Shown here: positions 1 through 54,408 of the stretch, in pieces
How the letters are laid out: every line of letters starts with the position of its first letter
Position numbering within the stretch: the first letter of the stretch is position 1
NCBI GenBank assembly: GCA_024404675.1
Contig: JAKSPO010000013.1
Span: 1 to 54,408 of the forward strand
Origin: Lachnospiraceae bacterium
GTDB taxonomy: Bacteria > Bacillota > Clostridia > Lachnospirales > Lachnospiraceae
Direction of reading: 5' to 3'
DNA length: 54,408 bases
Program-made: the position numbers and the translations under genes
The notes under the pieces: generated by a model
Database searches by the model: none
Seen by the model: only the letters and a program-made list of their open reading frames with translations
What the model was told of the DNA's origin: nothing

Positions 1-7
1 CCTCTTC

Positions 8-144
8 GATGATTGTCCTCGCCCTCGCGCCCGCTCTGCGTCCGCTCGGTCGCGGCAGTCGTTGACTGCCGACCGACATAAAAATACAGCCATTACAAGC
101 AAGCTTGCAATGGCTGTATATTAATGTCTTATCGGACAATCATC
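8..144. repeat. Inverted repeat around the tuf terminator
   Basis: An 11-bp arm GATGATTGTCC (8-18) is matched exactly by its reverse complement GGACAATCATC (134-144). Between the arms lie a second hairpin, CGGCAGTC (53-60) and GACTGCCG (64-71), and the tuf terminator. Positions 19-75 are much richer in G and C than the flanking DNA. It could be the end of a repeated intergenic element that continues outside the window; this is inference. Confidence 0.45.
84..120 (-). terminator. Terminator of the str operon
   Basis: TACAGCCATT (85-94) pairs with AATGGCTGTA (109-118), and the palindrome GCAAGCTTGC lies inside. In the minus-strand transcript the stem is followed by a run of T. It sits 43 bases after the tuf stop and fits a rho-independent terminator. 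Confidence 0.85.
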
Positions 145-162
145 TCGTTGCTTACGCGGAGA

Positions 163-1350
163 TTACTCGATGATGTTAGCAACACGACCAGAACCTACGG
201 TACGGCCACCTTCACGGATAGCGAAGGTAAGACCCTGCTCCATAGCGATCGGGTGAATAAGCTCGATGGTCATCTCTACGTTATCACCAGGCATGCACAT
301 CTCGGTACCAGCCGGGAGCTCACAAACACCGGTAACGTCGGTAGTTCTGAAGTAGAACTGAGGACGATAGTTGTTGAAGAAAGGAGTGTGACGACCACCC
401 TCATCCTTAGTAAGAACGTAAACCTGAGCGGTAAACTTCTTATGGCACTTTACAGAGCCGGGCTTAGCAAGAACCTGACCTCTTTCGATCTCAGTTCTCT
501 GGATACCACGGAGAAGAACACCGATGTTATCACCAGCCTGAGCCTCATCAAGAAGCTTTCTGAACATTTCGATACCTGTTACAACTGACTTCTGTGTCTC
601 TTCCTTAATACCTACGATTTCAACGTCTTCTGAAAGGTGAAGTGTACCACGCTCTACTCTACCTGTAGCAACTGTACCACGACCTGTGATTGAGAATACG
701 TCCTCGATAGGCATAAGGAATGGCTTATCTGTCTCTCTCTCTGGATCTGGGATATACTCATCAACTGTATCCATAAGTTCCATGATCTTGTCGCCCCACT
801 CTGATGAAGGATCTTCAAGAGCCTTAAGAGCTGAACCCTTAACGATAGGACAATCTGTGAACTCGTACTCTTCAAGCTGCTCTGTGATTTCCATCTCAAC
901 GAGCTCAAGAAGCTCTTCGTCGTCAACCATATCACACTTGTTCATGAATACAACGATGTAAGGTACACCTACCTGACGAGAAAGAAGGATGTGCTCCTTG
1001 GTCTGAGCCATAACACCGTCGGTAGCAGCTACTACGAGGATAGCGCCATCCATCTGTGCAGCACCGGTGATCATGTTCTTAACGTAGTCAGCATGACCAG
1101 GACAGTCAACGTGTGCATAGTGACGGTTCTCGGTAGAATACTCAACGTGTGCGGTGGAAATTGTTATACCACGTGCTCTCTCTTCGGGAGCCTTATCAAT
1201 GTTTTCGAAGTCAACCTTCTCGTTACCAGGAACTCTCTCAGCCAATACCTTGGTGATAGCAGCGGTAAGAGTGGTCTTACCATGGTCAACGTGACCGATG
1301 GTACCAATATTACAATGGGTTTTGGTTCTGTCAAATTTAGCTTTTGCCAT
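163..1350 (-). CDS. tuf: Elongation factor Tu
   Basis: EF-Tu brings aminoacyl-tRNA to the ribosomal A site as a GTP complex, in the cytoplasm. The 395-residue length is the normal family length. The GTPase motifs are intact: GHVDHGKT at residues 19-26, DCPGH at 82-86 and NKCD at 137-140. The C-terminal domains contain the usual [13 protein letters not shown] and [10 protein letters not shown] segments. The start is an ATG preceded by AGGAGGA. It is the last gene of the str operon (rpsL, rpsG, fusA, tuf) and also has its own strong promoter in the 122-base gap after fusA, which would support its high demand. A terminator follows. Identity is certain from sequence. Confidence 0.99.
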
Positions 1351-1423
1351 CTTTGAATCCTCCTAAATTATTTTTGATTTAATCTTTAGCTTATCGCTTA
1401 AAAAGAAAGCTCAATATGAGGTT

Positions 1424-1452
1424 ATTATATTTCATAACCCACACTTTTTCAA
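1424..1452 (-). promoter_or_regulatory. Internal sigma-A promoter for tuf
   Basis: On the minus strand TTGAAA (1447-1452) is followed after exactly 17 bases by a perfect TATAAT (1424-1429). It lies in the fusA-tuf gap, 74 bases before the tuf start, so tuf can be transcribed apart from the rest of the operon. Confidence 0.85.
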
Positions 1453-1472
1453 GTCGAACTTTCAGATTTTAC

Positions 1473-3593
1473 TTATTTACCGGTCTTATCGCTCAAAACC
1501 TTCTCCTGAACGCTCTTCGGAACCTTCTGATAGGACTGGAAGAACATGGAGTAAGCACCACGACCCTGGGTCTTGGAACGAAGTGCGGTTGCATAACCGA
1601 ACATCTCGGACAACGGTACGGAGCAACGGATCAGCTTAGTTCCGTTAACATCCTCAGTTCCCTCGATCTGGCCACGACGGGAGCTTACATCACCCATAAC
1701 GTCGCCCATGTAATCCTCGGGAACGGTAACCTCAACTCTCATGATAGGCTCAAGGAGAATCGGATCACCCTTACGCATAGCATCCTTACAAGCCATAGAA
1801 CCTGCAATCTTGAATGCCATTTCGTTAGAGTCTACTTCGTGGTAGGAACCATCGTAGCAGTTTGCATGAATACCAAGTACCGGATAACCACCGAGTACAC
1901 CGGCCTTCATAGCGTCCTGAATACCTGCGTCAACAGCAGGGATGTACTCCTTCGGAATAGAACCGCCGACTGTGGAGTTCTCGAACTCGTAAGTCTTCTC
2001 TGCGTTAGCATCCATAGGAGTGAATACAACCTTACAGTGACCGTACTGACCGGAACCACCGGACTGCTTCTTGTACTTGCTATCGATATCAACTTCCTTG
2101 GTGATGGTCTCCTTATAAGCAACCTGAGGAGCACCAACGTTAGCCTCTACCTTAAACTCACGAAGAAGACGGTCTACAATGATCTCGAGATGAAGCTCAC
2201 CCATACCTGCGATAAGAGTCTGACCGGTCTCTACGTTGGTAGATACACGGAAGGTCGGATCTTCTTCTGCAAGCTTTGCAAGAGCCTCGCCCATCTTATC
2301 CTGACCAGCCTTGGTCTTGGGCTCGATAGCAACTTCGATAACGGGCTCCGGGAACTCCATGGACTCAAGGATTACGGGATGATTCTCATCACAGATGGTA
2401 TCACCGGTAGTAGTGGTCTTGAAACCAACTGCTGCAGCGATATCACCGGAGTAAACCTTCTCGAGCTCCTGACGCTTGTTAGCATGCATCTGAAGTATAC
2501 GGCCAACACGCTCTTTTCTGTTCTTCGTTGCGTTCAGAACGTAAGAACCGGAGTTAAGAGTACCGGAATATACACGGAAGTAAGCAAGCTTACCTACGAA
2601 CGGGTCTGTCATAATTTTGAATGCAAGAGCTGCGAAAGGCTCCTCATCAGAGGACTTTCTGGTAACCTCATTGCCATCCTCATCAACGCCCTTGATATCC
2701 GGAACGTCGGTAGGAGCAGGGAGATACTCAAGTACTGCATCAAGAAGCTTCTGAACACCCTTGTTTCTATATGCGGAACCGCACAGAACAGGGATAAGAT
2801 CAGTGGAAATGGTAGCTGCACGAAGTGCCTTCTTAAGAGCCGGAACCTCAGGAATGTTACCCTCCAGGTAGCTCTCAAGGAGCTCATCATCGGTCTCGCA
2901 GATAGCTTCTACCATCTTCTCTCTATACTCTTCAGCAAGGTCCTTCATATCATCGGGAATCTCTCTGATATCTACGGCATCGCCCTTGGTGTCGGTATAG
3001 TAGTATGCCTGCATCTCCATCAAGTCGATAACACCCTGGAAGGTGTCCTCTTTACCGATCGGAAGCTCAAGAGCAACCGGGTTCTTGCCGAGACGAGACT
3101 CAATCATAGAAATTACATTGAAAAAGTTTGCACCGGAAATGTCCATCTTATTAACAAATGCCATTCTCGGTACGTGGTACTTATCAGCCTGACGCCATAC
3201 TGTCTCAGACTGAGGCTCAACACCACCCTTTGCGCAGAATACACCAACAGCACCATCCAATACTCTAAGGGAACGTTCAACCTCAACAGTGAAGTCTACG
3301 TGACCGGGAGTATCGATAATGTTGATTCTGTGTTCCAAAGCGCCGGGCTTCTTCTGGTTGTTCTCCTCAAGAGTCCAATGGCAGGTGGTAGCTGCAGAAG
3401 TAATCGTGATACCACGTTCCTGTTCCTGCTCCATCCAGTCCATGGTAGCAGTACCTTCGTGAGTATCACCAATCTTATAGTTGACACCTGTATAGTACAG
3501 GATACGCTCTGTAAGAGTCGTCTTACCGGCATCGATGTGAGCCATGATACCGATATTTCTGGTTCTTTCAAGCGGATATTCTCTTCCAGCCAA
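1473..3593 (-). CDS. fusA: Elongation factor G
   Basis: EF-G drives ribosomal translocation using GTP. The 706-residue protein has the G1 motif AHIDAGKT at residues 18-25, the [11 protein letters not shown]3 segment, NKMD (G4) and the family C-terminal region ending near [12 protein letters not shown]. The start codon is TTG (3591-3593), not ATG: the N terminus [17 protein letters not shown] matches the family start, and a strong GGAGG lies 8-9 bases upstream. The next ATG is after the nucleotide-binding N terminus, so it is not a likely alternative. It lies 50 bases after rpsG in the str operon. A TTG start is uncommon for such a highly expressed gene. Confidence 0.98.
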
Positions 3594-3643
3594 GGATTTG
3601 TCCTCCTTTATTAATACTTAACCATAACGCAAACGGCCGCAAA

Positions 3644-4334
<691 letters not shown>

Positions 4335-4760
4335 TTACTTCTTCTTAGCGTCTTTCGGTCTCTTAGCGCCGTACTTGGAACGAGCCTGACGTCTCTTTGC
4401 TACGCCGGCAGTATCCAATGTACCACGAATGATATGGTAACGGGTACCGGGAAGGTCCTTTACACGACCACCACGGATCAGTACTACGCTATGCTCCTGA
4501 AGGTTGTGACCTTCGCCGGGGATATAGCTGGTTACCTCAAGACCGTTACTAAGACGTACTCTGGCAATCTTTCTAAGAGCGGAGTTAGGCTTCTTAGGGG
4601 TTGTCGTACGAACTGCGGTACATACACCTCTCTTCTGAGGAGAAGAGGTCTCGGTAGACTTCTTGTGAAGAGAGTTGAATCCCTTCTGCAAAGCGGGAGC
4701 GGTAGACTTCTTAGCGAAAGTCTCACGACCCTTTCTTACCAACTGGTTAAATGTAGGCAT
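4335..4760 (-). CDS. rpsL: Ribosomal protein S12
   Basis: S12 sits at the decoding centre of the 30S subunit and contributes to fidelity. The start chosen is the ATG at 4758-4760, giving 141 residues beginning [13 protein letters not shown], with GGAGGTGAAACA just before it. The frame stays open upstream for 33 codons, but that part lies in the untranslated leader and is not family-like. The streptomycin-contact loop [12 protein letters not shown] has the wild-type lysines. The basic tail ends KRPKDAKKK. It is the first gene of the str operon. rpoB and rpoC are not directly upstream, unlike in many Firmicutes, within what the window shows. Confidence 0.98.
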
Positions 4761-4787
4761 TGTTTCACCTCCTATTAGAATAAACAT

Positions 4788-4876
4788 GGAACCAAGGTTC
4801 CTGTCGGATGTGGTTGCAGCATACAGAAAAAACTGTATCATTGCAACGCCGGGGCGCAAAAACTAACGCCAAGGCG
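4788..4876 (-). promoter_or_regulatory. Hairpin-rich leader of the str operon
   Basis: Between the promoter and rpsL lie four inverted repeats in a row: CGCCAAGGCG (4867-4876), CGCCGGGGCG (4847-4856), a longer stem GTTGCA-ATACAG / CTGTAT-TGCAAC (4813-4847), and GGAACC-AA-GGTTCC (4788-4801). There is no classic attenuator with a T run after the last stem. A control or mRNA-stability role is inferred. Confidence 0.5.
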
Positions 4877-4886
4877 CGCAAGATAC

Positions 4887-4916
4887 AGTATACATAATAC
4901 TCGCAGCTATTGTCAA
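4887..4916 (-). promoter_or_regulatory. Main promoter of the str operon
   Basis: On the minus strand a perfect TTGACA (4911-4916) is followed after 18 bases by TATACT (4887-4892). It lies about 127 bases before the rpsL start and has no competitor nearby. Confidence 0.85.
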
Positions 4917-5115
4917 GCAGATTTTTTCAATTAAAAATTTATTTCTTCGCTACTATTGATTCTTCTCGGATACCATAACGCGCAAGGCATGGCAACAATG
5001 CGAATCCTAAAACCTTTTTATAATATCTACAGGCTTTCGTCCGGTCATAATGAAAATCGGGCAGCTCACTGCGAAAACGGTTCCCGCAAGAAAGACCACG
5101 ATAGGAAACAGTACC
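4917..5115. other. Gene-free stretch before the str promoter
   Basis: Together with the str leader this makes a gap of 355 bases between rpsL and the next gene. The first part is AT-rich. A CGATAGG/CCTATCG stem (5099-5121) overlaps the stop of the neighbouring gene but lacks a T run. I see no gene here. Confidence 0.4.
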
Positions 5116-5772
5116 CTATCGGTTCATGCTTTCTATTTTTTCCTGAAAAGAACCATCAAAGGTGCCATCCGAAGCACAGCCAGCAAAATATTCCCATATC
5201 CACCCGTCCTCTTCCGGAGCATCTCTTCCTATGACCGGATCATATATAAACTGTATATTTCCATCCGAACGTTTATATACGCCAAATGATCCGCACACAT
5301 CGCTACCAATAGCACTTTTATCTGTAAAATAGTCAGTATTCTTTTTAAGAATCTCCAGAATCTCCCCGACACGTGCATGCCCCAGGTATAAGAAGAAGCA
5401 GCGTTCATTCTTCATAGCCATTAAAACACATGTTTCCAGATCTTCTGAAGAAATATCGTAATCGCCCTCCCTGTCGCTGACAACAATAATTGCCCGATTG
5501 AACCCTTCCCGTATTCTCAAGGTATTCTCGTCCCAATCATTTTCATAGCGAACCGGAACATTGAACTCAAACGGATATCGATTCGGATATGCATAACGCT
5601 TCCCATACCAAATAATATCCGTGGGATCTTTCTCCCGAAGGATTCTTACGCCCTTCTCACCCGGCCAGCCTGTATCTTCCACATCACGATGTGCCTCTCG
5701 GTAAGCTCCTATGCCCGCGAATGCTATCAGTGCTACAATAAGTACGCAACAGCTTGCTACAATCTTCTTCAC
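5116..5772 (-). CDS. Small membrane-anchored or secreted protein of unknown function
   Basis: I do not recognise this family. The 218-residue protein begins with a short basic stretch and one hydrophobic segment (about residues 4-23), so it is either secreted or held by an N-terminal anchor. There are cysteines in the segment but no proper lipobox. The rest is a soluble domain rich in charged and aromatic residues, with phrases such as NRAIIVVSDREGDYDI and an acidic GRDAPEEDGWIWEYF region. The start is GTG (5770-5772) with AAGGGGGA upstream. It stands alone between rpoD and the str operon, with the rpoD terminator upstream. It is a plausible real gene because its frame, start site and signal segment agree. 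Confidence 0.7.
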   Translation of the reverse strand: MKKIVASCCVLIVALIAFAGIGAYREAHRDVEDTGWPGEKGVRILREKDPTDIIWYGKRYAYPNRYPFEFNVPVRYENDWDENTLRIREGFNRAIIVVSDREGDYDISSEDLETCVLMAMKNERCFFLYLGHARVGEILEILKKNTDYFTDKSAIGSDVCGSFGVYKRSDGNIQFIYDPVIGRDAPEEDGWIWEYFAGCASDGTFDGSFQEKIESMNR

Positions 5773-5961
5773 TTCATCGTCCCCCTTTTCTCATTCATAC
5801 ATTGAAAAAATCAGTTAAAAAAGTATTCCCATCTCAACCCCAAATACACTCTTTCACACAGCAGCCTACAGCGATATGTAAAATCTCCATCTACGCAGCG
5901 CTCAAGTGTATAACTACGGTAAAATAGAATTTAGTAGTTATCATTTGTATCATATCAAAAA

Positions 5962-5999
5962 AGCAGCTGACTAGTCAAGCACATTTCCAGTCAGCTGCT
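5962..5999 (-). terminator. Terminator of rpoD
   Basis: AGCAGCTGACT (5962-5972) pairs exactly with AGTCAGCTGCT (5989-5999). In the minus-strand transcript the stem is followed by TTTTTT. It lies 21 bases after the rpoD stop. Confidence 0.9.
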
Positions 6000-6019
6000 A
6001 ATTCATATACATTCAATCA

Positions 6020-7123
6020 TCAATCCATCTCATAGCCGCGGAGCATCTTCAGCTTGTTCGGATGACGAAGCTTGCGGAGCGCCTTTGCCTCAATCTGACG
6101 AATACGCTCACGGGTTACTCCGAACTCGGCGCCAACCTCTTCGAGGGTACGGCATCGGCCATCCACAAGACCGAAACGAAGCTTCAGCACGCGACGCTCA
6201 CGATCGGTAAGGGTATCGAGGAGCTTCTCAATCTGCTCCTGTAACATGCGGTAAGAGGTTGCCTCCTCCGGTCCCATCATATTCTCATCTTTGATGAAAT
6301 CGCCAAGATGGCTGTCATCCTCCTCGCCGATAGGCGTATCCAGAGAAATCGGATCTGCGCTGACCTTCAGCACCTCACGCACCTTATCAATCGGCATATC
6401 CATCGCATCTGCAATCTCCTGCTCGGTAGGTTCACGACCCAGCTCCTGCAGAAGGTTACGGCTTACACGGTAGGTCTTATTGATCACCTCAGACATATGC
6501 ACCGGAATACGGATTGTTCTGGACTGGTCCGCAATGGAACGGGTGATTGCCTGACGAATCCACCAGGTCGCATAGGTACTGAACTTGTAGCCCTTCTCAT
6601 GATCAAACTTATCAACGGCTTTAATCAAACCGAGGTTACCCTCCTGAATCAGATCAAGGAAGGACAGGCCACGGCCCACATAACGCTTTGCAATGCTTAC
6701 TACCAGACGAAGGTTCGCCTCGGTAAGGCGGCGCTTGGCAGCCTTATCACCCTCGCTGATTCTGCGGGCAAGGTCAACCTCCTCATCTACGGAAAGAAGC
6801 GCATAGGAACCAATCTCACGAAGGTACTGCTTCACCGGATCGTCGGAAAGCGCCTCTGCCATCTCATTCAGATCCTCTTCGGACGGAGGCGGGAGCATAT
6901 CATCATCCAACTCTACAAAATCGCTGTCATCAGGGCCCGGCTCCTCATCCAGCTTCGTGATTACAAGGATTCCCTTGGTTTCCAGAAAATCATATACTTT
7001 ATCAATCTTACTGTCAGGGCACACACCCTTCATCACTTCCGCAACCTGGTCGCTCTCCAGCATACCGTTGTTCTTGTTACCAAGTTTTACAAGCTCCTGC
7101 AGTTTTATTTCAAAATCCGTCAC
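6020..7123 (-). CDS. rpoD: Primary sigma factor of RNA polymerase (sigma-70/sigma-A)
   Basis: This is the housekeeping sigma factor that directs core RNA polymerase to -10/-35 promoters. The 367 residues match a compact Gram-positive sigma-A. A short region 1.1-like N terminus and an acidic stretch (about 60-90) are followed by region 1.2 ([12 protein letters not shown]), region 2 with the RPO-core and -10 recognition segments ([31 protein letters not shown]), region 3 and region 4.2 ([20 protein letters not shown]). The start is GTG (7121-7123) with AGGTGG upstream. dnaG, the usual upstream neighbour of rpoD, is absent; gltX is divergent instead. Many promoters in this window fit its consensus. 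Confidence 0.98.
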
Positions 7124-7206
7124 GATACTTAACCACCTATCTCTATATTCACGCTTTTCTTTAAGGAAAATATCCTCTCCCGATAAGAGGGCGCATAACA
7201 GGTGAG

Positions 7207-7236
7207 ATTATAGCATTTTTTGAAAAGTAAAGTCAA
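7207..7236 (-). promoter_or_regulatory. Promoter of rpoD
   Basis: On the minus strand TTGACT (7231-7236) is followed after 18 bases by TATAAT (7207-7212), with a TGC extension just before the -10. The transcribed leader has a small CCTCT/AGAGG hairpin (7174-7190). Confidence 0.8.
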
Positions 7237-7303
7237 CCACTTTTTTGACCAAAAAACAAGCCTTCGACACACGAAAAATGCAACAGGTTATACGATAGGT
7301 TTC

Positions 7304-7332
7304 TTGACAAAAATCTCTATATGAAATATAGT
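7304..7332 (+). promoter_or_regulatory. Promoter of gltX
   Basis: TTGACA (7304-7309) is followed after 17 bases by TATAGT (7327-7332), 52 bases before the gltX start. It is divergent from the rpoD promoter, and the two do not overlap. Confidence 0.85.
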
Positions 7333-7384
7333 TAAGTCTACGATTATCAATCGTAAGAAAATATATTGAAAGCAGGTCCCGTTT

Positions 7385-8848
7385 ATGAAGATTAGAACCA
7401 GATATGCACCCAGTCCGACAGGACGTATGCACGTCGGCAACCTGAGAACCGCACTTTACGAGTTTCTGATTGCCAAGCATGAGGGTGGCGACTTTATATT
7501 GCGAATTGAGGACACTGACCAGCAGCGTTATGTGGAAGGTGCCGTTGACATCATTTACCGGACTCTTGAGGAGACCGGACTCGTCCATGACGAGGGTCCC
7601 GACAAGGATAAGGGCTACGGTCCTTATGTGCAGAGTGAGCGTCTTAAGACCGGCGTTTATATGAAGTATGCTAAGGAGCTCATCGAAAAGGGTGAGGCTT
7701 ACTACTGCTTCTGTACGAAGGAGCGTCTCGAGAACCTTCCGGGCATCAAGGATTCCCAGGGTAACGAAATCAGCAAGTACGACAAGCACTGTCTCCACCT
7801 CACAAAGGAGGAGATTGAGGCAAATCTTGCCGCAGGAATGCCCTTTGTCATCCGTCAGAACATCCCTACCGAGGGAACGACCACATTTACCGATGCCATC
7901 TATGGCGACATCACGGTCAACAACGATGAGCTCGACGATATGGTTCTGATTAAGAGCGACGGCTTCCCGACTTACAACTTTGCAAATGTCGTTGACGATC
8001 ATCTGATGCACATCACGCACGTTGTCCGCGGTAACGAGTATCTGTCCTCTACACCGAAGTACACCCGTCTCTACCATGCATTTGGCTGGGAGGAGCCGAT
8101 CTATATCCACTGCCCGTTGATTACGAACGAGGAGCACCAGAAGCTTTCCAAGCGTTCCGGTCATTCCTCCTTCGAGGATCTGATTGAGCAGGGCTTTGTC
8201 AGCGAGGCCATCGTGAATTTTATCGCCCTTCTCGGCTGGAGCCCGGTTGGCAATGAGGAGATTTTCACGCTTGATCGTCTGATTGAGGAATTTGATTTCC
8301 ACCATATCAGCAAATCCCCCGCTGTCTTCGATATGATGAAGCTTCGCTGGATGAACGGCGAGTACATCAAGATGATGGACAGTGAGCGTTATTATCAGCT
8401 TGCACTTCCTTACATCCGTGAGGTTGTTAAGAAGGATTACGACCTTACAAAGATTGCGGATCTTGTGAAGACAAGAATCGAGGTTTTCCCTGATATCGCA
8501 GAGAAGATTGATTTCTTCGAGGCACTTCCGGAATATGATATCGAGCTCTATACACACAAGAAGATGAAGACCAATTCCGAGAATTCCCTGCAGGTTCTTA
8601 AGGATATGCTCCCGCGCTTTACGGAGCTTTCCGATTATTCTATGGAAGCCATCGAGAAGGTCTGCATGGAGTACGTTGCAGAGAAAGAGATTAAGAACGG
8701 ACTTTGCCTGTGGCCGCTTCGTACCGCACTTTCCGGTAAGCAGATGACCCCCGGCGGTGTCTATGAGATTATGAACATTTTAGGCAAAGAGGAAAGCCTT
8801 CGCCGTATTGCAATCGGTATCGAGAAGCTTTCCGCCGCACAGCAGTAA
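7385..8848 (+). CDS. gltX: Glutamyl-tRNA synthetase
   Basis: A class I aminoacyl-tRNA synthetase that charges tRNA with glutamate. The 487 residues have the HIGH-like motif [11 protein letters not shown] at residues 10-19 and the KMSKS-like motif KLSKRSG at 253-259. The [13 protein letters not shown] segment is typical of GluRS. The C-terminal helical anticodon-binding region is complete. The start ATG has only a modest AGCAGG upstream. It has its own promoter and is followed after 11 bases by a UvrD-like helicase, probably in the same transcript. In bacteria lacking GlnRS this enzyme may also mischarge tRNA-Gln; that cannot be told from this window. Confidence 0.97.
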
Positions 8849-8859
8849 AGGAGTATTTA

Positions 8860-10890
8860 TTGAACCAAAATCCCGACCAGGCGGAGGCAATCCGCCATGG
8901 GGCGGGACCAATGCTTGTTCTTGCCGGCCCCGGCTCGGGTAAGACGCACGTCATTATCAGCCGGGTGCGGCATCTGATTGAACAACATCATGTCCGCCCC
9001 GATAATATTCTTGTTATCACATTTTCCAAAGCGGCCGCAATCGAGATGCGGGAACGCTTTCTTAAACAAGCCGGGACCTCTTACCCGGATGTCACCTTCG
9101 GCACATTTCACGCCTGTTTCTTTCACATCCTACAAATCGCATATGATATGACACCCTCGAATATTATGACCGAGGATGCTGCACGTCGCCTTCTGCGCGA
9201 TATTCTTCTGTCGCTTCAGCCTGAGCTTGCCGAAGAACCGGAGATGCTCATCGGCATCCGCGAGGAGATTCAGCGCTATAAAAGCACGCTTGCGCCGGGG
9301 GATATGCTCACATCGGAGGACTATGAGCCACTTTCCTGCAGTCGCGAGCTGTTCTATCCGCTTCTCAGGCAATATATGGCGCTCACGGAGGCAAGAAAGC
9401 TGGTCGACTTCGAAGATATGCTTTCAAAGACCTACGAGCTGTTTCGGAAGAGACCGGACCTGCTTTCCTATTGGCAGGAGCGCTATCGTTATATTCTGAT
9501 TGATGAGTTTCAGGATATCAATCCCCTCCAGTACGCGGTCATACGCCAGATTGCCGCAGCCCACGGCAATCTCTTCGTCGTCGGTGACGACGACCAGTCT
9601 ATCTACGGTTTTCGCGGCGCGGCTCCGGAAATCATGCTTCGCTTTCCGACCGACTACCCGAATGCCTCTGTCGTTCGACTTTCCGTCAACTATCGCTGCA
9701 GCAGCGAGATTCTTCATGCTTCCACCAATCTGATTCGATGCAATACCAACCGTTACGAAAAATACCTGACTGCCGCACGCGGTCCCGTGACTCCTGTACA
9801 GTTTCACACCTACGAAGGTATCGGGGAAGAATACGATGCCATCGCCTCAAAGATCCGCAGGCTTTTAGAATCCGGATGCGCCCCGGAGGAGGTAGCGGTG
9901 CTGTTTCGAACCAACCTTGAGATGCGCGGGCTAGTGCAAAGGCTTACCCGTGAGGCAATCCCCTTCCGCTGCCATGTCACGCCGCCCGACATCTGTGAGA
10001 ATCCCTATGTGCAGCCGATCCTCTCCTATCTTCGGATTGCAAGCGGCAGTAAGGATAGAAGCGATTGGCTTTCCATCATCAATAAGCCCGTCCGCTACGT
10101 AGAGCGCGCAGTATTCAGCGAGCGCACCGTCGACCTTTCCTCGGTATTCGAGGCTCTCAGGCGGAAAGGTAAGAAACACATCTACGAGCGTGTGCAGAAG
10201 CTTTCTCTTGATTTAAAACGTCTTTCGACGATGAATCCCTATGCGGCCATTCACTTCATCCGCCACATTATCGGCTACAACCGCTATCTTACAGACCTTC
10301 TCTCAGACGAGACGGAAGCGATGGATGTCCTCGACGAGCTGATGCTTTATGCTAAGGACTATCCGACGATTGGTTCATTTCTTGCCTCTATCGAAGATAC
10401 CAGAAGGCGGAGAACTGTTCCCGAGAAGCCTGCGCGCGGTGTCTCGCTTCTGACCTTTCATCGCTCGAAGGGACTCGAGTTTTCGCATGTCATTCTCTGC
10501 GACTGCAACGAACTCATCACGCCACACAAAAAGGCGCTCCTCCCCGATCAAATCGCGGAAGAACGCCGTCTGTTCTATGTTGCGATGACACGCGCCAAAT
10601 GCACGCTTCACATCTGTTATGTCCGTAAGCGCTTAAGTCACGAGCTGAAACCGTCCCGCTTCCTCGGTGAGATTCGGCTGCCGGCAGATGCACTGTTGCC
10701 GGGTACGGAGGTCTATCATACCGTTCACGGTCTCGGGACACTGCTCTCCGTCGCCGGGGACAGGCTCCGCGTCCGTTTCGCCGGGCATCTCCTCGCTAGA
10801 GAGCTCTCACTTTCTGCCGTCAGGGCAGACGGGACACTGATGCTCCAAGCTTACTGCTCCTCAGGAAACTCCTCATCAAGATCCTCGTAG
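8860..10890 (+). CDS. UvrD/PcrA-type superfamily 1 DNA helicase
   Basis: An ATP-driven 3-prime to 5-prime DNA helicase of the UvrD/PcrA/Rep group, likely in repair or in removing blocks from DNA. Motifs in the 676-residue protein: I AGPGSGKTHVI (22-32), II ILIDEFQDIN, III VVGDDDQSIYGFRGA, IV LSVNYRCSSEI, V HRSKGLEFSHVIL and VI LFYVAMTRAK. The C terminus (VHGLGTLLSVAGDRLRVRF) looks like the PcrA/UvrD Tudor-like domain that binds RNA polymerase. The start is TTG (8860) with AAAGGAG overlapping the gltX stop, six bases before it. At 676 residues it is somewhat shorter than usual PcrA. Its last 13 codons overlap the DUF1292 gene on the other strand. Confidence 0.93.
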   Translation: MNQNPDQAEAIRHGAGPMLVLAGPGSGKTHVIISRVRHLIEQHHVRPDNILVITFSKAAAIEMRERFLKQAGTSYPDVTFGTFHACFFHILQIAYDMTPSNIMTEDAARRLLRDILLSLQPELAEEPEMLIGIREEIQRYKSTLAPGDMLTSEDYEPLSCSRELFYPLLRQYMALTEARKLVDFEDMLSKTYELFRKRPDLLSYWQERYRYILIDEFQDINPLQYAVIRQIAAAHGNLFVVGDDDQSIYGFRGAAPEIMLRFPTDYPNASVVRLSVNYRCSSEILHASTNLIRCNTNRYEKYLTAARGPVTPVQFHTYEGIGEEYDAIASKIRRLLESGCAPEEVAVLFRTNLEMRGLVQRLTREAIPFRCHVTPPDICENPYVQPILSYLRIASGSKDRSDWLSIINKPVRYVERAVFSERTVDLSSVFEALRRKGKKHIYERVQKLSLDLKRLSTMNPYAAIHFIRHIIGYNRYLTDLLSDETEAMDVLDELMLYAKDYPTIGSFLASIEDTRRRRTVPEKPARGVSLLTFHRSKGLEFSHVILCDCNELITPHKKALLPDQIAEERRLFYVAMTRAKCTLHICYVRKRLSHELKPSRFLGEIRLPADALLPGTEVYHTVHGLGTLLSVAGDRLRVRFAGHLLARELSLSAVRADGTLMLQAYCSSGNSSSRSS

Positions 10891-11162
10891 TCGTTCTCGT
10901 CCATATACTCGTAGAACGCCTCGGAAACCTCATTGAATTCATCCTCATCCTCAATATTCTCAAGCTTCGGGGACTCCTCATCCTCGGTCTCCAGGAAACG
11001 ATAGATGTAAATCATCTCGTCCTCTGCATTCTGCGGCTCAAGAGCAATGTACTCGCCGTCTCTTGCGGGGAAGATTGCGATTACGTCGCAAACAACCTCC
11101 TCATCGTTATCAAGATAAAGTGTCACGGTATCGTGGTTGATATCTTCTTTATAATCTGCCAT
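10851..11162 (-). CDS. DUF1292 family protein
   Basis: A 103-residue, very acidic protein. The N-terminal half (DTVTLYLDNDEEVVCDVIAIFP and the EYIALEP stretch) matches the DUF1292/YrzB family of small Firmicutes proteins, whose function is not established. The C terminus is a long acidic tail. The start ATG has AAGGAGA upstream. It is divergent from the nuclease-helicase and overlaps the 3-prime end of the upstream helicase by 40 bases in a tail-to-tail arrangement. In many Firmicutes relatives sit near ruvX/yrrK; that is not seen here. Confidence 0.88.
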   Translation of the reverse strand: MADYKEDINHDTVTLYLDNDEEVVCDVIAIFPARDGEYIALEPQNAEDEMIYIYRFLETEDEESPKLENIEDEDEFNEVSEAFYEYMDENDYEDLDEEFPEEQ

Positions 11163-11206
11163 GTTAAAAATCTCCTTGTTTGTGCGGTTTTAAACCTATT
11201 TGTCTC

Positions 11207-11235
11207 ATTGTATCAATTCTACCGAAAAAAGGCAA
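11207..11235 (-). promoter_or_regulatory. Promoter of the DUF1292 gene
   Basis: On the minus strand TTGCCT (11230-11235) is followed after 17 bases by TACAAT (11207-11212), 44 bases before the start. Confidence 0.75.
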
Positions 11236-11273
11236 CAGAGATTGTTGACGATACCACGGAAAATCGGTAGAAT
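11216..11273. promoter_or_regulatory. Dyad between the divergent promoters
   Basis: ATTCTACCGA (11216-11225) is repeated as its exact reverse complement TCGGTAGAAT (11264-11273). The right arm contains the plus-strand -10 and the left arm lies in the minus-strand promoter spacer. This is what a shared operator would look like, but no regulator is identified. Confidence 0.45.
11245..11273 (+). promoter_or_regulatory. Promoter of the nuclease-helicase gene
   Basis: TTGACG (11245-11250) is followed after 17 bases by TAGAAT (11268-11273), 36 bases before the ATG. Confidence 0.75.
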
Positions 11274-11309
11274 AAAATGCAGACACGCGATGCTACGAAA
11301 GGAGAAGCC

Positions 11310-13862
11310 ATGAAGCAGATCATCTTTGACAATATGGAAACGATACCGATTCGCTGTTCGGTTCGTGAATTCGTGGAGTTTCTCCTAAGAAGCGGCGACC
11401 TGGATTCGCGTTCCTCTCACAGAGACCCCGACGCCATGAAGGAAGGAGCGGATATGCACCGAAAGCTCCAGAAGGCGCACGGCGGGAACTACGCGGCAGA
11501 GGTCAATCTGTCGCACACGTGTCTAGTTACCTACGGAAGACACACGTTTTCCCTTACCGTAGAGGGGCGCGCGGACGGCATACTTACCATAAGCGACGAG
11601 ACACGCGGCGAGCTGATGAATGAGGCGCTTGTGTTCAGCAATGTTACGGTTGCAATCGACGAAATCAAGACGATGCTTCGCGATGTCGCAAGGCTTCACG
11701 AGCCGGTGCCCGAACATCTTGCTCAGGCCAAATGCTATGCCTACTTCTACTGTATGCAGGAAGAGCTTTCGGAAATCGCCGTTCAGATGACCTACGTCAC
11801 TCTCGGAAGCGGCAAGCAGCGCTTCTTCACGGAGTTTTACACAAGGGACGAGCTTGCGGAATGGTTCTACAGCCTATGCAGAGAGTACGCCAAGTTCGAA
11901 GAATGGCGTGTTGAGCACGCAATCGCGCGCGATGCCTCCATTCATTCGCTTGGCTTTCCCTTTGCTTATCGTCCCGGTCAGCAGGAGCTTGTGAAAGGCG
12001 TATATCGTACGATTATGCGGGAGCGGAAGCTTTTCTTAGAGGCCCCGACCGGTGTCGGCAAGACAATTTCGACCATCTTCCCCGCCGTCAAATCCATGGG
12101 TGAAGGACTCACCGAGAAGCTGTTCTATCTTACCGCTAAGACAATTGCGCGAACCGTGGCCGAGAACACATTTTCCCTCTTAACCGAGAACGGACTTGTG
12201 TTCCTGCCTATCACCATCACCGCGAAAGAGAAGCTCTGCGTGCTTCCAAAGCCCGACTGTAACCCTGCTGCCTGCCCGCGTGCAAAGGGGCATTTCGATC
12301 GCATCAACGACGCAATTTATGCGCTTCTTTCCGCTCTCGTGGTGCAGGACGAGGCCGGCGAAGCGGTTAACGACGGGCAATGCGAAAGTACCTGGGGTGA
12401 GGCGGTTTCGCAAGCTTATATGGAGGCGCCTTCCGATACGGAAAGCACCGCGAATCGTCGCGGGCTTCTGATTACACGCGAACTGATTATCGAATACGCC
12501 GAGCGTTACCAGGTATGTCCCTACGAGATGAGTCTGGATGTCGCTCTTTTTGCAGATGCTGTAATCTGCGATTATAACTATGTTTTTGACCCGGAGGTCT
12601 ACTTCCGCCGCTTCTTTGCCGGCGAGACAAGGCATAACTATGCCCTTCTCATCGACGAGGCGCACAACCTCGTGGAGCGTGCGCGGGAGATGTACTCCGC
12701 AACGCTTGTGAAGGAGGATTTTCTTGCTGCCAAGCAGGAGATGGACTTCTACCCGCCGGCGGTTTCTGCCCTGCAGGCCTGCAACCGGGAGATGCTTGCG
12801 CTGAAGAAGGAACACGAGGGCTTTGCCGTCCTCGAGTCGCTCGATACGCTTTACTATCACCTGATGCGTTTCTGCGGCGTAATCGACGAATTCTCGGCCG
12901 AGAATCCTACGAGTGTTCCGGAGTTTACGAAGGAACTGTATTTTAACGCAAGGCATTTTCTTTCGATGTACGAAGAGTCCGATGACCACTATCGCTTCTA
13001 TTGCGACTACGCGGAGAACAATCATTTTCTCGTTCGCTTACAGTGTATGGATCCGTCGCGGCCGCTTGACCGTCGAATCTCTCTGTGCCGCAGTGCGGTC
13101 TTCTTCTCTGCTACGCTGCTGCCAATCCACTATTACAAATCGCAGCTGTCCGGGCAGCGCGAGGATTATGCGGTCTACGCCGACTCTCCTTTTGATCCCG
13201 ACAACTGCCTTGTGCTGCTTGCGGGCGATGTCAGCACGCGCTACACCCGAAGAACGGCTGCTGAATATCAGAAGATTGCCTCCTATATCACCGACTTCTG
13301 CGCTGCCAGAAAAGGTAACTACATGGCCTTCTTCCCGTCCTACAGTTTTCTTTCGAACGTTGAGCTACTCCTTCGGGATGTTCCCGGGCTTCGCCTGCTT
13401 ACGCAGGGCAATTCTATGACCGAAGCGGAACGCGAGGAGTTTCTCTCCGCATTTGCCGAAGACAATGAAGAGACGCTTCTTGGCATGTGCGTGATGGGCG
13501 GTATCTTCTCCGAGGGAATCGACCTGACTGCCGACCGTCTGATTGGCGCAATCATCGTTGGTCCCGGACTTCCGACCGTCTGCAACGAGCGCAACCTGTT
13601 CCGAGAATACTATGACGAGCGCTGCGATATGGGCTTCGAGTATGCTTATATGTATCCGGGCATGAACAAGGTGCTCCAGTCCGGCGGGCGCGTCATCCGC
13701 ACAACGGAAGATGTCGGTGCGATCCTTCTATTAGACGACCGCTTCTCCCAGCCTGCCTACAACGAGCTCCTGCCCCGCGAATGGCAGAATTGTCGCCACG
13801 TCAACCGTGCGACCCTCCCCGACATTCTTGAAGATTTCTGGCGCCGCAAGCCCGAGACATGA
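11310..13862 (+). CDS. XPD/DinG-type helicase with an N-terminal PD-(D/E)XK nuclease-like domain
   Basis: 850 residues from the ATG at 11310, which has AAAGGAG just before it; the open frame extends 11 codons further but without family support. Residues 1-200 show a Cas4/RecB-like nuclease signature: GRAD (86-89), EIK (118-120) and Q-x3-Y (Q139, Y143). The helicase half follows: Walker A EAPTGVGKT (244-252), four cysteines C310, C317, C322 and C403 in the position of the XPD iron-sulfur cluster, and the DEAH box (449-452). The C terminus has the second helicase lobe (GIFSEGIDL, GGRVIRT). I infer a DNA repair or recombination enzyme that joins unwinding with cleavage; substrate and partner are unknown. 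It has its own promoter. Confidence 0.9.
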   Translation: MKQIIFDNMETIPIRCSVREFVEFLLRSGDLDSRSSHRDPDAMKEGADMHRKLQKAHGGNYAAEVNLSHTCLVTYGRHTFSLTVEGRADGILTISDETRGELMNEALVFSNVTVAIDEIKTMLRDVARLHEPVPEHLAQAKCYAYFYCMQEELSEIAVQMTYVTLGSGKQRFFTEFYTRDELAEWFYSLCREYAKFEEWRVEHAIARDASIHSLGFPFAYRPGQQELVKGVYRTIMRERKLFLEAPTGVGKTISTIFPAVKSMGEGLTEKLFYLTAKTIARTVAENTFSLLTENGLVFLPITITAKEKLCVLPKPDCNPAACPRAKGHFDRINDAIYALLSALVVQDEAGEAVNDGQCESTWGEAVSQAYMEAPSDTESTANRRGLLITRELIIEYAERYQVCPYEMSLDVALFADAVICDYNYVFDPEVYFRRFFAGETRHNYALLIDEAHNLVERAREMYSATLVKEDFLAAKQEMDFYPPAVSALQACNREMLALKKEHEGFAVLESLDTLYYHLMRFCGVIDEFSAENPTSVPEFTKELYFNARHFLSMYEESDDHYRFYCDYAENNHFLVRLQCMDPSRPLDRRISLCRSAVFFSATLLPIHYYKSQLSGQREDYAVYADSPFDPDNCLVLLAGDVSTRYTRRTAAEYQKIASYITDFCAARKGNYMAFFPSYSFLSNVELLLRDVPGLRLLTQGNSMTEAEREEFLSAFAEDNEETLLGMCVMGGIFSEGIDLTADRLIGAIIVGPGLPTVCNERNLFREYYDERCDMGFEYAYMYPGMNKVLQSGGRVIRTTEDVGAILLLDDRFSQPAYNELLPREWQNCRHVNRATLPDILEDFWRRKPET

Positions 13863-13866
13863 TCAG

Positions 13867-14069
13867 GGCGGGAAGCTTCGCTTCCCGTACCAATTCCCCG
13901 GTTCTCTTTTGGTACTGAATTCTGGATTCCCCGCTCCTCGTACCAAGCAATCGCCTCACTTGTTTAGCCACTTGTCAAAAATGCTTCTTTCGCTTCAAAA
14001 AAACTCCACAGACGCAAAAAACTCCCGTCCAAACTGGACGGGAGTTTTATTCTATGCAATCTGTTATTA
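13867..14069 (+). other. 3-prime region of the helicase with hairpins
   Basis: Just after the stop is a CGGGAAG-CTTCG-CTTCCCG stem (13869-13887) without a T run, overlapped by a looser pair GTACCAA/TTGGTAC (13887 to about 13914). The terminator shared with fba follows. I see no gene here. Confidence 0.5.
14018..14048. terminator. Bidirectional terminator between the helicase and fba
   Basis: AAAACTCCCGTCC (14018-14030) pairs exactly with GGACGGGAGTTTT (14036-14048) around a five-base loop. It has A runs on one side and T runs on the other, so it can end both the plus-strand helicase and the minus-strand fba. Confidence 0.9.
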
Positions 14070-15038
14070 TCAGATCTTGTTGTCAGAACCAAGAACGTAC
14101 TTAATCTTGTGAGCAACCATATCCTTAACGGCCTGACGAGCGGGCTTAAGGTACTGACGAGGATCGAAGTGATCCGGATGCTCTGCGAAGTACTTACGGA
14201 TGTTACCGGTCATGCCAAGACGAATATCGGAGTCGATATTGATCTTACATACAGCAAGCTGTGCAGCCTTACGAAGCTGCTCCTCCGGAATACCTACAGC
14301 ATCAGGCATGTTACCGCCGTACTGGTTAACCATCTTTACGAACTCCTGCGGAACGGAAGAAGAACCGTGAAGAACGATCGGGAAGCCGGGAAGTCTCTTT
14401 ACGCACTCCTCCAAAACGTCGAAACGAAGCGGCGGGGGTACAAGAATACCATCAGCATTACGAGTACACTGAGCAGCAGTGAACTTGTATGCACCGTGGG
14501 AGGTACCGATAGCAATTGCAAGAGAGTCACAACCCGTCTTTGCAACGAACTCCTCTACCTCTTCCGGACGGGTGTAGCTTTCCTTACCGGACTCTACAAC
14601 AACTTCATCCTCGATACCTGCAAGGGTACCAAGCTCAGCCTCTACTACAACACCGTGAGCATGTGCATACTCAACTACCTGCTTGGTAATAGCGATGTTG
14701 TCCTCGAAGGACTTAGAAGAAGCATCGATCATAACGGAGGTGAAACCACCATCGATGCAGGACTTACAAAGCTCGAAGCTATCACCATGATCAAGGTGAA
14801 GAGCGATCGGGATCTGCGGATTCTCAATAACAGCAGCCTCAACAAGTTTTACAAGATAGGTGTGATTAGCGTAAGCACGTGCACCCTTGGATACCTGAAG
14901 GATAACAGGGCTGTTAAGCTCGCCTGCTGCCTCGGTGATACCCTGAACAATTTCCATATTGTTTACATTAAATGCACCTACTGCGTAACCGCCATCGTAT
15001 GCCTTTGCAAACATTTCTTTCGTTGTAACTAACGGCAT
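14070..15038 (-). CDS. fba: Class II fructose-bisphosphate aldolase
   Basis: Splits fructose 1,6-bisphosphate into dihydroxyacetone phosphate and glyceraldehyde 3-phosphate using a metal ion, in glycolysis and gluconeogenesis. The 322 residues match the class II family: GAFNVNNMEIVQGI near the N terminus, the metal-binding HLDHGD with the following GFTSVMID, LGTLAGIED and IGTSHGAYKF. The C-terminal half contains VLHGSSSVPQE and KINIDSDIRLG. The start ATG has AAAGGATG upstream. It stands alone with its own strong promoter and terminator, after the end of the lepB transcript. Confidence 0.97.
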   Translation of the reverse strand: MPLVTTKEMFAKAYDGGYAVGAFNVNNMEIVQGITEAAGELNSPVILQVSKGARAYANHTYLVKLVEAAVIENPQIPIALHLDHGDSFELCKSCIDGGFTSVMIDASSKSFEDNIAITKQVVEYAHAHGVVVEAELGTLAGIEDEVVVESGKESYTRPEEVEEFVAKTGCDSLAIAIGTSHGAYKFTAAQCTRNADGILVPPPLRFDVLEECVKRLPGFPIVLHGSSSVPQEFVKMVNQYGGNMPDAVGIPEEQLRKAAQLAVCKINIDSDIRLGMTGNIRKYFAEHPDHFDPRQYLKPARQAVKDMVAHKIKYVLGSDNKI

Positions 15039-15101
15039 AATATATCATCCTTTCTCAATATAATTATCGTTTTTGGCCACTGCTTTCAAGTAGCCGACAC
15101 T

Positions 15102-15130
15102 ATTATAGCAGAAAGCGAGAATCTATGCAA
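15102..15130 (-). promoter_or_regulatory. Promoter of fba
   Basis: On the minus strand TTGCAT (15125-15130) is followed after 17 bases by TATAAT (15102-15107), with a TGC extension before the -10. It lies 64 bases before the start. Confidence 0.85.
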
Positions 15131-15175
15131 CAAGGAAAATGTTACACTTTTTGTGAAAATGTATACTTTTTTCCA

Positions 15176-15205
15176 AGTAAAAAGGAGCGATCCTTCGATC
15201 TCTCC
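15176..15205 (-). terminator. Terminator after lepB
   Basis: GGAGCGATC (15184-15192) pairs with GATCTCTCC (15197-15205) with one mismatch, and a T run follows in the minus-strand transcript. It closes the glycan cluster. Confidence 0.75.
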
Positions 15206-15220
15206 CATTTACTCAATACA

Positions 15221-15868
15221 TTATCGTTTTTTGCCCCAAAGGAAAAATAGCATTTTACATTTCATCTCGGAACGGGAAATCGGCCCGAAGCCTCGCCCGT
15301 CATACGAGTGAAAACGGTTGTCGCCCATCACCAGATACTCGTCCTCACCTAGCGAAATCTCCTGGATTACACCGCTTCGCGGCGCACCCGGATCATAATA
15401 GGCGTACGGCTCATCAAGACACTCACCGTTACGATAGACGACGCCATCGATAATCCGCAGGGTATCACCGGGCTTACCGATAACTCTTTTTATATAATCA
15501 CTGTCATTAGTCTTCCCGTTCTCTCCGTGAATTACAACAATGTCGCCGTAATCCGGTGTGAAGAAGATAATTCCAAAGCCAAATGCCCTGTCACGCAGTG
15601 TGTTATTCATAGAAGTTCCATCCACAAAATAGGGCGGAAACACGCTGAATAACAGATATGTCGCAATCAGACAGCCAAGGAAAAATACAACGTCGCCAAC
15701 CAAAGTTCGAAGCACCTTCCGCATATCATTACGGCCGTTCGCCTCCTCCGATGTGCCATCGGCTTCTGTCGAAGCGGACGCCTCCTCGGCGTTCTCGGGC
15801 ACTTCATCATAGCGCTCTTCGTTCTGCTCCGTTGCCTGAATTGTTTTATCAATCTCGTCACTACTCAT
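15221..15868 (-). CDS. lepB: Signal peptidase I
   Basis: A membrane serine protease that removes signal peptides from exported proteins. The 215 residues begin with an acidic cytoplasmic stretch of about 50 residues, unusually long for Firmicutes, then one membrane segment (about 57-78). The catalytic serine is S86 in DGTSM and the general-base lysine is K127 in YIKRVIGKPGD. The GDNR box (VMGDNRFHSYDGRG) and the ending FGPISR are intact. It lies 35 bases after the GH3 gene and may be read from the same transcript, where it could help process the cluster's secreted proteins. That link is inference; it could equally be a general housekeeping copy. Confidence 0.95.
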   Translation of the reverse strand: MSSDEIDKTIQATEQNEERYDEVPENAEEASASTEADGTSEEANGRNDMRKVLRTLVGDVVFFLGCLIATYLLFSVFPPYFVDGTSMNNTLRDRAFGFGIIFFTPDYGDIVVIHGENGKTNDSDYIKRVIGKPGDTLRIIDGVVYRNGECLDEPYAYYDPGAPRSGVIQEISLGEDEYLVMGDNRFHSYDGRGFGPISRSEMKCKMLFFLWGKKR

Positions 15869-15903
15869 GCTTTATTGATTCTCCATCAAAATATCATGAA
15901 AGC

Positions 15904-18057
15904 TTATTCCATTACGACAGTCTGACCGGAATAGGAAAGCTCAAACTTCGCGGGAGCCTTCTTCATAAGGGATACGCTTCTGGTATCCGGAGCGGATGCG
16001 CCAACATATACCTCATAATTACCGGGGATGATGACACGCTCTGCAGCCTCATTGTATACGCCAAATGCCTTTGCAGGAAGTGTAATCTCAACCGTCTTAC
16101 TCTCGCCTGCTTCAAGGGTAACCTTCTTAAGTCCCTTGAGCTGAGCATTCGGAGCGCCCTCCAAAGGAGACTTTACATATACCTGAACAGTTTCTGCGCC
16201 GGCCATGGAACCGTTATTCTTAACGGTAACGCAAACCTTCGCACCCTCAGCAACTGCACCGGAAATCTTCACATCACTAAATGTGAAATCTGTATAGCTA
16301 AGTCCATATCCGAACGGATAGAGAGCCTCATTGGTCATATAACGATAGGTTCTGCCCTTCATTGCATACTCGGTAAATGCGGGAAGCTCTTCACTCGTAC
16401 GATAGAAGGTTATCGGAAGCTTACCCTCAGGACTGTACTCACCGAAAAGCATCTGTGCGATTGCACGGCCGCCCTGTGCACCGGGATACCAACCCTGAAC
16501 AATTGCCGGAAGATTCTCATCTGCCCACGGCACAGCAAGTGCACTACCGGACAGAAGCACCAGAATCACAGGCTTGCCGCTCTCGTAAAGTGCCTTCAGA
16601 ACATCCTCCTGAATACCCGGAAGCTGAAGATTCGGCTTATCACCGGAAGCGAACTCGTTACCCTGGTCACCCTCTTCTCCCTCAAGACCGGGATCAAGAC
16701 CCATTACTGCGATTACAACATCGCTCATTGCAGCAACCGCTCTTGCCTCAGCAGTACGGTCACTGGGCTGTCCAAGTCCCTGAACACGATCCTTGAACAG
16801 GTGGCAACCCTCAGAATACATAATTCTTGCCTGATCGCCGACATACTCTCTGATACCTTCCAAAACCGTAATATACTCGGAAGCGGTACCCTCGTAGTTT
16901 CCTACAAGCGCCTTACGATTGTCCGCATTCGGACCAACCACTCCGATTGTCTTAATCTCAGAAAGCTTAAGAGGAAGTGTCTGATTCTCGTTCTTCAAAA
17001 GTACGATTGTCTTCTTCGCAGCCTTCAGATTAAGTGCCTTATTAACAGCGGTATCAACCTGATCATAGCCGATTGTGTTGAACGGAACAGCCTTCTCATT
17101 ATCGAAAAGTCCAAGCTTCATTCTTGTTGTGAACAGTCTGGTGAGTGCACGATCAATCGTCTTCTCCTCTACAAGACCATCCTTTACAGCCTGGAGCAAA
17201 TGTACATACATATTACCGCAGTTCAGATCGCAGCCTCTGTTCATCGCGAGTGCAACGGTCTCAACCTCGTTCTTGGTTACCATATGGAATTCATGGAAAT
17301 CCTTCAGAGCCCAACAGTCAGAGGTCACATGACCGTCAAAGCCCCATTTGTCTCTAAGAATGTCTACCAGAAGTGTCTTGCTTCCACAGCAAGCCTCATC
17401 GTTGGTACGATTGTAGGCACCCATAACAGCCTCAACCTTACCCTCCTTAACACAAGCTTCGAAAGCCGGCAGATACGTCTCATACATATCCTGTTTGGAA
17501 ACCTTTGCGTTGAACTCATGGCGGAGATCCTCCGGACCGCTGTGTACCGCAAAATGCTTTGCACATGCAGCCACCTTCATATACTTCGGATCATGTCCCT
17601 GAAGACCGTCAATGAAACGAACACCGAGGCGTCCGCTCAGATACGGATCCTCACCATAGGTCTCATGGCCGCGTCCCCATCTGGGATCGCGGAACATATT
17701 TACGTTGGGGGACCAGAAGGTCAGGCCCTTATAAATGTCTCTATCTCCGTACTGTGCCTGCATATTGAACTTTGCACGTGCCTCAGTGGAAATGGTATCG
17801 CCAATCTCCTCCATAAGGTCTTCGTCAAATGCAGCTGCAAGTCCGATTGCCTGGGGGAATACCGTAGCAACACCTGCTCTGGCTACACCATGAAGTGCCT
17901 CATTCCAATAGTTATACGCCTTTACACCAAGCCGCTCGATTGCCGGAGCGTTGAAAAGAGTCTGAAAGACCTTCTCCTCAAGCGTCATCTCACTAACAAG
18001 GGCAGCTGCACGTTCCTTAAAGGACTTTGTTTCATCCTGATAAACCGGTGTACTCAT
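15904..18057 (-). CDS. Glycoside hydrolase family 3 (beta-glucosidase or beta-xylosidase)
   Basis: A retaining exo-acting glycosidase that removes terminal sugar residues. The 717-residue protein has the N-terminal barrel with NYWNEALHGVARAG (49-62), the KH pair (K167, H168) and the catalytic nucleophile D247 in VTSDCWALKDF. The alpha/beta sandwich follows, then a C-terminal fibronectin-III-like domain. There is no signal peptide, so it acts inside the cell. The NEALHGVARAG and SDCW forms are common among xylosidase and glucosidase members, so the sugar is not settled. It is near the end of the glycan cluster, behind strong hairpins that may lower its expression. GAGGAGG precedes the ATG. Confidence 0.93.
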   Translation of the reverse strand: MSTPVYQDETKSFKERAAALVSEMTLEEKVFQTLFNAPAIERLGVKAYNYWNEALHGVARAGVATVFPQAIGLAAAFDEDLMEEIGDTISTEARAKFNMQAQYGDRDIYKGLTFWSPNVNMFRDPRWGRGHETYGEDPYLSGRLGVRFIDGLQGHDPKYMKVAACAKHFAVHSGPEDLRHEFNAKVSKQDMYETYLPAFEACVKEGKVEAVMGAYNRTNDEACCGSKTLLVDILRDKWGFDGHVTSDCWALKDFHEFHMVTKNEVETVALAMNRGCDLNCGNMYVHLLQAVKDGLVEEKTIDRALTRLFTTRMKLGLFDNEKAVPFNTIGYDQVDTAVNKALNLKAAKKTIVLLKNENQTLPLKLSEIKTIGVVGPNADNRKALVGNYEGTASEYITVLEGIREYVGDQARIMYSEGCHLFKDRVQGLGQPSDRTAEARAVAAMSDVVIAVMGLDPGLEGEEGDQGNEFASGDKPNLQLPGIQEDVLKALYESGKPVILVLLSGSALAVPWADENLPAIVQGWYPGAQGGRAIAQMLFGEYSPEGKLPITFYRTSEELPAFTEYAMKGRTYRYMTNEALYPFGYGLSYTDFTFSDVKISGAVAEGAKVCVTVKNNGSMAGAETVQVYVKSPLEGAPNAQLKGLKKVTLEAGESKTVEITLPAKAFGVYNEAAERVIIPGNYEVYVGASAPDTRSVSLMKKAPAKFELSYSGQTVVME

Positions 18058-18093
18058 ATTTCCTCCTCATATCTCTGTAGCTTTGACAGGCTT

Positions 18094-18162
18094 CTCTTAT
18101 CTCAAAAAGCAAAAATAGTTGCTTTTTGAGATAAGAGGGGAATTTCCGAAGAAATTCCCCTC
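18094..18162 (-). terminator. Tandem hairpins between the binding protein and GH3 genes
   Basis: In transcript order a perfect 12-bp stem (18162-18151 with 18146-18135, loop TTCG) is followed by a perfect 17-bp stem (18137-18121 with 18110-18094). The second stem carries A and T runs. They overlap by three bases, so only one can fully form at a time. They may act as a partial terminator or as a 3-prime stability element for the binding-protein message. Confidence 0.75.
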
Positions 18163-18199
18163 TCAAAGGGAAAGAGTTTAGAAACTCATCTTTTAGAGC

Positions 18200-19609
18200 T
18201 TAGTTGAAAGCTGTGTTGAACTCATCAACCTGAGTCTGCCACTCAGCAGAGTGTGCCTCAACAGTCTCAGCACCGGTAGCGCCGCCACCGAGCTCATACA
18301 ACCAGTTAGGAGCGAAGCTAGGAATAAGGAAGCTTGCGTTCATGTACTGATCGTACTTGTTGATAAGGTTGTTACAGGTCTCGTTTACAGCTCTCTCATC
18401 ATTGAAGAGTGCCTCGTAATGAGCCTTCCATCTCTGATCATCATCAGCGTACTCCTCAGGAACACTGGTGTATACGTTGTAAGCATACATAATGTCCTCA
18501 GCAACACTCTTGGTAGAATCACAGCTAGGAACGATCAAAATGTTCTCACGAACGATAGAGATCGGCTTGTTAATAGCAGGACCGTAAGGGAAGCATACGA
18601 AACCAGCCTCGATGTTCTGCTCATTGATGTTGGAGATAGCGTACTGCTCCTCAATGAACATAGCTACACGACCATCATAGAAAGCAGCCTTGAAGTAATC
18701 CCAAGCGTCGCCCTCTTTCTCAGTGCAGAAGTATCCCTCATCATAGAAGGTACGGCCATAGTTAAGAGCGTCAAGAACAGCGGTGTCATTAGCGTTCATA
18801 ACAAGCTTGCCGGATGCATCCTGAGTGATTACGTGAGTACCATTGGACATAAGGAAAGCAGTAAACCATACAGTGTTCTGACCGGTTACACCGAAGATAT
18901 CGGTAGCACCGTCGTTGTCGGTATCCTTGGTAAGGCTCTTAGCGAGATCCTTGAATGCATCCCAGTTCCACTTGCCTTCAGCCTGAAGGTTGTAAGGAAG
19001 CTCAGGATCAACACCAAGCTGCTTGAAGATAGCCTTGTTGAAGAATACGCCGGTTCTAGGCTCGGTACCAGCAGCGAAACCATAGAGACCACCACCGATT
19101 TTCATAGCGTTGATAGCAGCCGTATTCCACTTGGAATCGCTCCAATCAACGGTAGAGATATTCCATACATCAAGGAATGCGCCCTGAGAAAGAAGAGCTG
19201 CGGTCCAAGTTGCATCGAAGGTAATGATCTGAGCCATAGGCTCGTTCTTGGAGATAGCAAGCATCTGAGCCTCAGTATACTCATTACCCCAACCACCAAG
19301 GTTCTTACGGGTGAAGGTGTAGTTATGATTCTTCATGGAATCATTCATCATCTCCCAATAAGCCTCTTCGTATGCGTTGTTAGCCTTGTTCCAGTCTTCA
19401 CCGGACCACCAGTCACCAAGTACTACTTCCAGACCCTTAAGATCTCTCGGCGGCTCAGTAGGCTTTACGTCCTGAGTAGGAGTAGGCGTAGAGGTTGCTG
19501 CCTGAGTAGGGGTAGGAGTAGGATCGTTTTCCTTCTTGCCACATGCTGCGCATGCAAGTGCAAATACTGCAACAGCAAGAACAAGAATAAGTTTCTTTGC
19601 GTTTTTCAT
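18200..19609 (-). CDS. Sugar-binding lipoprotein of an ABC importer (first)
   Basis: An extracytoplasmic solute-binding protein that delivers sugar to the two permeases next to it. The 469-residue protein has a signal peptide (1-19) and two candidate lipid-modified cysteines (C20 and C23 in LACAACGKK), then a threonine/proline linker (about 30-55). The rest is a family 1 binding protein with WWSGEDW, GGLYGFAAGTEPRTGVFFN and a C-terminal domain. Such proteins bind oligosaccharides. It follows its permeases, after a 149-base leader with inverted repeats, so it may be made in excess over the permeases. Substrate unknown. Confidence 0.92.
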   Translation of the reverse strand: MKNAKKLILVLAVAVFALACAACGKKENDPTPTPTQAATSTPTPTQDVKPTEPPRDLKGLEVVLGDWWSGEDWNKANNAYEEAYWEMMNDSMKNHNYTFTRKNLGGWGNEYTEAQMLAISKNEPMAQIITFDATWTAALLSQGAFLDVWNISTVDWSDSKWNTAAINAMKIGGGLYGFAAGTEPRTGVFFNKAIFKQLGVDPELPYNLQAEGKWNWDAFKDLAKSLTKDTDNDGATDIFGVTGQNTVWFTAFLMSNGTHVITQDASGKLVMNANDTAVLDALNYGRTFYDEGYFCTEKEGDAWDYFKAAFYDGRVAMFIEEQYAISNINEQNIEAGFVCFPYGPAINKPISIVRENILIVPSCDSTKSVAEDIMYAYNVYTSVPEEYADDDQRWKAHYEALFNDERAVNETCNNLINKYDQYMNASFLIPSFAPNWLYELGGGATGAETVEAHSAEWQTQVDEFNTAFN

Positions 19610-19645
19610 TTAAGGATCCTCCTTTAAAAAGTAAGTGATTTTGCG

Positions 19646-19740
19646 ATATGAGGCCCACTAATCACCGAAGTAACTAATAATGACGGGCGCCCCCTAGCCT
19701 CATATGCAAATTTATCTTAAAGCCGTCGTCACGACTTTAA
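19646..19740 (-). promoter_or_regulatory. Leader hairpins upstream of the binding-protein gene
   Basis: In the 149-base gap before 18200-19609, ATATGAGGC (19646-19654) pairs exactly with GCCTCATAT (19697-19705) across a 42-base loop that contains the palindrome GGGCGCCC. A second stem, TTAAAGCCG (19717-19725) with CGACTTTAA (19732-19740), follows the permease stop. These could cut or stabilise the message. No good promoter was found here. Confidence 0.5.
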
Positions 19741-19758
19741 TTCGAACTGAACTTCCGC

Positions 19759-20766
19759 TTAACCCTTAATACCACTCTGGCTAAGACTTTCAACGAAGCT
19801 CTTCTGCGCTACAACGTAGATAATAATCAACGGAACGAGAGAGATCAAAGTAGCCGTGGAAAGGATCTGCTGGGAATAACCGACGGGAACAAGATATCCG
19901 TTACCATAAACTGCCTGCAACTCATGAGACATGTGGTCAACAAGAGTAGGAAGGGAGTTCGCAATGGTGTACCATTCATGACCTCTTGCAAAGAATACTC
20001 TGGAGTATACACCGTCTGTCCACCACCATACGAAGGAGAACAGGAAGCAGGATACCATCATCGGTCTTGCGCCGGGAAGAAGAATCGACCTGAAGGTACG
20101 AAAACGGTTACAACCATCAACGTATGCTGCCTCTTCAAGTTCCTTAGGCTCGTTACGGAAATGCTGACGCATCAGGTAGATGTACAAACCACTCTTATAA
20201 CCGCCACATCCAAGACAAACTGCAAGGTAAGCCCAGAAGGAGCCGAGAAGGTTAATACCCTTACCATGGTTCATGGCTTTGATAATTCCAAGGAAATCGA
20301 ACTCAGAGAAGTCGAGGAACATAGGAGTTACCAAGGTCTGCGGGGGAACTACGATCAAAAGGATAACACAAGCGAACCACACATTCTTGAAAGGGAACTT
20401 ATATCTTGCGAATCCGTAGCCGGCAAGCGTACAGGATGCAACCTGTGCGATTCCGACCAGAACGCCGATATAAAGCGAGGTCCACATTGACTTGTTACCA
20501 TACATGTACATCCATGCAGTTTTAATCGCAGAAATCGAGAAATGTCTCGGAATATTAATTACGGTACTATCATACAAATCTTTCTCTGTCATGAATGCCA
20601 GAGAGATTTTCTGTAAAAGCGGCTGAAGAATCAAGAAACAAAGTCCAAGGACAAGTACTGCTCGGCATATACGAAAGATAATCTCTCCAATCTTCTTTCT
20701 TAACAGATATCCGCCGGACTTACGGTTTCTTTCAAAAAATTGATGTCTTTTCTCTTTATTAGTCAT
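19759..20766 (-). CDS. Sugar ABC transporter permease (MalG type)
   Basis: An inner-membrane permease of a sugar importer. The 335-residue protein has a basic N terminus, about six membrane segments and the EAA-loop EAAYVDGCNRFRTFRSILLP that docks the ATPase. It overlaps the upstream permease by eight bases, which suggests coupled translation. It pairs with the permease at 20759-21667 and the binding protein at 18200-19609. The ATPase is not in the window; such importers often share one ATPase (MsmK/MsiK type) encoded elsewhere. Confidence 0.92.
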   Translation of the reverse strand: MTNKEKRHQFFERNRKSGGYLLRKKIGEIIFRICRAVLVLGLCFLILQPLLQKISLAFMTEKDLYDSTVINIPRHFSISAIKTAWMYMYGNKSMWTSLYIGVLVGIAQVASCTLAGYGFARYKFPFKNVWFACVILLIVVPPQTLVTPMFLDFSEFDFLGIIKAMNHGKGINLLGSFWAYLAVCLGCGGYKSGLYIYLMRQHFRNEPKELEEAAYVDGCNRFRTFRSILLPGARPMMVSCFLFSFVWWWTDGVYSRVFFARGHEWYTIANSLPTLVDHMSHELQAVYGNGYLVPVGYSQQILSTATLISLVPLIIIYVVAQKSFVESLSQSGIKG

Positions 20767-21667
20767 AATAGTATACCCACCTTGTAATTATGAATGAGAT
20801 TATGCCGAGTATTCCCATTATTATAACAAAGTAAACCCAAGACATTGCAGCTGTTAAGCCGTAATCGAACTTTACAAACAATGTATTAGTAATCAAAGTC
20901 ATCAGGTCACTGTTCGATTTCGTACAGAAGTCTACGATCGTATAAACAACATTTACAAGAATCATAGAGCTGATCATCGGGAAGGTAATCTTCCAGAAGC
21001 TCTCCCATGCGGTACAGCCCTCAATCTTAGCAGCCTCATACATACTAGGGGAGATTGTCTGCAAACCGGACAGGAAGATAATGATCTGAATACCGGATGC
21101 AATTGCTACATCGTATACCTGGTCAACCAGCTTAATGATATATTCAAAGAAGGTGTTCGCCTTCTCACCGGTAAGAAGAATGTTCTCAAGTGTCTTCGTA
21201 ATGGAGGTCGCTGAGTTATCCTTCTTAATGATATCTGCCATACCACTGAGCAGGGAGTTGTTGGTCTCAAGACCAAGCATAATACCGGAGGAAAGAACTA
21301 CCGGCAGGAAGTATACGGCTCTTACAAAGGTTCTTCCCTTGAAATCCTGATTCAAAAGAATTGCCATGAAGAAGCTGAATACTAAAATCGCAGGAACGAA
21401 CAATGCCATGTTCTTAAGCTCGGTAAGGAGATTCGGAACATATTCAGCATCCTTGAAGAATACATCGTGATAGTTCTTCATTCCGATGAACTTATAGGCA
21501 AAACCTGCACCGTTTGTGGAAGTTACCTTACAAAGTGACATGTAGAAGGACTCAAACAACGGAACTACAAGGAAGAGAACGAAACCAATGATAAAGGGAG
21601 CAATGAACAAATATCCGGCAATTGCATTACCTTTGGCCAGGTTCTTATGCTTAACTGTCTTTGCCAT
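20759..21667 (-). CDS. Sugar ABC transporter permease (MalF type)
   Basis: The partner permease of the previous one. The 302-residue protein has about six membrane segments and a long extracellular loop typical of MalF-type subunits. The EAA-loop is EAAKIEGCTAWESFWKITFP. The stop of the DUF5696 gene directly abuts the ATG (TAAATG), and the GGAGG lies within the upstream gene, so the two are translationally linked. The link puts the surface protein and this importer in one unit. Confidence 0.92.
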   Translation of the reverse strand: MAKTVKHKNLAKGNAIAGYLFIAPFIIGFVLFLVVPLFESFYMSLCKVTSTNGAGFAYKFIGMKNYHDVFFKDAEYVPNLLTELKNMALFVPAILVFSFFMAILLNQDFKGRTFVRAVYFLPVVLSSGIMLGLETNNSLLSGMADIIKKDNSATSITKTLENILLTGEKANTFFEYIIKLVDQVYDVAIASGIQIIIFLSGLQTISPSMYEAAKIEGCTAWESFWKITFPMISSMILVNVVYTIVDFCTKSNSDLMTLITNTLFVKFDYGLTAAMSWVYFVIIMGILGIISFIITRWVYYYD

Positions 21668-24223
21668 TTAGTTTCCTCCTTTCTTAACTACCCAATCCTG
21701 TGCAGGGATTGTGATGTCGTCAGCCTTGTACTCTGTTACCCTATAGTTTACATAAACCTTCGTACCATTCGAGTAGGTCGTGCAGTAAACATTCTCTGCA
21801 AGTCTCTCATGGTTCTCAATCGTTTCAGCGGTAAGTGCACCAAAATCATCCTTATAACGATTATACAGTACATTTGCCTCATCCTTCCAGGAATTGTAGT
21901 TTGCACCGTAGTAGTTGGTGTACTTGGATTCCTGAAGCTCATCAGCGGTTGCTTCCATGAAGATGAAGTAAAGACCTGCACCGGTCTCAGCCGACTTCAG
22001 AAGGTTGGTAATGTAATCGTTCGTGATGTTAATGGAGTCACCGGTGTAACGGATATATCCATGAAGTGCAATTTCAAAGAACGGAAGTGCGCCATCCTCA
22101 ATACTTGCCTTATCGGAAGCGATCGGGAAATCAAGTACGATATCGGCATAAGGAAGTGCATAAAGGTTACCCTTGTAAATAACGGTATCGTTATTCTTAA
22201 GCTCTGCAAGCTTCTTAACCTGCTGCTCCATAACTGCCTGACGGCTTACGGTCTTCTTTCTGTGGTAGTTTGCACCAAGTGCATTACCGATAGAAGCAAA
22301 TGCAATGTTCTCAATACCAAGAGACTTCGCATCCTTTCTGTACGCCTCAAGAGCCTTCATCGAGTATTCAGGTTTTGCGAGATAATAAACATCACCGTCA
22401 TCAATCTGGCCGTACCAGATTTTACTTACTTCCTGGAACTTAGCAACCTCTCTGGAGAGGAATCTGGAAGCATCCTGCTTAGCCTGGAAGCTGTCGAACA
22501 GTGTATCGGACTTAACGAAAGTGAAATCAGCCTTGCCGGCTACGCTGTAGCCATAGCCCTTTGCTGTTGACAAGAGGCTCTTGAAGCTCTTCTTACTTCC
22601 AAGACGTCCAATCAGATCAATGTCATCCGGCCAGTCATGGTCGATACCGTCATTGAACCAACCGTTCAATACTACATTTACATCCTCCCAGCCGGAATCG
22701 TGAATGCTCTTAACAAGCTTCTCCATCTCAGCGTAGGTAGTAAGTGTATAAGGAAGCTCCTTCGGGAAACCGAGTACATGCTGAATCTTGGCTACTGCAC
22801 CAAGAAGTTCAACTGCGGTAGGAAGAGAGGTCTTCTCAACCTTCTGTGCAAGCTCCTCATAACGACCGGTCAGATATTCACGATAGGTCTTCGCCATTTC
22901 AACATAGCTGGAAGACTTAACACCCTTATAACGAACGGAAATCTTCTCGTCCTTAGGAAGGGATTTCTCAAACATATAAACTGCGGAAATGGAACGACCA
23001 CCGATATCTGCAATCTGGTTATGTACTACTGAGAATACATTCGTTACATAGTTGAACTTGTAAGTCTTACCTGCAACGTCTGCTTCGATCTTGGAGTAGG
23101 TATCACCAGCCTCGATCATTGCAAGAAGTGCAGCATTTCTGTCAGTATAGGAAGCTCCGTATACCGGGAAACGTGCAATCGGGTCTGCGATAATGATGTC
23201 ACGCTTCTGACCGTAGTCCCAACCATACATATTTGCACTGTAGGAACTCTGGGAGAGCTTCTGGTTATTGAAGTTAATGTAAGCACCGGAACCATCGGGA
23301 ACGAACAGATATCCGTTCTCAACCGTATCAGCTCCACAGAAGAAAGGAAGGATACGAATCTCGGTTACGGGATAAGCCTCGTAGAACTGAATCGTATTGT
23401 AAGGAATCTCAGCAACAAGGCTGTCATCCTCAAGCTTCAGGAACATGGAAAGGTTAATGTTCGGAAGGAGCTTCTCTTCGTTCTCCTGCATTCCGTACTC
23501 ATTGTCCTTCTCATAATCTTCGTTGGTATATCCACACTGCTCTTTGAAGATATTCTCAAGCTTCTCTTTCTGGTAGTTCTTCAAACTATCATAAAGCTCA
23601 TAAACCTTGATACCTTCCAGAAGATCAGGATACTTCTCGGAGTAGGTCTTCCACTTCTCCTCATCCTTCTTAAGCTTCTCGGGGTCAAGTGTACGGTACC
23701 AGTCACGAAGACACTTCTTTGCTTCGTCATCAACCATCTCACGAAGCTGCTGGAATCTTTCCTCGGGCATTACACTCGGGATGATATATGTCTTAGCCAT
23801 CAAACCGATGGAGAAATCGATTCGAATGGTAGAATCATCTACCTTCTCATATGTGTAGTTACCCTTTGCTACGCTATGCTCATAGCTGTTAAGGTACATT
23901 TTAACACCACTGCCGTTCTTGTACTCAAGATACAGAAGTGACATTACTCTTTCGTCTGCGGCTGCTACTGCTGCATCGGGGCAGGACTTCCACTGCTTGC
24001 CATTGGCATCTGTGAAAGTGAAAAGAGTAGTTACCGGATCAAACTCAAGCTTTACCTTACCGTTTTGAATCGTCTGCAATTCTGTGTCAATATCCGAGTT
24101 GAAGCGGAAGATATCCATCTTCTTAACTTCTTCCTCGGTTCCGCTTCCGAACTTAATAGCAAGGAAGGTAAGAACACCGATGATAACGCAGGTAATTGCA
24201 GCAGTAATTAACTTTTTCTTCAT
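21668..24223 (-). CDS. DUF5696 surface protein, possible glycan-acting enzyme
   Basis: The 851-residue protein has an N-terminal membrane segment (about 5-24) and no lipobox, so it is anchored outside the cell. It matches DUF5696 proteins, whose function is not established. Residues about 40-400 look like beta-sandwich modules with a helical, charged insert (about 165-245). The C-terminal half has stretches like those of alpha/beta barrels: SGWEDVNVVLNGWFNDGIDH, LPFFEIALHGYIRYTGDSIN and an acidic ADIVLDFP. I infer a surface glycan-processing or glycan-binding role from this and from its place among two sugar importers; catalytic residues cannot be assigned. The start ATG lacks an odd context. 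Confidence 0.78.
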   Translation of the reverse strand: MKKKLITAAITCVIIGVLTFLAIKFGSGTEEEVKKMDIFRFNSDIDTELQTIQNGKVKLEFDPVTTLFTFTDANGKQWKSCPDAAVAAADERVMSLLYLEYKNGSGVKMYLNSYEHSVAKGNYTYEKVDDSTIRIDFSIGLMAKTYIIPSVMPEERFQQLREMVDDEAKKCLRDWYRTLDPEKLKKDEEKWKTYSEKYPDLLEGIKVYELYDSLKNYQKEKLENIFKEQCGYTNEDYEKDNEYGMQENEEKLLPNINLSMFLKLEDDSLVAEIPYNTIQFYEAYPVTEIRILPFFCGADTVENGYLFVPDGSGAYINFNNQKLSQSSYSANMYGWDYGQKRDIIIADPIARFPVYGASYTDRNAALLAMIEAGDTYSKIEADVAGKTYKFNYVTNVFSVVHNQIADIGGRSISAVYMFEKSLPKDEKISVRYKGVKSSSYVEMAKTYREYLTGRYEELAQKVEKTSLPTAVELLGAVAKIQHVLGFPKELPYTLTTYAEMEKLVKSIHDSGWEDVNVVLNGWFNDGIDHDWPDDIDLIGRLGSKKSFKSLLSTAKGYGYSVAGKADFTFVKSDTLFDSFQAKQDASRFLSREVAKFQEVSKIWYGQIDDGDVYYLAKPEYSMKALEAYRKDAKSLGIENIAFASIGNALGANYHRKKTVSRQAVMEQQVKKLAELKNNDTVIYKGNLYALPYADIVLDFPIASDKASIEDGALPFFEIALHGYIRYTGDSINITNDYITNLLKSAETGAGLYFIFMEATADELQESKYTNYYGANYNSWKDEANVLYNRYKDDFGALTAETIENHERLAENVYCTTYSNGTKVYVNYRVTEYKADDITIPAQDWVVKKGGN

Positions 24224-24239
24224 TTCTATGCCTCCTACG

Positions 24240-24920
24240 TTAACCTATACGCAAACTGATTTCTTTGTAGATCGAAAGGAAATATCCGACTGCATCACTG
24301 ATCAAGCTGAAGAACAGAAGGATAATGAACATGATGATTGCCATGCCGGCGATGGAAAGGAGGGTGGAACCCAGACCCTTCATCAGGCTGTAATCGTGAA
24401 TCATCATCATCGCACAGAGGATCAGGAAGCCTGCCCAAATCAGTGCGAATATATTGAAGTAGGTGTAAAAAACACCCTCTTCCATGGTAACTACATTGCT
24501 GACGAAGATCATCGGAATACCGATCAATACATAAGGTGTCAGGCAATATGCAGTTGCCATATAAATCTCTTTGAAACGTCCTTTACCATCCATAAGAGTG
24601 GTAAGACACCAGTTCGCGAGAACCCAGATGCCAAGCGGTACAAGGAAGCTTGCAATCTGCATGATGATGTTTACCTTACTCCAACGAGTTCCGTTCAACA
24701 TGAAATTGGTAAATCTCATATCCCAGATGGTAGTGAGAAGCGTCAAAATAACAATCGTGTGAGCCGCTGCATAGGTTCCTCTCTTCTCATGAATGAGGTC
24801 CCAGGAACCATCAAACGGATGAAATATGAGGTACAGGCTGTACTTCAGGGATTTCAGATAATTTTTAAAACCTTTACCGGTGAAGAAACCGATAACTCCG
24901 GAGATCAATTTGTTTATCAT
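24240..24920 (-). CDS. YIP1-like membrane protein
   Basis: The 226-residue protein starts at the ATG 24918-24920, four bases inside the preceding gene (ATGA), which fits translational coupling. It has about five to six membrane segments with a short cytoplasmic N terminus and the phrase YLIFHPFDGSWDLIHEKRG, which is shared by YIP1-family proteins of sugar clusters in Clostridia and Bacillota. Its function is not known; it may help assemble or anchor the surface proteins next to it. It lies between the NHL/TPR protein and the DUF5696 protein, both of which are anchored outside the membrane. This association suggests a membrane complex, by inference. Confidence 0.75.
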   Translation of the reverse strand: MINKLISGVIGFFTGKGFKNYLKSLKYSLYLIFHPFDGSWDLIHEKRGTYAAAHTIVILTLLTTIWDMRFTNFMLNGTRWSKVNIIMQIASFLVPLGIWVLANWCLTTLMDGKGRFKEIYMATAYCLTPYVLIGIPMIFVSNVVTMEEGVFYTYFNIFALIWAGFLILCAMMMIHDYSLMKGLGSTLLSIAGMAIIMFIILLFFSLISDAVGYFLSIYKEISLRIG

Positions 24921-26779
24921 GCCTCTTGAATCTCCTTTCTGATACGAAGAATCCAACGGATAATCTTCGGAATTACAATCAAAGCGATAAGAACTGCAAG
25001 GAACCATACAATGTTCTTCTCAACCACCTGCTCACGGTAGTATTTGAATGCCTTCGAGTAGTTCGTTCTGTCACGTACAACCTCGAACTTATTCATAGCT
25101 TCCTTGTACTCACCCTTACGAAGAAGGGAACGACCTACGCCGACATAAGCCAGATCGTAGTTACCGTTGTACTTAAGTACCTCCTGCCATACATCAGCGG
25201 ACTCGTCGTACTTACCGATTCTGTAAAGGCCGATTGCTTCGTTAACAAGCTGTCCGAATCTGGACATCTTAAAGATGGTAATTGTTCCAAGCTTTCTATC
25301 AAGAACAAGGAGTGTCTCCTCGTCAAGCTTGCCGATTGCAGAAGGCTTTGAGAAGCAGCCTGCGTTCATACCGGCATTACCGAAAGCATAAAGCATATTA
25401 CCCTGGAAGTCGTAGAAGAACAAACGACCTCTCTTCTTATCAAGACAGCAGTAAGTCTGATTCTCGAAGGTTACAACATCGACAAATGCGGAAGCACCTT
25501 CCATATCCTTCTGACCGATAACACCGTAGTACTTGAGGTCACCGATCGGATTGGAGTTACCGTTACGAACAAGAATGTCATCGCCCATCGAATTCAGCTT
25601 ACGAATCGGCTTTGCCATACCCTTGTTCAGATCGTCATCCGAAATAGAGTCGGTAGTAACATAAAGGAAGCCCTTTTCATCAAGTGTTACATTGTTATAC
25701 TCAGTAGGAACATACTGCTTTGTACGCTTCTTCTGCTCCTTAGTCTGGATTCTTCTCCAGAGACGCTGAATCAGCGTTACGGTAACCGGGCTTGCACCGA
25801 TATACTGTGTAAAGGTGCCATCCTTTGTGAACTCCATCAAACCGGAGTTAATATTGGTTGCCTGAACATAATAACGATATGCATCATCTACTACGAACTT
25901 ACTCGGAAGGAAGATGTACTCACCCTTCAGGGTCTCATCCACAGGATTGTGTACAACACCGATTACATTCAGATTGTAATCGCAATGGATAATTCTGTGG
26001 TTATCGTAGTCTGCAATGAAAAGATCGTAATCACGATTCAGTTTCTCTCTGACATCGTTCTGAACTCCATCAACAGGCTCGGAATCATTACCGTCCTCAG
26101 CGCCATCCTCGGAACCATCCTCAGCGCCCTCAACAGGCTCTGCATCAGGTGCCTCGGTCGTGGTCATCTCTGCGTCTTCAGCATTATCTGCGGAAGCACT
26201 CTGCTCCTCACCATCGGGCGTCTCACCATCGGGCGTCTCACCATCGGGCGTCTCGCCGTCCTCAGTGGTTTCTTCCTCAGGAGCCTTCTCAAGGTCCTCA
26301 GAGGTCGGAACATAAAGCTCACCAAGATACTCACCGTAAACCTTCTTACGGGTTTCATCATCAATCTTCTTTACGAAAATATCATAAGGATGTTTGAAAT
26401 CAAGTACAACCTGATCACCCTTATCAACCTTCATCTGATCAGCCTTATCTACAGAAACCTGAACGGTACGGATGATTCGAATAAGCTTGAATACATCATC
26501 AACATACTGCAGCTCAATAATTCTGTTGTTCTTGGAATCACAGATGTAGATCAAATCATCAATTACGAACATGCTCTCGGGGTCATTCAAAGTACCAACG
26601 CCCTCACCGAAGTTGGGTCCGTAGAAAATGTTCGATACATAATATGCATCGGGAGATGCTGTCTCATCACCCCAGAAATTGTATGTGTAGGTATACCAGT
26701 CGGAATCGGCCTTAGCGCCCTGTACAGTGGAACCAATCACACACAACAGAAGGAGGATGGTAAAAATACGTTTCTTCAT
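24917..26779 (-). CDS. Surface beta-propeller/TPR protein
   Basis: 620 residues with a signal peptide (1-24), several NHL-like repeats (DPESMFVIDDLIYICDSKN, RDYDLFIADYDNHRIIHCDY, DEKGFLYVTTDS), a TPR-like helical part (KYDESADVWQEVLKYNGNYD, RKGEYKEAMNKFEVV) and one C-terminal membrane segment (about 593-612). An acidic, low-complexity linker (about 165-235) includes TPDGETPDGETPDGE. The topology suggests a large extracytoplasmic sensor or scaffold held at its C terminus. No enzyme motif is visible. The start is ATG with AAGGAGG, 15 bases after the upstream permease. It is part of the conserved-looking DUF5696/YIP1 set, and its role is not known. Confidence 0.72.
   Translation of the reverse strand: MKKRIFTILLLLCVIGSTVQGAKADSDWYTYTYNFWGDETASPDAYYVSNIFYGPNFGEGVGTLNDPESMFVIDDLIYICDSKNNRIIELQYVDDVFKLIRIIRTVQVSVDKADQMKVDKGDQVVLDFKHPYDIFVKKIDDETRKKVYGEYLGELYVPTSEDLEKAPEEETTEDGETPDGETPDGETPDGEEQSASADNAEDAEMTTTEAPDAEPVEGAEDGSEDGAEDGNDSEPVDGVQNDVREKLNRDYDLFIADYDNHRIIHCDYNLNVIGVVHNPVDETLKGEYIFLPSKFVVDDAYRYYVQATNINSGLMEFTKDGTFTQYIGASPVTVTLIQRLWRRIQTKEQKKRTKQYVPTEYNNVTLDEKGFLYVTTDSISDDDLNKGMAKPIRKLNSMGDDILVRNGNSNPIGDLKYYGVIGQKDMEGASAFVDVVTFENQTYCCLDKKRGRLFFYDFQGNMLYAFGNAGMNAGCFSKPSAIGKLDEETLLVLDRKLGTITIFKMSRFGQLVNEAIGLYRIGKYDESADVWQEVLKYNGNYDLAYVGVGRSLLRKGEYKEAMNKFEVVRDRTNYSKAFKYYREQVVEKNIVWFLAVLIALIVIPKIIRWILRIRKEIQEA
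26211..26255. repeat. 15-bp tandem repeat, three copies
   Basis: Three near-identical 15-base units (26211-26225, 26226-26240, 26241-26255) inside the acidic linker of the NHL/TPR protein, read on the minus strand as PDGET repeats. They are in frame, so copy number could vary without breaking the gene. Confidence 0.85.
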
Positions 26780-26794
26780 TTTATGAATTCCTCC

Positions 26795-27661
26795 TTATTC
26801 CTTAATACCGGAGCTAGCCATGGTTTCTACGATGTTACTCTGCGCAAGCATGAAGCAGGTAACAGGAAGAATCATCATGAACAGCTGGGATGCAGAAGAT
26901 ACACCGGTTCGTGCGATACCACCGGAAGCGAGGGTACGAAGTGCGAACGGAAGTGTCTTCAAAGACTCAGTGTAAATATAAGTGGTACCGATGTTATTCC
27001 AAAGTGCCTGAATGGAGAAAATCATCAGGGTAAGAATAGCAGGCTTTACGAGCGGCATGATGATACGGAAGAAGATTCTTCCTTCCTTCGCACCGTCGAT
27101 CTTAGCTGCCTCAATCAGTACATCCGGAATACTCGATTCCATGAACTGCTTCATAAGGAAGAGGCCCATCGGAGATGCAAATGCCGGGATGATCAGAGCC
27201 AGATGGGTGTCGATCCAACCAAGTCTGGTCATAATCAAGTAGTTCGGAATGGAAAGAACGTAACCCGTGAACATAAGCGCTACGGTAACCAACTTAAAGA
27301 AGGTAGCCGAACCGGGGAAACGATACTTCGCAAGTACATATGCTGCCATGGAAGCAACAAGGATATGTCCGCCGGTACCAACAACCGTAATCAGAAGGGA
27401 GTTGAACGCGTAACGGATAAATGTGATGTTACCCATCTTGTTCATAAGAAGGAACAAGTCACTGATGTTCTTCGTCGTAGGGTTACGAACGAAAAGCTTC
27501 GGCGGGAATACAAACAGCTCATCAAGCGGCTTGAAAGCACCGTTAATGATGTATACCAACGGGAAGATGAAGAAGCATCCGAAAATAATAAGGACAATCG
27601 CTACACCGATATCACCCGCAAGTGATCGGTTAGGCTGTCTTCCAGCTTTAATTTTTTTCAT
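26795..27661 (-). CDS. Sugar ABC transporter permease (MalG type)
   Basis: 288 residues from the ATG at 27659-27661, which is seven bases after GGAGGG; an in-frame ATG two codons earlier is too close to it. About six membrane segments are present and the EAA-loop is EAAKIDGAKEGRIFFRIIMP. It is the second permease of the upstream importer in the cluster and pairs with 27677-28609 and the large binding protein 28627-31611. It sits before the NHL/TPR gene, with only 15 bases between them. There is no ATPase gene. Confidence 0.92.
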   Translation of the reverse strand: MKKIKAGRQPNRSLAGDIGVAIVLIIFGCFFIFPLVYIINGAFKPLDELFVFPPKLFVRNPTTKNISDLFLLMNKMGNITFIRYAFNSLLITVVGTGGHILVASMAAYVLAKYRFPGSATFFKLVTVALMFTGYVLSIPNYLIMTRLGWIDTHLALIIPAFASPMGLFLMKQFMESSIPDVLIEAAKIDGAKEGRIFFRIIMPLVKPAILTLMIFSIQALWNNIGTTYIYTESLKTLPFALRTLASGGIARTGVSSASQLFMMILPVTCFMLAQSNIVETMASSGIKE

Positions 27662-27676
27662 CGTCATTCCCTCCTA

Positions 27677-28609
27677 TCAAGTTCCAAGTCTGCTGAGTGC
27701 CTTCTGGATGAATCTGTTACACAGGTACATGCAGAGGAACAAAACAGTTGCGATTGCGGACGCATAACCCATTTCGAATCGGGTCTGGCCGTAGTCAATC
27801 AGGTGGGTAACAACGGTACGTGCAGCGTAGTCGGTACTCGGGAAACCACAAAGTGCCATCGTCTGGTCTGCAGTATTGAATGCGGTGGTAATTGCCATAA
27901 CCGCACCGAACATCAACATGGACTTCATGTTCGGAAGGGTGATGTACCAAAGCTCCTGCCAACGGTTCTTAATACCGTCTACATAGCCGGCCTCGTACTG
28001 ATCCTCCGGGATCGTATTAAGACCTGCGATGAAGGAAAGGAATCCGGTACCAAGGGAAGCCCACAGAATAACGATGATACAAATGGTAAGCATGTACTGC
28101 GGGTTATTCAACCATAGGATCGGTTTCTCTAAGATACCGAGCTCAACGCCCCAGGAGTTTGCATAGCCGTAAGAGTCGCCGGCGAAAATCAGGGTCCATA
28201 CAAGGTAAGCCTGACCGGAAATCGTAGGTGCGTAGAATACAAGTACGGCAACCGCACGAATTCTCTTCGGAAGCTCGTGAATCAACCATGCGAACAGGAA
28301 TGCTGCGATATATCCTACAGGACCTGTAATTGCTGCAACAAGGAATGTGTTCTTTACTGCAGTAAGGAAAATATCGTCAACGAGAATCAGGTTAATGTAG
28401 TTCTGCAGTGCGATGAAACGCGGGGGCTGCAATACATTATAGTAGGTAAAACCGAAATAGATGGATACTATAACGGGTACAACATAGAACAATGTGAAAA
28501 TAATGGCATAAGGAGCGAGGAAAGCGTAGCAGGTTCTGAACGACTTGATATCTCTCCACAGGAACTTACGACGCATCTGTTTCTGTCTTCTCCAGTTAGC
28601 ATAACTCAT
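27677..28609 (-). CDS. Sugar ABC transporter permease (MalF type)
   Basis: 310 residues with about six membrane segments and the EAA-loop region EAGYVDGIKNRWQELWYITLP, which carries a glycine in place of the second alanine. It lies 17 bases after the large binding protein and 15 bases before the MalG-type partner. It forms the first of the two importers in this cluster. Substrate unknown. Confidence 0.92.
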   Translation of the reverse strand: MSYANWRRQKQMRRKFLWRDIKSFRTCYAFLAPYAIIFTLFYVVPVIVSIYFGFTYYNVLQPPRFIALQNYINLILVDDIFLTAVKNTFLVAAITGPVGYIAAFLFAWLIHELPKRIRAVAVLVFYAPTISGQAYLVWTLIFAGDSYGYANSWGVELGILEKPILWLNNPQYMLTICIIVILWASLGTGFLSFIAGLNTIPEDQYEAGYVDGIKNRWQELWYITLPNMKSMLMFGAVMAITTAFNTADQTMALCGFPSTDYAARTVVTHLIDYGQTRFEMGYASAIATVLFLCMYLCNRFIQKALSRLGT

Positions 28610-28626
28610 ACGTTTTTCCTCCTTCC

Positions 28627-31611
28627 CTATTTATCCAAACCAAATTCTTTTCTCTTCTTAGCGATCTCTTCGTTAATATCTCTTGTGTAGTCAAGGAGAG
28701 TCTCACGAGGATCCTCGTGGTTCATCATAACCTTACGTACTGCATTAACGAGATGTCTCTGTGTGTAGTAGCCGCCGGCAACCTCAGGGGTACCAACAAC
28801 CCACTGCCACTGCTGAAGAATAATATTACGCTCCTTCGGGCTCCATGCAAGCTGGTCAAATGCCTTTCTGTTAGCAGTTGCATATCTTGCGGACGGTCCC
28901 ATAACTGCCTCAAGCTCCATACCGTAACGAGCCTGGATATCTGCACTTGCCCACCACTGAAGGAAGGTCCATGCCTGCTCGTGCTTGTCGGAGTTCTGAA
29001 GCATCATAGAGCATACACCCCAACACTGAATGCTTCTGTTGATATCAGGTTCACCGTCATGATCGGCATCAACCTTGTTGCCGTTCTCATCGAGAACATA
29101 GATACCGGGAACTAAAGCCATATCCCACAGACCAAGAATCTCAGGCGCGGATACCTGAAGGGTGTTGTACATACTGTAGTCGTACAAACCAAGCGGCATC
29201 TCACCACCACGGAAACGATCCTGGAAAGCATAATCCTGAGGAGTATTGTAATGTGTGAAGAACTTCGTGTATTCCTCAAATGCCTCAACGGCAACCTCGG
29301 TGTCGAGCATTACTCTGTCACCGTTCTCGGAGTAGAGGGAAGCACCACGCTGATAAAGCTGTGCGTACAAACCGTTCATATCCGGGCTTGCTACACCGTT
29401 GAACTTACGCTCGGTAGAAGGAATACCTACGTCCATGTTGGACTTCTGTAAGGTGGAAAGGATGGTTACAAGATCATCCCATGTATTCGGAACTTCGATA
29501 CCAAGCTCTTCAAAGATATCGGTACGATAGAACAATACGTTGAAGTTCTGGGTCTCAGGAAGTCCGTAAACGCCACCGTTATACTTATAAGGAATGTAAG
29601 CAGACTCTGCATACTCGGCAATAACCTCATCAAAGCTTCTTACACCGGTCATCGGATCGCCCTTGAACTGAGACAGCTCGCAAGCAGCACCTCGAAGTGC
29701 ATAGTTAACAGGCTCACCGGACGCAACACCGAGTGCTACATCAGGACCGGTTCCTGCAACGGTTGCCGGCAGAAGTACATCTGCGGTAATCAGGTCAAGG
29801 TTAACACCGATTCCATAATTAGGAACAAAGTCATCATCGATAAGAGTCTTCAGGATAACACTCTGATCACGACCACCGAAGATCCATACGGTGATGGTCT
29901 CGATGTCACCTTCGTAAACATTACCGATTGCGTTGTAGTCAACGACGAAGGAAGCACCAAAGGAACGAACCTCGTGAAGTGCCTTCTGGAACCAGTTCGA
30001 GGTATCCTTCTTAACCTTTGCATCGGAGCCGTGAACTACGATATAGTCGATATCGAGCTGCGCATCCTTCAAGGTAAGAATCTGTGTACCAAGAGAGGTT
30101 ACATTATTCTTAAATGCTGCAAAGTTCTTCGGAATCTTGGAATCATCGGCAGCGAATTTCTCAAGCTGGTCTGCAAGCGTAAGACATGCAGTAACCTGAG
30201 AGCCCTTCTCACCGGTGTATGCTACAAAGTCATCAATGAGCTTGTAAAGAACCCTGTACTCGGCATCCATAGCCTTCATAACCTCAGGATATCTCTGAGC
30301 AAGGTTGTAGTCACGGTTCTCATCGGGGTTCTTACCGGTAAGCACGAGAATCTGACGATACATCAGGTTCATACGATATACGCTATCGGTCATTCTGTTA
30401 AGAAGCTCACCCATCTCACCAAGAGTAACTTCCATACGGATGGAGTTCTTACCTGCATGCATGTAGAACTTGTACGGGTTGTTCTTCTCGTCGCTGATGG
30501 TGAACATCTTCCAGTCATTGGAGAAATCAAACTTAACAGCAGAAGCTTCCTCGAAAGGAATCTCACCATTAATATAAAGAGCACGGCAGGATACGAAACC
30601 ACGGTTGTAGTTCTGTCTTGCCTTAACGGTAAGCTCATAGAAGCCGTCAGCGGGAACTTCTACTTCCCACTCAATCCACTGTCCGGGCATCTTCCAGTTC
30701 TCGCCACCAATGATGTTAAGAATCTGCTTGGTAACGCTATAAGGATAGGTAACTGCGGAGGAACGATCGTACAGCGGGTACAAAGACTGAGACGAACGAT
30801 ACTTAGCCTTCTCACCTTCTACACGAACGCTTACGGAGTTGCTCATAGGCACAGAGCTATGCTCCTGGTTCATCTTGGAAAGATACTGACCATAGTTATC
30901 GCGCTCGGTAACTGCAGTAATCGTGAAATCCTTCAGAATCAGGGTCTCCTGAGACGCCTCGAGACGAATTACATTCTCGCCCTTCTCAAAATAGAAGCAA
31001 TAGGGCGTAGTAATATAACCAAGCTTATCCTTTACATAGGCAGTCTCCCAACGGGGTGCCTCAATCTGCTTCGGACGAAGCTCGTTACCTCTGTTGTCCT
31101 TTCTGGGCTCACTCGCATCGGTATAAATACGAGGGAACGTCAGTGTATCCGCACCGCTGAAGGGAGTTTCTCCGTTAATATAGAGAATTCTCTGAATCTC
31201 AACGCCGCGGGATGTCTTCTTATCCTGATCGGGATAATAAGTAAGCTTAAGGTTATACATTCCTGCAGTAGGAACATTGACGGTAAATTCTACATAACCG
31301 CCTTCATAGGACTTCAATACTCCGGTCTCACCGTAGCAGTCTCTACGCTCGTACAGCTCACCAGCAGTCAAATCCTTTGCCAGGTCGATTGCAATATCCT
31401 GGGTCGGATAAGCCTTACCCTGGTGCTTCACCAAGTAAGCAGAGTAGGAGTCAGCACGGCCTTCGCCCTCAATCTGAGAGAAATCGAAGCCCTTGTACTT
31501 GTCAGAATAGTCAGTCTTCTTCGTCAATCCATTCCAAACAAGGAGAAAGATTACGACAGCCACTGCCAGAATCGACCAGTACACACTCTTTTTCTTTAAA
31601 ATCTTTAACAT
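28627..31611 (-). CDS. Large membrane-anchored sugar-binding protein with extra N-terminal modules
   Basis: The 994-residue protein has an uncleaved-looking membrane segment (about 12-28) and no lipobox. Residues about 60-430 seem to form two carbohydrate-binding-like beta-sandwich modules, each with a FYEL/MYNLKLTYY-type core, YINGE and a C-terminal GKNSIRME or GENVIRLE strand. A helical segment (about 430-560) follows, and the last 450 residues are a family 1 solute-binding domain (GLPETQNFNVLFYRTDIFEELGI, GPSARYATANRKAFDQL). This is twice the length of a normal binding protein. I infer it captures polysaccharide at the surface and feeds oligosaccharides to the adjacent permeases. It is the first gene after the regulated promoter. 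Confidence 0.85.
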   Translation of the reverse strand: MLKILKKKSVYWSILAVAVVIFLLVWNGLTKKTDYSDKYKGFDFSQIEGEGRADSYSAYLVKHQGKAYPTQDIAIDLAKDLTAGELYERRDCYGETGVLKSYEGGYVEFTVNVPTAGMYNLKLTYYPDQDKKTSRGVEIQRILYINGETPFSGADTLTFPRIYTDASEPRKDNRGNELRPKQIEAPRWETAYVKDKLGYITTPYCFYFEKGENVIRLEASQETLILKDFTITAVTERDNYGQYLSKMNQEHSSVPMSNSVSVRVEGEKAKYRSSQSLYPLYDRSSAVTYPYSVTKQILNIIGGENWKMPGQWIEWEVEVPADGFYELTVKARQNYNRGFVSCRALYINGEIPFEEASAVKFDFSNDWKMFTISDEKNNPYKFYMHAGKNSIRMEVTLGEMGELLNRMTDSVYRMNLMYRQILVLTGKNPDENRDYNLAQRYPEVMKAMDAEYRVLYKLIDDFVAYTGEKGSQVTACLTLADQLEKFAADDSKIPKNFAAFKNNVTSLGTQILTLKDAQLDIDYIVVHGSDAKVKKDTSNWFQKALHEVRSFGASFVVDYNAIGNVYEGDIETITVWIFGGRDQSVILKTLIDDDFVPNYGIGVNLDLITADVLLPATVAGTGPDVALGVASGEPVNYALRGAACELSQFKGDPMTGVRSFDEVIAEYAESAYIPYKYNGGVYGLPETQNFNVLFYRTDIFEELGIEVPNTWDDLVTILSTLQKSNMDVGIPSTERKFNGVASPDMNGLYAQLYQRGASLYSENGDRVMLDTEVAVEAFEEYTKFFTHYNTPQDYAFQDRFRGGEMPLGLYDYSMYNTLQVSAPEILGLWDMALVPGIYVLDENGNKVDADHDGEPDINRSIQCWGVCSMMLQNSDKHEQAWTFLQWWASADIQARYGMELEAVMGPSARYATANRKAFDQLAWSPKERNIILQQWQWVVGTPEVAGGYYTQRHLVNAVRKVMMNHEDPRETLLDYTRDINEEIAKKRKEFGLDK

Positions 31612-31697
31612 TGGACCCTCCGTTCTGTAGGTGTCTTACACCCCATGCCTTCAATCTGATAGGCGCAACACCTCAGAAATCACCATGATGTGAAAAT

Positions 31698-31726
31698 ATT
31701 ATATAAAATAAGTCTTGATTTTGCAC
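31698..31726 (-). promoter_or_regulatory. Promoter of the glycan cluster
   Basis: On the minus strand a perfect TATAAT (31698-31703) has 17 bases before it a poor -35, GTGCAA (31721-31726). A good -10 and poor -35 suggest dependence on an activator, probably the adjacent AraC-type protein. The -35 bases are the same ones used by the plus-strand promoter. Confidence 0.6.
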
Positions 31727-31749
31727 TTCAATTTTTGCTATATTATAAT
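31721..31749 (+). promoter_or_regulatory. Promoter of the AraC-type regulator
   Basis: TTGCAC (31721-31726) is followed after 17 bases by TATAAT (31744-31749). The leader to the ATG is about 225 bases. Confidence 0.75.
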
Positions 31750-31804
31750 CAAATATTGCTAAAACAGCCCATATTTACAAAAATAAATCACATTATTTGG
31801 TCTG

Positions 31805-31914
31805 TTTTGTGCAAAAAAGTAGAAAGGAAAATACCATTTACCTTATACATTTTCCGTTCTTTACTTAAAAATCACTAAAACCGCCAGCGTTTTTTGTGCA
31901 TTTTATGCATTTTT
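31805..31914. promoter_or_regulatory. Candidate AraC-type operator repeats
   Basis: TTTTGTGCA occurs at 31805-31813 and 31892-31900, and its core occurs inverted at 31722-31726. TGCATTTTA and TGCATTTTT are adjacent (31897-31905, 31906-31914). Spaced repeats of this kind are typical of AraC-type binding sites; here the match is inferred. Confidence 0.4.
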
Positions 31915-31980
31915 AACCAAGCGGCACCCCCTTTTGTCCATTCTTTAAATAGCAAAATATGAAACACAAGGAGATTCTAT

Positions 31981-32850
31981 ATGGCTCGTGAGCTTGACGG
32001 CACCTTTGAAAAGGTCGCCTATGAGGACAACAACCTGGTTCTGATGTATATCAACCGCCAAAGTGAGGATTACAACACACATTGGCACACTGCAGCCGAA
32101 ATCATCATGCCGCTCGAGAACGGTTATCAGGTAAGCATCAATAATAAGCAGTACGATCTGCGGGAACACGATATCCTTTTCATCCCGCCCGGGGAGCTGC
32201 ATGCCCTGATCGCTCCGCAGACCGGTGCACGTCTCATTTTGATGTTTAACTTCTCAGTTTTCAACGCAATCGATGATTTTTCGGCGATCACGCCGATTCT
32301 GTCGCAGCCGGTGCTGATTTCGCCGCGCTCGTATATGGATGTGCACGGCATCGAAGTGGGGCTATTGAACAAGATCATCGCCGAGTATCCGAAGCAGTCC
32401 GAGCCGCTTCGCATCGCCATGATCTATTCCTACCTGCTACAGTTCTTCGTACATCTCGGCAGGCAGCACATCCGTACCGAGGTCATCTTCCCGGATGTCC
32501 GTTCCGGCAAGCAGACGGAATATGTGGAGAAGCTTAATAACGTCATCACCTACATCAATTCCAATTACACCGAAGAGATTACCTTAGAGAAGGCCTCTTC
32601 CATCGCCGGCTTCTCGAAGTTTCATTTTTCGAGACTTTTTAAGCAATTTACCGGTCAGTCCTATTATAATTATCTGAACCAGCGGCGCGTAAAGGCAGCT
32701 GAAGCACTTCTTCTGAATCCGCACCTGTCTGTTACGGACGTTGCAATGCAGTCCGGGTTCACTTCGATTGCAACCTTCAACCGCGTATTCCGTCAGATTA
32801 AGGACTGTACACCCTCCGAGTATAAGATTTACTACCACAGCAGGCACTAA
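31981..32850 (+). CDS. AraC-type transcriptional regulator
   Basis: 289 residues: an N-terminal cupin sensor domain (about 30-90) with HWHTAAEIIMPLENG and HDILFIPPGELHAL, and a C-terminal pair of helix-turn-helix motifs (about 190-285) with ITLEKASSIAGFSKFHFSRLFKQ and SVTDVAMQSGF, ending FNRVFRQIKDCTPSEY. The cupin probably binds a sugar. The start ATG has AAGGAGA upstream. It is divergent from the large glycan cluster, so it most likely activates it in response to an imported sugar. It ends 10 bases from the converging HAD gene. Confidence 0.93.
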   Translation: MARELDGTFEKVAYEDNNLVLMYINRQSEDYNTHWHTAAEIIMPLENGYQVSINNKQYDLREHDILFIPPGELHALIAPQTGARLILMFNFSVFNAIDDFSAITPILSQPVLISPRSYMDVHGIEVGLLNKIIAEYPKQSEPLRIAMIYSYLLQFFVHLGRQHIRTEVIFPDVRSGKQTEYVEKLNNVITYINSNYTEEITLEKASSIAGFSKFHFSRLFKQFTGQSYYNYLNQRRVKAAEALLLNPHLSVTDVAMQSGFTSIATFNRVFRQIKDCTPSEYKIYYHSRH

Positions 32851-32860
32851 CCCTGTATCG

Positions 32861-33499
32861 TTATGCTCCAAGCAGGTCCGCAATCTCTGCGGGCGTATCG
32901 GCAATTGACACTGCCCCCGCCTTTACTAACTCCTCACGGGTTCCGAAGCCGAAGGTAACGCCAATCGTATCTACGCCAAATGCCCTCGCGCCCTCCACAT
33001 CGTAGAACCGATCTCCGATCATCACGATGTCCTCGCAGCGAGCCCCCGAGGTGTCCAGTGCGTGCTGAAAGACCTCCGCCTTCGTTGAAATCCGGCCGTC
33101 TGTACTTGCGCCGCATACATAAGTAAAATACTGTTGAAGCCCGAAGTGTTCTGTGATATATTTCGCAAAACGTTCGGGCTTACTTGTTGCCACAACAAGG
33201 GTATAGCCTGCATTCTTAAGTCTTTCGAGTGCCTCCGGAATGCCGTCATACACACGGTTTTCCTTCCATCCGATCACCTCGTAGCGTTCCCGGTAAGCCT
33301 TCACCGCCTCATTGATCCGCTCGCCTTCAAAGAAATCGGCGAATCCGACCGATAACGGCGGGCCGATGTATTTTGTCAAAGACGCCCGGTCCACATTTTT
33401 AACACCGAGCTTGTCAAGCGCGTACGCATAGCTGTTACAGATGCCCTCCGAAGAATCCGTAAGCGTTCCGTCCAGATCAAAAAACAGATATTTCGCCAT
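32861..33499 (-). CDS. HAD-superfamily phosphatase (phosphoglycolate phosphatase-like)
   Basis: 212 residues with the nucleophile motif FFDLDGTLTDSSEGI (D8, D10), the YIGPP loop, ATSK in motif II and IGDRFYDVEGA in motif IV. This group includes phosphoglycolate phosphatases and 5-prime nucleotidases; the substrate is not fixed. The start ATG has GGAGAGG upstream. It meets the AraC gene tail to tail with a 10-base gap and no terminator, so the two transcripts probably overlap. An imperfect CCTGACAT/ATGTCGGG stem (about 33530-33550) lies upstream. Confidence 0.88.
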   Translation of the reverse strand: MAKYLFFDLDGTLTDSSEGICNSYAYALDKLGVKNVDRASLTKYIGPPLSVGFADFFEGERINEAVKAYRERYEVIGWKENRVYDGIPEALERLKNAGYTLVVATSKPERFAKYITEHFGLQQYFTYVCGASTDGRISTKAEVFQHALDTSGARCEDIVMIGDRFYDVEGARAFGVDTIGVTFGFGTREELVKAGAVSIADTPAEIADLLGA

Positions 33500-33566
33500 G
33501 TATTTATCCTCTCCTTCTTAAAGAATGCCCGACATTTTCATGTCAGGATAGTCTTTTACGGAATAA

Positions 33567-33596
33567 AATCGCTGTAAGCCTGAGCCTACAGCGATT
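33567..33596 (-). terminator. Terminator of the envelope operon
   Basis: AATCGCTGTA (33567-33576) pairs exactly with TACAGCGATT (33587-33596), and TTTT follows in the minus-strand transcript. It follows the 530-residue gene. Confidence 0.8.
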
Positions 33597-33607
33597 CCTA
33601 TCTCATA

Positions 33608-35200
33608 TTATTCTCCGTCTTCCTCTTCCCAGGAATTCTTGGTCGTCGTCAGCATGGACGCTACACACCAGTGCGGGTTGATGACACCGTCGTCCGGCGT
33701 ATCATCGATATATACATAGTAATTCGTCGTGTCAACCGTAACGGTTCTTGCCTGACCGGTCTTATTCAGGATCATGTTCTTCGTGAACTGAATACGGCAG
33801 GAGTAGCACTCATCGCTGTATTCCTTATAATCGGTTACGGAAACATTGGTATATTTCGGCTTTCCGTCCTTATGGTCACTGATGAAGGTAATATCCACAT
33901 CCGTCGCATAATGACCGGCCTCGGTATAATAAGCCGAGTTGTAAATCAAACGCTTACGAATGGTAGCAAGACCGTAGTTGGAACCCTTCAGATCTCTTGT
34001 AAGGAAATCGGTCCACATCTGCGCCGTTTCCAAAGCATAATCATGACGATCGGAGGGCATTGCCGTCTCACTTGCACCCATCATTGCCTCAATACGGATA
34101 TTGCCGTTAGCATCCGGTTCGAACTCAACCAAAGCGCCCATACTGTTGTAAATCAGAATGTCGGGCTTCTCGGCAAGTCCTGTGATCTCATAAGTAATGG
34201 TCGACGGAATCTTTACATACTGAAGAACTTCCTTCGGAACCTCAACCTTGGCGGGAACCGGATCCCCCTTCATAAAGTCCTTGGTTACCGCAATCCCGTT
34301 CACGCTTACCTTGTAGGTATCCGGAACCGAGATACGGTAATTGTTGGTTGTAATGCTGAGGGAAGGAACAACCTTGTCGATCTTCCAGTCGCCGATACGA
34401 AGCATTGCAAAGATTGTCTTCTCGTTGACTGCCTTCAGACGAATCTTGGCAACAAGATTGCCGTCGGAAGAAAGAATGTCATATACCGGATGCTCGGTAT
34501 CGTAGCTGTTCTTATCCTTAGAAGCGGTAAAGCTCTCACTGCTCTGCAAAATGCCGAGGTATGTCTTACGATACAGATCCTCGCTTTCAAAAACGCAGGC
34601 ATGCTCGGGAAGCTCAACCATATCAAGGATGCTTCCGTCCTTGACCTTCATGGCGAAATCCTTCTTCACAAGGCTGTCAATTACATTCTCGTAACGGGAA
34701 TCCTCATAACGCTTCAGACATTTGGTCGTATAGCGAAGGAACGACGCTGCGAGGATAATCAGAACTAAAGCATAGGCACCAAGGCAGATATAGAACATGT
34801 TTCTGCCGCGCTTCTCCTGAAGCGTCTGCTTCGGTGCGCGTCTTACCGGCTTCTCCGCCGATTCACTCTTTGCCTTCTTCACCACGGAAGCGGCAGCGGC
34901 CTGTTCAGCTCCTCTTGCAGGCTTGGTTGCCGCAGGCACACGAGCGCCCGAACGCTTTGCCTCCTTAGCAGCCTTAGCCATAGCCTCCTGGGCACGCTTA
35001 TTGCGGCCTGCCTCTCTGCGCTCCGCAATTCTACGCTTGCGCTCTATCATTGCGGTATACTGCTCTTCCGTCATCTCATCGTCTTCCGGATCATAATCCA
35101 GATTCGGACTTGCCTTCAGAGCTTCAAATAATCTCTTCTCACTCTCATCGCGGAAACCGCCGAGCGACTCCGGGGAGAAATTCTCATCGATATCAGCCAT
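33608..35200 (-). CDS. Single-span membrane protein of unknown function, large outside domain
   Basis: I do not recognise this family. The 530-residue protein has a charged cytoplasmic N terminus (about 1-130), acidic at first and then rich in arginine, lysine and alanine, and one membrane segment (about 134-155). The remaining 375 residues lie outside. The outside part has repeated beta-strand-like blocks, including VSVNGIAVTKDFMKGDPVP and YYVYIDDTPDDGVINPHW. It is the last gene of an operon with a PAP2 phosphatase, a GT2/GtrA fusion and a phosphodiester glycosidase, so a role in the cell envelope is likely. There are 12 bases between it and the gene before it, and AGGAGG precedes the start. 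Confidence 0.75.
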   Translation of the reverse strand: MADIDENFSPESLGGFRDESEKRLFEALKASPNLDYDPEDDEMTEEQYTAMIERKRRIAERREAGRNKRAQEAMAKAAKEAKRSGARVPAATKPARGAEQAAAASVVKKAKSESAEKPVRRAPKQTLQEKRGRNMFYICLGAYALVLIILAASFLRYTTKCLKRYEDSRYENVIDSLVKKDFAMKVKDGSILDMVELPEHACVFESEDLYRKTYLGILQSSESFTASKDKNSYDTEHPVYDILSSDGNLVAKIRLKAVNEKTIFAMLRIGDWKIDKVVPSLSITTNNYRISVPDTYKVSVNGIAVTKDFMKGDPVPAKVEVPKEVLQYVKIPSTITYEITGLAEKPDILIYNSMGALVEFEPDANGNIRIEAMMGASETAMPSDRHDYALETAQMWTDFLTRDLKGSNYGLATIRKRLIYNSAYYTEAGHYATDVDITFISDHKDGKPKYTNVSVTDYKEYSDECYSCRIQFTKNMILNKTGQARTVTVDTTNYYVYIDDTPDDGVINPHWCVASMLTTTKNSWEEEDGE

Positions 35201-35212
35201 CTTCTCTCCTCC

Positions 35213-36322
35213 TTACTTGCTCTTAGGCATTACCACATATGCTGTGGGAAGCTTCCAGGACGAGTTCTGATAGTAGAAGGTCGTGCTGGTCATTTCGTAT
35301 TTGTTATTATAGAACATGGTGGAGGAGCTGCCACCGTCAAGGTTGGCTGCATTCACTGCACCGTACTCAAGCATGATGCTGATCAGGTCGGCTGCTGTTG
35401 CACCGAGATGTCCGCCGGCACCACGTCCGTCCGTAACCAGAAGGAGCATTGCACCGTCCGCTCTCTGACCGATAGCGGTTCTTGGGTTTGCACCGGAGCC
35501 CTGTCCGTTCATCTCACGTCCCTCACCGTTAATGATGAGCGGCACGAAATGGTTGTTGGAATCGGAGTTCTCTTCCTGGAAACATACGCAGTCACGAATG
35601 CCTGCTTCCTCAACATACTTGATAATATCATTCGAGGTCATACCCTCGATACTCTTAATGATCAGAAGATCGTCATTGGTCATGGCAATCATATAAAGAC
35701 CTTTGTTGGAACCGGGCTTGTTGCAGGTAATCTTACCGTTCTGCACAACAACACCGAGCGGGCTTCCGCCCTTGTTACCGGTCGATACGTACAAGCCGCC
35801 GTTGATACCGCCGACTGCACCGGTACTCTTTACAATCTCGCCAAGCTCCTTGCCGTACTCACCCCACGGGTAGGTCGTTCCGACACATACCTGCGAGGGG
35901 TCCTTAACAATCATCAGCTTAGCAAAGTAGGAGCTTCCCGCGATTTCAACGATGCGAACACCGTTCTCGTCAAAGTACTCCTTCTTCGTGCCCTGCGTCT
36001 CCTCCGGTCCCATAGGGTCATCCGGATTCTCATTCTTATCGATATGAATCATATCCTTATCAAGGACATCTACATTCATCTCCTCACGGGAGTTACGATT
36101 CTTAATCTCCTCAAGCTCTGCCTTGGAAAGCACAAGCTTTGCTACAAATTTCATCTGTCCGCTCTCGAGAATGGACGATGCGAACAAGTCCTTCGCTGCC
36201 GGTGAAGGACCGTTACAGATCTTATAAACTACGAGATATACGGTAGCCACAAAAATCAGAACGGTGACAAGCACTACTAAAAGCGCTCTTCCCACATATT
36301 TTAAAATCTTCTTCGTGTTCAT
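35213..36322 (-). CDS. Phosphodiester glycosidase family protein (NAGPA/DUF2233-like)
   Basis: The 369-residue protein has an N-terminal membrane segment (about 10-30) and a C-terminal NAGPA-like domain with GGINGGLYV, GGSPLGVVVQNGKI, NPRTAIGQRADG and NLDGGSSSTM. In animals the family uncovers the mannose 6-phosphate signal; bacterial members cleave sugar-phosphodiester bonds in envelope polymers or related compounds. It is anchored outside and is likely to act on a wall or lipid-linked polymer. It lies between the GT2/GtrA gene, 9 bases away, and the 530-residue protein. The anchor and the operon support an envelope role. Confidence 0.88.
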   Translation of the reverse strand: MNTKKILKYVGRALLVVLVTVLIFVATVYLVVYKICNGPSPAAKDLFASSILESGQMKFVAKLVLSKAELEEIKNRNSREEMNVDVLDKDMIHIDKNENPDDPMGPEETQGTKKEYFDENGVRIVEIAGSSYFAKLMIVKDPSQVCVGTTYPWGEYGKELGEIVKSTGAVGGINGGLYVSTGNKGGSPLGVVVQNGKITCNKPGSNKGLYMIAMTNDDLLIIKSIEGMTSNDIIKYVEEAGIRDCVCFQEENSDSNNHFVPLIINGEGREMNGQGSGANPRTAIGQRADGAMLLLVTDGRGAGGHLGATAADLISIMLEYGAVNAANLDGGSSSTMFYNNKYEMTSTTFYYQNSSWKLPTAYVVMPKSK

Positions 36323-36331
36323 TACATACCC

Positions 36332-37390
36332 CTACTTAAAAACCCAGCGACGCTGAATCTGATAACTGAATAGAAAAAGCACCAAATCTACAACAACCTT
36401 AATGATTGACTCCCAGAAGGAAGCCCCGAGACCGAGGATCTTCTGCGAAATAAGCACCAAAAGGAGATAAGAAAGTGCCACCTGGCAAACTGCCAGTATC
36501 GTATAGCGGCCAAGCGACTTTCCAACGGCCGTATTGCTTTGGAATACAACCTTTCGGTTCACCGCATAGTTAAACAGCGCACTGACAACTCTTGCGCCAA
36601 CCGTTGCGATTGCAATTCGAAGCGTGCCGTCCATCCTGTCGCCAATCAAAAGATTGATTAACGTAAACAGCAGGAAATCGACCAGAAACGAAGCAATCGA
36701 GCTGCCGATATACTTGAAAATAATCATATAGATTCGGAAGGAATCACGGAACGGATGGAAATGTGAGGAGGCATTGTCATCAATATAGACCGTGTCGATT
36801 ACAACCTCGTCAAATGCGATTCCCTTCGTCTTCATCACCAGAAGCTGGTTCGTTTCGTACTCATAACGATCGCCCTCGATCTCGATCATCGTCGGCAGAT
36901 GCTTAAACGGTACTGCCCGAAGACCGGTCTGCGTATCGCTGATCTTGATTCCGCAGGCAAAGCGGAATACAGTCTTTGTAATATTGTTGCCCATCCGGCT
37001 CTTAAACGGAACCTGCGGCTGCGAAAAATCGCGCACACCGAGAATCACCTTGTCCGGTGCCTTCTCCATGGCATTGACGCAGGCACGAATATCCTTCGGC
37101 AGATGCTGTCCGTCCGCATCGACGGTAATGACACCAAGGACGTCCGTTCTGTTCTCAAGCACATACGAAAAGGCTGTCTTCATCGCGCGACCCTTACCTT
37201 TGTTCACCTCATGGGTAAGCACGGTCACTTCGGGAAATGCCTTAACCGTTTCAAACGGCTCCAGATATTCCGGCGCACTTCCGTCATTCACGACGATGAT
37301 GTCGTCAAAGCCCTCTGCAATAATACTTTTCACGGTGTTGATCATCTTCTCGTCCGGATTGAGGGACGGAACAATTACCGTAGTCTTCAT
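36332..37390 (-). CDS. Glycosyltransferase family 2 fused to a GtrA membrane domain
   Basis: 352 residues. The N-terminal 220 form a GT2 domain (VIVPSLNPDEKM, IIVVNDGS, TVDADGQHLPKD). The C-terminal part, from about 225, has four membrane segments of the GtrA type (IGSSIASFLVDFLLFTLIN). Such proteins add a sugar to undecaprenyl phosphate or use lipid-linked sugars to decorate cell-surface polymers. The start ATG has a weak AGAAAGTGAG upstream. It follows the PAP2 gene by 45 bases and precedes the phosphodiester glycosidase by 9, so it is part of the envelope operon. The polymer is unknown. Confidence 0.92.
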   Translation of the reverse strand: MKTTVIVPSLNPDEKMINTVKSIIAEGFDDIIVVNDGSAPEYLEPFETVKAFPEVTVLTHEVNKGKGRAMKTAFSYVLENRTDVLGVITVDADGQHLPKDIRACVNAMEKAPDKVILGVRDFSQPQVPFKSRMGNNITKTVFRFACGIKISDTQTGLRAVPFKHLPTMIEIEGDRYEYETNQLLVMKTKGIAFDEVVIDTVYIDDNASSHFHPFRDSFRIYMIIFKYIGSSIASFLVDFLLFTLINLLIGDRMDGTLRIAIATVGARVVSALFNYAVNRKVVFQSNTAVGKSLGRYTILAVCQVALSYLLLVLISQKILGLGASFWESIIKVVVDLVLFLFSYQIQRRWVFK

Positions 37391-37435
37391 AGCATACTCA
37401 CTTTCTGTATGGTTTAGTCTTCTCCCCGTTGCCGC

Positions 37436-38023
37436 TTACTGCGCGCTTTCCGCCGTTTCGGAGGATTTTGCTCTGTCCGATAGCTTTCTGAGAACAAGAT
37501 TTCCAATCACATTGGCCATAATTCCTAGGAACAGGCCGCTCACAAAACCGCCGACAATATCGGACGGATAGTGAATTCCGATATACACTCTCGAAAGCGA
37601 AATCAGAAGTGCGAGAATAAGAAGCGGAACGCCGTAGCGTTTCTTCAGATTCGGAAACATTGCAACTGCAGAAGCAAAGCTTGCGGCAGTGTGTCCTGAG
37701 GGAAATGAAGCATCCTTTGCTGCTTTACCGATCAGACGAAGCCCTTCAATCAGTTCATACGGTCTGGTTCGATTGATCACAACCTTCAGAATCATGTTGT
37801 TCAGAACAACCGATCCGATAAGTGCACCAAGCGAGAACGCACCGGCCTTTCTCGTCTTCTTAAAGATAAGAAGTACAAGGCTTAAAAGGATCCAGAAGAT
37901 TCCGGCATCTCCCAGGTGGGTGATGAGCGGAAACACCTTATCCAGTACGCTGCACCGAATATGATCCTGCACATACAGAAGAATCTTGGCGTCGGTAGAA
38001 AAAATATCGAGAAAGCTCAACAT
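37436..38023 (-). CDS. PAP2-type membrane phosphatase
   Basis: 195 residues from the ATG at 38021-38023, with GGAGGAGAGGAG upstream; a longer frame exists but lacks a site. There are about five to six membrane segments. All three PAP2 motifs are visible: K80 to RP (87-88), PSGH (108-111) and SR (144-145) with H151 and D155. The family removes phosphate from lipid phosphates; a likely substrate is undecaprenyl diphosphate, the lipid carrier of wall synthesis. It leads the envelope operon and has a strong promoter. Identity of the substrate is inference. Confidence 0.92.
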   Translation of the reverse strand: MLSFLDIFSTDAKILLYVQDHIRCSVLDKVFPLITHLGDAGIFWILLSLVLLIFKKTRKAGAFSLGALIGSVVLNNMILKVVINRTRPYELIEGLRLIGKAAKDASFPSGHTAASFASAVAMFPNLKKRYGVPLLILALLISLSRVYIGIHYPSDIVGGFVSGLFLGIMANVIGNLVLRKLSDRAKSSETAESAQ

Positions 38024-38057
38024 GCTCCTCTCCTCCATTTTCACATAAATCAGAGTT

Positions 38058-38086
38058 ATTATACCACAGCTCTCAACCAATGTCAC
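38058..38086 (-). promoter_or_regulatory. Promoter of the envelope operon
   Basis: On the minus strand GTGACA (38081-38086), one base off the consensus, is followed after 17 bases by TATAAT (38058-38063). Confidence 0.8.
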
Positions 38087-38115
38087 GAAGAAAAATAAAT
38101 CCGCCGAAAACAAAT

Positions 38116-38145
38116 AAGGCGTCCCGCAAAACTGCGAAACGCCTT
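38116..38145 (-). terminator. Terminator after the symporter
   Basis: AAGGCGT-CGCA and TGCG-ACGCCTT pair within 38116-38145 with a two-base internal loop. A TTATTTG tail follows in the minus-strand transcript. Confidence 0.75.
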
Positions 38146-38181
38146 TCTTACGTTCAATTATTCGTTGAAGCCGAAAATGCT

Positions 38182-39708
38182 TTATGCATTTTCCTCATCG
38201 CTCTTCAGGATGGAAACACCGCGGTCGAAAAGCTTCTCAACCTCTTCGGAGGGCTTAGCGGTTGCAAGCGTTACAACAATGCTTACAATCATTCCTACAA
38301 CGAAGCCCGGGATGATTTCGTACAGATCAGCCAGTGCAGTGTTGTGAAAACCGTATCTCCATACGGCGTCTACAAGGAAGCCGGAGATAACGCCGGATAC
38401 AGCGCCTGCGTAATTGAAGCGCTTCCAGTACAGAGAAAGGATGATTACCGGACCGAACGCGGAACCGAAGGCTGCCCATGCATCGGAAACGAGCTCCATG
38501 ATACCACCGGTATTCGGAAGAATGGCAATCGTAAGTGCAACCGCACAGATGAATACCACTACGAAACGACCGGCCCACATTACCTCGCGGTCACTTGCAT
38601 TTTTACGAACGACCGATTTATAAATATCACTGGAAAATGCACTCGAGCTTGCAAGCAGCTGAGAATCTGCAGTACTCATGGATGCTGCAAGAATTGCGGA
38701 AAGAAGAATTCCCGCAAGTAAAGCCGGGAACAGGCGGGTGCCCATCTCGATGAAGATCATCTGCTTCTCACCGGAGATTGCAAGTGCGTCACCGATGTAC
38801 TGTCTTCCTACAAGGCCGACAACCGAAGCCATCGCAAGAATGAGGAAGGTCCAGGTCGTACCAATGATACGGGAGCGGTTCATCTCCTTTTTGGACTTGA
38901 TTGACATATAACGGATCAGGATGTGCGGCATACCGAAGTAGCCAAGACCCCAACCAAGACCGGACAGGATATCCATGATACTTGCACGGTCAAACTTTCC
39001 TGAAGAAAGAATGTTGTAGTAGTTTGCTTCAAGGCTCGGGGAAGCACCTTTGCCGGCATTGATCATAACTGCCGCAACAATCGGAACGATCATCAGTGCC
39101 GCAAGCATCAGAAGTCCCTGGAAGAAGTCGGTCCAGCATACAGCATTGAAGCCGCCGAGGAAGGTATAAAGCACGATGATGATTGCCGCAACTACCATAG
39201 CAACGGTACGGCCGGAATCATCAAGCTTGAACAAGGTCTTAAAAAGATCACCGCAGGCAGAGATGCTGGATGCGGAATAGATGCAGTATACGATGATGAA
39301 AACAAGTGCGGAAGCAATCTGCAGCGCCTTATTCTCAGAGCAGAAACGGTTCGTCAGATACTGCGGAATCGTGATGGAATCCTTCGCTGCAATCGAGAAC
39401 GTACGAAGTCTCGGTGCAATGAAAAGCCATGCCAACGCGGTACCGATGAAGAGACCGACGCTGATCCAGATCTGGCCAAGACCGAGCAGGAAGATTGCAC
39501 CCGGAAGACCCATCAGAACCCAGGCACTCATGTCGGAGGCACCTGCGGAAAGTGCGGCAACCGCACCACTCATATTACGACCGCCAAGGAAGTAGCTCTT
39601 CTCACCAGCTTCCTTCTTGGATCGAATGAAGAAAAATATACCTACGCCCAAAACAAGGCAGAAATAGACGATAAATGCTGCTATTTCATAAACATTCACA
39701 TCTTTCAT
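38182..39708 (-). CDS. putP: Sodium/proline-type symporter (SSS family)
   Basis: A sodium-coupled solute importer, best matched to PutP. The start chosen is the ATG at 39708 (MKDVNVYEIAAF), with AAAGGGA upstream, giving 508 residues; a longer open frame begins 13 codons earlier. About 12-13 membrane segments are visible, with LGGRNMSGAVAALSAGASDMSAW and GLGQIWISVGL near the start, and SMSTADSQLLASSSAFSSDIY in the middle. The acidic tail ends with a short coiled stretch. It stands alone with its own terminator. Proline is the usual substrate but related sodium substrates are possible. Confidence 0.92.
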   Translation of the reverse strand: MKDVNVYEIAAFIVYFCLVLGVGIFFFIRSKKEAGEKSYFLGGRNMSGAVAALSAGASDMSAWVLMGLPGAIFLLGLGQIWISVGLFIGTALAWLFIAPRLRTFSIAAKDSITIPQYLTNRFCSENKALQIASALVFIIVYCIYSASSISACGDLFKTLFKLDDSGRTVAMVVAAIIIVLYTFLGGFNAVCWTDFFQGLLMLAALMIVPIVAAVMINAGKGASPSLEANYYNILSSGKFDRASIMDILSGLGWGLGYFGMPHILIRYMSIKSKKEMNRSRIIGTTWTFLILAMASVVGLVGRQYIGDALAISGEKQMIFIEMGTRLFPALLAGILLSAILAASMSTADSQLLASSSAFSSDIYKSVVRKNASDREVMWAGRFVVVFICAVALTIAILPNTGGIMELVSDAWAAFGSAFGPVIILSLYWKRFNYAGAVSGVISGFLVDAVWRYGFHNTALADLYEIIPGFVVGMIVSIVVTLATAKPSEEVEKLFDRGVSILKSDEENA

Positions 39709-39792
39709 GAAGTATCCCTTTCCGGCATTTCTGTATTGCTCTACCAAAGTAAAGCGTCGCCATACTACAATACTTTACAGGAAAAAGATGCT

Positions 39793-39806
39793 AATTGCAA
39801 GCAATT
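39793..39806 (+). other. Small palindrome between putP and cca
   Basis: AATTGC-AA-GCAATT lies just beyond the cca terminator and is followed by TTTTTA. It could end a plus-strand transcript, but none is known here. Confidence 0.3.
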
Positions 39807-39817
39807 TTTATACAAAA

Positions 39818-39853
39818 ATCGCCGTAATACCTTGTAAATGGCATTACGGCGAT
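39818..39853 (-). terminator. Terminator of cca
   Basis: ATCGCCGTAAT (39818-39828) pairs exactly with ATTACGGCGAT (39843-39853), and TTTTT follows in the minus-strand transcript. Confidence 0.9.
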
Positions 39854-39876
39854 GCATTTCCTATGATTTTCTTCGG

Positions 39877-41253
39877 TTAAAAGCGTTCTGCCAGCTCCAT
39901 CAGATACGCCTTGTTATTATGCTCCGGATGCTCTAATACATCGTCAAGCAACATTGAAAGAATCCGTCCGAGCTCAGGTCCCGGCGTCCGTCCCGCAGCA
40001 ATCAGGTCGGCGCCCTTAACAGCCAGTGTTTTAAGCTCAACGCTCTGCCCCTCCGAAAGAATCTTAGAATGGGCCGCCTGCATCTTTTCAAGTACCGAAA
40101 GCGACTCCGCATGGTAGGCAGGCGCCTGTGCAAGCGTATCTGCACGCTGAATCAGAATCAGAAGCGGAATATTGTCCGTTCCGATCCGGTTCGCAAGCTT
40201 TCGCACTGCAGTTTCTATATTGCTCCGATCCACTGAGAAACGGGTGTCGTGGTTATATACAAGACGTGTCGCAATGGCTATCGTATCGTTGTCAAACTTC
40301 AATCTGTGAAGAATCCGGTCCGTATACTCCCCGCTCAGCTTCTGATGCCCGTAGAAATGTGCCACGCCGTCAGGGCCGTAGCTCTTGCAGGCAGGCTTTG
40401 CGCAGTCATGTAAAAGCACGGCATAGCTAAGCGTTGTCTGCTCCTTAGCCGTAAGCTCCTTGTACTCCGGAAAGCCGTGAAGCGCTTTCAGCGCCGCCAA
40501 GGTGTGCCCGGCAACATCGAAGCAATGGTGCACATTCTCCTGCGGGGTCTTAAGCATCTGATCCCACTCCGGAAGCCAGAAGGCTGTCATACCGCACTCC
40601 GAAGCGGTCACAAGCTCCTCGGGATGCTCGGATAGAAGAAGCTTCGTCAACTCCTCCCGAATCCGTTCCGCGCTGACACGCTTAAGATTCCCGGACAGAT
40701 CACGCATCCCCTCTCGCGTCCTTGGCTCAATGGCAAATCCAAGCTGAGCCGCAAAACGCACTGCTCTGAATACGCGAAGTGCGTCCTCCGTAAATCGCTC
40801 CGTCGGGTCGCCCACGCAACGAATGATTCCATTCTCCAAGTCTTCTAAACCGTTGAACAGGTCTACAAGCCCCGTATCGTCATTATATGCCATCGCATTG
40901 ATGGTAAAATCCCTGCGCTTAAGGTCCTCCTTAAGGCTCTTTGTAAAGGTGACCTCCTTGGGATGCCGGCAATCCTCGTATTCGCCATCTAAGCGGTAGG
41001 TGGTTACCTCAAAGCCCTGGCGATTCCGAAGTACCGTAACCGTTCCGTGCTCAATGCCCGTATCGATTGTCTTCGGAAAGAGCGCCTTGATCTCCTCCGG
41101 TGTTGCGGAAGTCGTAATATCCCAATCCTTCGGGACACGGTGAAGCAGCGCATCACGAACACAGCCGCCCACGGCGTAGGCCTCGTAGCCGTTCTCCGTC
41201 AGCCGACCGATAATCTCCCGAACCTCTCTCGGCATATCCAATTGAAAGCTCAT
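39877..41253 (-). CDS. cca: CCA tRNA nucleotidyltransferase
   Basis: Adds or repairs the CCA end of tRNA. The 458-residue protein has the nucleotidyltransferase head with GGCVRDALL (29-37) and DWDITTSA (43-50), the neck with RRDFTINAMAYN and an RNA-binding body. An HD phosphohydrolase-like domain (AVLLHDCAKPACKSY, HHCFDVAGHTLAAL) follows. The HD domain can remove terminal phosphates. The start ATG has GGAGGTGA upstream. It stands alone, between the glycogen phosphorylase and the symporter, with its own terminator. Confidence 0.96.
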   Translation of the reverse strand: MSFQLDMPREVREIIGRLTENGYEAYAVGGCVRDALLHRVPKDWDITTSATPEEIKALFPKTIDTGIEHGTVTVLRNRQGFEVTTYRLDGEYEDCRHPKEVTFTKSLKEDLKRRDFTINAMAYNDDTGLVDLFNGLEDLENGIIRCVGDPTERFTEDALRVFRAVRFAAQLGFAIEPRTREGMRDLSGNLKRVSAERIREELTKLLLSEHPEELVTASECGMTAFWLPEWDQMLKTPQENVHHCFDVAGHTLAALKALHGFPEYKELTAKEQTTLSYAVLLHDCAKPACKSYGPDGVAHFYGHQKLSGEYTDRILHRLKFDNDTIAIATRLVYNHDTRFSVDRSNIETAVRKLANRIGTDNIPLLILIQRADTLAQAPAYHAESLSVLEKMQAAHSKILSEGQSVELKTLAVKGADLIAAGRTPGPELGRILSMLLDDVLEHPEHNNKAYLMELAERF

Positions 41254-41327
41254 GACTTCACCTCCTCACAATTCTTGGGGCAACCATTCCCTATGCCATA
41301 GCATACCATTCTATTGCCAAAAAAACA

Positions 41328-41355
41328 ACACCGACTGCCCGCAGGCAATCGGTGT
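41328..41355 (-). terminator. Terminator of glycogen phosphorylase
   Basis: ACACCGA-C-TGCC and GGCA-A-TCGGTGT pair around the loop CGCA, with an internal mismatch, and a T run follows in the minus-strand transcript. Confidence 0.85.
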
Positions 41356-41370
41356 CTTAATAACATACAA

Positions 41371-43821
41371 TTACATCTCAACCGTAACTCTGTCCAGATG
41401 CCAGATGTCCTGTACATACTCTTCAATCGTACGGTCGGAGCTGAACTTACCGGACTTCGCTACATTGAGCATAGCCATCTTAGCCCAGCCTGCCTCGTCA
41501 CGGAAAGCTTCCTCAACGCGCTTCTGTGCTTCAGCGTAGGAGCGGAAATCCTTCAGAATGAAGTACTGATCCGCTCTGGAACCACCGTTGCTGTCAAGAA
41601 GAGAGTTATAAAGCTCACGGAAAAGCTCCGGATCCTCAGGGCTGTAGAAGCCATTGATCAGCTGTGTCATCACCATACGGATGTCCTGATCGGTGTTGTA
41701 GATCTCACGAGGATTGTAGCCGCCGTTATTCTCGTAGCTGATGACCTCATCGGAGGAAAGACCGAAGATGAAAGCATTCTCCTTGCCAACCTCTTCTACG
41801 ATCTCCACATTAGCGCCATCCATTGTTCCAAGTGTAACCGCACCGTTCAGCATGAACTTCATGTTACCGGTTCCGGAAGCCTCTTTACTTGCGGTGGAAA
41901 TCTGCTCGGATACATCCGCAGCAGCGAAGATCCACTCAGCGTTAGAAACGCGGTAGTTCTCGATAAATACAACCTTCAGCTTGCCCTTGATGGACTTATC
42001 GTTGTTAACAACCTCAGCAACATTGTTGATGAGCTTGATGATTGCCTTTGCACGGCGATAGCCTGCACTTGCCTTTGCACCGAAGATAAAGGTTCTCGGA
42101 TAGAAATCCATTTCCGGATTCATACGAAGCTGATTGTAAAGGTACATAACGTGCAGAATGTTCAGAAGCTGACGCTTGTACTCGTGCAGTCTCTTAACCT
42201 GAACATCGAAAATGGAGCGGGGATCAACATCAACACCGTTGTGCTCCTTAATATACTGACACAGACGAAGCTTATTCTGATACTTGATGTTCATAAACTC
42301 CTTCTGGCACTTCTTGTCATCTACATAAACAGACAGCTCGTCAAGGTGCGGCAGATCGGTGATCCACTCGTCGCCGATCTTACTGGTTACCCAGCTTGCA
42401 AGAAGCGGATTACCGTGAAGCAGGAAACGACGCTGGGTGATACCGTTGGTCTTATTGTTGAACTTCTCCGGGAAGATCTCGTAGAAGTCACGAAGCTGCT
42501 CCTTCTTAAGGATTTCGGTATGAAGTCTTGCAACACCGTTAACAGAATAGCCTGCAACGATTGCAAGGTTTGCCATACGAACCTGACCGTCCATCAGAAT
42601 AGCCATCTTCTGGATCTTATCGTAATTGTTGGGATAACGCTCCTGAATCTGTGCTACAAAGCGACGGTTGATCTCCTCAACAATCTGGTATACACGGGGA
42701 AGCAGACGGGAGAAGAGCTCGATCGGCCACTTCTCGAGTGCCTCGGACATGATGGTGTGGTTGGTGTAAGCACAGCATCGGTTCGTGATGCTCCATGCCT
42801 CATCCCAGCTAAGGAAGTACTCATCCATCAGAATACGCATCAGCTCGGGTACGGTTACGGTCGGATGGGTATCATTCAGCTGGAATACAACCTTGTCCGG
42901 AAGACCGTGAATATCATCATGTGTCTCCATATATTTTGCAACCGCACGCTGAATGCTTGCGGATACGAAGAAATACTGCTGCTTCAAACGAAGCTCCTTA
43001 CCAGCATAGTGATTATCGTTCGGGTAAAGTACCTCACAGATCAGACGAGCAAGGTTCTGCTGCTCAACTGCCTTGTGGTAATCACCGCGATCAAAGCTCT
43101 CCAGGTTGAAGGTGTCGATTGCTTCCGCATCCCAGATACGAAGCGTATCTACTACGTTGTTGCCATAGCCAACGATCGGAAGATCGTAAGGAATCGCACG
43201 TACGGACTGATATCCTTCCTGCGTAAAATGCTCGTGTCCCTGCTCGTCTCTGGAATAACGAACATATCCGCCGAACTTAACCTCGCAAGCATACTCGGGA
43301 CGCTTAATCTCGAACGGGTTACCGTCAGCCAACCAGTCATCCGGACGCTCTACCTGATAGCCGTCCTTAATCTGCTGCTTGAACATACCGTACTTGTAAC
43401 GGATACCGCAGCCATATGCCTGATAGCCAAGGGTTGCAAGGGAATCAAGGAAGCATGCGGCAAGACGACCGAGACCGCCGTTACCGAGTGCTGCATCGGG
43501 CTCCTGATCCTCGATTGCATCAAGGTCAAGGCCAAGCTCCTCAAGAGCCTTACGAATTTCCTTATTCGCCTTCAGATTAATAATATTATTACCAAGGGCA
43601 CGTCCCATCAGGAACTCCATGGACAGATAGTATACAGTCTTTGCATCCTGCTTCTCAAACTGCTTCTGGCTGGCAGCCCACTGGTCAACGATGTAATCCT
43701 TTACCGCAAATGCGACAGCGGAATAAATCTGCTGCTGGGTTGCATCCTCTACGGTTCTGCGGTAAAAAGTCTTCAGGTAATCCTGAACGTTCTTTTTGAA
43801 CTCTTTCTTGTTAATAACCAT
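41371..43821 (-). CDS. glgP: Glycogen/alpha-glucan phosphorylase
   Basis: Releases glucose 1-phosphate from the ends of glycogen or maltodextrins with pyridoxal phosphate. The 816 residues match the family from VYYLSMEFLMGRALGNNI and DAALGNGGLGRLAACFLDSLA to the PLP-binding EASGTGNMKFMLNGA, with its lysine at about residue 653. The start ATG has AAGAGGAAG upstream. No signal peptide; cytoplasmic. It stands alone, with a terminator before cca. It links sugar import to storage carbohydrate use. A promoter may lie at about 43935-43975, but its -35 spacing is off. Confidence 0.97.
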   Translation of the reverse strand: MVINKKEFKKNVQDYLKTFYRRTVEDATQQQIYSAVAFAVKDYIVDQWAASQKQFEKQDAKTVYYLSMEFLMGRALGNNIINLKANKEIRKALEELGLDLDAIEDQEPDAALGNGGLGRLAACFLDSLATLGYQAYGCGIRYKYGMFKQQIKDGYQVERPDDWLADGNPFEIKRPEYACEVKFGGYVRYSRDEQGHEHFTQEGYQSVRAIPYDLPIVGYGNNVVDTLRIWDAEAIDTFNLESFDRGDYHKAVEQQNLARLICEVLYPNDNHYAGKELRLKQQYFFVSASIQRAVAKYMETHDDIHGLPDKVVFQLNDTHPTVTVPELMRILMDEYFLSWDEAWSITNRCCAYTNHTIMSEALEKWPIELFSRLLPRVYQIVEEINRRFVAQIQERYPNNYDKIQKMAILMDGQVRMANLAIVAGYSVNGVARLHTEILKKEQLRDFYEIFPEKFNNKTNGITQRRFLLHGNPLLASWVTSKIGDEWITDLPHLDELSVYVDDKKCQKEFMNIKYQNKLRLCQYIKEHNGVDVDPRSIFDVQVKRLHEYKRQLLNILHVMYLYNQLRMNPEMDFYPRTFIFGAKASAGYRRAKAIIKLINNVAEVVNNDKSIKGKLKVVFIENYRVSNAEWIFAAADVSEQISTASKEASGTGNMKFMLNGAVTLGTMDGANVEIVEEVGKENAFIFGLSSDEVISYENNGGYNPREIYNTDQDIRMVMTQLINGFYSPEDPELFRELYNSLLDSNGGSRADQYFILKDFRSYAEAQKRVEEAFRDEAGWAKMAMLNVAKSGKFSSDRTIEEYVQDIWHLDRVTVEM

Positions 43822-44004
43822 CAGTCTTCCTCTTTTCTATCTTTAAAATCTTGCCTGATTCTAATTAAACATAGTATATCATAAATCATACTTACTTAAT
43901 TTACAATCATATTATCATTCATTTGCCTTTTTTCGTCATATTGTAGCAAAGGAGGCTATGTTGCAAGGTTATTTTACACATTTTCCGGTTTTTGGCATAG
44001 AAAA

Positions 44005-44029
44005 AAGTCGGCTGCTAAGCAACCGACTT
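44005..44029 (-). terminator. Terminator of the third sugar importer operon
   Basis: AAGTCGG (44005-44011) and CCGACTT (44023-44029) pair with an inner TGC/GCA stem, and TTTTTT follows in the minus-strand transcript. Confidence 0.85.
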
Positions 44030-44058
44030 ATCTTTTCAATTAATTCAGTTTTTCTCGA

Positions 44059-44952
44059 TCAGCCCTTTACAGCGCCGGCAATGAAACTCTCCTGAATTCT
44101 CTTACTCATCAGTACGTATACGATAACCATCGGGATGGTAGCTACTGTAATAGCAGCACCGATCATACCGTAGTCAATCTTGTTCGTTCCAACCAGGTTT
44201 CTGATACCGATCGGGAGCGTCTTCATCTCTTCCTTCGTTACAAGGGTCGTTGCAATAATCAACTCATTCCAGCACTGCAGGAAGGAGTAGATACCGATTG
44301 TAGAAACAGCCGGCTTCATCAACGGAAGAATGATACGGAAGAATACACCGTAACGGGAACATCCGTCAATATAAGCAGCCTCATCCAATTCCTTCGGAAT
44401 ATTGTCCATGAAACCGTTACTAATCAGGATTGCCATGGAAAGTGAGAATGCTGCATACGGAATAATCAGGGAAATTCTGGTTCCGGTAAGACCAAGCTGG
44501 CTGGTGGTTACAAGCAACGGAACCAAGGATACCTGTACAGGAACCGTGATACCAAGCAGGAACATCTTGTTGAATGCACCGCTTGCTTTCCACTGGAATC
44601 TTGTCAAAGTATAGGATGCCATCATAGCTGCAACAAGTGCAATTCCGATAGCAAGAACAGTGATAATAATACTGTTCTTAAAGAATACCGGAACTCGGGT
44701 CAAAAGGCCCAACTCCGAATGTGTGTAGTTCTCCCAATGCCACTGGCTCGGCCATCCCTTGGGGAGACCGAACTTGTTCGTTACGTTAATCTGAAGGTTA
44801 TCCTTCAAGGAAAGGGTTACCATCCAGAACAAAGGATAGAGGTTAACCAACGACCAGAAGATCAAAAGGATAGTACAAATTACGCGTCCAACAGGACTGG
44901 ATTTTTTAAGTGAATAGTCTCTCGAGTTGAATTTCATATTATCCTTAGCCAT
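44059..44952 (-). CDS. Sugar ABC transporter permease (MalG type)
   Basis: 297 residues from the ATG at 44950-44952, one base after the stop of the upstream permease; AAAGGGAT lies within that gene. An open frame nine codons longer begins inside the upstream gene but lacks a site. About six membrane segments are present and the EAA-loop is EAAYIDGCSRYGVFFRIILP. With its partner it forms the third sugar importer in the window. Substrate unknown; the ATPase is not encoded here. Confidence 0.92.
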   Translation of the reverse strand: MAKDNMKFNSRDYSLKKSSPVGRVICTILLIFWSLVNLYPLFWMVTLSLKDNLQINVTNKFGLPKGWPSQWHWENYTHSELGLLTRVPVFFKNSIIITVLAIGIALVAAMMASYTLTRFQWKASGAFNKMFLLGITVPVQVSLVPLLVTTSQLGLTGTRISLIIPYAAFSLSMAILISNGFMDNIPKELDEAAYIDGCSRYGVFFRIILPLMKPAVSTIGIYSFLQCWNELIIATTLVTKEEMKTLPIGIRNLVGTNKIDYGMIGAAITVATIPMVIVYVLMSKRIQESFIAGAVKG

Positions 44953-44953
44953 A

Positions 44954-45832
44954 TTAATCCCTTTCTCTAAAGAGAGCATTAATCAGCACTGCGGCCACGA
45001 AGCACAGAATAATAATTACAACTGCGCACGCACTGGACATTCCGTAGAGACCGATAGATTTCGTATTCATAAGTACGGTACTAGGTACCGCTGCGGCACT
45101 TGTTCTATCTCCTGCAAGAATGGAAACCAAGTCATAAGACTTAAGGGAACCGGTTACAGAGAAGATAACACTAACTTTAAGTACCTGCTTCATGGACGGG
45201 ATGACAACAAAACGGTCAACCTGCCAAGGTGTAGCGCCGTCAATCATTGCTGCTTCACGAAGCTCAGGCGCAACACTCTTAACGCCTGCATACATCAGCA
45301 GCATGTGATAGCCTACATATTGCCAAAGCATCGGAATAATACAAGCCATCAGAAGCTTATCACCGTTTGCTTCCAACCACTGTATATTTTCCTCGCCGAT
45401 AATTCCTAAAGAACGAAGGATAGGGTTAATGATACCGCCCTCAGCATCATACATACGTCTCCACAGAAGACCGATAACAACCGTCGAAATCAAAACCGGA
45501 AGGAAGTTAACGGACAGGAAGAAACGCTCACCCTTAATTCCTCTACCAAGCATCAGAGCAAGTCCAAGAGAAAGCGGCAGCTGAATTAACAAAGAAAGAG
45601 CCGCCAGAACAAAGACGTTCTTGATACTACCCCAAAGAGGGTACCAATCCGATGTAAACAGTGTTTTATAGTTCTTGAATCCACAATATACCTTATCAAA
45701 AGGGAATCTCCAGTCAAAAACACTGTAGTAAGTCGAAATGATAATAGGGGCTACCAGAATGCCGACAAAAAGGAGCACTGCCGGCAGAAGAAATACAATA
45801 ATACTACCCGTATCAGAGGATTTTCGATTCAT
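44954..45832 (-). CDS. Sugar ABC transporter permease (MalF type)
   Basis: 292 residues with about six membrane segments and the EAA-loop EAAMIDGATPWQVDRFVVIP. It lies 76 bases after the binding-protein gene, beyond a hairpin with a T run that would lower read-through. It is directly followed by its partner permease with no spacing. The order binding protein, permease, permease is the usual one for this class of importer. Confidence 0.92.
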   Translation of the reverse strand: MNRKSSDTGSIIVFLLPAVLLFVGILVAPIIISTYYSVFDWRFPFDKVYCGFKNYKTLFTSDWYPLWGSIKNVFVLAALSLLIQLPLSLGLALMLGRGIKGERFFLSVNFLPVLISTVVIGLLWRRMYDAEGGIINPILRSLGIIGEENIQWLEANGDKLLMACIIPMLWQYVGYHMLLMYAGVKSVAPELREAAMIDGATPWQVDRFVVIPSMKQVLKVSVIFSVTGSLKSYDLVSILAGDRTSAAAVPSTVLMNTKSIGLYGMSSACAVVIIILCFVAAVLINALFRERD

Positions 45833-45851
45833 GATTACCTTCCTTACTATA

Positions 45852-45889
45852 AAAAGATGCGGCCTCTCCCGTTACAGGAAAGGCCACAT
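45852..45889 (-). terminator. Attenuating hairpin between the binding protein and permeases
   Basis: A 13-bp stem (45857-45869 with 45877-45889, two G-T pairs) is followed by TTTTT in the minus-strand transcript. It lies inside the operon and probably ends most transcripts before the permeases. Confidence 0.75.
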
Positions 45890-45908
45890 TTTCTACGAGC
45901 GATTAGAA

Positions 45909-47216
45909 TTAACGAATTGCCTTCTTCAAATCGTCGATGAACTTCTGACCGTTAACCTGACCACCGTAAACATTAGCAATCTCCTTGAGGTAGATGTCCT
46001 TGTCTACAGAGTTCATAGCGGTATCACCGAAGAGTACAAGATAGTCGGACTTGTCAACGATCTCAGCTACAGCCTGGGTAAGAGGATTGATATCAGTTGC
46101 CGGATAGTCAACCTTCCAAGCCGGAAGACCAGCACCGCAAAGGTAACCATACTTACTGATCAAACGACCAAGCTCAAGAGCGTACTTAGCAGCGATTTCC
46201 TTGTTAGCGCCATTGCCGAATACTGCAAGAGTATCGGAAGGACCACCGATAAGCTGACCAAGCTTAGACTTGGAAGCATCGATTACCGGGAACTCAGAAG
46301 CCTTAACATTAAGACCATCAACCTTAGCGAAGTCTGCACAGTTCCAAGAACCGTTGATGTAGAAAGCGTACTTGCCAGCGATGAAGTTGTTCTTAACCTG
46401 CTCATTATCCATGGACTGACCGTTAGGATCGAAGTAACCCTTCTTGATCATATCCTGGAACTTGTCAATAGCGGAAGCAACATCTGCATTGCCCCAAGAA
46501 GCACGTCCCTGGAAGATATCATCCAGAGTCTTAGCGCCACAAGACTTCTCAATGATGGACTCAACATACTCGGTTACACACCACTCCTGGTTAGCACCAG
46601 CAGCACAACCGAAAGGAATCTTACCAGCAGCAACGAGCTTATCGCAGCAAGCCATAAGATCATCATAGGTAGCAGGAACATCGTTGTAACCTACTTCCTT
46701 GAGGATGTCCATGTTAGCGAACAAGGTAACAATGTTCATGGTCAACGGAACACCGTACTTCTTGCCGTTGTACATAGAGTTGTTGCACATCTTGGTGTCG
46801 ATAGCATCCTTCAAATCAGGATCCTTGAAAGCGTTGTCAAGGCAGTATACCTTGCCAGCCTGAACGAAATCACCAAGGAATGCACAAGACCAAGTGAAGA
46901 AGATATCAGCTACTTCGCCAGCCTGGAAAGCATCCTTAATCTTCTGCTTGTACTCATCGTTCTGAGTAGCGAGCTCGTTAAGGGTGATGTTCGGGTACTT
47001 AGCCTTCATGTCTTTGATGGCATCATCATAAGCACCACGGTTGGAATCAGTCGGAACGCAGATAGACCAGAAGTTAAGAGTAACACTCTTCGTCATATCA
47101 GGTGCAACATATGCTGCGTTCGGATCGCTGCCGTCGTCATTATTGTTCTTCTTGCCACAAGCAGCAAGGGACAATACCATAACAACAACAAGCATTGTTG
47201 AAAGGAACTTTTTCAT
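45909..47216 (-). CDS. Sugar-binding lipoprotein of an ABC importer (third)
   Basis: 435 residues with a signal peptide ending in the lipobox LAAC (C20), then an asparagine-rich linker and a family 1 solute-binding domain (TLNFWSICVPTDSN, GVPLTMNIVTLFANMDILKEVGY, LIGGPSDTLAVFGNGANKEIAAKYALELG). It delivers sugar to the two permeases that follow. GGAGG precedes the ATG. It lies 89 bases after a small lipoprotein gene and is likely in the same operon. The 76-base spacer with a strong hairpin on the permease side fits higher production of the binding protein. Substrate unknown. Confidence 0.93.
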   Translation of the reverse strand: MKKFLSTMLVVVMVLSLAACGKKNNNDDGSDPNAAYVAPDMTKSVTLNFWSICVPTDSNRGAYDDAIKDMKAKYPNITLNELATQNDEYKQKIKDAFQAGEVADIFFTWSCAFLGDFVQAGKVYCLDNAFKDPDLKDAIDTKMCNNSMYNGKKYGVPLTMNIVTLFANMDILKEVGYNDVPATYDDLMACCDKLVAAGKIPFGCAAGANQEWCVTEYVESIIEKSCGAKTLDDIFQGRASWGNADVASAIDKFQDMIKKGYFDPNGQSMDNEQVKNNFIAGKYAFYINGSWNCADFAKVDGLNVKASEFPVIDASKSKLGQLIGGPSDTLAVFGNGANKEIAAKYALELGRLISKYGYLCGAGLPAWKVDYPATDINPLTQAVAEIVDKSDYLVLFGDTAMNSVDKDIYLKEIANVYGGQVNGQKFIDDLKKAIR

Positions 47217-47246
47217 AATGTCCTCCTTAAGGATGAGAATAATTTT

Positions 47247-47289
47247 TTCAGCTTTCGCTGAAGTATTTATCGAAAGCGGTTGCCCGCTT
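47247..47289 (-). promoter_or_regulatory. Two GNRA-loop hairpins before the binding-protein gene
   Basis: On the minus-strand RNA, AAGCGG-GCAA-CCGCTT (47274-47289) and TTCAGC-GAAA-GCTGAA (47247-47262) form two stems with GNRA loops just before the start of 45909-47216. They may stabilise the message or slow processing; no promoter is clear between. Confidence 0.5.
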
Positions 47290-47305
47290 ACGACCGAAGC
47301 AATGG

Positions 47306-47890
47306 TTACGGCATCTTAACCATAACCCACGGATATTCCACCGTCATCACATCATCGTGAATCGAATAGTAGAATACCGTCTGAGGAAGATTTCCCTCAT
47401 AGATAAGAAGAATCGTTCCGTCGTCCTTAACACTGTAGTGACCGGGAAGGACCTCGTCCTCTAAGAACGTCCCCTTAGCCGTAAACTGATAACTCCAGTT
47501 TCTTTCCGAAGCTACCCATAATCCGATTACCGGGCTATCACCGGTCAACGTACTCGGTTGCAGTTTATAATCGACAATACGATAAACGGTTCGTCTGTAC
47601 TCTCCGTCTTTCGTCGTTTCATCATAATAACGAATATCGGTAACGGTTCCGTCCTCCGCGGTAAAGCGAATTGTCTTTTCGCCGACTTCGTAGCTCTTAT
47701 AGCTCTTGCCATCGAAGCTTGCCGAACCGTCCTTATTAAAAATCATAACCGCGTTCTCTCTGTCATGAAAGAAAGCCCATTCTTCAACAGTTTCCTTTTC
47801 CTTCTTAGCCGCCGGCTTCTTGCCGCATCCTCCAAGAACGCCGAGAAGCAGAACCGAAATGCAAAAGAGAACAAGTATTCTTTTTTTCAT
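47306..47890 (-). CDS. Small lipoprotein of unknown function
   Basis: I do not recognise this family. The 194-residue protein starts at the ATG 47888-47890, with AAGGA upstream; a longer frame starts 39 codons earlier in the leader but is not protein-like. It has a signal peptide with a clear lipobox LGGC (C22), followed by basic residues and a beta-rich domain (MIFNKDGSASFDGKSYKSYEVGE, GTVTDIRYYDETTKDGEYRR). It may be a small sensor or carrier for the importer that follows. It has a near-perfect promoter, and about 118 bases of structured leader. Confidence 0.7.
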   Translation of the reverse strand: MKKRILVLFCISVLLLGVLGGCGKKPAAKKEKETVEEWAFFHDRENAVMIFNKDGSASFDGKSYKSYEVGEKTIRFTAEDGTVTDIRYYDETTKDGEYRRTVYRIVDYKLQPSTLTGDSPVIGLWVASERNWSYQFTAKGTFLEDEVLPGHYSVKDDGTILLIYEGNLPQTVFYYSIHDDVMTVEYPWVMVKMP

Positions 47891-48015
47891 AAATGCATCA
47901 TCCTTATATCTGATGGGCCGGCGGAACAGCCTTTGTGCTGTCATCCGAACGGTCTTACAAGGCAGGATAAACGCCTTCGCCAAAACCACCAAATTATTTA
48001 TCTTCACTAATGCAG

Positions 48016-48043
48016 ATTATAGCACATATGGCTATCATGTCAA
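48016..48043 (-). promoter_or_regulatory. Promoter of the lipoprotein and third importer operon
   Basis: On the minus strand a perfect TTGACA (48038-48043) is followed after 16 bases by a perfect TATAAT (48016-48021), with a TGC extension. The leader holds two stems, AAGGC/GCCTT and ACAGC/GCTGT, before the start. Confidence 0.85.
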
Positions 48044-48164
48044 GAAAAATATCACAGTTTTTCGGTCACTTTTGAACCTTTTCCCCGTTTTTCTCGTCAT
48101 TTTGTCCAAAAAATGCCCGAATTCCATGTCAAAAAATGTCAGTATATTTTGCCACAAAATACAC

Positions 48165-48192
48165 AAAAACAGGGCTATGAAAGCCCTGTTTT
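48165..48192 (-). terminator. Terminator of the small acidic gene
   Basis: AAAACAGGGCT (48166-48176) pairs exactly with AGCCCTGTTTT (48182-48192), and a T run follows in the minus-strand transcript. Confidence 0.85.
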
Positions 48193-48232
48193 ATCGTATA
48201 AACTCTCATCCGCGTCAGACGAGGCAAGCATG

Positions 48233-48436
48233 CTATCCGATATGCTTCGTACCAAGAATTCCCTCCAGAACGTACTCTTCCATCTTCTCCTCGTCCAAAT
48301 TCGCAGCAATCTTGTCAAATTCTTCTATTGCCTGCTCTGCTGCTTCCGCCTCCGCTTCGTCAAACGGCTGCTGAATGCTCTGATTCCTGTTCTTACGCGC
48401 AAGAAAATCAGAGAGCCTTATCATTCTTCCGGGCAT
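48233..48436 (-). CDS. Small acidic hypothetical protein
   Basis: 67 residues from the ATG at 48434-48436, nine bases after GGAGG; a longer frame starts seven codons earlier in the ribosome site itself. The protein has a short basic N terminus (MIRLSDFLARKNRN) and an acidic, helical middle and end (EAEAEAAEQAIEEFDKIA, LDEEKMEEYVLEGILG). There is a terminator 40 bases downstream, which supports a real gene. No membrane segment or signal is seen. I do not recognise the family. It could be a small regulator or adaptor. It lies after the terminator of the sugar-kinase gene. Confidence 0.55.
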   Translation of the reverse strand: MPGRMIRLSDFLARKNRNQSIQQPFDEAEAEAAEQAIEEFDKIAANLDEEKMEEYVLEGILGTKHIG

Positions 48437-48538
48437 CGGTTGCTGCCTCCTCTCCATACACTGGCTTCCGCCTTCCCGGCCAAATGCCGTACGCTACGAC
48501 ATCTCCTTAGAAGCTATATTTATTATTGCAAAAAAGAA

Positions 48539-48577
48539 GAGGCATTTCAACCGGTTTCTTCCCGGGCGAAATGCCTC
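48539..48577 (-). terminator. Terminator of the FGGY kinase
   Basis: GAGGCATTTC (48539-48548) pairs exactly with GAAATGCCTC (48568-48577), and a TTCTTTTTT tail follows in the minus-strand transcript. It lies about 88 bases after the kinase stop. Confidence 0.85.
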
Positions 48578-48664
48578 AATATCACTTTTTATCGGTTTGC
48601 GACTTGATTTCCGTCATAGCCACAGAAAAACTTACTGCTCCAATCTCTGTTGCGCCAAGTGTTC

Positions 48665-50233
48665 CTACAGGTTAAGACCTGCCTTGAAGGTCTTCATAAA
48701 TGCCTCGAAGCCTGCAACGTCCTTAGCATCGGGCGCCATCGTCTCAGCCTTCATATCGCTGAAAATTACCTCGTCAAGATACTCCTGCAGGCTCTTCTTC
48801 TGCTGACCGCAGGCAAGCATATATGCTGCTAAAAGTCCGATACCCCATGCGCCGCCCTCACCGGCAGTTTCCATAACGGAAACCGGAGCACCTACTGCTG
48901 CCGCTGCAATCTTCTGTCCGACAACAGGCGTCTTAAAGTAGCCGCCGTGACCGAGCATCTTGTCAACCTTAACACCCTCCTCCTTCAGAAGGAGATCTAA
49001 ACCGACCTTCAAAGCACCGAGTGCGGAATACATATGCATTCTCATAAAGTTCGAAAGCGTAAAATGGCTTTCCGCCGTACGCTTAACCATCGGAGCGCCG
49101 TCCTCTACGTTCACAACCGGCTCACCGGATACAAAGTTATAGGAAAGCAGTCCGCCGCAATCCGGCTCTCCGTCAAGTGCTGCGGAATAAAGCTTCGTGA
49201 AAAGCTCTCCCGTCTTGATTTCATAGCCCATAAGCTTGCCGAACTCGCCGAACAGGTTCACCCACGCATTGATATCGGAGGTACAGTTGTTGCAGTGTAC
49301 CATCGCTACAGCGGCACCGTCGGGCGTCGTAACAAGGTCAATCTGCGGATATACCTTGCTGAGCGGCTTCTCAAGAACGACCATCGCGAAGACACTGGTA
49401 CCTGCGGAAATATTACCGGTTCTGAGACCGACGCTGTTCGTTGCGGTCATACCGGTTCCCGCATCTCCCTCGGGCGGGCAAAGCGGAATTCCAGCCTTCA
49501 GATTGCCGCTTTCATCAAGAAGCTTAGCACCTTCCTCGGTAAGTACACCTGCTGCCTCTCCTGCGGAAAGCACCTTCGGCAGAATGTCGCGAAGCTTAAA
49601 GGAAACCTTTTTCGCTTCAGGAAGTGTGTCGAAAATATCAAGCATACGTGCATCATAATCGCCCGTAGCGGAATCAATCGGGAACATACCGGAAGCATCG
49701 CCGACGCCGAGCACCTTCTCGCCGGTCAGCTTCTCATGTACCCAGCCCGCAAGGGTGGTAAAATGCGCAACCGAACCGATATGTGCCTCACCGTTTCTCA
49801 TCGCCTGATACAGGTGTGCGATACTCCATCTCTGCGGAATATTAAAGCCGAAGGCATCGGTAAGCACCGAAGCCGCATCCTCCGTAATCGTATTTCTCCA
49901 GGTACGGAACGGAACAAGAAGCTTTCCTGCTTCGTCAAATGCAAGATAACCGTGCATCATTGCGGAAATGCCGATAGCGGCAAAGCTGCTAAGCGTAACG
50001 CCGTACTCCTCCTTTACATTCTTCACAAGGCTTTTGTAGCAGTCCCGAAGACCGCCCCAGATATCCTCCTCGCTGTAGGTCCAGACGCCGTTTTCGTAGC
50101 GATTCTCCCAACCGTGATCTCCCTGTGCAAGCACGTTGCCCTTCTCATCGATTGCAACTGCCTTGATTCTTGTAGAACCGAATTCAATTCCAAGTACTGC
50201 CTTGCCTTCTGCAAGAATAGTCTTTTTGTCCAT
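48665..50233 (-). CDS. FGGY-family carbohydrate kinase
   Basis: Phosphorylates a sugar or sugar alcohol with ATP in the cytoplasm. The start chosen is the ATG at 50231-50233 ([24 protein letters not shown]), with GGAAGGA upstream, giving 522 residues. Both actin-like domains are present: the phosphate-binding [14 protein letters not shown] and the [17 protein letters not shown] segment, then [17 protein letters not shown] and [16 protein letters not shown] at the C terminus. It resembles xylulokinase and ribulokinase, but the substrate is not fixed. It stands alone with its own promoter and terminator; no isomerase is adjacent. Confidence 0.9.
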
Positions 50234-50296
50234 CTTCTGATACCATTCCTTCCCGTTTCGATGACCGAAATTCATGTCGGCCGAAATCGACCGCTT

Positions 50297-50330
50297 TTAT
50301 CTATCATCGCACATTTTCCGAAATAATTCA
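50297..50330 (-). promoter_or_regulatory. Probable promoter of the FGGY kinase
   Basis: On the minus strand TTGAAT is followed after 17 bases by GATGAT, a weak -10, with a TGC extension before it. It is about 64 bases or more before the start. Confidence 0.45.
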
Positions 50331-50372
50331 ATTTCCATTTCTTGAAATCAAGGAAAAATCCGTGATTTCCAC

Positions 50373-51023
50373 TCAGATATCACTCCGTTTGCGCTCTAAT
50401 TTCTCAAGGAGCACCGGAAGCTCGGCGAATTCTTTGATAAAAGGAACCTCCGAAGCGATACTTCCGAAGCCGTAGCCGGCATGAATAAAGTCATAGCCAG
50501 CCTCAACCGTAGCATCGTAATCCGCCTGAATATCGCCAACGTAGTATGCGCGTTCGAGGCCGTTTCTCTTCGCAAGAATCGAAATATTCTCCGCTTTTCT
50601 CTTAAGATTGTCTCCATAGCACAGAATATCCGAGAAGAAATGCCCGAAGCCGTAGTGCGAAAGAAAGGCTTCGATATAGCCGCTCTGACAGTTGCTCACG
50701 ATGTAAAGCGGGTACTGCTTCGAAAGAACCGTAAGCGTTTCTTCAAGCTTCGGGTATAACATACCACCGTGCTTTTCAAGATATGCATTCTCCTCCTCGC
50801 CGCAGACGTGCATCAGCCTCGTCCGCTCCGCCTTTTCAAGCGGGGCAAAGAGTTTGTCGGCGATGGCTTCCATTGTCATGCCCATCACACGCATGATGTC
50901 CGCTTCGGAAAGAACCGGGCCGTCGTAGCCCTCTCTTTTAATTGTTTCCGTCCACGAGCGCGCTACCGGGGCCGCGGAGTCCCAGAGCGTTCCGTCCATA
51001 TCAAAAATAATACCGGGTTTCAT
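50373..51023 (-). CDS. HAD-superfamily hydrolase
   Basis: 216 residues with the nucleophile motif IIFDMDGTLWDS (D8, D10), a helical cap, VSNCQSGY in motif II and VGDIQADYDATVEAG in motif IV. It is a small-molecule phosphatase related to phosphoglycolate phosphatase and beta-phosphoglucomutase; substrate unknown. It starts six bases after the upstream membrane-protein gene, so they share a transcript. A short stem is seen just after the stop but it is weak. Confidence 0.88.
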   Translation of the reverse strand: MKPGIIFDMDGTLWDSAAPVARSWTETIKREGYDGPVLSEADIMRVMGMTMEAIADKLFAPLEKAERTRLMHVCGEEENAYLEKHGGMLYPKLEETLTVLSKQYPLYIVSNCQSGYIEAFLSHYGFGHFFSDILCYGDNLKRKAENISILAKRNGLERAYYVGDIQADYDATVEAGYDFIHAGYGFGSIASEVPFIKEFAELPVLLEKLERKRSDI

Positions 51024-51029
51024 ACGCTT

Positions 51030-51503
51030 CTACTCCGCCCTCGTCTGATCAAGGAGGACTATTTTCGAAAAGCAGTTGCGTCTCTTAATAAGGACTCTGT
51101 ATCCGGGCTCCTCCTCGCGGATCGCGCGGGTATCTATAAGCTTTTCAAAAATACCGGTTCCTTCATATTCAACCCTTGCCCCGGCGGGGAGCACAAGCGT
51201 CGCACGCCCTGCACACATCGTCATATCGATTGTAAGTTCGCCGGAAGCCGGCACCCCCAGAAGCTCTATTTCCGAGCTGCTTATCATGCTGGTGATGTAA
51301 GCACAGTCGATGTCACTCTCGATATCGATTTTGCCGCGGCCGAGTGCCTCCGCATGCATCATATTGTTCTTGTCCGGATGCTTCTCCATCCGCTTCATAT
51401 TATAGAAGCAGGAGCCGAAGAAGCTGCCGAGATGTACGGCCAGAACGGTGCCCGTCGCGATTGCCGCCTTTGCCACGATACCTAAACTCTTCTTAGAATC
51501 CAT
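51030..51503 (-). CDS. Membrane-anchored protein with a DUF4097-like beta domain
   Basis: The 157-residue protein has one N-terminal membrane segment (about 8-32) and a beta-rich domain outside. The ESDIDCAYITSMISSSEIELLG and ELTIDMTMCAGRATLVLP blocks look like the repeated strands of the DUF4097/LiaF-like group, several members of which respond to envelope stress. The match is by pattern only. The start ATG has AAAGGAG upstream. It is the first gene of a two-gene operon with the HAD hydrolase (6 bases), and is divergent from the thioesterase. Confidence 0.7.
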   Translation of the reverse strand: MDSKKSLGIVAKAAIATGTVLAVHLGSFFGSCFYNMKRMEKHPDKNNMMHAEALGRGKIDIESDIDCAYITSMISSSEIELLGVPASGELTIDMTMCAGRATLVLPAGARVEYEGTGIFEKLIDTRAIREEEPGYRVLIKRRNCFSKIVLLDQTRAE

Positions 51504-51606
51504 GTCGATTCTCCTTTCTACGCTCCGCCCTTTGGGGCAGATGCTTTTCTAAAGTGTTTCTTAAGCCCCACCTCCATCAAGGATACTTGAGAAAGGCAGG
51601 TTTCCG

Positions 51607-51636
51607 TTGACGGATGGGGAATAGATAAGGTACATT
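51607..51636 (+). promoter_or_regulatory. Promoter of the thioesterase gene
   Basis: TTGACG (51607-51612) is followed after 18 bases by TACATT (51631-51636), 59 bases before the start. Confidence 0.6.
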
Positions 51637-51695
51637 TTCCTTAATAAGTTATTTTGTAACGCAAATGGTAATTCACACTAACTAACGAGGTCTCT

Positions 51696-52112
51696 ATGGA
51701 AAACTATATCCACAAAGTACATTATTACGAAACCGACAAAATGGGCGTCACGCACCACTCGAACTACATCCGCTGGATGGAGGAAGCGCGCGTGCATTTT
51801 CTTGACGAAATCGGCTGTAGCTATGCCCGGCTCGAGGAGGAGGGGGTTGTCTCTCCGGTAATCGGCGTCGAGTGCCAGTACAAGCATACCACCACATTTG
51901 ACGACGAGGTCGAAATCGAGGTAAAGGTCGGCAGCTTCACCGGCATCCGTCTTACGATCGAATATACCATGACTAACCATGCTACCGGCGCACTCGTTCT
52001 GAGCGGCCGCTCGATGCATTGCTTCTTTGATAAAAACGGTCGCCCCGTTACGCTTCGCCGCACGCATCCCGAGATTAACGAGCTGCTTCTTTCCTACGCT
52101 TCTCAGCAGTAG
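51696..52112 (+). CDS. Acyl-CoA thioesterase (YbgC/FadM type)
   Basis: 138 residues, a single hotdog fold. The catalytic-region motif YYETDKMGVTHHSNYIRWMEEAR (D14) is typical of 4-hydroxybenzoyl-CoA-type thioesterases, which split acyl-CoA esters. The exact substrate is not known. GAGG precedes the ATG. It meets the MBL hydrolase gene tail to tail with a 10-base overlap, so their messages share those bases antisense. Confidence 0.92.
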   Translation: MENYIHKVHYYETDKMGVTHHSNYIRWMEEARVHFLDEIGCSYARLEEEGVVSPVIGVECQYKHTTTFDDEVEIEVKVGSFTGIRLTIEYTMTNHATGALVLSGRSMHCFFDKNGRPVTLRRTHPEINELLLSYASQQ

Positions 52113-52789
52113 AAGCCGCAGTCCGCGGTCTGGTACTGCTTCACCTCGGTGCCGTGCATATTAACGGTTTCAAAAGGCACTTCACCGCGCTGCACCTGTT
52201 TCCATGCCGCAAGCACCTTCGAAACCTGTTCCTTCTGAAGCACCGGCTCACTGTGCGAGGCCACAACGGAATCATATCTGTCAGATAACCCGACAAGCTT
52301 TTCAAGCGAAAGCGGATACTGCTCCTTCGTCCGGGAAGCTCCGAACATAAAGATGGTTCCCGTCTGCACGGAGTCTCCGGCGTAAAGCATTCTTCTTTCC
52401 ACGTCGAGGATTGCTATGCTTCCTTTTGTATGGCCCGGAATATCGATAATTTCGAGCGTGCGTTCTCCAAGTGATACCTTAACCCCGTCCCCAACAGCGC
52501 AAAGTTTGGTGCCGGGGTATTTTTCTGCGATGCCGCAGCACTCGTAGTCCGCACGGCTCATGTGGATTTCGGCAAATGCACCGGTGCCCGAGGTATGGTC
52601 ACCGTCTCCATGGGTGTTCAGTAATATAACCGGAAGTCCGGTTAGCTCCTCCGCGATTGCCTTCGCATTCGGGCAGGCAAAGCCGCTGTCGATCATTGCC
52701 GCACGCTCCTTACCCGCAAGAATGAAGAAACGGACAAATCCATCCTCCACTCTCCAGGTCTTCTCATCCATCTGAATCATCTCTGCCAT
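52103..52789 (-). CDS. Metallo-beta-lactamase-fold hydrolase
   Basis: 228 residues with the metal motif THGDGDH (H60, D62, D64, H65), the second histidine region DIPGHTKGSIAILD and VASHSEPVL near the end. The fold binds one or two metal ions. The family includes glyoxalase II-like and quorum-quenching enzymes; substrate unknown. The start ATG has AGGAG upstream. It follows the NUDIX gene by 30 bases, so both are probably in one operon. It overlaps the thioesterase gene by 10 bases. Confidence 0.9.
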   Translation of the reverse strand: MAEMIQMDEKTWRVEDGFVRFFILAGKERAAMIDSGFACPNAKAIAEELTGLPVILLNTHGDGDHTSGTGAFAEIHMSRADYECCGIAEKYPGTKLCAVGDGVKVSLGERTLEIIDIPGHTKGSIAILDVERRMLYAGDSVQTGTIFMFGASRTKEQYPLSLEKLVGLSDRYDSVVASHSEPVLQKEQVSKVLAAWKQVQRGEVPFETVNMHGTEVKQYQTADCGFYC

Positions 52790-52819
52790 CAGTTACCACT
52801 CCTTCTCCTGTAATGATAT

Positions 52820-53308
52820 CTATTCGTCCTTCTTAGGCTTCTCTTCGCCGATTCCGTAAAGTGAAAACGGGGCATGATGTGCGCTTTCATACGGAAGCTG
52901 CACGAAACCGTCTCCCTCCGCCATAGCGCATACAATCAGCTTCTTCGTAAGCTCCGGCACATCTTCCCGCTCCAGTGCCTCCTTTACATCAACCCAAAGC
53001 ACCTCGCTGTTCTCATCCCCATCGGAACGAGGCTCTCCGGACACATATTCCGCACGGAAGGCTACATACCAGTCGTGTGCGTTGAAGCGAATTCCGATAA
53101 TCTGCCCGGGCTTCACCAGAACACCGGTCTCCTCTTCATATTCTCTGATAACGGCAGCCTGCGGAGACTCTCCGTATTCTACATATCCTCCCGGAATGAT
53201 CAGCTTGCCGGCACCGCCGCCATAAGTATGTCTTGCAAGAAGCACACGGCCGTCCCTGATGACAACCGCCGTTACACTCTGCGAATAATTCGTGTTCGTA
53301 TTTTCCAT
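52820..53308 (-). CDS. NUDIX hydrolase
   Basis: 162 residues with the Nudix box G-x5-E-x7-REYEEETGV at about 41-63, which binds metal and removes nucleoside or other diphosphates. It is a short single-domain protein, with a C-terminal basic tail. Such small members often clean oxidised nucleotides or hydrolyse nucleotide sugars; substrate unknown. It starts the operon with the MBL hydrolase and has its own strong promoter with a dyad over the -35. Confidence 0.92.
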   Translation of the reverse strand: MENTNTNYSQSVTAVVIRDGRVLLARHTYGGGAGKLIIPGGYVEYGESPQAAVIREYEEETGVLVKPGQIIGIRFNAHDWYVAFRAEYVSGEPRSDGDENSEVLWVDVKEALEREDVPELTKKLIVCAMAEGDGFVQLPYESAHHAPFSLYGIGEEKPKKDE

Positions 53309-53340
53309 AATAGTCTCCCATTACTCTGCATTTGAACAAT

Positions 53341-53369
53341 ATTATAGCACATCCGCGCTTCTCTCTCAA
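53341..53369 (-). promoter_or_regulatory. Promoter of the NUDIX-MBL operon
   Basis: On the minus strand TTGAGA (53364-53369) is followed after 17 bases by TATAAT (53341-53346), with a TGC extension. The palindrome CTCAAT-GATA-ATTGAG (53365-53380) covers the -35, a place where a repressor could bind. Confidence 0.8.
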
Positions 53370-53402
53370 TGATAATTGAGATGTTTTCCTGTGCTTGCCA
53401 TC

Positions 53403-53431
53403 TTTCACTTTTCTACACCTCTTGGTATAAT
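53403..53431 (+). promoter_or_regulatory. Promoter of the patatin-like gene
   Basis: TTTCAC (53403-53408) is followed after 17 bases by TATAAT (53426-53431), 30 bases before the start. Confidence 0.65.
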
Positions 53432-53460
53432 ACGAATATCGATAAATGAGAGGAGTGCCT

Positions 53461-54309
53461 ATGAAAACCAGCATATTAATGGAAGGCGGCGGTTTGCGCG
53501 GCATATTTACCTGTGGCGTAATCGACGTTCTGATGGAGCACAACATTTCCTTTGACGGTGCCGCCGGAATCTCTGCCGGAGCATGCTTTGGCTGCAATCT
53601 GAAGTCTCGCCAGGTCGGCCGTGGACTTCGTTACAATCTGAATTATATCAATGATGATCGCTATATGAGCGTGAAGAGCCTTCTGACAACCGGAGACTAT
53701 TTTAACGCCGATTTCGCATACAACGTCCTTCCGAACAAGTTGGATCCCTTTGATTATGAAGCCTTCGCCGCCAATCCGATGGAGCTTTATGTCGGTGCTA
53801 CGGATATCGATTCCGGTCGCATCGTCTACCACCTGTGTAAAGACGGGCATGGCACAGATATGGTCTGGCTTCGTGCCGGTGCTTCTCTGCCGTATATATC
53901 CCGCCCCGTGAAGATTAACGGCCGCAGATACCTCGACGGCGGCCTTGTCGAGCCCGTCCCGATCAAATTCATGGAGAAGCGCGGCTACGACCGCAATCTG
54001 GTCGTATTGACACAGCCACGTGGCTATGTTAAGGAGCCAAGCAGCAATTCGCTTCTTCTGAAGGCAACCTCCCTCGGCAATCCGGTGATCTACAATGCGA
54101 TGACGAAGCGTCATCTCCGCTATAACCGAACGATTGCATATTGTATGGAGAAGGAAGCAGAGGGAAGTGCACTCGTACTTTGTCCGCCCGACATTCTTCC
54201 CGCAGGACGTCTTGAAAGAGACATTAACAAGCTTCAGGCAACCTACGATACCGGTCGTGAGGTCGCGCTTAAGAACCTGCAGCGCATTCGGGAGTTTCTG
54301 GCGCAATAA
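53461..54309 (+). CDS. Patatin-like phospholipase
   Basis: 282 residues from the ATG at 53461, with AGAGGAG upstream; the open frame extends five codons further through the ribosome site. The lipase motifs are all present: the oxyanion GGGLRG (9-14), the nucleophile GISAG with S38, and the catalytic aspartate D159 in DGG. There is no membrane segment or signal, so it is likely a cytoplasmic lipid acyl hydrolase. It stands alone after a short promoter. Bacterial relatives can act on membrane lipids; the physiological substrate is not known. Confidence 0.94.
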   Translation: MKTSILMEGGGLRGIFTCGVIDVLMEHNISFDGAAGISAGACFGCNLKSRQVGRGLRYNLNYINDDRYMSVKSLLTTGDYFNADFAYNVLPNKLDPFDYEAFAANPMELYVGATDIDSGRIVYHLCKDGHGTDMVWLRAGASLPYISRPVKINGRRYLDGGLVEPVPIKFMEKRGYDRNLVVLTQPRGYVKEPSSNSLLLKATSLGNPVIYNAMTKRHLRYNRTIAYCMEKEAEGSALVLCPPDILPAGRLERDINKLQATYDTGREVALKNLQRIREFLAQ

Positions 54310-54358
54310 GTCCTCCCAAAGCTCTCGGTCAACAATAGATTTCAATGAAAAGCAACAA

Positions 54359-54388
54359 GGGGCTGTCGCACTAACGTGTGGCAGCTCT
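54359..54388 (+). terminator. Hairpin after the patatin-like gene
   Basis: GGGGCTGTCGCAC (54359-54371) pairs with GTGTGGCAGCTCT (54376-54388) with several G-T pairs, around a four-base loop. No T run follows on the plus strand, so it is a weak or unusual terminator. Confidence 0.5.
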
Positions 54389-54408
54389 TCTCAAAAAAGC
54401 ATAATAAC

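Follow-up and report, generated by a model that had tools for sequence, protein, structure and literature searches.

A Lachnospiraceae operon with two CUT1 importers and NHL/TPR, YIP1 and DUF5696 proteins resembles the importer operon of the Caldicellulosiruptor xylan degradation locus

Gene order and the closest described systems

In Gram-positive polysaccharide utilization loci (gpPULs), an ABC importer, a regulator and degradative enzymes are grouped together. The thermophilic plant-fiber degrader Caldicellulosiruptor (Anaerocellum) bescii has a xylan degradation locus (XDL) with an importer operon, xloEFG-X-GH129-axoFGE, that is reported to be induced on xylan (PMC8579813). The same study describes MsmK as a shared ATPase and an msmK deletion that impaired growth on oligo- and polysaccharides (PMC8579813). 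In C. saccharolyticus, the XDL transporter genes go up on plant biomass (PMC5658599).

We analyzed a 54,408-nucleotide stretch of DNA from a Lachnospiraceae bacterium (hereafter the window; contig JAKSPO010000013.1 of assembly GCA_024404675.1). Nine packed genes on the minus strand (18200-31611) code for two ATPase-less CUT1 importers and for DUF5696, YIP1 and NHL/TPR proteins, and are transcribed in the order SBP2, PermB2, PermC2, NHL/TPR, YIP1, DUF5696, PermB1, PermC1, SBP1 (Table 1). Pfam scores were 558 bits for DUF5696, 46 for Yip1, 53-57 for SBP_bac_1/8, 34-55 for BPD_transp_1, 27.4 for TPR_2 and 21.9 for NHL. The SBP_bac_1/8 domain of SBP2 is located at the C-terminus, and a CBM35-like match near its N-terminus is sub-threshold. 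An AG-rich Shine-Dalgarno-like stretch precedes the start of all nine genes. The NHL/TPR stop and YIP1 start overlap as ATGA, the DUF5696 to PermB1 junction reads TAA-ATG, PermB1 and PermC1 overlap by 8 bases, and a gap of 149 bases separates PermC1 from SBP1. The longest YIP1 open reading frame starts at 25007; the alternative start at 24920 was preferred, as it creates the ATGA junction and agrees with the relatives. The preliminary description had listed the nine same-strand genes with their families, places and tight junctions, and all of these were recovered from the open reading frames, Pfam matches and junction sequences. Genes for a GtrA-domain glycosyltransferase and for a protein with a NAGPA domain lie nearby at 35213-37390.

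Table 1. Features of the operon and its two neighboring genes in the window.
Feature	Position	Strand	Remarks
AraC-family regulator	31981..32850	+	AraC-binding domain; divergent from operon
SBP2	28627..31611	-	position of xloE; 994 aa, hydrophobic N-terminal anchor
PermB2, CUT1 permease	27677..28609	-	position of xloF; EAG variant of ATPase-coupling motif, by eye
PermC2, CUT1 permease	26795..27667	-	position of xloG; EAA motif, by eye
NHL/TPR protein	24917..26779	-	N-terminal signal/anchor, NHL repeats, TPR, C-terminal hydrophobic segment
YIP1-domain membrane protein	24240..24920	-	about 5 predicted TM segments
DUF5696 protein	21668..24223	-	N-terminal anchor; distant GH129/DagB relative; position of C. 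bescii gene 'GH129'
PermB1, CUT1 permease	20759..21667	-	position of axoF; EAA motif
PermC1, CUT1 permease	19759..20766	-	position of axoG; EAA motif
SBP1, binding protein	18200..19609	-	position of axoE; most variable of the nine
GH3 enzyme	15904..18057	-	nearest are beta-xylosidases

The window order is identical to that of a Caldicellulosiruptor-like locus in our comparison (L112) and to the published string, SBP-perm-perm-X-DUF5696-perm-perm-SBP. Both systems have two CUT1 importers without an ATPase, with a shared-type ATPase elsewhere in the genome. L112 carries an exact copy of the 20-base XynR operator of the C. bescii XDL, at a distance of 150 bases upstream of SBP2. This is the only exact copy among four Caldicellulosiruptor-like loci: the operator was not found in L101 and L106, where the best matches carry 5-7 mismatches, and the sequence of L102 lacks the region upstream of SBP2. 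The systems also differ. NHL/TPR and YIP1 are fused in C. bescii (gene 'X') but form two overlapping genes in the window, and the C. bescii operon, with XynR as its regulator, continues into the gene of a GH43/CBM6 enzyme and other xylan genes, whereas in the window only GH3 follows and the AraC regulator adjoins. Judged by gene content and order, the window operon is a version of the importer operon known from the C. bescii XDL. The system had been put forward as a candidate undescribed one, a claim that we dropped since the same order was already published as xylan-induced xloEFG-X-GH129-axoFGE (PMC8579813).

The preliminary description placed GH3 at the end of the cluster beside a divergent AraC regulator; both genes are present, but neither is conserved near most relatives. 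GH3 was rejected as a core part after it was found near 0 of 44 named loci and 5 of 40 in a second set, some of these being weak matches. The 142-base gap between SBP1 and GH3 contains a weak terminator-like hairpin (terminator-like sites in the region numbered 17 vs. 13.2 ± 3.8 in shuffles), so GH3 is only a possible member of the operon. The enzyme has no hydrophobic N-terminal segment and is therefore probably cytoplasmic; it is probably linked to the operon by function, outside the conserved core. Relatives of the AraC protein were matched in only three of the 44 named loci (L034, L037 and L070). It is a local regulator, likewise outside the core.

Conservation of the module in related genomes

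Loci from 44 named relatives and the second set of 40 were compared, and a locus was counted as testable where its sequence reaches far enough. In the genome search, set beforehand as the test that could refute the preliminary description, the families co-occurred: DUF5696 matches over the cut-off and NHL/TPR profile matches of at least 100 bits pick out one and the same set of 26 among 299 genomes of the phylum. Among the other 273, NHL/TPR occurs without DUF5696 in one, whose locus is cut at a contig end (Fisher p 1.4e-36 for 26/26 vs. 1/273, uncorrected for relatedness). Profile searches indicated that two genomes of the same family (G222 and G246) are without the system.

The NHL-YIP1-DUF5696-permease-permease order is kept in all testable loci. 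PermC2/PermB2 are found upstream in 38/38 and PermB1/PermC1 downstream in 36/36 testable named loci, and in the named relatives with the same order the median identity to the window proteins is 28-60%. In the second set, PermB1/PermC1 follow DUF5696 in all 38 testable loci, and each of the 40 contains both NHL and YIP; the second importer stands beside NHL in 18 of 35 testable loci and is missing in the other 17. NHL/TPR and YIP1 form one fused gene in 27 of the 38 testable loci of this set. Strict adjacency was seen for PermC2 in 12/39 named and 18/38 second-set loci, and for PermB1 in 35/36 and 34/38, respectively; since the start of a longest ORF often reaches into the preceding gene, the counts used here allow some overlap and apply different sequence margins. 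Chance juxtaposition or an assembly join is ruled out, since the order is kept across the set of 84 related loci to the extent that their sequence covers it.

Rows of SBP1-like ORFs in relatives reach five or six members, and in some genomes of the phylum the system is present about 8 to 14 times or more. Many of the named loci are from herbivore guts. Our literature search found no paper on DUF5696, none joining three of YIP1, NHL repeat, ABC transporter permease and solute-binding protein, and none joining two of Gram-positive polysaccharide utilization, extracellular solute-binding protein and Christensenellales.

Relation of the DUF5696 protein to GH129 enzymes

DUF5696 profiles show a detectable relation to GH129 NagBb and DagB over the first part of the barrel and, for DagB alone, over an N-terminal stretch as well. 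NagBb is an alpha-N-acetylgalactosaminidase. The window DUF5696 protein differs from both enzymes by its N-terminal membrane anchor and its importer gene neighbors. In NagBb, the Asp at position 322 of chain 5wzn, which precedes Gly-Trp and is replaced by Ala in variant 5wzq, is presumably catalytic. The corresponding column holds Asp in 0 and Glu in 1 of 82 DUF5696 proteins. At E <= 0.1, the window protein matched PF18952 only and not GH129 PF11308. Plain membership of GH129 was not accepted, given the lack of a PF11308 match and the absence of the NagBb Asp in 82/82 proteins. A genome search with PF11308 gave 0/249 genomes and also no control genome, and is hence uninformative. The DUF5696 protein of locus L085 alone had no solved-structure match at E 0.1.

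The label 'GH129' of the C. bescii gene suggests a working membrane-bound exo-glycosidase that strips a side group off the oligosaccharides after capture and ahead of import. We consider this plausible, at somewhat less than an even chance. NagBb and DagB, the kin of DUF5696 in sequence, are both active enzymes, and DagB, a GH129-like 3,6-anhydro-D-galactosidase, uses a non-canonical acid set (PMC5698469); like DUF5696, DagB is without the NagBb Asp before Gly-Trp. Residues 469-756 of the DUF5696 model alternate strands and helices with confidence (mean pLDDT 83.1), and the acids D336 (79/82) and D710 (75/82) are conserved. Against an exo-glycosidase stand the Gly-Trp column, with Asp in none of the 82 proteins, and D644, which is Asp in 60/82 only and Ser in the window protein. 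D644 is a candidate by rough spacing only for NagBb Asp435/DagB Asp486, as the DUF5696-GH129 profile alignment ends before that position. It is an evenly balanced question whether DUF5696 mainly binds rather than cuts.

Glycan import and the accessory proteins

The window importers are of the CUT1 type with shared ATPase: a binding protein and two permeases with coupling loop, no local ATPase, and an MsmX-like protein elsewhere, here on contig C3 of the same genome. The latter presumably drives them. Flanking genes of relatives include GH10, 26, 27-type, 29, 31, 42, 43, 95 and 130 and alginate lyase among their families; random stretches of the same genomes showed none of these glycan-degrading families among 25 of 187 families listed, where single GH matches may be hidden. 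The earlier reading as a glycan system holds up, given the co-occurring families, the importers without their own ATPase and these flanking families, and we regard it as very probable that the operon imports glycans.

Xylan-derived oligosaccharides are a reasonably likely substrate in the genome itself. Its other contigs gave 4 GH10 and 5 GH43 matches; none of either was found among the window proteins scanned, and the xylan enzymes after the window operon amount to one beta-xylosidase-like GH3. In L095, a relative from the same family, GH10 lies upstream, and a GDSL esterase, GH3 and a SASA esterase lie downstream. Enzyme neighbors vary between relatives (pectin-, galactan-, fucose- and xylan-type), so xylan is suggested by neighbors and one counterpart only.

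Could the system serve the cell's own envelope instead, in surface polymer export, recycling or assembly, with the proximity of glycan enzymes being secondary? The accessory proteins sit in the membrane, NHL/TPR and YIP1 are not known to have a catabolic role, and the GtrA-domain glycosyltransferase and NAGPA-domain protein lie at 35213-37390. We find this very improbable, as many flanking genes are of degradative families, presence in 26/299 genomes ill suits a housekeeping role, and xylan induces the counterpart alongside xylan enzymes (PMC8579813).

The whole is probably an oligosaccharide capture-and-import operon of the Caldicellulosiruptor XDL kind. Secreted enzymes encoded elsewhere would cut the polymer. 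Membrane-tethered SBP2 and SBP1 would bind the oligosaccharides and pass them to PermB2/PermC2 and PermB1/PermC1, and one shared MsmX/MsmK-type ATPase, encoded elsewhere, would power both importers. NHL/TPR and YIP1, read as one unit because their genes are fused in many relatives, would associate physically in the membrane, most likely as a scaffold holding DUF5696 and the binding proteins at PermB1/PermC1. Gene order and fusion suggest that this unit also associates with the permeases, and a complex of NHL/TPR-YIP1-DUF5696 with PermB1/PermC1 has a slightly better than even chance. N-terminally anchored DUF5696 would most likely bind, and possibly trim, the incoming glycan. The proposal that three surface proteins process or gather a polymer is doubtful: YIP1 is integral in the membrane, NHL/TPR-YIP1 behaves as one unit by fusion, and DUF5696 may act by binding and not by cleavage. 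As the preliminary description also proposed, the two importers may take up different products.

The presence of two importers allows for a different division of labor, in which one importer and NHL/TPR-YIP1 act as a sensor and an outside oligosaccharide is signaled via YIP1 to tune uptake or expression. A second SBP with a signaling role, CuaD of Ruminiclostridium cellulolyticum, has been reported (PMC10384115), and the divergent AraC regulator adjoins the operon. However, the ATPase-coupling loop is kept in all four permeases (PermB1 and PermC1 matched the strict EAA pattern; the PermB2 and PermC2 loops were identified by eye), Pfam shows no kinase or other signaling domain in NHL/TPR or YIP1, and AraC relatives accompany few named loci (3/44). 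We consider a sensor unlikely.

The import operon resembles gpPULs in its clustering of importer, regulator and degradative enzymes and in the several loci per genome. It differs in the constant NHL/TPR-YIP1-DUF5696 module and, in many loci, the double importer, which are not known to be part of the gpPUL definition. Its likeness to SusCD is in role and copy number only, and the nine window proteins match no TonB-dependent SusC or SusD Pfam family. We tentatively suggest, as a conceivable though not the likelier outcome, that NHL/TPR-YIP1 and DUF5696 together make a dedicated platform for capturing glycans, seated on ABC importers. It would be the equivalent of SusC/SusD in cells with one membrane, with a constant membrane chassis, swappable SBPs and enzymes and a copy per glycan, DUF5696 being a binding subunit of GH129 fold. 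If true, YIP1 would acquire a role in bacterial nutrient import.

The apparently new point is that, across the related loci examined, the three accessory surface/membrane proteins are constant components of this importer. The published 'X' and 'GH129' genes accompany this importer class in every testable locus, and are best read as a general accessory module used with many glycans. An msmK deletion in C. bescii has been published (PMC8579813), and the role of 'X' and 'GH129' is thus open to direct genetics there. The NHL/TPR-YIP1-DUF5696 module can serve as a marker for annotating glycan loci of these bacteria, and it points to a shared, little-studied part of their plant-fiber sugar uptake.

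Operon architecture and constant core

The nine operon genes of the window are packed, with several overlapped or abutting junctions, as claimed in the preliminary description, and their positions and junctions were borne out. Their families were confirmed by Pfam, and their starts are preceded by Shine-Dalgarno-like stretches. A GH3 gene lies 142 bases beyond the operon, and an AraC-family gene is divergent from the operon start. Simple hydropathy analysis indicated an N-terminal hydrophobic segment in each of the binding proteins SBP1 and SBP2, DUF5696 and NHL/TPR, a second segment near the C-terminus of NHL/TPR, and approximately five segments in YIP1. Ten further window ORFs outside the operon were scanned with Pfam: seven matched ribosomal protein S7, a sigma-70 factor, a class I tRNA synthetase (E/Q), a UvrD-type helicase, NAGPA, a glycosyltransferase 2/GtrA protein and a sodium:solute symporter, and three gave no Pfam match.

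Coordinates of the operon, other window genes and variant genes in related loci
Feature	Location	Positions	Remarks
Nine-gene operon	Window, minus strand	18200-31611	SBP2, PermB2, PermC2, NHL/TPR, YIP1, DUF5696, PermB1, PermC1, SBP1
Predicted class II fructose-bisphosphate aldolase	Window	14070-15038	Downstream of GH3, same strand; named by eye from translation
Predicted signal peptidase I	Window	15221-15868	Downstream of GH3, same strand; named by eye from translation
NAGPA-domain (phosphodiester glycosidase) protein adjoining GT2/GtrA-type glycosyltransferase	Window	35213-37390	
530-aa protein	Window	33608-35200	After the NAGPA and GT2/GtrA pair; no Pfam match
Five SBP1-like ORFs in a row	Related locus L111	13115-19899	Directly downstream of PermC1
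Six SBP1-like ORFs	Related locus L078	10525-17499	Directly downstream of PermC1; the first two ORFs overlap and could represent a single broken gene
DUF5696 ORF, 2538 aa	Related locus L066	9836-17449	Insertion of several hundred residues; C-terminal region of ~1300 residues with repeat-like sequence and a further hydrophobic segment (by eye)
PermC2	Related locus L032	6561-7793	Pfam match from residue 227 instead of 107
AraC-type protein, 885 residues	Related locus L077	14390-17044	Omitted by hand from the flanking-gene scan

To define the gene order in relatives, two sets of loci were compared. Set A comprises 44 loci found by scanning genome contigs with the DUF5696 protein of the window; it favors close relatives, and judged by titles many of its loci come from gut Clostridia of herbivores. 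In this set NHL and YIP lie ahead of DUF5696 in all 40 loci whose upstream sequence spans 2.6 kb or more, PermC2 and PermB2 lie ahead of NHL in 38/38 loci with enough sequence, and PermB1 and PermC1 follow DUF5696 in 36/36 testable loci. Set B holds 40 of the 44 over-cut-off matches of the phylum search besides the window's own (contigs G135:C101, G082:C81, G082:C250 and G101:C83 were left out). NHL and YIP adjoin DUF5696 in all 40, and PermB1/PermC1 follow it in all 38 testable loci. PermC2 adjoins NHL in only 18 and PermB2 in only 17 of 35 testable loci, so the second importer is dispensable. We concluded that NHL-YIP1-DUF5696-PermB1-PermC1 is the constant core in testable loci.

One downstream SBP1-like ORF was counted in 52 of the 84 loci, more than one in 6, and none in 26, a figure that includes some short stretches and is subject to the rapid divergence of SBP1. 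The tandem arrays of L111 and L078 look as if several binding proteins served one importer. PermC2 ORFs are longer elsewhere (~390–440 aa in most set A loci vs. 290 aa in the window); that of L032 either carries an N-terminal extension of ~110–120 aa or has been mis-started upstream.

Of 299 genomes sampled evenly across the phylum, 26 had a match to PF18952 (DUF5696) over its cut-off. The NHL/TPR profile reached at least 100 bits in 27 (next best genome, 59 bits), namely the same 26 and genome G243, where the match reaches the end of a contig of 8538 bases and the profile search found no DUF5696 (Fisher's exact p = 1.4e-36, genomes being counted as independent and kinship ignored). The co-occurrence of families on which the preliminary description had staked its proposal was thus strongly confirmed. 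Two of three other same-family genomes searched (G222 and G246) contain neither DUF5696 nor NHL/TPR, which makes the distribution of the system patchy even in the window's own family.

Accessory proteins

NHL/TPR and YIP1 form a single ORF of 672 to 835 residues in 27 of the 38 set B loci with enough upstream sequence and are separate in the other 11; the fusion was found in none of 40 set A loci. Gene fusion in some lineages together with overlapping genes in others is a classical sign of two proteins working together, and suggests that NHL/TPR may be in physical contact with YIP1.

The median identity between the window's protein and its set A relatives was 60% for PermB2, 56% for PermC2, 48% for SBP2, 46% for PermC1, 45% for YIP1, 44% for PermB1, 40% for NHL/TPR, 32% for DUF5696 and 28% for SBP1. 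The high variability of the last two is as expected for parts meeting the substrate.

Two DUF5696 profiles, A1 (from 39 proteins) and A7 (from 40 diverse proteins), both match the GH129-like enzyme DagB (5opq), 8rzg and the GH129 enzyme NagBb (5wzn). The match covers the first part of the barrel and, for DagB and 8rzg only, the N-terminal stretch too. The AlphaFold2 model of DUF5696 is confident (mean pLDDT 83.1, pTM 0.82). In NagBb an Asp stands directly before Gly-Trp, at position 322 of chain 5wzn, which we take to be one of its two catalytic residues; it is Ala in variant 5wzq. The Gly-Trp of DUF5696 is nearly invariant (Gly in 81/82, Trp in 82/82 proteins). Asp precedes it in 0/82 and Glu in 1/82, and DUF5696 therefore fails one GH129 residue test. 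Conserved acids are D336 (79/82), D710 (75/82) and E746 (79/82); D644, near the possible NagBb Asp435 site by rough spacing only, is Asp in 60/82 and Ser in the window. DagB, an active enzyme, likewise has no Asp before Gly-Trp. DagB uses Asp202, Asp486, Glu517 and Glu531 and, as its authors argued, is not a true GH129 (PMC5698469). Judged from residue conservation, DUF5696 may be a binding protein or may have an unusual active site.

Glycan setting and likely substrate

For the flanking genes, 163 of the 183 set B ORFs outside the nine core families were scanned (182 flanking ORFs of set A were left out, and the 20 set B ORFs omitted by hand were mostly short, edge or overlapping). GH42, GH10, GH27-type, GH43, GH95, GH31 and GH29 were among the 25 commonest of 88 families in a batch of 73 proteins, and GH43, GH3, GH26, alginate lyase, GH130, CBM4_9, CBM6 and CBM35 among the 25 commonest of 97 in a batch of 90. 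Clearly unrelated genes also occur in the flanks (EF-G in locus L082, AsnA in L089). In a control of 19 random stretches of system-bearing genomes (scan of 115 of the 237 ORFs with 200 residues or more), no glycoside hydrolase was among the 25 of 187 families listed, in which single matches could be hidden.

PF18952 matches over cut-off numbered 11 in genome G062, 10 in G135, 8 in G165, 11 in G040 and 22 in G082, with fragments and split matches counted in, above all in G082 (14/22 long). Copies within one genome differ in neighbors: those of G062 adjoin a pectic acid lyase and a GH106-type protein; GH31/GH29/GH42; GH27; or GH28 and a rhamnogalacturonan-lyase-like protein, and those of G165 adjoin GH42, GH43/GH3 or GH10/GH95.

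The 20-base operator of XynR, regulator of the xylan degradation locus (XDL) of Caldicellulosiruptor bescii, given in a 2025 paper (PMC12285236), has an exact match in a single locus out of 134, L112, where it lies 150 bases upstream of SBP2; L112 is therefore the C. bescii XDL or next to identical with it. A 2021 paper (PMC8579813) gives the operon as xloEFG-X-GH129-axoFGE-xynF-xynE-xynD-xyn10A-xynX-xynB, with XloEFG and AxoFGE as CUT1 transporters, and reports that proximal XDL genes were up ~10- to 100-fold on xylan vs. cellobiose and that deletion of msmK, the shared ATPase gene, impaired growth on oligo- and polysaccharides. By position in the operon, X corresponds to the NHL-YIP1 fusion and GH129 to DUF5696; the passages that describe the operon are silent on the nature of X. 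Expression of transporter genes of the C. saccharolyticus XDL rose on acid-treated switchgrass (Csac_2412, 2419) as well as on lignin-reduced Populus (Csac_2412, 2417–2419) (PMC5658599). Our literature search, whose coverage excludes most subscription-journal papers, returned no paper on the X/DUF5696 genes beyond the operon string. The system had been proposed as undescribed, which is only partly correct: a paper on xylan use by C. bescii already describes the operon type, whereas within the literature searched its generality, the gene fusion, the copy number and the constant association of the two accessory genes (X and DUF5696) appear new.

The nearest solved structures to the window's GH3 are beta-xylosidases, and its best-scoring curated model is Xyl3A (833 bits, below the curated cut-off of 1250). 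The system was found in one of the three other same-family genomes (G142, locus L095), with a GH10 gene ahead of SBP2 and a GDSL esterase, GH3 and a SASA-type esterase after SBP1. The window's genome has four GH10 matches and five GH43 matches, all on contigs other than the window's. Its contig C3 encodes an MsmX-like ATPase (scores of 574 bits against 7x0q and 478 bits against MsmX 6yir), and a second, borderline OB_MalK match lies on contig C23. Acetylated or substituted xylan is our best guess for the substrate in this genome, and probably the right one.
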